A stretch of DNA of 21,244 nucleotides, taken from a virus. Where the stretch lies: IMG/VR virus record IMGVR_UViG_3300030106_000681, positions 1-21,244 of that record, one strand, 5' to 3'. The stretch's first letter is position 1. Every line of letters starts with the position of its first letter. The notes under the pieces were generated by a model. It saw only the letters and a list, made by a program, of their open reading frames with translations, made no database searches and was not told where the DNA came from. Below, piece after piece: positions 1 to 21,244 of the stretch. The position numbers and the translations under genes were made by a program.

Positions 1-205
1 TAGAACCAATGATATATCCAACAATTTCGCCTCTTTGTTCAGCTATGAACATTTGGTAATTGGAGTGTATCATTATTTCTCTTAATTGTTGTTTTACCCT
101 ACGCTTATCAACGCTGTCATGACCATCCATTCCTGCGTCTTTACAATGTACCAATGTAAGATTAGCAATAGCGTCCAAATCCGTTGTACTAGGTGCTCTT
201 ATCAT
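1..205 (-). CDS. GNAT-family N-acetyltransferase, N-terminal part (cut by window edge)
   Basis: The first 68 residues are in the window and the reading frame runs off the left edge. The N-terminus MIRAPSTTDLDAIANLT followed by a helix and then FIAEQRGEIVGYIIGS has the layout of a GNAT acetyltransferase: helix 1-2 region, strands beta2-beta3, and a G-E-I-V-G-Y-I beta hairpin before the acetyl-CoA loop, which would lie outside the window. GNAT enzymes move an acetyl group from acetyl-CoA to an amine; the substrate cannot be read here. The ATG overlaps the stop of the preceding tail gene (TAATG), so it is probably translated with it. Its place inside the tail operon suggests modification of a virion or host-surface component, which is inference. 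The fold call rests on the N-terminal half only. Confidence 0.7.
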   Translation of the reverse strand, partial: MIRAPSTTDLDAIANLTLVHCKDAGMDGHDSVDKRRVKQQLREIMIHSNYQMFIAEQRGEIVGYIIGS

Positions 206-783
206 TATTTCTTACCCCATTTAATGTCCAATAAACTATCATGGCTGTATTCCATACCAAAGTCCGTAGCAAATTCTCTTTGGAAACTTACTAGGTTGGT
301 ACGTCTACCATTCTTTCTATCAAAGTTAGCAAATTGGCTTGTTACTTCCAATGTTAATGTTGCTGTGTCGTCTGTGTCTGCTATTCTATATCCAGCTATT
401 TTGCCCTTGAATATTGTTATTGCTTGGTCGCCAGCACTATCACCTATAAGCGTTTCTGTTTCTGGATTTAGAAACACCCTTCTAATAGTTACGTTTTGGT
501 TTATTTGGTTTGACTTGGCAAGTGTTTGTACCGTGGTTAGGTCCAAGGCACTTAAAACAATATTAATACTTGTTATTTGTAAGTCCGCCGTCTCTTGGGT
601 TTCTGAGATGCCCAAAAAATTGCCTTGTGCTGAATAGGCTTGGCTGTTGTAGGTAACATCATAAGGTCCATCTGTAAAAAATAAATCAGTTGCGCCATTA
701 ACTCCAATATCAACTAATGTAAAGCTAATAAGTTCATCGCCAGCTAAATGACTGTTTTGTACGGAACTAAATTCTCTCGTCAT
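205..783 (-). CDS. Tail hub / distal tail assembly protein (DUF2163/gpL-like)
   Basis: The 192-residue protein has the pattern seen in phage tail-hub proteins that follow the tape measure. A YxVTYNSQAY-type segment near residue 41 is followed by LGISETQETADLQI, a region ending in IFKGKIAGYRI, and a C-terminal FDRKNGRRTNLVSFQREF box with DIKWGKK at the very end. In related phages the GRRTN...DIKWG ending is characteristic of a protein next to the distal tail subunit, probably at the baseplate-like tip. It starts at an ATG behind a GAGG ribosome site with 7-nt spacing, overlapping the previous stop as TAATG. It contains IGDSAGDQ, one of the DSAG motifs shared by virion proteins here. Exact hub position (gpL-like or gpM-like) is uncertain. 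Confidence 0.7.
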   Translation of the reverse strand: MTREFSSVQNSHLAGDELISFTLVDIGVNGATDLFFTDGPYDVTYNSQAYSAQGNFLGISETQETADLQITSINIVLSALDLTTVQTLAKSNQINQNVTIRRVFLNPETETLIGDSAGDQAITIFKGKIAGYRIADTDDTATLTLEVTSQFANFDRKNGRRTNLVSFQREFATDFGMEYSHDSLLDIKWGKK

Positions 784-1442
784 TAGATTGCCTCTATTAC
801 ATCTATTTCATATTCTACAAGTTCATCTGTTCTATAATTAAACTCTTGAACATCTCCATTTAATATCATTCTAAATGGTACGTTTGTTGAAGTAATTGCT
901 TCTTCATCTGTTAGTGATTCTACAAGTCCAGGCTTTATGTTAAGCACGGCGCCGCCTGCTGAATCCGTGTTAATGTCTGTTGATGCCATGTATACTTTTG
1001 TATGGCCAGCAAATCTTACAACATCACCTGCTTTTAACAATACTTGGTCACCTAGTGCCGTTCCTGCTGAGTCTGGTAGTGTTGTAATGTTTATAGTTGT
1101 ATCACCTGCTGAATGTGCCCCATCTACAAACAATCTACCATCTATTATTGATGCTATGCTTTGTCCTGTTGTAATGTCTTTTGCTTGTGATTCACTTACA
1201 ATTGGTATAACAATATCAAACTCATTTAGTCCACCATCTGTTTGTGCTATAAAAGCCTGTATTGGTCTAAATTCTGCTTGTGTCATTGGAGGAAAACGTA
1301 ATGTACCACCAAATATAGTCGTTGAATTTGTTGCTCTAATAATCCTGCCACTTGCGGCTTGTGTGCGTTTTACACTGGTGTTCATTTGAAAATTTACAGA
1401 TTGAAAACCAGGTGTTGTTGGAAATGTACCTATCAATGCCAT
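783..1442 (-). CDS. Distal tail / minor tail protein following the tape measure
   Basis: This 219-residue protein opens with MALIGTFPTTPGFQSVNFQ and contains RFPPMTQAEFRPIQAFI. It then has a beta-rich module with LLKAGDVVRFAGHTKVYM and ends in a VPFRMILNGDVQEF stretch. This is the layout of minor tail proteins common in marine siphophages and myophages, which carry an LKAGDFIKF-type loop and probably sit at the tail tip. It contains two DSAG motifs and one HSAG, at turns where I would expect DGSG-type turns in relatives. Its start overlaps the tape measure stop (TAATG); the ribosome site is weak, so translation is probably coupled. Structural assignment is good, but the exact tip position is not settled. 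Confidence 0.65.
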   Translation of the reverse strand: MALIGTFPTTPGFQSVNFQMNTSVKRTQAASGRIIRATNSTTIFGGTLRFPPMTQAEFRPIQAFIAQTDGGLNEFDIVIPIVSESQAKDITTGQSIASIIDGRLFVDGAHSAGDTTINITTLPDSAGTALGDQVLLKAGDVVRFAGHTKVYMASTDINTDSAGGAVLNIKPGLVESLTDEEAITSTNVPFRMILNGDVQEFNYRTDELVEYEIDVIEAI

Positions 1443-3919
1443 TATACTACACCCATCCTTCCTTGTTGTCTCATTGCGTTGTTAATAATACCAGTAATTG
1501 TTGCCCTTCTTTCTACAAGTAGGTCATCAAAGTCTCTTGCGTCTACAGTATTGATATTAAAGTTTACAGTAACTGGTTGATTGCGTCCTCCTAAGCCATC
1601 AATTGCTTCTGCTACCTCTCTTGGTATAACAGTTGAAGGTTGTCTTGGTACAATAAGCTCAGGACCATCCTCTCCAATCACCGCACTTTGTCCTGCCCTT
1701 AGAGCACCACCTCTTTGTGCTCCTACAGGATTTTGTGATCTAATTGTTGCTACCTGTGCCAAACCACCTGCTACCACAGCCGCCGCCGCAATAAAGTTAA
1801 ATGGCGGTGGATAAGTTGCTAATGCTTTTGTGGCACCTTGGTATGTGTTAATGATTGCTTCTGCTATAGCAAATGCTTTCATTGCCGCAAAAAACTGTTT
1901 GTTTTGTTTTCCTAATGCTTCAAAAAATCTTTTGCCTTGTCCTATACCAAAGTTTACTTTTTCAAGTTCTGACTTTTGTTCAAATTCTGTACGTTCTCTT
2001 ACACGATCTTCTATTTTCTTTTCTTGGCCTTGTTTTTGTAATACAGCAATATCTTCAGCACTTAGGATTTTGCTTTGACCTGTAACCACAGCCCTTACCC
2101 TAGCATCCATAGCCTCTTTTGCTTTTTTAAGTTTTTGATCTTCAATGTCAGCTAATTTGTTTGCCAACTCCAATTCTTGTTCCATGATTGTTTGTGCCAC
2201 ACTTTTGTTTGCGGCGTCTCTCAATTCATTGAACTTTTCTTGGCTGATTAAATTTTTATCCAATGCCTGTTGGAAAATGGCAATGTCAGCATCTGCGGCT
2301 TCTCTAGCAGATTCTTCAATTGTATGTGTAAATGATCTGTAAGTCTCCATAGAAGACTGTAATTTACTTTTCAGTGCGTCTAAGGCATCAGCGTCTTTCT
2401 TTTTCTTTTCTGTGGCAGTTTCAAAAGTTTTGCTTAACTTCTTCATCATGCCTTCATAAACTTCAAGAGTCAATGTGCCTTCATCAAATTTTTGTTGTAC
2501 TATAGCGGCTGTTTCCGCATTCAAGGCATTTTTTTCTACTACGCCATTTATGGAAATTAGTAATGTTTTATATGCCTTTTCTGCTTCAGTAAGGCTTTCT
2601 ACTGTTTTATCGTTGCCCTCAGTTTGTGTGTCTGTTGCCTTTTCTGCGGCCTTACGCAATTCTCTAAGTCTTGCTTCAATGTCTTTTACTTTTTTATCTA
2701 CTTCACCAAACGAAGTTACTACGTGGTCAATTGCTAAACCAATGTCTTGAATAGGATCAGGTACAAAGTCTTCTATGCCTTGTGTAACTTTCTTAAGCAT
2801 TTCATCTGTAACACCAACCTTGTTTAGAAATTTGTCAAATTCATCTGACAACATAGCCGCACCAGCAACGGCAAGTGATGCGCCAAGTATTAATGGATTG
2901 GCCTTTGCCGCCAGTGTAAGCATTTTTACAGCCCTTGTGGCAATTAATATTGACCTTGCTAATGTGCTACCAAAAGCTAAGGCAACGGCTGTTAGACCTG
3001 CTACAATTTTCAATCCAAAGAATATTCCAAATACAGTTATCAATATATCCATGTTTTGAATAACCAATTTTACCGCTTCAACAGTGAATAAGAATGCTTT
3101 TGTAAGTTTTGTACCTATGGACACAACAAATTCGTCATTTTCTGTAATAAGGTTTGTTATTTCTTTTGTAAGGTCACCAAGCGCCATTGAAAAGCCTTGT
3201 TGGGCTAATTTATCTGCGGCAATGTCTAGTGCTATATTGAAGTTTGAAAATGATGTACTTAAATTGTTAAGTCTTGCCTCTGTTGCTCCACCAAACTGTT
3301 CCCTAATGCCTTCACCTAATGCTTCTGTAATCTTTCTGGCACCTTCAGCACTTTTACCAAATTCAGATATTTGGTCTCTGGCAAGTCCTAATTTGTCTCT
3401 AAGGATAGTAAGGACAGGAACACCTCTATCACCTAATCTTTCTAATTCTTCAAGGCCCAAACCACCGCCTACTGTTCTACTAAACAAGTCTGTAATGGCT
3501 TGTAATGATCCTATTTGGTCAGTTGTAACAGCCGCGGCATCTGTAAATGTTGTAAGGAGTTCTTCTGTAGGTTCAATACCTGCTGTTTTTAGTTTAACAA
3601 ATGTATTTGTAAGATCTTCTATGCCAAACTGTGTTTTTGTTGAAAAATTAGATATGAATTCAAATGCTTGGGCGCCTTGGTTAGCACTTCCTGTGACACT
3701 ATTGAGTGTTGTTCGTAAGTCCTCAAAGCGTTGTGATACACTAACAACCCTTCTAATAATACTGGCACCACCAATGGCACCTAAAGCTGTTGCGGCTAGA
3801 CCAGCTACCCTGTTTACGCCAAGAAGACCTTTATTAAGGGCTGTAACCCTTTGTGAAATATTCTTTAGCGACGTAGCTGTCTTATCTAGTACGCGGATTT
3901 CTAATGTTTGCGTTGCCAC
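1442..3919 (-). CDS. Tape measure protein
   Basis: At 825 residues this is the longest gene, placed directly after the tail chaperone pair as expected. The N-terminal third is helical and Ala/Gly rich. A strongly hydrophobic block lies at about residues 275-358, as is usual for tape measures that insert in or cross the host membrane. A long charged coiled-coil region follows. The C-terminus has GGALRAGQSAVIGEDGPELI, a hallmark of phage tape measure proteins. It sets tail length by spanning the tail lumen with chaperone help; at about 1.5 angstroms per residue the tail would be roughly 120 nm (inference). The start is GTG, with AAGGAG 10 nt upstream. The first 38 nt overlap the frameshifted chaperone extension in another frame. 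Confidence 0.95.
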   Translation of the reverse strand: MATQTLEIRVLDKTATSLKNISQRVTALNKGLLGVNRVAGLAATALGAIGGASIIRRVVSVSQRFEDLRTTLNSVTGSANQGAQAFEFISNFSTKTQFGIEDLTNTFVKLKTAGIEPTEELLTTFTDAAAVTTDQIGSLQAITDLFSRTVGGGLGLEELERLGDRGVPVLTILRDKLGLARDQISEFGKSAEGARKITEALGEGIREQFGGATEARLNNLSTSFSNFNIALDIAADKLAQQGFSMALGDLTKEITNLITENDEFVVSIGTKLTKAFLFTVEAVKLVIQNMDILITVFGIFFGLKIVAGLTAVALAFGSTLARSILIATRAVKMLTLAAKANPLILGASLAVAGAAMLSDEFDKFLNKVGVTDEMLKKVTQGIEDFVPDPIQDIGLAIDHVVTSFGEVDKKVKDIEARLRELRKAAEKATDTQTEGNDKTVESLTEAEKAYKTLLISINGVVEKNALNAETAAIVQQKFDEGTLTLEVYEGMMKKLSKTFETATEKKKKDADALDALKSKLQSSMETYRSFTHTIEESAREAADADIAIFQQALDKNLISQEKFNELRDAANKSVAQTIMEQELELANKLADIEDQKLKKAKEAMDARVRAVVTGQSKILSAEDIAVLQKQGQEKKIEDRVRERTEFEQKSELEKVNFGIGQGKRFFEALGKQNKQFFAAMKAFAIAEAIINTYQGATKALATYPPPFNFIAAAAVVAGGLAQVATIRSQNPVGAQRGGALRAGQSAVIGEDGPELIVPRQPSTVIPREVAEAIDGLGGRNQPVTVNFNINTVDARDFDDLLVERRATITGIINNAMRQQGRMGVV

Positions 3920-4073
3920 GATTCATGCTCTCCTTACCTTTATTATGTTGTAGCTTGAACCAAGCATACCAAAGGTTTATTTCCAGGACACTGAGTTGTA
4001 AAACCTTCTCCAAAGGCATCGTAAGCGTTTCAGCTATACGCATTAACAATTGGAGCTCAATGTCCTCCTTTAG
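3882..4073 (-). CDS. Tail assembly chaperone, T-like extension made by -1 frameshift
   Basis: A second reading frame of 63 codons continues from the end of the upstream chaperone gene in the -1 frame. It begins with LKEDIELQLLMRI, contains LSVLEINLWYAWFKLQH and ends NIRNPRTR before a TAA. The aromatic WYAWFK segment after a helix is typical of the T half of lambda gpG/gpGT-type tail chaperones, which recruits the tail tube protein to the G-coated tape measure. It has no ribosome site of its own near the only ATG (4043), so expression is expected as a fusion of about 175 residues. It overlaps the first 38 nt of the tape measure gene. It is easily missed because it is not a free-standing ORF from a normal start. 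Confidence 0.85.
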   Translation of the reverse strand, partial: LKEDIELQLLMRIAETLTMPLEKVLQLSVLEINLWYAWFKLQHNKGKESMNRGNANIRNPRTR

Positions 4074-4408
4074 TTTTTTTCAACGGCCTCATATTCGCTT
4101 ATAGCGCCGTTGAGCTCAGTACAAACTTTTAACAATACCTTAGGATCAGCTTCATTCATTAACGCACTTTTGTCCATTCTTGTAAACATTGGCTTACCAT
4201 CTGGATCTAAAGCCTTTTGTATTAGGCTTTCAACCAATGCTTCAACAGTTTTGCCTGCTTGTTGAAGATTCAATATTCTTGATTCAACAGCAAACGGATA
4301 TGTTGCTTTGTAATAAATGTCTGTTTTCCATTCAGGTACTACTATTTTATTCAAGCCACCAGCCAACTGATCTTGGTAGTGTTGCTTTACGTTTTTCATA
4401 ACGCTCAT
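4070..4408 (-). CDS. Tail assembly chaperone (gpG-like)
   Basis: This 112-residue, largely helical protein sits between the tail tube and tape measure genes, the fixed position of tail assembly chaperones. It has a short beta-like start (IVVPEWKTDIYYKATYPF), then helices with TVEALVESLIQKALDPDGKP. The C-terminus (ISEYEAVEKN) ends on the slippery sequence. Such proteins coat the tape measure and keep it soluble before the tail tube polymerises. The ATG has AAAGGAG with 6-nt spacing and overlaps the previous gene's stop (ATGA). A second ATG, three codons on, is possible but lacks as good a ribosome site. Confidence 0.88.
   Translation of the reverse strand: MSVMKNVKQHYQDQLAGGLNKIVVPEWKTDIYYKATYPFAVESRILNLQQAGKTVEALVESLIQKALDPDGKPMFTRMDKSALMNEADPKVLLKVCTELNGAISEYEAVEKN
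4073..4079 (-). promoter_or_regulatory. -1 ribosomal frameshift slippery site A AAA AAC
   Basis: Read on the minus strand, the chaperone gene ends GTT GAA AAA AAC TAA. The heptamer A AAA AAC is in the exact phase (X XXY YYZ) needed for simultaneous -1 slippage, one codon before the stop. After slipping, the next codon is CTA and the frame stays open for 63 residues of T-like sequence. AGGAGG follows immediately, and a weak 4-bp GGAG/CTCC hairpin can be drawn a few bases downstream. Either may stimulate slippage, but neither is strong evidence. Confidence 0.88.
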
Positions 4409-4698
4409 TTATATCTCCTTTGTGATATCTCCCTAACGGTAGGCCCTAATATACCCCTAGGTGCTTGTTTTGAGTGACCTTTTTCTAAGACGTCAATGTA
4501 GGGCACACGGTTGACAACACGTTTCTCTTGAAACGCACTTTCTAGGCGCCAACCGCGTCTTGCTCGTCCTTTATCAATGGGCGTGTTTTTTACAGCCACG
4601 TCCTTTGTATCTTTGGCCACAAGGTCCATGAGTCTCTGTTTTTCTCGTTCAACAGAGGCCATTACCCTTTTATTGCCTAGAACCCTTATTTGTATCAT
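4405..4698 (-). CDS. HK97 gp10-like tail/neck protein
   Basis: This basic 97-residue protein has a central TPIDKGRARRGWRLE segment, then VVNRVPYIDVLEKGHSKQAP and RGILGPTVREI. A GRxRRGW box followed by V-N-x-V-x-Y-x-x-x-L-E-x-G-x-S-x-Q-A-P is the signature of HK97-gp10-like proteins, which act at the neck or tail-completion stage. It lies downstream of the tail tube gene, whereas gp10-type genes often lie upstream, which is a mild reordering. No good ribosome site is visible before the ATG; the preceding stop is only a few bases away, so coupled translation is likely. Confidence 0.8.
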   Translation of the reverse strand: MIQIRVLGNKRVMASVEREKQRLMDLVAKDTKDVAVKNTPIDKGRARRGWRLESAFQEKRVVNRVPYIDVLEKGHSKQAPRGILGPTVREISQRRYK

Positions 4699-4703
4699 TA
4701 CAA

Positions 4704-5117
4704 TTACGCGGCCGCAATCGTTAATGCTCCAGAACCTTGGAAGTTGACTGTAGCTGTGATAAGATCATCAAAACTTGCTGTTCTTGAAACAGAAGTTACA
4801 ACGACTGAACCACTAAACTTTTGTCCACCACCACTTGGTGCTGTTGTGTGGAATTCAACGGAAATTGCGCCATCGTTTGACGGATCAAAAGCGTTACTTG
4901 CCGCTGTGTGATCACTGTCATAGATTACTTCCATTGATCCAGTGAACTGATGTAGTCCACTCTTGTATGTTCTTGCCGCATCGCCCATGACTGTGTCTTC
5001 AATCACATCTTTTGTGTGTTCCACTGTCCAGGAACGAACTTCAGCAATAGTAGTTAGACCAGCTGTATCTTCGTGTGTGATATCAACTTGGCCTGCTTCA
5101 CCTGTAAATGTTGCCAT
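4704..5117 (-). CDS. Major tail (tube) protein
   Basis: The 137-residue beta-rich protein contains AEVRSWTVEHTKDVIEDTVM, a GDAARTYKSGLHQFTGSMEV stretch, a FSGSVVVTSVSRTASFDDLI region and NFQGSGALTI near the end. This matches the single-domain tube proteins of siphophages related to lambda gpV and TP901-1 MTP, which stack as hexameric rings. Placement before the chaperone and tape measure genes supports it. It has a strong ribosome site, AAGGAGG, ahead of the ATG. It carries DTAG near its N-terminus, a variant of the DSAG motif found in other virion proteins here. Confidence 0.9.
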   Translation of the reverse strand: MATFTGEAGQVDITHEDTAGLTTIAEVRSWTVEHTKDVIEDTVMGDAARTYKSGLHQFTGSMEVIYDSDHTAASNAFDPSNDGAISVEFHTTAPSGGGQKFSGSVVVTSVSRTASFDDLITATVNFQGSGALTIAAA

Positions 5118-5119
5118 GA

Positions 5120-5404
5120 TTATTCCTCCTTGTTGGCAGTTGTATCATCTTCGTCTTCTACTTGTTCTGGTGCGAGGTCTTTAAGTTCCTCGTAATCATT
5201 CCAAGCATAATCCGTAGATGTTTCTGAAGTCACTTGGGCATCCGCAGTAATTTTGTTCTTACTACTTTTGCGGGGTGACTTTTTTTCTGTTGGTTGGTCA
5301 TCAACTATTGTCCAACCTTGCTTCAGAAACCTTTGTACACGATCTTCCTCAACAGGAATGATCATGTTGTTATTATCTAACATTCTTGTATATTTTGTTG
5401 GCAT
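5120..5404 (-). CDS. Small acidic-tailed protein of the head-tail region, function unknown
   Basis: The 94-residue protein has an ordered N-terminal part (MPTKYTRMLDNNNMIIPVEE through FLKQGWTIVDDQ). A lysine/serine-rich linker and a very acidic C-terminal third (DLAPEQVEDEDDTT) follow. Small proteins with such a VEEDRVQRFLKQGW-like segment occur among connector and tail genes of phages, but I cannot name a function. It could be a small neck component or a chaperone. AAAGGAG precedes the ATG, the start overlaps the previous stop, and the tail tube gene starts 2 nt after its own stop, so it belongs to the tail operon. Confidence 0.75.
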   Translation of the reverse strand: MPTKYTRMLDNNNMIIPVEEDRVQRFLKQGWTIVDDQPTEKKSPRKSSKNKITADAQVTSETSTDYAWNDYEELKDLAPEQVEDEDDTTANKEE

Positions 5405-5853
5405 TATGTCGCTCCTTTAGTAAATGAGTAATGTACTTCCGCCACCATGTTAAATTCACCTAATGGTGGTGTTCTGTCCACTACAGTTATTTCAGTGACT
5501 CGCGTCGTTGCCGCACGAGCACTTGTCAAGTCCCTGTCTCTATTTGCGTTGAGCTTTTCTTCAATGCGTTCTATTAGTTCATTACGCTTTTCATCAACGC
5601 TTTGTACATGACCTTGACGTCCGTCTGAACGCACATATCCTCTAATGTTTATTTCTATGATGCCGCGTCTAGCACCACCCATGGCATGATCTTCTCTTGT
5701 TTCATTGCCTGTGGTTACTAATACTGCGGGAAACTGTGTAATTGCTAATTTGTCCACGTCAAATGGTTCACGTGTAACAAACGCTGGTCTAGGTGGAGCC
5801 ATGTCCCCTAAAACTTCTATAATGTTTTGTGTGATTGATTCTCTGTTTGACAT
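5404..5853 (-). CDS. Tail terminator / tail completion-like protein
   Basis: This 149-residue protein has an alpha/beta pattern. An N-terminal helix (SITQNIIEVLGDM) leads to a strand (FPAVLVTTGNE), then GIIEINIRGYVRS. A charged helix follows (EKRNELIERIEEKLNAN), and the final strands end EVHYSF. The order helix, I-E-I-x-I-x-G-Y-V, long helix, V-x-Y is shared by lambda gpU/HK97 gp9-type tail terminators and other small tail-completion proteins. Its position between the head-tail connector and the tail tube gene fits that role. The ribosome site is modest (AGG 11 nt upstream). The family call is by pattern and context, not by a diagnostic motif. Confidence 0.65.
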   Translation of the reverse strand: MSNRESITQNIIEVLGDMAPPRPAFVTREPFDVDKLAITQFPAVLVTTGNETREDHAMGGARRGIIEINIRGYVRSDGRQGHVQSVDEKRNELIERIEEKLNANRDRDLTSARAATTRVTEITVVDRTPPLGEFNMVAEVHYSFTKGAT

Positions 5854-5860
5854 TTACACT

Positions 5861-6313
5861 CTACCTTTTAAGGCGTAGGTAGTGTGTTGCTTCTCTTTCA
5901 ATGTCATCCACTGTACCACTACTGTCCGCATCATATTCCAATCCGTCTCTCAATACTAAATCCATTTCACGTTCATATTCTTTTCTATAGAACTCCATTT
6001 TACGTTCAAACAGATCAGTCTCTGGTTCAAATTTTGCTAATTTTGGATAGATGTGATATCCTAACGCATGATAGGCTGTTGCCCTCGTTAGTTGTGAAGC
6101 AGTATACAGGTCTTCGTCTGGCTCTAGGTTGTTACCAGCTAATTTTTTTATATCGTATACGTTGATTGAATAAGTGGGCCACCAGCGGATCCTAAGATCT
6201 CTAAAAACATCTGATTGTGCTTTTGTGATTTCAGCATCAAAGTCTTGGATGCCGTAGTTTAAAATATCTGGTTCGTAATCTTGTACGTCACTTATCGTTG
6301 CTAATGTTGGCAT
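5861..6313 (-). CDS. Head-tail connector (gp6-like adaptor)
   Basis: The 150-residue, mostly helical acidic protein sits immediately downstream of the capsid gene, the usual place of the gp6/gp15-type adaptor that forms a ring below the portal. It contains DFDAEITKAQSDVFRDLRI, then SQLTRATAYHALGYHIYP and a long charged helix (FERKMEFYRKEYEREMDLVL), which fits the helical connector fold. It begins a new block after a terminator and a GATAAATA motif 47 nt upstream, and has AGGAGG with 9-nt spacing. A DADSSGTVDDIE segment near the C-terminus resembles a calcium-loop-like turn, possibly by chance. Confidence 0.75.
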   Translation of the reverse strand: MPTLATISDVQDYEPDILNYGIQDFDAEITKAQSDVFRDLRIRWWPTYSINVYDIKKLAGNNLEPDEDLYTASQLTRATAYHALGYHIYPKLAKFEPETDLFERKMEFYRKEYEREMDLVLRDGLEYDADSSGTVDDIEREATHYLRLKR

Positions 6314-6360
6314 GAGGTACTTCCTCCTATTATGGTATAAGGTACTGCCCTATCCATGTA

Positions 6361-6368
6361 TATTTATC
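6361..6368 (-). promoter_or_regulatory. T4-late-like promoter motif GATAAATA before the connector-tail block
   Basis: On the minus strand GATAAATA is followed by TACATGG and lies 47 nt before the connector ATG. It sits directly downstream of the capsid terminator, so a fresh start of transcription here makes sense. The octamer differs from the T4 late consensus TATAAATA only at the first base, and the same GATAAATA occurs before two other minus-strand blocks. Promoter function is inferred from sequence and position. Confidence 0.6.
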
Positions 6369-6374
6369 TGTTAC

Positions 6375-6404
6375 AAAAGAATAGGGGGCAAAATCCCCCT
6401 ATTC
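6375..6404 (-). terminator. Rho-independent-type terminator after the capsid gene
   Basis: A perfect 10-bp inverted repeat GAATAGGGGG / CCCCCTATTC with a 6-nt loop lies at 6379-6404, 13 nt after the capsid stop codon. On the minus strand it is followed by TTTTGT. The stem has five G-C pairs, strong for this AT-rich DNA; the T tract is short. It should end or reduce transcripts carrying the highly expressed capsid gene. Confidence 0.85.
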
Positions 6405-6417
6405 AATATCTTTACGA

Positions 6418-7272
6418 TTACTGTTGATCGTCTGCGATTAACTTAACACCATATGTGTCAAATAGTTCTGCTGTACCATAAGCCATTGTACCAACGATTT
6501 CATCAGCTCTTGCTGAAGCATCTCTTTGTGTTTCAATTCTCATGTTACGCTTAACCATGTAACCAAGTGCGTCTTGAGACATAACAGCACCTACACCAGC
6601 ACCAGCTGAATCTGGTGTTGCGTCAGTAACTACTGTTGACTCAAAAATGTCAATACCAGCAAGTCTGCCTACGAAACCGTCTCTTAAAGCGATATTACCA
6701 ATGTCACTTAGGTTGTGTGACATAGTAGCACCTGCGTTAGTTAACACTTTCTTAAGCTGTAATGCTTGGTTTGGTGAAATAACAGCTACGTATGGTCCAG
6801 GAGCCTTGTTATTTTTCAGTGTAGCGGCCGCTTTGAAGAAAGTCTCTGTAGTAATTTCTTCTGCGCCAGAACCTACTGAATTTGAAAAGCCTTGGAATAA
6901 TGTAGCTAGATCTGTGTCCACCTTCACTGCCATTGCGTCACCCATTTGACGTCCAATAGCCGCGGCTACGTCTTCGTTAGCTGACTCTTTTGCCAAGTCA
7001 GTTAATTCAACCATAACACCTACTTCAGCGGCTGTAATAGTCTTTGAAGTTGTGTTAAAAGCTGTGTTTGACATATCAGTACCGTCTGTTAAAGCGGCGG
7101 CTGATAATGATGGATAGATTGGAACCTGTGCTGTTAAGCCTGGTGTTCCAGTCATATCATAGTTTTTGATAAGCGGTCTGATTACTGTTCTCTCTGAAAG
7201 AGTGAATAATGCCGCCTGTACCATATTAGCGTATAGTTCACTTAATACACTTGCGGTTGCTTCGTTTGCCAT
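6418..7272 (-). CDS. Major capsid protein
   Basis: This 284-residue protein follows the scaffold gene and is followed by a strong terminator. It opens with MANEATASVLSELYANMVQA, then VIRPLIKNYDMTGTPGLT and VPIYPSLSAAALTDGTDMSN, features of the N-arm and E-loop region of HK97-fold phage capsids. A long spine-helix region (DAMAVKVDTDLATLFQGFSN) follows. The C-terminal part has VAVISPNQALQLKKVL and MSQDALGYMVKRNMRIETQR, as in the P-domain and A-domain of related marine phage capsids. There is a strong AAAGGAG site. A PDSAGAGVG segment carries the shared DSAG motif. No separate prohead protease is seen beside it, so maturation cleavage is uncertain. Confidence 0.92.
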   Translation of the reverse strand: MANEATASVLSELYANMVQAALFTLSERTVIRPLIKNYDMTGTPGLTAQVPIYPSLSAAALTDGTDMSNTAFNTTSKTITAAEVGVMVELTDLAKESANEDVAAAIGRQMGDAMAVKVDTDLATLFQGFSNSVGSGAEEITTETFFKAAATLKNNKAPGPYVAVISPNQALQLKKVLTNAGATMSHNLSDIGNIALRDGFVGRLAGIDIFESTVVTDATPDSAGAGVGAVMSQDALGYMVKRNMRIETQRDASARADEIVGTMAYGTAELFDTYGVKLIADDQQ

Positions 7273-7296
7273 GTTGTTTCTCCTTTAGTAGCAAAT

Positions 7297-7989
7297 TTAT
7301 ACACGAACACCACGATTTTTCATGATCTCCGCATATTGGGCCCTATCTTGGGGCTTGTTCATATCCAACTTGGATATGTCATTGTCTACCACAGGTTGCT
7401 TGCCTATTCCGTTACTTGATCCAGCACCACTTGGTCCTGCCTGTACGAAATGCGGGTTTGCTGTAAGGAATTCATTTACCAGTTGTGATACTTGAATTGG
7501 TTTACCCATTTCATCATATCTTACCTGTCCGTTTCCGTCCACTACATCAATAGCACCTGCTTCATTCAGCTTGATCTGTCCTTTTAACAATGAAGTCACT
7601 TGTTGTGGATTCACTGCCTTTTGACTACTTGCCTCATTTAACAAAGTACCGTCAACCTTGATACTGTGTAGTTCGTTCTCATACTGTTTGATCTTGCCTG
7701 TGAATTTCTCCGCCTGCTCGCTCAACAGTTTTTCGTACTCACCACGTTTCTCAAGTTCTTCCTTCTTGCGTTGGTCTTCTGCCTCAACAAGATTCTTGTA
7801 GTGGTCTAGATCCACGCCTGAATATTGCTTTTCAAACTTGGCTCTTTCTCTTGCCACCCTATCCGCAACAATGCGATTTACATCATCTTGGTTAAAGGTG
7901 TCATCCTTTACGACCTGCGTTTCTGCTACCTGCTGTTCTTGTGGAGAAGCAGTTGTCTCCGTTTTTTCCGCTTGGTTTTCTGCGTCCAT
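7297..7989 (-). CDS. Capsid scaffolding protein
   Basis: The 230-residue, highly charged protein lies immediately before the capsid gene. A disordered Gln/Glu/Thr-rich start (about residues 1-30) is followed by DDVNRIVADRVARERAKFEK and a long coiled coil to about residue 115 (EDQRKKEELEKRGEYEKLLS). A smaller domain and a Gly/Ser-rich linker to a basic C-terminus (YAEIMKNRGVRV), the likely capsid-binding end, complete it. This is the pattern of DUF4355/gp20-like phage scaffolds, which direct capsid assembly and leave the shell. The AGAGG ribosome site lies 6 nt from the ATG. The gene heads a block behind a TATAAATA motif. Confidence 0.9.
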   Translation of the reverse strand: MDAENQAEKTETTASPQEQQVAETQVVKDDTFNQDDVNRIVADRVARERAKFEKQYSGVDLDHYKNLVEAEDQRKKEELEKRGEYEKLLSEQAEKFTGKIKQYENELHSIKVDGTLLNEASSQKAVNPQQVTSLLKGQIKLNEAGAIDVVDGNGQVRYDEMGKPIQVSQLVNEFLTANPHFVQAGPSGAGSSNGIGKQPVVDNDISKLDMNKPQDRAQYAEIMKNRGVRV

Positions 7990-8048
7990 TATATACCTCT
8001 TTCTAATTGGTTGAGTTCTACCACCTGCCCTCTATTAGCAGTATGTTA

Positions 8049-8056
8049 TATTTATA
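8049..8056 (-). promoter_or_regulatory. Exact T4-late consensus TATAAATA before the scaffold-capsid block
   Basis: The minus strand reads GTATAAATATAAC in the 86-nt gap ahead of the scaffold gene, 59 nt from its ATG. TATAAATA is identical to the T4 late promoter element. The gap holds no other gene. The pairing of this motif with the two most highly expressed head genes supports a late promoter; activity is inferred. Confidence 0.6.
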
Positions 8057-8075
8057 CAATTAAGATAAAAACAAA

Positions 8076-8231
8076 TTATTTACGGCGTCTTCCGCCACGT
8101 TTTGTCTTTTTCTTCTTCTTTTTACCACCACGCATTGCCATGATATTTCTCCCTATTGGTTGTAATCTGAAACGACGCTTACCCATGCGTTCGCCTTGTA
8201 GTCCGCTAAGACTAGACGCAGTAACAGTCAC
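8076..8231 (-). CDS. Basic 51-residue microprotein with GTG start
   Basis: A 51-codon frame starts at GTG, which overlaps the previous gene's stop as GTGA. AAGGGA lies 6 nt upstream. The protein begins with MTVTASSLSGLQGERMGKRR, continues FRLQPIGRNI and ends with MAMRGGKKKKKKTKRGGRRR plus a final K: six consecutive lysines and four closing basic residues. A second in-frame start with its own GGGAGA site lies at the MAMRGG methionine and would give only the 21-residue basic tail. The function is not known. The charge suggests contact with DNA or capsid interior, which is inference. It is the last of five small basic genes before the scaffold gene. Confidence 0.75.
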   Translation of the reverse strand: MTVTASSLSGLQGERMGKRRFRLQPIGRNIMAMRGGKKKKKKTKRGGRRRK

Positions 8232-8524
8232 TTGCGTCCCTTCTTTAGAATGTTTCTAGCCCAGCTTAATCCTGCGTTGCCACCCCATCCTAAATAAGCC
8301 TGTGTGCCAGGTGTGTTTTGTCCTGGCTTGTAATATGCTTTTGCTCTACTTAAAAAACTAAAAGTTCTTTTTACTGTTGCCATAGAAACGTTTGTACCTT
8401 TGCTGTATTGGTTTGCCCTTGCTAATCCAACTGGCGTCATGCCCTTACGACTTGCTGGTGCTTTGTTTCTTAGTGCCAAAGCTCTTTTGGCGTTACGCAT
8501 CATTGCTTTGGTTGGCTTTGGCAT
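8228..8524 (-). CDS. Basic phage head-region protein with GWGG motif
   Basis: The 98-residue, very basic protein runs MPKPTKAMMRNAKRALALRN, then GMTPVGLARANQYSKG, an SMATVKRTFSFLSRAKAYY segment and AYLGWGGNAGLSWARNIL near the end. I recognise the layout MxxNAxRxLxLR, G-x-T-x-V-G-x-A-R-A, S-x-x-T-V-x-R, G-W-G-G-x-A-G-x-x-W-A from small phage proteins. In other phages the same module sits beside, or is fused to, the prohead protease. Its own function is not known to me. Here it stands alone between portal and scaffold. It starts directly after the TAA of the 32-residue gene. Confidence 0.8.
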   Translation of the reverse strand: MPKPTKAMMRNAKRALALRNKAPASRKGMTPVGLARANQYSKGTNVSMATVKRTFSFLSRAKAYYKPGQNTPGTQAYLGWGGNAGLSWARNILKKGRK

Positions 8525-8623
8525 TTACTTTTTCTTTCTGCTTTTCAATATTGCTTTTTGTAAACCTATAGGCAATTTTTTTTGTTTTGCTGTTAGGCCT
8601 TTTGTTTTTTTCTTGTGTTTCAT
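8525..8623 (-). CDS. 32-residue lysine-rich microprotein
   Basis: A 32-codon frame encodes MKHKKKTKGLTAKQKKLPIG followed by LQKAILKSRKKK. The ATG overlaps the stop of the upstream gene as TAATG, with AGGAG 8-9 nt upstream embedded in that gene's last codons. The stop is directly followed by the ATG of the next gene, so the frame fills its gap exactly. A GLTxKQKxLPxxLQKAIL core recalls similar tiny basic proteins in marine phages, a resemblance I state from memory. The function is unknown; it is a candidate capsid-interior or DNA-binding peptide. Confidence 0.75.
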   Translation of the reverse strand: MKHKKKTKGLTAKQKKLPIGLQKAILKSRKKK

Positions 8624-8868
8624 TACCTTTTTCTCCTCATGCTTCTACGCAGATCTAAATCATGTTTTCTTGATCCTCTAATAAAACTGTTTACTCTGCC
8701 CATTGCCCATTGTGCCATTCCTATGCCTGGTCTTGAACCTGAACTTAAAAACGCACCCTGTCCACGACGGAATACCTTACGCAAAGTACCAACAGGTATG
8801 CCACTGCGTTTTGCTTTGGCTTGTAAACTTTTAACGACGCTTTGTCTTAATGGTTTTCTTTTTGCCAA
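8623..8868 (-). CDS. Basic DUF5824-like phage protein, TTG start
   Basis: The protein of about 81 residues starts MAKRKPLRQSVVKSLQAKAK, then SGIPVGTLRKVFRRGQGAF, then a PGIGMAQWAMGRVNSFIRG segment and a basic tail. The order K-x-x-A-K-x-S-G-x-x-x-G-T-L-x-K-V-x-x-R-G, a G-x-R-P-G turn, Q-W-A-x-x-R-V-N-S-F is a recognisable module found in many phages and some large viruses (DUF5824-like); its role is not established. I chose the TTG at 8868 because AGGAG sits 7 nt before it and it begins with MAKRKP. An ATG six codons upstream (8886) lies before that ribosome site and has none of its own. Confidence 0.78.
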   Translation of the reverse strand: MAKRKPLRQSVVKSLQAKAKRSGIPVGTLRKVFRRGQGAFLSSGSRPGIGMAQWAMGRVNSFIRGSRKHDLDLRRSMRRKR

Positions 8869-9055
8869 GACTAACTCTCCTATCAATTAAACTTTGCGGT
8901 ATTCTTCTGCCTGCTTTGGCCAAACTGCTTATTTGTTTCTGAAGACGTGCTACGGCGCTTCTACGTGCGCCTGTGAGCCCACTTAGATACTTTTTAGGTA
9001 TACCTGTTTTCTTATCTTTTGGTACCCGTCTTCTAGATGATTTCTTTGATGCCAT
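8831..9055 (-). CDS. Basic 74-residue protein with DKKTGIPKKYL motif
   Basis: This extremely basic protein begins with MASKKSSRRRVPKDKKTGIP and continues KKYLSGLTGARRSAVARL. A helix and a closing SLGKKKTIKTKRR tail complete it. KDKKTGxPKKYxxG is a recurrent short motif in small marine phage and giant-virus proteins, but I know of no proven function. It overlaps both neighbours by about 20-40 nt, so it is embedded in the tightly packed portal-scaffold interval. Start support is modest (GGGA 8 nt upstream of ATG). DNA or capsid binding is inferred from charge only. Confidence 0.78.
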   Translation of the reverse strand: MASKKSSRRRVPKDKKTGIPKKYLSGLTGARRSAVARLQKQISSLAKAGRRIPQSLIDRRVSLGKKKTIKTKRR

Positions 9056-9233
9056 CTAAATATCCCATACTCATGCCTATTGCTGATAGACTTACAATTA
9101 CACTAACTGTTATTAAAAACAATCCAATCTTTGTGTATATGTTAAGATGCTTTAGATGATTGTCTACTATAAGGTCCAGCTTGTCCTCAATCCTAGACAT
9201 ACGCTTTTCCAAATCTTGTACTTCAACTTTCAT
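9033..9233 (-). CDS. Holin-like small membrane protein
   Basis: The 66-residue protein has a charged coiled-coil N-terminus (VEVQDLEKRMSRIEDKLDLI). A single hydrophobic span at about residues 36-58 (IGLFLITVSVIVSLSAIGMS) follows, with a short charged tail. This one-helix-plus-coiled-coil plan resembles XhlA-type or class III holin-like proteins, though any small bitopic phage membrane protein would look similar. A strong GGGAGGG site lies 6 nt from the ATG. No endolysin is visible in the window. Its position between portal and head genes is not where a lysis cassette is usually found, so holin function is tentative. Confidence 0.6.
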   Translation of the reverse strand: MKVEVQDLEKRMSRIEDKLDLIVDNHLKHLNIYTKIGLFLITVSVIVSLSAIGMSMGYLDGIKEII

Positions 9234-9474
9234 TTATGCCCTCCCAACTTGGATGTTCTTGCCATCCTAGTGTTTTGCTACGTTCCAATATTTCCTTACG
9301 TCTTGTTCTACATAGATGGAACAGTTCCAGTAGATTTTTTCGTGCCCTCACGCCTGCCGCCTTAGAATCTTTTGTTTCAAATTTTTGTATGTTTTCATTA
9401 TACTCTGCCAACACTTGCCTAATGTGTTTTTCAGTGCCATGTATAAAGTCCCTATCTGGTACATACTTACCCAT
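9223..9474 (-). CDS. Small helical protein next to portal, function unknown
   Basis: From the ATG at 9474 the protein has 83 residues: MGKYVPDRDFIHGTEKHIRQ, then VLAEYNENIQKFETKDSKAA, then a very basic helix (RARKNLLELFHLCRTRRKEI). The R-x-R-K-x-L-x-E-L...R-R-K-E-I helix resembles small conserved phage proteins sometimes labelled histone-like; I cannot assign a function. It overlaps the portal stop by 8 nt. A TTG five codons upstream is an alternative start (9489), but the MGKYVPDRDF start sits 8 nt after GGGA and reads like a natural N-terminus. Confidence 0.75.
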   Translation of the reverse strand: MGKYVPDRDFIHGTEKHIRQVLAEYNENIQKFETKDSKAAGVRARKNLLELFHLCRTRRKEILERSKTLGWQEHPSWEGINES

Positions 9475-10978
9475 CCTGATTATTCCCAAAGAAGTTTGCT
9501 ATCTCTGGATGTAATTCTAATATTTGTTCGTTGGTATAACCTTGTTCTAACATTTCTCTCATATGCGTTATCATGTCCTGTGGATTTTCCATAGGTGGAT
9601 GTGTCATAGCTGTTTGTAAAGGTTGTTGAGGTGCTTCATATGGCTCCTCCATAATTGTTTCATATATTTCTTTATCCAATGCGTCAACAATGTTAGGATC
9701 AGCAATGTTTGCCTCCTTGGCTAATTTTAACATAGCCACGTCATTTGCTTTGTCCTGTATTGAGAATGATCTAGCATATTCTATTTCACCATTCCATACG
9801 TTGCCTTGGTACATTGCCCAACAACGCCAAATTTGTTCTTCAGCGTGTTCATAGTTCATTGCGAAGTCTGCCAATTTAGCATTTAGCATTTGGAACTCCG
9901 TTTGTAAACCTATACCTGACAAACGTCTGCTTTCAATAGAACGTATTCCTCCCAAACAGGCCATTCTATCAATTGCTTCTACCCTCTTGTCCATTGCGTT
10001 TATTAGGCTGTCAATACTTGCTCCATTAGGTTGTAGCAAATAAGGTTTTAGTCCTGGATCAGCACCTTGTGGTATTTGTATGATTGATCCTGCTCCAGCC
10101 GCCGCTTCAACGCCTACTTCTTTTACAAGTGATGGGTGATTAGTAAGCCTAATAATTTGTTCCATCTCACTTGAATATTCATTAAGTTCTTTTTGTATGT
10201 CTGCTATGTCACCTACAGCACTTATACCTATGCCACGTATGTTTGAACGCTGTGCGTACACACAAACAGCAGGAACCCTACCTAATTCATTTGGTATTGT
10301 TTCTACTAGGTCTGCTTCTTTTTCGTCTGCGTCAATTAGGTATACATTTATTTCTTCAGGAGTGTATTCTCTAATGTACTGTCTGTTGTCTGCTATTTCT
10401 TCTTTTACTTTGAGATAGTTAAGCACATACAATCCGTTGGTAAGTCTGTCATAGCTCCAATCCAATACGTTGTCAGGAGTAAACATAGAAACGTAAGGAC
10501 GTATAGACTGTTCAAGTTCATCTGCCCTTGTTCTTGTTACAACGTTTGGTTTGTCTATAACCACCCAAGCATTACCATACACCATTGCGAAAGCACTAAG
10601 GTCTTTCATAAAACTTTCAAAGCTTCTACCATCCAAGTCAGCATCTTTTAGGAATGGTTGAAGTCCAGGATCATTTTCTATTGATCCATAATCTCTTTTT
10701 ACGTCCTTACGGAACAAGAAACTGTTGTATATACCAACAACGCTTTTCACATGATTGTCTAGTCCTATCATGCGTAAACGTTTTTCGTAATCGTCTCTGC
10801 TTTCGTAATAGTATGGTTCTAGGTATTTGCCAGTGTAGTAGTCGTAACCACCTTGGAAACTGTCTCCTAAAAACAACCATCTGTTTATGTAATGTTTGTA
10901 TGCTGTATGTGATTCAACCAAATAATCTATATTTTGAATTGAACCGCCTTTTATTATCCTATCTCTAATAGCTGGCAT
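9467..10978 (-). CDS. Portal protein (DUF4055/SPP1 gp6-like)
   Basis: The 503-residue protein directly follows the large terminase. The N-terminal wing region has LFLGDSFQGGYDYYTGKYLE and RDDYEKRLRMIGLDNHVKSV. The middle has FAMVYGNAWVVIDKPN and RPYVSMFTPDNVLDWSYDRL, a pattern typical of DUF4055-type portals. The stem and crown region follows (DIADIQKELNEYSSEMEQII; SGIGLQTEFQMLNAKLADFA), and the C-terminus is acidic and Gln-rich. It forms the dodecameric ring through which DNA enters the head. It has an AGGAG site ahead of the ATG and overlaps the terminase stop by one base. Size and order are normal for the family. Confidence 0.92.
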   Translation of the reverse strand: MPAIRDRIIKGGSIQNIDYLVESHTAYKHYINRWLFLGDSFQGGYDYYTGKYLEPYYYESRDDYEKRLRMIGLDNHVKSVVGIYNSFLFRKDVKRDYGSIENDPGLQPFLKDADLDGRSFESFMKDLSAFAMVYGNAWVVIDKPNVVTRTRADELEQSIRPYVSMFTPDNVLDWSYDRLTNGLYVLNYLKVKEEIADNRQYIREYTPEEINVYLIDADEKEADLVETIPNELGRVPAVCVYAQRSNIRGIGISAVGDIADIQKELNEYSSEMEQIIRLTNHPSLVKEVGVEAAAGAGSIIQIPQGADPGLKPYLLQPNGASIDSLINAMDKRVEAIDRMACLGGIRSIESRRLSGIGLQTEFQMLNAKLADFAMNYEHAEEQIWRCWAMYQGNVWNGEIEYARSFSIQDKANDVAMLKLAKEANIADPNIVDALDKEIYETIMEEPYEAPQQPLQTAMTHPPMENPQDMITHMREMLEQGYTNEQILELHPEIANFFGNNQDG

Positions 10979-12228
10979 TAGTTATATCTCCTGTTATTGG
11001 CACTACCAGAAAATGCCCAACGTTGTGGTTCTGAAGTGGTGTGCTCTGTTCTAAGTGGGAACAAGAAGTCACACAAATAACCAACAGCATCTGCCATATG
11101 GTCCAATTCACCGTCCTTTTCAATAACGGACGTACCTGGTTTGTATACCATCTTTTCTAAACTACTTATTATGTTTCTACACTTTGGATCCACGAACAAG
11201 GTGCGTGTTCCCTGCGTGTTCTTTAATTTTGCGTTGACAGAATTTACCCTGTCTCTAACTGCTGTATGACTGTTTCTTGCCTTTACTGTGAATCCTGCGT
11301 TTTGTAGGATAGAAATATCTGTGCGTCCACCAGCGGATGTTTTTCTTTGTCTACCTGCTGGATCTGGATACATTATTATTCTTGAATTTGGATATCTACG
11401 TTTTAGTTCATCACAAGCTTCATCTGTGTTTGAGCCTCTGATACATATCTCATCTATAAAGTTAATTGTATTGCCTTCAATTACTGATATTGCTACACTC
11501 ATTGGATCAATGTTAAAGTCTATGCCGCAATGTATTTCTCTTGTGTCCATATTGTTACAAGGCATAATAGTTTGTTCTCTGTCAAAGTTGTAATAAACAA
11601 CACCAGAATAGGTTGTAAACGTTGCCAAGTATTCTTGTTCAAACGTTCTTTCATCCATGTCTCTTTTTGCCGCTTCAACTTCTGTAGCAGGAACTTGTCC
11701 ACCTTCTACAGTTGTGTATGTAAAACTTTCCCAGTCATTTGTTATGCCTGCCATTGAATACATTTCATGGCTCCATGATCCTACGCCTCTTGGTGTGCCT
11801 AAAAACAATGCGTGTCCATCCTTATCTGATAGGGTTGGTCTAAGCACTTCCGTAAATGCTTTTGGTTCAATGTCTTGAAATTCATCTAACACTAAAAAGT
11901 CCAATCCAACTCCTCTCAAACTGTCAGGAGCATCTGCTCCTTTTAAATATATTTTACTACCATTCTTAAGACGTAAGTACATCTCAGCTTCATTGGTAGC
12001 ATCTACCCAACGCAAGGACTTTAATCTATCCTTTAGTTGGTCCCAAACAATATTCTTTGCCATCCTGTAGCTGGGTGCTACATACCAAACCAACTTATCT
12101 GGTTGGCTGGCAAAACGTGCCAATTCTCTCATTGCCACGTGTGTCTTACCAAATCTACGTCCAGTTACCGCTACACGGAACCTAGCGTCTGATTCACAAA
12201 TGCTTTTTTGGGGGGTGCTCAAAGGCAT
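10978..12228 (-). CDS. terL: Terminase large subunit (ATPase-nuclease)
   Basis: The 416-residue packaging motor has a Walker A TGRRFGKT at residues 22-29, Walker B FLVLDE at 111-116 with catalytic E116, and a LGTPRG coupling motif at 143-148. In the RNase H-like nuclease domain, GIDFN carries D237, YPDPAG carries D289 and DHMADA gives D376/D380, so all expected acidic metal ligands are present. It packages DNA into the prohead through the portal and cuts it to length. The start has GGGAGG within the end of the small terminase gene. The short adenine-binding lead-in (MPLSTPQKSI) is typical. It appears intact and complete. Confidence 0.97.
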   Translation of the reverse strand: MPLSTPQKSICESDARFRVAVTGRRFGKTHVAMRELARFASQPDKLVWYVAPSYRMAKNIVWDQLKDRLKSLRWVDATNEAEMYLRLKNGSKIYLKGADAPDSLRGVGLDFLVLDEFQDIEPKAFTEVLRPTLSDKDGHALFLGTPRGVGSWSHEMYSMAGITNDWESFTYTTVEGGQVPATEVEAAKRDMDERTFEQEYLATFTTYSGVVYYNFDREQTIMPCNNMDTREIHCGIDFNIDPMSVAISVIEGNTINFIDEICIRGSNTDEACDELKRRYPNSRIIMYPDPAGRQRKTSAGGRTDISILQNAGFTVKARNSHTAVRDRVNSVNAKLKNTQGTRTLFVDPKCRNIISSLEKMVYKPGTSVIEKDGELDHMADAVGYLCDFLFPLRTEHTTSEPQRWAFSGSANNRRYN

Positions 12229-12549
12229 TTAGTCCTCCCAAGGTAATGGCATTTTATTTTCACTGTCCTCTGGTGTATCCTTCATACCAAGGTACTGCTT
12301 TGATAAGAAAATTTGAATCCTTGTGTCCCCGTTCATTGCCTTTTCCCACATAGCTCGCCTTAATGTTTTTTTGCCTTCTTGTTTGCCTTTGTCTAATATA
12401 CTTCCAAATCTTTTTCTTAAAGTTGCGGCAGTTGTTCCAACTACCTCAGCAATCTCTTGATCTGAGCATTGGATACAAGACAGTTTGTACACAAGATCTC
12501 TATCTATGGTCTTGTATTTCCTGTTTGTATTTTGCTCTTGTTTTGACAT
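12229..12549 (-). CDS. terS: Terminase small subunit
   Basis: The 106-residue protein lies directly before the large subunit. It has a helix-turn-helix-like segment (YKLSCIQCSDQEIAEVVGTT, then AATLRKRFGSIL). A second helical part (GKKTLRRAMWEKAMNGDTRI, then QIFLSKQYLGMKD) is the usual small terminase pattern. The acidic C-terminus (PEDSENKMPLPWED) probably contacts the large subunit. It recognises the packaging site on the concatemer and loads the motor. Its start overlaps the preceding stop as TAATG. Confidence 0.92.
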   Translation of the reverse strand: MSKQEQNTNRKYKTIDRDLVYKLSCIQCSDQEIAEVVGTTAATLRKRFGSILDKGKQEGKKTLRRAMWEKAMNGDTRIQIFLSKQYLGMKDTPEDSENKMPLPWED

Positions 12550-12881
12550 TATGCTTGTCTCTCCACGACTTTTACTCTAATGTTTCTTGAATCCTTTTTG
12601 CTGTTATCAGTAACAATCCTATACTCTACATTGTAAATGTTGCCTGCCGTACCAGCACTTAGAAATGCTGTAGCCAATGTATTTGTGTTTGTTGTACTGT
12701 CAACGGCCAATGGACTCCCATCTCCTGATATTGTTTCAACTGTTACTGTGGCACTTGATATAACTTCTCCACTTGGCATCCAGTTGGACCAATCCAGGGT
12801 GTAGTCAAGCACAGCGAATGGATCTTTTTCAATAAAAGCTCCTACTCTATCCTGCTTGAATCCTGTTAGTGTATGTCCCAT
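12549..12881 (-). CDS. Short conserved phage structural protein (fibre/tail adaptor type)
   Basis: The 110-residue beta-rich protein has KDPFAVLDYTLDWSNWMPSG near residues 19-38, then SATVTVETISGDGSPLAVDS and a C-terminal IYNVEYRIVTDNSKKDSRNI stretch. D-P-x-A-V-L-D-Y-x-x-D-W-S-x-W followed by an Ig-like strand pattern and R-I-x-T is a widespread phage protein type usually found between terminase or fibre genes. It is thought to be a virion component, with no exact role known to me. A strong AGGAG site precedes the ATG, which abuts the stop of the repeat protein (1-nt overlap). Confidence 0.72.
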   Translation of the reverse strand: MGHTLTGFKQDRVGAFIEKDPFAVLDYTLDWSNWMPSGEVISSATVTVETISGDGSPLAVDSTTNTNTLATAFLSAGTAGNIYNVEYRIVTDNSKKDSRNIRVKVVERQA

Positions 12882-14167
12882 TAACTTTCTCTCCTGTCTA
12901 GTGGATTGCCTTCTACCTCAACTAAAGTTAGGTGTTGAATCTGTAGCTTTCTGCTTTCAGAAGGTATGATTCTTGACCTAGATTCAGCCTCAATAGTATT
13001 TATACGATCTTCTGAATCCACCGTAAATTTCCGTGGTTCCTGTGCTATAACCAACGTTCTTTGTTCATTGTCTATTGTTAATACACGGAACGGATCTATG
13101 TTGTAAATTGTTAGTGCTGACACCACAGCCGCAAAGCCAGTTAGGTTTGCTGTACCAGTAAAGTTAGCGCCACCTATTGCTGATACTGTTGCTGTGCTTG
13201 TCAATGAGCCTGTAAAGCCTCTTGTTGCTGTTGGAGTTGAAGTTAATGTGCCTGTTGATGTTAATTCTAATGAAGGAGCAAATACTGGATTTGATATAGC
13301 ATTTACTGTTGCTGTTACCTGTAGATCTGCTTCTCCTACTGCTGTAAAGCCACCAATACCATTTAGTGTTGCTACACTATTGATGTCTATTTCACCAGTT
13401 TTAATTTTTCTAGCTTCTACAGATACTGTAGCAGAACTTGAAATGCTTGTGTCTGAGCCTCTTAGCCTATTGGCATCAATGCTGATTGTACCAAGGCTGG
13501 CAATAAGTGTTGTGCCTCTTTGTACAAGGTCACCATCTACTGTTACAGACGCAGAACTTGAAATATCTGCTTCAAACTGTTTTATTCTATTTGGTGTAGC
13601 TGAAACTGTGCCAAGGCTTGTAACAATGGCCGCTCCATTCAGTTGTTCTACCATTGTACAGCTTAGAGAAGCTGTTGCTGTAAGGTTAGCCGCCGCTATT
13701 TTTACTTTTCTGGCGTCAACTGCTACTGTGCCTGCCCATGTGTTTGGAGCCGCATCATTCCAAGTAGTTCTACCTGACCATGTATGGTTGTCACTGTCAA
13801 AGCCAGTAATGTCTGCTTGGCCTTGTTTGGTTTGTACACCTGCGGCCGTAACTGTAGCTGTAGTAGATAAGGTTAATTCACCTACTTTGGTTGCTACTGC
13901 TGTTACTGAACTTGATAATACACCACTTACGCTTACTTCTGCGTTTTTAGTTTGTGGTGCTGAACAGCTTACTGTTGCTGTTATACTGCTTGACGATTCG
14001 CCTTGCTGTATTCTTGTACAGGTTGCTGAAACTGTTGCTGTACTGGAGAGAGTTGCTTCTCCAAGTACTACTCCTGATACATAGCCATCTGCTACGTAGG
14101 AGCCAGTAACATAGTCGTCTGCTGTATAGCCTGAAGCTAGGTATATGTCACTGACATAGTTTGACAC
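12881..14167 (-). CDS. Repeat-built virion surface/fibre-like protein with 20-residue and 9-residue repeats
   Basis: The 428-residue protein has three parts. Residues 1-35 are Tyr/Asp/Gly rich (GYTADDYVTGSYVADGYVSG). Residues 36-356 hold about 15 tandem units, most exactly 20 residues (for example GEATLSSTATVSATCTRIQQ and GELTLSTTATVTAAGVQTKQ), with one 22-residue insertion around 123-150 rich in Trp and Asn. Residues 361-414 switch to a 9-residue period with Arg at 361, 370, 379, 388, 397 and 406 and Glu at the eighth place of the first five units. Such regularity suggests a beta-solenoid or fibrous rod; a virion decoration or fibre role is inferred. The start is GTG with AAGGGG 7 nt upstream. 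Confidence 0.8.
   Translation of the reverse strand: MSNYVSDIYLASGYTADDYVTGSYVADGYVSGVVLGEATLSSTATVSATCTRIQQGESSSSITATVSCSAPQTKNAEVSVSGVLSSSVTAVATKVGELTLSTTATVTAAGVQTKQGQADITGFDSDNHTWSGRTTWNDAAPNTWAGTVAVDARKVKIAAANLTATASLSCTMVEQLNGAAIVTSLGTVSATPNRIKQFEADISSSASVTVDGDLVQRGTTLIASLGTISIDANRLRGSDTSISSSATVSVEARKIKTGEIDINSVATLNGIGGFTAVGEADLQVTATVNAISNPVFAPSLELTSTGTLTSTPTATRGFTGSLTSTATVSAIGGANFTGTANLTGFAAVVSALTIYNIDPFRVLTIDNEQRTLVIAQEPRKFTVDSEDRINTIEAESRSRIIPSESRKLQIQHLTLVEVEGNPLDRRES
12997..13004 (-). promoter_or_regulatory. TATAAATA inside a coding region, possible weak late promoter
   Basis: The minus strand reads CGTATAAATACTA within the C-terminal part of the repeat protein gene, 115 nt ahead of the next gene, which leads into the terminase and portal genes. 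The octamer matches the T4 late element exactly. It is the only minus-strand copy of the core that lies in coding sequence, and in DNA this AT-rich a chance match is quite possible. Confidence 0.25.
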
Positions 14168-14189
14168 AATGGTTCCCCTTTAGTGTCTA

Positions 14190-14639
14190 TTATGCCAATG
14201 TTACTGATAGATTTCCTGCGGTAATCTGAAAAGTGTCACCAGACTCAATAGTCTTGGATGTTGTCAATGCCCCATAGAATAATACGTTTCCTGCTCCTGC
14301 TGAGTCATTGTCTTTGGCTTGTGCTTCAGCATCAATGATTGCTATGTGGGTAATAGTACCCCAATTGCCATCAGTTGCGGCAGGGAATGTAATGTTTCCA
14401 CTGTTGCTTACAGATCCACCAGATATGGTACCAAATGTTACTGATTGTCTTTGGTATCCACCACCTTGGCATTCATGTGTTAATGTGCCTGCTTCTAATA
14501 GTTCACCCGTTGCTCCTGCTGAGTCATCTGTATTAAACAGACCAACGAAAACTGTAGAAGGAGACGATGTGCTTTGTGCGTTGTTTTTAAGAAAGAAGTC
14601 TAATACTCTTTCCTCTAAAAAATTACTTGCGGCGCTCAT
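14190..14639 (-). CDS. Conserved phage virion protein (gp80-like, tail/fibre-associated)
   Basis: The 149-residue protein opens with a helix (SAASNFLEERVLDFFLKNNA). STVFVGLFNTDDSAGATGEL, a GGGYQRQSVTFG segment, NITFPAATDGNWGTITHIAI, NVLFYGALTTSKTI and a final FQITAGNLSVTLA follow. This ordered set (V-x-V-G-L-F, G-Y-x-R-Q-x-V-T-F-G, I-T-F-P-x-A-T, W-G-T-I-T-H, L-F-Y-G-A-L-T) is a common phage protein found among tail-fibre genes. It forms a small beta-rich domain probably on the virion. It contains two DSAG motifs encoded by identical codons. AGGAGG lies 7 nt from the ATG, and a CATAAATA motif 40 nt upstream opens this block. Confidence 0.75.
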   Translation of the reverse strand: MSAASNFLEERVLDFFLKNNAQSTSSPSTVFVGLFNTDDSAGATGELLEAGTLTHECQGGGYQRQSVTFGTISGGSVSNSGNITFPAATDGNWGTITHIAIIDAEAQAKDNDSAGAGNVLFYGALTTSKTIESGDTFQITAGNLSVTLA

Positions 14640-14679
14640 AGGTTAACCTCCTGATTATATATTGTATATCGCGATACAG

Positions 14680-14687
14680 TATTTATG
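14680..14687 (-). promoter_or_regulatory. Late-like promoter motif CATAAATA before the gp80-like/terminase block
   Basis: In the 58-nt gap between two fibre genes the minus strand reads ACATAAATACTG, 40 nt before the downstream ATG. It shares the ATAAATA core with the other gap motifs but has C at the first base. A 10-bp palindrome TATCGCGATA lies just downstream at 14667-14676, between the motif and the gene, and could be a binding site. Function is inferred. Confidence 0.45.
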
Positions 14688-14697
14688 TGTATTCTCA

Positions 14698-15315
14698 TTA
14701 TGTGTACTTAGATATGCGTATAAACGCTCTTCCTGACGTTGTGAAGTTGGTATCTGTAGTCACTTTGAATTCAATGTTTTTTGTGCCTGTAAGTGTGAAA
14801 ACTAAATTTGTATTAAAGTCTACGTTTGCGGTTTTTGGGTTAACTGTAGCAATTAAATCATCATCTGTGTCATTACGAACGTCAATTGTAGTTGTACCAG
14901 TGCCTTTGTCAATGGTTGATTCAAACTCCAACCAATATGTAGCCGCTGTTAAACTTATTTGATCATTGCTTATAGATATGAATCCAGCACCATCAAATAT
15001 TTCTGATAATGGTACTTTTAAGTTTGCTCCTGCCCTGTTACCAGCACTATCTAAATTTAAGTCTGTTGCGTCTGCCTTAATTATTGCCTGTTGCCCTGCC
15101 GCGCCTATTGACCCACTTGCTACCTGTTCAAATTTTCCTGTTGAACTAGAATATTGTAGTAAGTCTCCATCGCTTGGAGAACTAATGTTAAATTCATCTA
15201 TAATACTGTTTGTATTATCAATGTTTTGTTTTATGTCTGCCCTAGCGTTTGCTAACAAATCATTGCCATTGTCAACGTTGCTGGTTCCTGCTTTTGATCC
15301 TGATGGCCAACTCAT
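14698..15315 (-). CDS. Tail fibre-associated protein with jelly-roll-like C-terminus
   Basis: The 205-residue protein begins MSWPSGSKAGTSNVDNGNDL and has a helix to about residue 45, a start used by small virion-attached fibre proteins of marine phages. A linker with GDLLQYSSSTGKFEQV and a beta-rich C-terminal domain (SLTAATYWLEFESTIDKGTG through GRAFIRISKYT) resemble C1q/TNF-like jelly-roll adhesion domains. Receptor binding is plausible but not shown. It carries one DSAG (LNLDSAGNRAG) written with different codons from most others. GAGGAG precedes the ATG, which overlaps the preceding stop as TAATG. Confidence 0.65.
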   Translation of the reverse strand: MSWPSGSKAGTSNVDNGNDLLANARADIKQNIDNTNSIIDEFNISSPSDGDLLQYSSSTGKFEQVASGSIGAAGQQAIIKADATDLNLDSAGNRAGANLKVPLSEIFDGAGFISISNDQISLTAATYWLEFESTIDKGTGTTTIDVRNDTDDDLIATVNPKTANVDFNTNLVFTLTGTKNIEFKVTTDTNFTTSGRAFIRISKYT

Positions 15316-15506
15316 TATTTGTTCTCCTCAACGAATGTTTTTAATTCATCTATTGTGTTGAATACTTGTTCACTACCATCTGGCTTTACTATTGTACAAG
15401 GTGGTGTAAAGTTGTCAAACATATAAGTCGCTGTAGCATAAATTCCATCAAGGTCATGCTTTTCTATTGTAGGCCAACCTGTGCCTTTTATTGTGTATAT
15501 TGACAT
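15315..15506 (-). CDS. Small 63-residue protein in the fibre cluster, unknown function
   Basis: A short protein MSIYTIKGTGWPTIEKHDLD leads into a small alpha/beta body (YATATYMFDNFTPPCTIVKP) and a C-terminal helix (TIDELKTFVEENK). I do not recognise the family. It has a strong AAGGAG site, sits 9 nt after the LamG-like gene and overlaps the next gene by one base, so it is very likely expressed. Its size and location between fibre genes suggest a fibre assembly helper or small adaptor, which is a guess from context. Confidence 0.75.
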   Translation of the reverse strand: MSIYTIKGTGWPTIEKHDLDGIYATATYMFDNFTPPCTIVKPDGSEQVFNTIDELKTFVEENK

Positions 15507-15515
15507 TGTTTCTCC

Positions 15516-16397
15516 TTAACTTGGTTGTGGTCCGTCACCAGCCGCTATGTCAGTAAAGTCAACACCAGCAGAGCTTTTGTTTACCTTTGTAAGTGAGTAA
15601 GCATATCCTGTACCTGCGTTGGTAAAGAATGAGCTTGTGTCACCTGTGTGGAAAACAAGTGGTTGATCCAAACCACTGCCAGTTCCATCCGTGCCCATGT
15701 CCACTGCGCCGTTGTTGTAAAACTTTGCTCTTGTACTTGCGTCACTTATGTCATTAAAACTGTTGTCCAAATATAATTGTGTTAATTGGTTTGGCCATTG
15801 TCCACTACCACTGTCAAAAACTTCCGCACACAGCGTAAATTGGTTATAGTGATTACCTTCCCAATAGTTTTCTGTAAAACGTTTTTGTGCGCCTAGATAC
15901 TGTGTAGCGTTTTGTGATCCTTGTGTTATTTCTGTGCCATCAACATACAATTCAAATTTGCTTGTTGATCCTTTAGCTGATACCAAGTAATGATGCCAGT
16001 TGCCATCATCATACGTACCATTGCCATATGATCCACCACTAAATCCATCAACACCGTGTCTAATGTCCAAATCAAATGTGCTATCACTTCCAGACCTTGC
16101 TAACAGTCTTGTTGATCCCCTAAAATAGTTGAACTGTAAATATTCATTACCACCTGTGTTAATAAATCTAAACAATGCGTCTTCGTGTGCGTATGTTGTT
16201 CTATTGTTTGTGTCTTTCCACCAAAATGCTAATGTAAGTTCATCAGTGTCTGATGTTGAGGCAAAAGAGTTTGTTTGATAAAATACATGACCTTCTCCTT
16301 GTGTACTGTCAGCATCAAGTTGTATGCCTGCCAGTCCTGAAAAAGGTGTTGTTAAAACTCTTGAAAGTGTGTTTAATCTACTTGCTCCTAAAGGCAT
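15516..16397 (-). CDS. LamG/concanavalin A-like lectin-domain fibre protein
   Basis: The 293-residue protein is predicted to be a beta-sandwich. DELTLAFWWKDTNNRTTY, an FNYFRGSTRLLAR stretch and DDGNWHHYLVSAKGSTSKFE followed by LYVDGTEI make up the strand pattern of the LamG/concanavalin A-like fold, in which W-H-H-Y/V and L-Y-V-D-G are hallmark elements. It probably binds host-surface glycans as part of a receptor-binding fibre. The C-terminus includes KSSAGVDFTDI, a near-DSAG motif. AAGGAG lies 5 nt before the ATG. It follows directly after the tail fibre gene and is co-transcribed with it. Confidence 0.8.
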   Translation of the reverse strand: MPLGASRLNTLSRVLTTPFSGLAGIQLDADSTQGEGHVFYQTNSFASTSDTDELTLAFWWKDTNNRTTYAHEDALFRFINTGGNEYLQFNYFRGSTRLLARSGSDSTFDLDIRHGVDGFSGGSYGNGTYDDGNWHHYLVSAKGSTSKFELYVDGTEITQGSQNATQYLGAQKRFTENYWEGNHYNQFTLCAEVFDSGSGQWPNQLTQLYLDNSFNDISDASTRAKFYNNGAVDMGTDGTGSGLDQPLVFHTGDTSSFFTNAGTGYAYSLTKVNKSSAGVDFTDIAAGDGPQPS

Positions 16398-16406
16398 AGT
16401 GTCTCC

Positions 16407-17222
16407 TTAACTAAAGTTTGTGCTTAAAGAACCAAAGTAGTCTGTCCCATCATAAAAAATAGTTAGGATGTCTACAGCATTTCCTGAGGTTGATAGTGTG
16501 CCAGTTCCTCCAGCAAATTTTAATCTTCCTGCTGAGTCTTCTGTAAGTAATCTGCTACCTGTACTATCCTGCTTGATAATAAGTGTAACACTCTGTCCTG
16601 GTTCTTCATTTGTAAAACCACTGAACTGTGTGTTGCCTGTCAACGTCACTGTTTGTACATTGCCGTTTGCCACGTCTGGTGATAGTACAGCATTGTATGA
16701 TAAACTAAAAATTGTTTCCTTGTAGTTTATTAACTGTGCGTCATCTAGTTTCTGACCTGAAAGCACTACCTTACCACTTCCGTTTGGTGCTATTGTTATA
16801 TTTCCGTTTGATGCTGAAACAATTGAATTGCCGTTAACATCCAAGTTGCCACCAAGCTGTGGTGAAGTATCTGCTGATATGTCATCAACTGTGATTGTAA
16901 AAGCACCAGCTGAATCTGGTTGTGTTACAGCAATACCTGATCCACCAACTATTTGTGTGTCTCCTGAACCTGTAAAAGTAATTACAGTTTCACCAGCTGA
17001 ATCACTTGAAATTGCTGTTGATACTGAGCCTGCGCCAGTAAATTGTAAAATTGAATCTTTGTCTGCTTCACCTAGTGTAAGACTTGAACCACTGTCAGCT
17101 TTTACTTCAACAGTTCCTTGTCTTAATAGATGTACAAAGTTATTGTCCAGCTCCTGGAATGTTAACGCACTACCTTTGGTAGTTGCTCCAGTGGCTGATT
17201 CTTGTCTAAGGGTAACGGTCAT
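16407..17222 (-). CDS. Tail fibre protein with three DSAG motifs
   Basis: The 271-residue protein has a conserved-looking virion-attachment start (MTVTLRQESATGATTKGSAL, then TFQELDNNFVHLLRQ). A middle section of short Gly/Ser/Asp-rich beta repeats and a C-terminal domain ending ILTIFYDGTDYFGSLSTNFS follow. Both ends are familiar from marine phage tail fibres. The middle contains PQLGGNLDVNGNSIVSASNG and NITIAPNGSGKVVLSG, also common in such fibres. DSAG occurs three times. AAGGAG precedes the ATG and a GATAAATA motif lies 32 nt upstream. It probably anchors adhesion proteins encoded just downstream; attachment function is inferred. Confidence 0.8.
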   Translation of the reverse strand: MTVTLRQESATGATTKGSALTFQELDNNFVHLLRQGTVEVKADSGSSLTLGEADKDSILQFTGAGSVSTAISSDSAGETVITFTGSGDTQIVGGSGIAVTQPDSAGAFTITVDDISADTSPQLGGNLDVNGNSIVSASNGNITIAPNGSGKVVLSGQKLDDAQLINYKETIFSLSYNAVLSPDVANGNVQTVTLTGNTQFSGFTNEEPGQSVTLIIKQDSTGSRLLTEDSAGRLKFAGGTGTLSTSGNAVDILTIFYDGTDYFGSLSTNFS

Positions 17223-17253
17223 GTAAGTCTCCTTGGTATTGTAATCCTATACA

Positions 17254-17724
17254 TTATTTATCACTGTCATCATAATAGTTATAATAATCAGTCTTTTGAC
17301 GGAGATTTTTACGGGCTTTGTCTAATGTGCTTTGTTTTTGTAATATTAGTATAGGCCATGTAAAATTGTAGTTGTCTATTGGCAATGGTGGATCTTCTGT
17401 GTCTGGATGTAGCATAAGGCATACAACATCTAGCTTTTTGTGTTTCTTGTTTATCCTATTGTGTATTTTGTACAGCTTGTCATAGTCCATCCATTCACCA
17501 TACATTACCATTGCTTCAAGGCGTAGTGTATCTTTTAGGTAAGCAAAGTTATCTGCTGTTGCCATGAAATCGTCAGATTTTTGTATGTGTATTTGTTTTC
17601 TATATTTCATTAGATATGGGCATATAGGCTTATTGCCTATCTCCTTGTGTGGCTTGGCTATTTTGCCAAACAGCCATTCTTCAACTGTGTTCTTGGACGG
17701 TAAGGTTGGGTGCTTTGACTTCAC
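17254..17724 (-). CDS. Unknown basic protein at the end of the accessory cluster
   Basis: From a GTG at 17724 the protein has 156 residues. It starts MKSKHPTLPSKNTVEEWLFG, then KIAKPHKEIGNKPICPYLMK, has VCLMLHPDTEDPPLPIDNYN in the middle and a basic-then-acidic C-terminus. I do not recognise the family; the CPY motif could be metal or redox related but stands alone. The GTG is preferred because AAGGA lies 7 nt upstream. An ATG ten codons earlier (17754) lacks a ribosome site and would overlap the previous gene by 74 nt. Its neighbour is the DUF115-like gene, suggesting a shared but unknown role. Confidence 0.7.
   Translation of the reverse strand: MKSKHPTLPSKNTVEEWLFGKIAKPHKEIGNKPICPYLMKYRKQIHIQKSDDFMATADNFAYLKDTLRLEAMVMYGEWMDYDKLYKIHNRINKKHKKLDVVCLMLHPDTEDPPLPIDNYNFTWPILILQKQSTLDKARKNLRQKTDYYNYYDDSDK
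17255..17262 (-). promoter_or_regulatory. Late-like promoter motif GATAAATA before the fibre block
   Basis: The minus strand reads GATAAATAATGTATAGG at the boundary between the accessory genes and the tail fibre gene, 32 nt before its ATG. It overlaps the stop codon of the upstream gene. The octamer is identical to those at 6361 and 20922. Promoter function is inferred. Confidence 0.55.
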
Positions 17725-18250
17725 TGGTTTTTCCTTTTGGTATGTGTAATACATATTGTATTGAACTGTCCTTTGCCATTAATGTATTCCAATGAGGTCT
17801 CCATTCATTGTTTAAAGGCGGACGGTTAGGTCTTGGTAGTGTCTCATCCATCGCACTGGTGAGATCCGTTGAAAACATACTGTCAAAGCCCCATAGATGT
17901 ATTTCAGTGGGCTTTCTATTATTAATAATATAATCTACTACTGCGTGTCCACCATTGTATCTACGTGGACGGGCATCTTTGTCTCCAAACACAGGATCAA
18001 ACATTTCAGGATAATGTTTGTTGTGTTGGGCTTGTTCTAAAACATCTGTATGGCACCATACAGTTGCTCTTGGTTTGATATCTTGTTTTGACATGGCTCT
18101 GTTTGCCATTGTGTCTAAAATAACAATGTAATCAACGTGCCAATTGTGCTTAGGCACATTGAATCCAATAATTGTTCCTTGCTGTGGTGTGTATAGTGTG
18201 TAACTGGCACCATTGCCTAAAAGGTGTGCTATCATTTTGGCATTAACCAT
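17681..18250 (-). CDS. DUF115/MptE- or sialyltransferase-like Rossmann protein
   Basis: The 189-residue protein starts with LLGNGASYTLY (GNGAS at 12-16), the nucleotide-binding-type loop of DUF115/MptE-like and GT42-like proteins. A strand (YIVILDTMANRA) follows, then NGGHAVVDYII at 99-109 and EIHLWGFDSMFS around 117-126. The N-G-G-x-A...I-x-L-x-G-x-D pair is the second hallmark of that fold. Members transfer sugar- or pterin-linked groups from nucleotide donors; here it may decorate a surface glycan along with the two glycosyltransferase-like genes upstream. The start is uncertain: the ATG at 18250 lacks a ribosome site, and the ATG at 18235 overlaps the previous stop as ATGA. Confidence 0.6.
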   Translation of the reverse strand: MVNAKMIAHLLGNGASYTLYTPQQGTIIGFNVPKHNWHVDYIVILDTMANRAMSKQDIKPRATVWCHTDVLEQAQHNKHYPEMFDPVFGDKDARPRRYNGGHAVVDYIINNRKPTEIHLWGFDSMFSTDLTSAMDETLPRPNRPPLNNEWRPHWNTLMAKDSSIQYVLHIPKGKTSEVKAPNLTVQEHS

Positions 18251-18411
18251 AATTTTTTATATTCGTGGCTGTGTCCCATAAAAAGCAATGGTACAGCAAT
18301 CCATAACCAATGTGCTGATATTGTTCCAAACACAACACCTGCCAATACAATTGATCCACTTATGGTACAAGTAGATATAAGATAGCTGTCATTTCTTTCT
18401 GGCAATTTCAT
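18232..18411 (-). CDS. 59-residue small membrane protein
   Basis: A 59-codon frame encodes MKLPERNDSYLISTCTISGS, then IVLAGVVFGTISAHWLWIAV and PLLFMGHSHEYKKLWLMPK. Two hydrophobic spans at about residues 11-31 and 34-47 make a helical hairpin with charged ends. The evidence for a real gene is good: GAGGAG lies 7 nt before the ATG, its start overlaps the end of the coiled-coil gene by 23 nt, and its stop overlaps the next gene. The function is unknown. A membrane-bound superinfection or surface-modification role would fit the neighbouring glycan genes but is speculation. Confidence 0.78.
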   Translation of the reverse strand: MKLPERNDSYLISTCTISGSIVLAGVVFGTISAHWLWIAVPLLFMGHSHEYKKLWLMPK

Positions 18412-18595
18412 ATAGTTTCTCCTCTATTGCTGTTATACGTTCTTCCATGTGTTGTACTTTTGTTTTATAAAAATTAAGTTCATTCACAAGAACCTTTTCA
18501 TTGTTCAACATATTCTTTATGTGTTTATCTGCGGCCAAACTAAATTTAATTAGTTGCTGTAGTTCTTGATAAGGATCAAAGTCAGTTATCTTCAT
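18389..18595 (-). CDS. Small coiled-coil protein, unknown function
   Basis: The 68-residue protein is almost entirely helical (DPYQELQQLIKFSLAADKHI; MLNNEKVLVNELNFYKTKVQ) and ends with a heptad coiled coil (HMEERITAIEEKLYEIARKK). The start overlaps the upstream stop as ATGA, indicating translational coupling. I do not recognise a family. Small coiled-coil proteins of this kind often oligomerise or act as adaptors. It sits between the homing-type genes and the small membrane gene in the accessory block. Confidence 0.72.
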   Translation of the reverse strand: MKITDFDPYQELQQLIKFSLAADKHIKNMLNNEKVLVNELNFYKTKVQHMEERITAIEEKLYEIARKK

Positions 18596-19038
18596 GTCAA
18601 CTGCTTTAATAACCTACCACCTGGTTCCGCTGGTATTGTGCTGGCATCCTCAGGATTCCAACCCATCCTTACCCTTTGGTAATATGTTGTTCTTTTTATT
18701 CCGTTGGCAATGGCTTGTTTTACTTTGTTTGTTTTTACTTGGTGTTGACGTTGATTGCCATTGCGTACCTTTATTGTGCTCCAACGAACATTGCCTGGTT
18801 CAAAGTCGCCAAACTTGTTTATGCGTTCTAATGTGTTACAATGTTTAGGTCTTGGACCCATGTCATCAAACCAAGTAAGGAATCCATTTGGTCCTTTCCA
18901 ATCTTCACATATTTCTACTTCAACGTATGCTTTCTCCTGCCTTTCAGGATCACAGCATTGTAACATCCTATACCATACACGCCATTCAGTAATGTATTCC
19001 TTACGTGTGGCTGTGTACATATCACTTGCGTATGTCAT
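18592..19038 (-). CDS. Homing-endonuclease-associated (AP2/HNH-like) DNA-binding-type protein
   Basis: From the ATG at 19038 the protein has 148 residues, and this start has GGGAGG 6 nt upstream. It contains EYITEWRVWYRMLQCC, VEICEDWKGPNGFLTWFDDM, a GPRPKHCNTLERINKFGDFE segment and PGNVRWSTIKVRNGNQ. The chain E-Y-x-x-W...C...I-C-x-x-W...F...D-M-G-P-R-P...L-x-R-I-x...G-x-x-x-P-x-N-x-R-W is a family often found in phages beside AP2/HNH homing genes. I see no complete His-Asn-His catalytic set, so nuclease activity is doubtful. The C-terminal half looks like a helix-turn-helix (KTNKVKQAIANGIKRTTYYQ). Confidence 0.65.
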   Translation of the reverse strand: MTYASDMYTATRKEYITEWRVWYRMLQCCDPERQEKAYVEVEICEDWKGPNGFLTWFDDMGPRPKHCNTLERINKFGDFEPGNVRWSTIKVRNGNQRQHQVKTNKVKQAIANGIKRTTYYQRVRMGWNPEDASTIPAEPGGRLLKQLT

Positions 19039-19378
19039 GTTTATCCTCCCAATCCGTCTTAGGAACCTTGTGGCAGTTTTCATATAACTGTTTTCTAAAA
19101 TGTGTTCTACGTTTTACAATTATACAATTATCAATGCTCCATGCTTCTATTGGATCCTTGCGTACCATACAGTATTGATGTACTCCTTTGCCCAGGTGTT
19201 TTATAAAACCACTATCCTTCCAAAACGCATACCATTCTTCTGGTGTAAACGCCCATTCTTCTTTTCTAAATTTTGCCTGAGCTTTTGCCATGGCAAACTT
19301 TTTGTTATATGGTGAAGGTATCAAGTAAGTTTTAGGCTTTCCTAATGGATTTGCTATTTCACCTTTTTTAAAAGTCAT
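19022..19378 (-). CDS. Homing-endonuclease-associated-like small protein
   Basis: The 118-residue protein starts MTFKKGEIANPLGKPKTYLI at the ATG just after the upstream stop, with GAGG 8 nt before it. A longer frame back to 19495 would overlap the glycosyltransferase-like gene by 116 nt and has no ribosome site. The core is AKFRKEEWAFTPEEWYAFWK, then HQYCMVRKDPIEAWSIDNCI and VKRRTHFRKQ. E-E-W-x-x-T-x-E-E-W-Y-x-x-W...C-x-x-R-x-D-P-x-x-A-W-S-x-D-N-x-x-x-x-x-R-R-x-H is a small phage protein type related in style to AP2/HNH-associated proteins. Together with its neighbour it makes a paired insertion-like unit; DNA binding is inferred. Confidence 0.6.
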   Translation of the reverse strand: MTFKKGEIANPLGKPKTYLIPSPYNKKFAMAKAQAKFRKEEWAFTPEEWYAFWKDSGFIKHLGKGVHQYCMVRKDPIEAWSIDNCIIVKRRTHFRKQLYENCHKVPKTDWEDKHDIRK

Positions 19379-19379
19379 A

Positions 19380-20315
19380 TCATTGTCCTCTATACCAACT
19401 TCCTTCATAGGCTTCATGCTTATGGAAGGTGTGTGAGAATAGTTGTAGGATTCTTTGATCAACTTGTTCTTGTGTGCTTTCTCTAATATGTCCATTTAAC
19501 ATCTCCTCATATGTTGTTGCTAATTTGCCGCCACAATGTCTGTGGTTGTATGTAACAGCTGGCGTACCAGCTATTAGGCTTTCCATCATACTTGCTGATT
19601 GATAACTTAAGGTAAACGCAAAATCTTTTTCAAATAGGTATTGATCTAGCCTAGGTTGATAAATTTGCCTAGCGGATCTACCCATCTTGCGTCTTATTTC
19701 AACTTCATATCCTAGACGTGCGAGTGTTTCACATTGTTCACGTAACCAAGATTCTCTTTCAAGTCCTGAATAGTAGTGATACACACCACTTGAACTGATT
19801 AACAATAAAACTTTCTTTCCACGTGATCTTACGTCTCTCCTACGGTTTAACATATTACGCCAAGTGTAGCGTTTGATCCTAGTGTACCATTGTAGCATTT
19901 GATTAATCTCTAGTTCCCTATCAGGCACAATGTCACAGTCACCAGTCATAATGTTGTCTGGTACTAGGCGTATCCACAGTTTGTGTCCTCGTGGATTCCA
20001 TTTATCCTTGTATAGAAAGTGTGGTATCTGGGGGTTGTCCCAAAAGTAATATTTGTCTACAACGGGCAACAATTTTTCATAATGATTAAAAATACGTTCT
20101 TCAATGTTTTTTGCTATCCACGGATTACCAAACTGTAGCAGTCTATCTCCTGGTCGTATGCTTTCAAAACGCTGTCCTTTTATGCGTTCCAAGTTGCCGC
20201 CTTTTTCAACAATTTTTAATTTATGTCCGTCACCCACAAAGCGATTGAGTCCCCAATGTAGTCCATGTGGGTCCTTGCCTTGGTAGTTTATCCTTGAATC
20301 CAGTCTTACCCGCAT
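19380..20315 (-). CDS. GT-B-like glycosyltransferase-type protein
   Basis: The protein has about 311 residues from the ATG at 20315 (GGAGAGG about 12 nt upstream); an earlier ATG at 20342 is possible but lacks a ribosome site. The first half has no clear motif. The second half has a strand KKVLLLISSSGVYHYYSG and a Rossmann-like unit ending FAFTLSYQSASMMESLIAGT followed by PAVTYN. S-x-S-M-M-E-S-L-x-A-G-T-P-A-V is the donor-nucleotide-binding loop of GT-B enzymes, in which the Glu contacts the sugar nucleotide. It probably adds sugars to host surface glycan or to the virion. The acceptor is unknown. It overlaps the upstream gene by 10 nt. Confidence 0.6.
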   Translation of the reverse strand: MRVRLDSRINYQGKDPHGLHWGLNRFVGDGHKLKIVEKGGNLERIKGQRFESIRPGDRLLQFGNPWIAKNIEERIFNHYEKLLPVVDKYYFWDNPQIPHFLYKDKWNPRGHKLWIRLVPDNIMTGDCDIVPDRELEINQMLQWYTRIKRYTWRNMLNRRRDVRSRGKKVLLLISSSGVYHYYSGLERESWLREQCETLARLGYEVEIRRKMGRSARQIYQPRLDQYLFEKDFAFTLSYQSASMMESLIAGTPAVTYNHRHCGGKLATTYEEMLNGHIRESTQEQVDQRILQLFSHTFHKHEAYEGSWYRGQ

Positions 20316-20902
20316 ATACGTTTTACATCCTCTCCATGCCAATTGACCATAGGCATTTCAGAGTATCCTTTTTTTACAGCACTCCATTTATATGATTCAA
20401 ACAGTGGTTTGTGATAGGCAAATGACTCTTCATATTCGCCCCACATAAACTCCTGGTCACCTCTGTAACGATACTGTATGTGTTTCCAATCCGCCATGTA
20501 TTTTTCATATACCCAACTCCAATCACCACTATATGTAAAAAAACTTGAATTGATGTATTTTATGTTTTTATGTGGATGATACTGTGCTAAAGGATCTAGC
20601 TGTGCCAGTATCTTGTTTGAATGAAAGTCAAACTGACATTTGTCTCTTATGTGTATGTCAATGTCCAAACTAACAGTATCACCTTGTGTAAAAGTTTTGA
20701 ACTGTAACAGTTTGCTCCACCATGAACGTAGTGCTTCAGTCTTTGGTATTTCATGTACTATTATGTTTGGATGTAAGGGTGTTGTTTGATCCGTAAAAAC
20801 ATGAAACTCCTCAAAGTCTATCCATGCCTTACATTCAGCATACAATCTCTCCAATTGGAATGCTGTGTACTTGTTTCCCCATCTTGATACTGTTATTCTC
20901 AT
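20306..20902 (-). CDS. GT-A-like glycosyltransferase-type protein
   Basis: The 198-residue protein starts MRITVSRWGNKYTAFQLERL. A DxD motif at residues 80-82 (VSLDIDIHIRD) follows a WWSKLLQFKTF segment, and GDQEFMWGE lies at 148-156, the later acidic motif expected in GT-A sugar transferases. GT-A enzymes use DxD to bind a metal-nucleotide-sugar. The ATG at 20902 is chosen because AGGAG lies 8 nt upstream; an upstream in-frame ATG at 20974 lies within the divergent promoter region. Together with the next gene it forms a glycan-modification pair. The substrate and whether it acts on phage or host glycans cannot be told from sequence. Confidence 0.6.
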   Translation of the reverse strand: MRITVSRWGNKYTAFQLERLYAECKAWIDFEEFHVFTDQTTPLHPNIIVHEIPKTEALRSWWSKLLQFKTFTQGDTVSLDIDIHIRDKCQFDFHSNKILAQLDPLAQYHPHKNIKYINSSFFTYSGDWSWVYEKYMADWKHIQYRYRGDQEFMWGEYEESFAYHKPLFESYKWSAVKKGYSEMPMVNWHGEDVKRICG

Positions 20903-20921
20903 TTCACTTTCTCCTATAATA

Positions 20922-20940
20922 TATTTATCACGGATAAATA
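20922..20940. repeat. Inverted repeat of two GATAAATA arms in the divergent intergenic gap
   Basis: TATTTATC ACG GATAAATA is a perfect 8-bp inverted repeat around a 3-nt centre. Read outward on each strand, both arms are GATAAATA, so it could be two divergent late promoters or a single operator for a dimeric regulator. The minus-strand arm (20922-20929) ends 19 nt before the first accessory gene. The plus-strand arm lies 18 nt ahead of the -35 box of a sigma-70-type promoter. Confidence 0.65.
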
Positions 20941-20958
20941 TTAACGTTACCAAAACGG

Positions 20959-20987
20959 TTGACACTATACGCAAACTGTGTTATAGT
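20959..20987 (+). promoter_or_regulatory. Strong sigma-70-type promoter TTGACA-17-TATAGT
   Basis: TTGACA at 20959-20964 and TATAGT at 20982-20987 with 17-nt spacing match the bacterial housekeeping promoter, with a single mismatch in the -10. It drives the only plus-strand gene in the window, whose ATG is 20 nt further on. A host-polymerase promoter fits an early-expressed phage gene (inference). Confidence 0.88.
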
Positions 20988-21007
20988 ACTGAACAAGGAG
21001 TAAAAAC

Positions 21008-21244
21008 ATGATAGAAAAATGGCGTGACTGTGCGAAGCTACAGAACATAATAATTAAAGAAGAAGGTGAGATACAGCGTGACGACAAGCGTATCTGGGGC
21101 CTGATATTACATGAATGGGACAATGAAGATTGGCTGGAAGTGCTACGCCCAATGGGAACGCTGATTGAACAGTTTCCAGAGTTTGCGGAGCCTTACCATG
21201 TCCAAAACATTCGTGAAGCCGTAGAAGCCATCGTGGCCAACAAA
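21008..21244 (+). CDS. Plus-strand gene, N-terminal 79 residues (cut by window edge), unknown
   Basis: An open frame begins MIEKWRDCAKLQNIIIKEEG and continues without stop to the window end. AAGGAG lies 7 nt before the ATG and the promoter just upstream is excellent. Codons look different from the minus-strand genes, with more GC at the third position (CTG, GCC, GTG), suggesting a different expression class. The visible part is acidic and helical with no recognised domain. As the first gene of a rightward operon under a host-type promoter it is likely an early gene, possibly host takeover or replication related; this is inference only. Confidence 0.72.
   Translation, partial: MIEKWRDCAKLQNIIIKEEGEIQRDDKRIWGLILHEWDNEDWLEVLRPMGTLIEQFPEFAEPYHVQNIREAVEAIVANK

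Follow-up and report, generated by a model that had tools for sequence, protein, structure and literature searches.

A four-residue peptide, DSAG, recurs at about ten copies per genome in a group of aquatic bacterial viruses, and we regard it as well supported that the clade as a whole uses it as a sequence-specific tag, placed on a particular set of virion proteins. Its most likely use, to which we give a probability of roughly 0.4, is modification of the serine, probably by a sugar that the phages' own gene cassette adds.

The stretch of DNA analyzed here (“the window”) is a 21,244-base IMG/VR virus record that carries the entire virion module on its minus strand: terminase, portal, scaffold, major capsid, tail tube, tape measure, distal tail, hub, gp80-like, and fibre proteins. 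The nearest annotated relative is Phage DSL-LC06 (OR003941), with a capsid identity of 72%, and the pelagiphages HTVC026P, 111P, 112P, and 202P are more distant. DSL-LC06 was reported to belong to an orphan cluster of uncultivated viruses for which Pseudomonadota hosts are predicted (PMC10611076).

Table 1. DSAG copies, the genes that carry them, and candidate cassette genes in the window
Feature	Position	Strand	Observation
Hub-like gene	205-783	minus	
DSAG in hub-like protein	430-441	minus	DSAG at the matching site in 8 of 15 divergent genomes
Distal tail gene	783-1442	minus	
DSAG in distal tail, strand-connecting loop	954-965	minus	homologues have DTAG, DGSG, NGSG, and others there
DSAG in distal tail, loop insertion relative to relatives	1062-1073	minus	from alignment
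Major capsid gene	6418-7272	minus	
DSAG in major capsid	6601-6612	minus	DSAG in most clade members
gp80-like gene (phrog_240)	14190-14639	minus	
DSAG in gp80-like protein, loop insertion	14295-14306	minus	from alignment
DSAG in gp80-like protein, N-terminal site	14514-14525	minus	common to 12 of 15 divergent genomes
Fibre-associated gene	14698-15315	minus	
DSAG in fibre-associated protein	15040-15051	minus	
Tail fibre gene	16407-17222	minus	
DSAG in tail fibre	16527-16538	minus	
DSAG in tail fibre, TQPDSAGAF context	16905-16916	minus	context recurs in relatives
DSAG in tail fibre	16992-17003	minus	
Cassette gene A2, DUF115/MptE-like predicted fold, GNG[AP]S motif	17681-18250	minus	candidate sugar-handling or sugar-transfer enzyme
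Cassette gene A3, KpsC-like	19380-20342	minus	candidate glycosyltransferase
Further cassette gene	20306-20974	minus	DSL-LC06 homologue annotated as glycosyltransferase; only in some members

An initial sequence-only reading of the window had listed ten in-frame DSAG copies in six predicted virion proteins. All ten lie where it had placed them, in frame on the minus strand (Table 1), and a six-frame search of the window found DSAG nowhere else. The near variants that it mentioned are present as well (HSAG at 1104-1115, DTAG in the major tail protein, and SSAG in the product of 15516-16397), and the terminase, portal, scaffold, and accessory genes of the window indeed contain no DSAG, to which we add the tape measure. 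The accompanying estimate that well under one copy would be expected also stands, since the composition of each protein predicts 0.19 copies in the 6,624 residues of the window. Mono-residue shuffles (n = 1,000) gave at most two copies of DSAG and first-order Markov shuffles at most four; the highest count for any tetrapeptide in the 1,000 mono-residue shuffles was six, which is also the count of TATV, the second most frequent tetrapeptide of the window. The Poisson probability of ten or more copies is 1.6e-14, or about 2.5e-9 when corrected for all 160,000 tetrapeptides. Altogether, the shuffles and the Poisson estimate rule out chance or composition as the source of the ten copies.

The excess is a property of the clade. 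In relatives retrieved with capsid, portal, and hub sequences, where a count had been proposed as a check, the longer DSAG-rich members have 7 to 16 copies per near-complete genome versus 0.2 to 0.3 expected, and DSAG is the top or joint-top tetrapeptide in nearly all longer clade members examined. Across 61 DSAG-rich contigs, we counted 363 copies in about 101 unrelated contexts and 36 DNA spellings. On a concatenated tree, the DSAG-rich genomes and a nested DSAG-poor group form one clade, whose sister is a set of five DSAG-free genomes (G063, G065, G067, G069, and G072). The pelagiphages branch outside. The five DSAG-free genomes encode homologues of the virion families that bear DSAG in the clade. 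The DSAG-poor members (the G007 clade) form a single nested group with full support on the capsid tree. They retain just the hub copy, at the site corresponding to 430-441, with occasional DSSG, and when we looked for a substitute motif in this group, none stood out. A literature search for DSAG in phages returned nothing relevant.

We also considered whether the motif might be shared with a host or paralleled elsewhere. One DSAG-rich phage contig (G035:C59; L316, L317; NZEU01000001) is binned in a Porticoccaceae metagenome-assembled genome, which may not be its host. This is the sole bacterial bin holding a contig of a member, and a host-wide motif was rejected because the rest of the bin shows no DSAG excess, subject to the same doubt about the host. 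Pelagiphage fibre proteins contain eight to nine copies of NTTG (L043, HTVC111P, 24562-26997; L044, HTVC112P, 26168-28438). These were set aside as a parallel, given that each copy is part of the repeats inside a single fibre protein.

The distribution among protein families is sharply divided. In 17 near-complete genomes, including the DSAG-poor G007, the capsid, tail-tube, distal-tail, hub, tip, gp80-like, and fibre families contain 158 DSAG in 48,375 residues. The tape measure, portal, terminase, scaffold, chaperone, terminator, head-completion, enzyme, cassette, and some other families contain none in 57,870 residues; the density of the DSAG-bearing families would predict about 189 in them. 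A similar density in non-virion proteins would have spoken against a virion-specific motif; the non-virion families of these 17 genomes have no copy at all. We call the DSAG-bearing families exterior from their names and from what is generally known of how phages are built. One family of the tail and fibre region is an exception to the pattern in having no DSAG. Its member in the window (12881-14167, minus strand) is a 428-residue protein with repeated TATV/ATVS strands, is found in 17 of 17 near-complete genomes, and had no match in PHROG or Pfam.

The motif is also strict. Comparing observed with expected counts over 17 genomes, we found 176 copies of DSAG versus 4.4 expected (39.8x) and 50 of DS[ST]G versus 10 (5.0x). 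The other variants show no excess: DSA[^G] occurs 57 times versus 51 expected (1.1x), DT[AST]G 17 versus 18 (1.0x), ES[AST]G 5 versus 10 (0.5x), NS[AST]G 14 versus 13 (1.0x), and DS[ILVM] 156 versus 152 (1.0x), while DT[ILVMTAS] stands at 0.8x. Among turn equivalents, DTAG, NSAG, DASG, and DATG do not exceed expectation or do so just slightly, DAAG does not exceed it, and DG[AST]G shows a modest excess (2.7x). The ratios therefore indicate that the motif needs Asp, Ser, and Gly, with Ala at the third position and, less often, Ser or Thr. Flanking residues show weak preferences and no strong consensus across the roughly 101 contexts.

DSAG sites turn over, while their number per genome stays roughly steady. 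Among 15 divergent genomes, 45 alignment sites have DSAG: 24 occur in a single genome each, and the most widely shared site is found in 13. The sequence-only reading had asked whether DSAG is inserted or replaces other turns, and the alignments reveal gains of both kinds, by loop insertion and by substitution. For instance, the distal-tail loop at 1062-1073 is shorter in every aligned member outside the group formed by the window, G002, and G003, and the capsid site at 6601-6612 reads ASAG in the DSAG-poor clade and GTTG, GNAG, or GTGG in pelagiphages. At DSAG columns, relatives have other turns of the form D[GST][AST]G, and since this replacement is tolerated, no single site is essential. Many sites resemble hairpins between predicted strands in the alignments, and several fall in proline-rich linkers, among them three tandem copies eight residues apart in the G048 hub (28089-30602, L210; pvDSAGtpivDSAGipivDSAGettpg) and one in G050 (pdpeDSAGptptptpppp). 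The sites are thus placed, as judged from sequence, where surface exposure would be expected.

At the DNA level, the ten copies of the window are spelled as the sequence-only reading described, with GACTCAGCAGGA four times, GATTCAGCTGGT three times, and GATTCAGCAGGC, GATAGTGCTGGC, and GATAGTGCTGGT making up the rest. Both serine codon families (TCN and AGY) occur at 16 of 21 shared sites. Ordinary conserved serine columns mix the two families as much as DSAG columns do; consequently, the mixing argues against recent copying of DNA and adds no extra evidence for selection, and we dropped it as special evidence of that kind. Of the two origins proposed for the shared spellings, protein-level selection is supported by the 36 spellings in about 101 unrelated contexts on 61 contigs, by the use of both codon families, and by the lack of a strong flanking consensus. 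The other, that a short DNA segment was copied around the genome and diverged by drift with no role at the protein level, would account for the identical spellings in the window, but the same diversity of spellings and contexts, together with flanking DNA that shows no similarity, leaves it unsupported. In addition, DSAG never occurs in internal or non-virion families, and the window has no tandem repeats and no copy in another frame or in non-coding DNA, so that we consider this origin highly improbable.

Two cassette genes, A2 and A3 (Table 1), co-occur with the motif. They adjoin the fibre genes and are present across the DSAG-rich near-complete genomes; the truncated G002 yielded only a weak, divergent A2 match, with A3 not found, and the A2 of G048 was seen on a wider search. 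Neither gene was found in 13 DSAG-free relatives, of which five (G063, G065, G067, G069, and G072) were checked gene by gene, or in four pelagiphages. The AF2 model of A2, a protein of about 185 residues, has a pLDDT of 87 and matches DUF115 (E 4.4e-4) and MptE-like (E 1.2e-3) models in BFVD with TM of 0.54 to 0.56, the closer matches being unnamed phage proteins; it also matches GT29 viral models, weakly. Searches with A2 gave no PDB structure match, no sequence match, and no Pfam profile match. The model of A3 has a pLDDT of 61 overall with a poor N-terminal third, and the first PDB fold match of this low-confidence model is KpsC (8fuw, E 2.6e-3), over the C-terminal half. The A3 homologue of DSL-LC06 is annotated as a KpsC-type protein, and no KpsC sequence match to A3 was found in Pfam, NCBIfam, or PDB. 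We know of no protein substrate for A2 or A3.

The motif and the cassette were gained on the same branch of the tree, and their association therefore counts as a single event. The G007 clade has both A2 and A3, with DSAG only in the hub. An A2 homologue also occurs in the unrelated Kyanoviridae phage C48C1 (OQ984149.1, 102720-103382; L329:17721-18383), where no DSAG was found in the 111 kb examined; there, it clusters with a glycosyltransferase and a Nol-like carbamoyltransferase. Homologues of A3 lie in a sugar gene cluster on another contig of the Porticoccaceae bin (G035:C8, 21044-22358; L328), adjoining asparagine-synthase-like and nucleotide-sugar dehydratase-like genes. The cassette could instead alter host lipopolysaccharide.

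Other candidate enzymes fared less well. A GNAT-like acetyltransferase gene lies between two hub genes (window 2-205, minus strand; homologue L041:24979-25464), a position occupied in the pelagiphages HTVC026P, 111P, and 112P by an RTX-toxin-type lysine acyltransferase gene, and neither of these genes tracks DSAG. The GNAT gene was rejected as the modifying enzyme since the DSAG-rich genomes G008 and G019 lack it and DSAG-free relatives have it. An FkbM methyltransferase and other partner genes were rejected since they occur in only part of the DSAG-rich genomes.

Several readings of these results compete, and we rank serine modification by the cassette ahead of a structural turn and of docking, which we place level, and these ahead of some other modification. 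DSAG might be a favoured beta-turn filler (a type I turn with a G1 bulge) in beta-rich virion proteins, brought to its present number by lineage history and changes in loop length. Such a filler would fit the many copies that lie between predicted strands, often as hairpin insertions, the other D-small-small-G turns that homologues have at the same columns, and the mild enrichment of DG[AST]G. Against this, the turns DTAG, DASG, DATG, and DAAG do not exceed expectation and NS[AST]G does no more than match it, DSAG also occurs in proline-rich linkers, and the DSAG-free relatives manage without it in their homologous virion proteins. As such, the preferred surface turn suggested in the sequence-only reading is insufficient, and we consider a turn filler unlikely. 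The proteolytic site that was suggested alongside it fits poorly too, given that copies lie inside conserved domains and that all of the roughly 100 contexts are more than 12 residues away from either terminus. Of the suggested meanings, a recognition or modification tag fits best.

A tag need not be modified, and it could serve as a docking motif for a decoration protein, a chaperone, or a host surface molecule, as would suit a strict short motif that is confined to certain virion proteins and turns over in position at a steady number per genome. No candidate binder emerged, however: apart from the cassette genes, every family conserved throughout the DSAG-rich genomes also occurs in DSAG-free relatives. 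Moreover, the selectivity is largely for Ser over Thr, which would be more typical of a modified residue, and docking thus seems to us as doubtful as the turn. The same motif evidence would equally suit another serine modification (phosphorylation, acylation, or a crosslink) introduced by an enzyme of the host or by a phage enzyme outside the cassette, and the G007 clade and C48C1 indicate that the cassette genes alone do not predict DSAG. The distribution of the GNAT gene removes that enzyme from consideration, and the sole available bacterial bin, which may not be the host, has no DSAG excess, leaving a modification of this kind rather improbable.

For serine modification by the cassette, which we prefer, we infer the following course. 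DSAG would act as a short linear recognition tag that the clade writes into loops and linkers of exterior-looking virion proteins, and the serine of the tag would be the acceptor for a modification, probably O-glycosylation. The enzymes would be those of the phage's own sugar cassette, namely the KpsC-like A3 and the DUF115/MptE-like A2 with variable partners. The whole particle would then carry a repeated modification, which could mask it or adjust adsorption.

There is precedent for parts of this scheme. Phage virions can be glycosylated, as in the capsid and tail-tube of mycobacteriophages, and the present case may be similar, with candidate glycosyltransferase genes near structural genes (A3, KpsC-like by a weak match, and A2, DUF115-like) and with capsid and tail proteins as the would-be substrates. 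To our knowledge, no short motif is repeated over all outer proteins of those glycosylated virions. DUF115 domains occur in Maf flagellin glycosyltransferases, and Maf enzymes modify Ser/Thr of cytoplasmic proteins. The modeled fold of A2 resembles DUF115 and MptE-like proteins and, weakly, GT29 models, a resemblance that points toward the Maf/DUF115 flagellin glycosyltransferases and GT29/GT42 sialyltransferases; unlike the Maf/DUF115 enzymes, it is short and has no sequence or PDB match. Similarly, the C-terminal half of modeled A3 is like the KpsC beta-Kdo transferase in its first fold match, but A3 is a single short copy with a low-confidence model, and no complete capsule gene set was recognized alongside it.

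The nearest known modification rule is the general protein O-glycosylation of Bacteroidota, with the motif D-(S/T)-(L/I/V/T/A/S/M) (PMC12871550). Both motifs are very short, have Asp just before Ser, allow Ala, Ser, or Thr next, and recur on many substrates, and the requirement for Asp is shared, with ES[AST]G and NS[AST]G at 0.5x and 1.0x versus 39.8x for DSAG. Here, by contrast, Thr is not accepted in place of Ser (DT[AST]G, 1.0x; DT[ILVMTAS], 0.8x), L/I/V/M are not enriched after it (DS[ILVM], 1.0x), and Gly is needed at the fourth position, which is free in the Bacteroidota sequon (DSA[^G], 1.1x). These differences in Thr, L/I/V/M, and Gly rule out the Bacteroidota sequon itself. In addition, the Bacteroidota system acts in the periplasm on exported proteins, while the virion proteins here assemble in the cytoplasm. 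More tentatively, it is possible that the phages have a serine O-glycosylation system of their own, in which a DS(A/S/T)G sequon in most outer virion proteins receives a sugar from the compact cassette, and the number of sites rather than their position is selected.

A second, different and stricter serine motif across the virion, which relatives sharing those virion genes lack, would amount to a new code. How widely phages modify their particles becomes testable from sequence alone, and the clade offers a four-residue tag with a small set of candidate enzymes. More generally, scans of phage proteomes for over-used short peptides can expose modification or docking systems.
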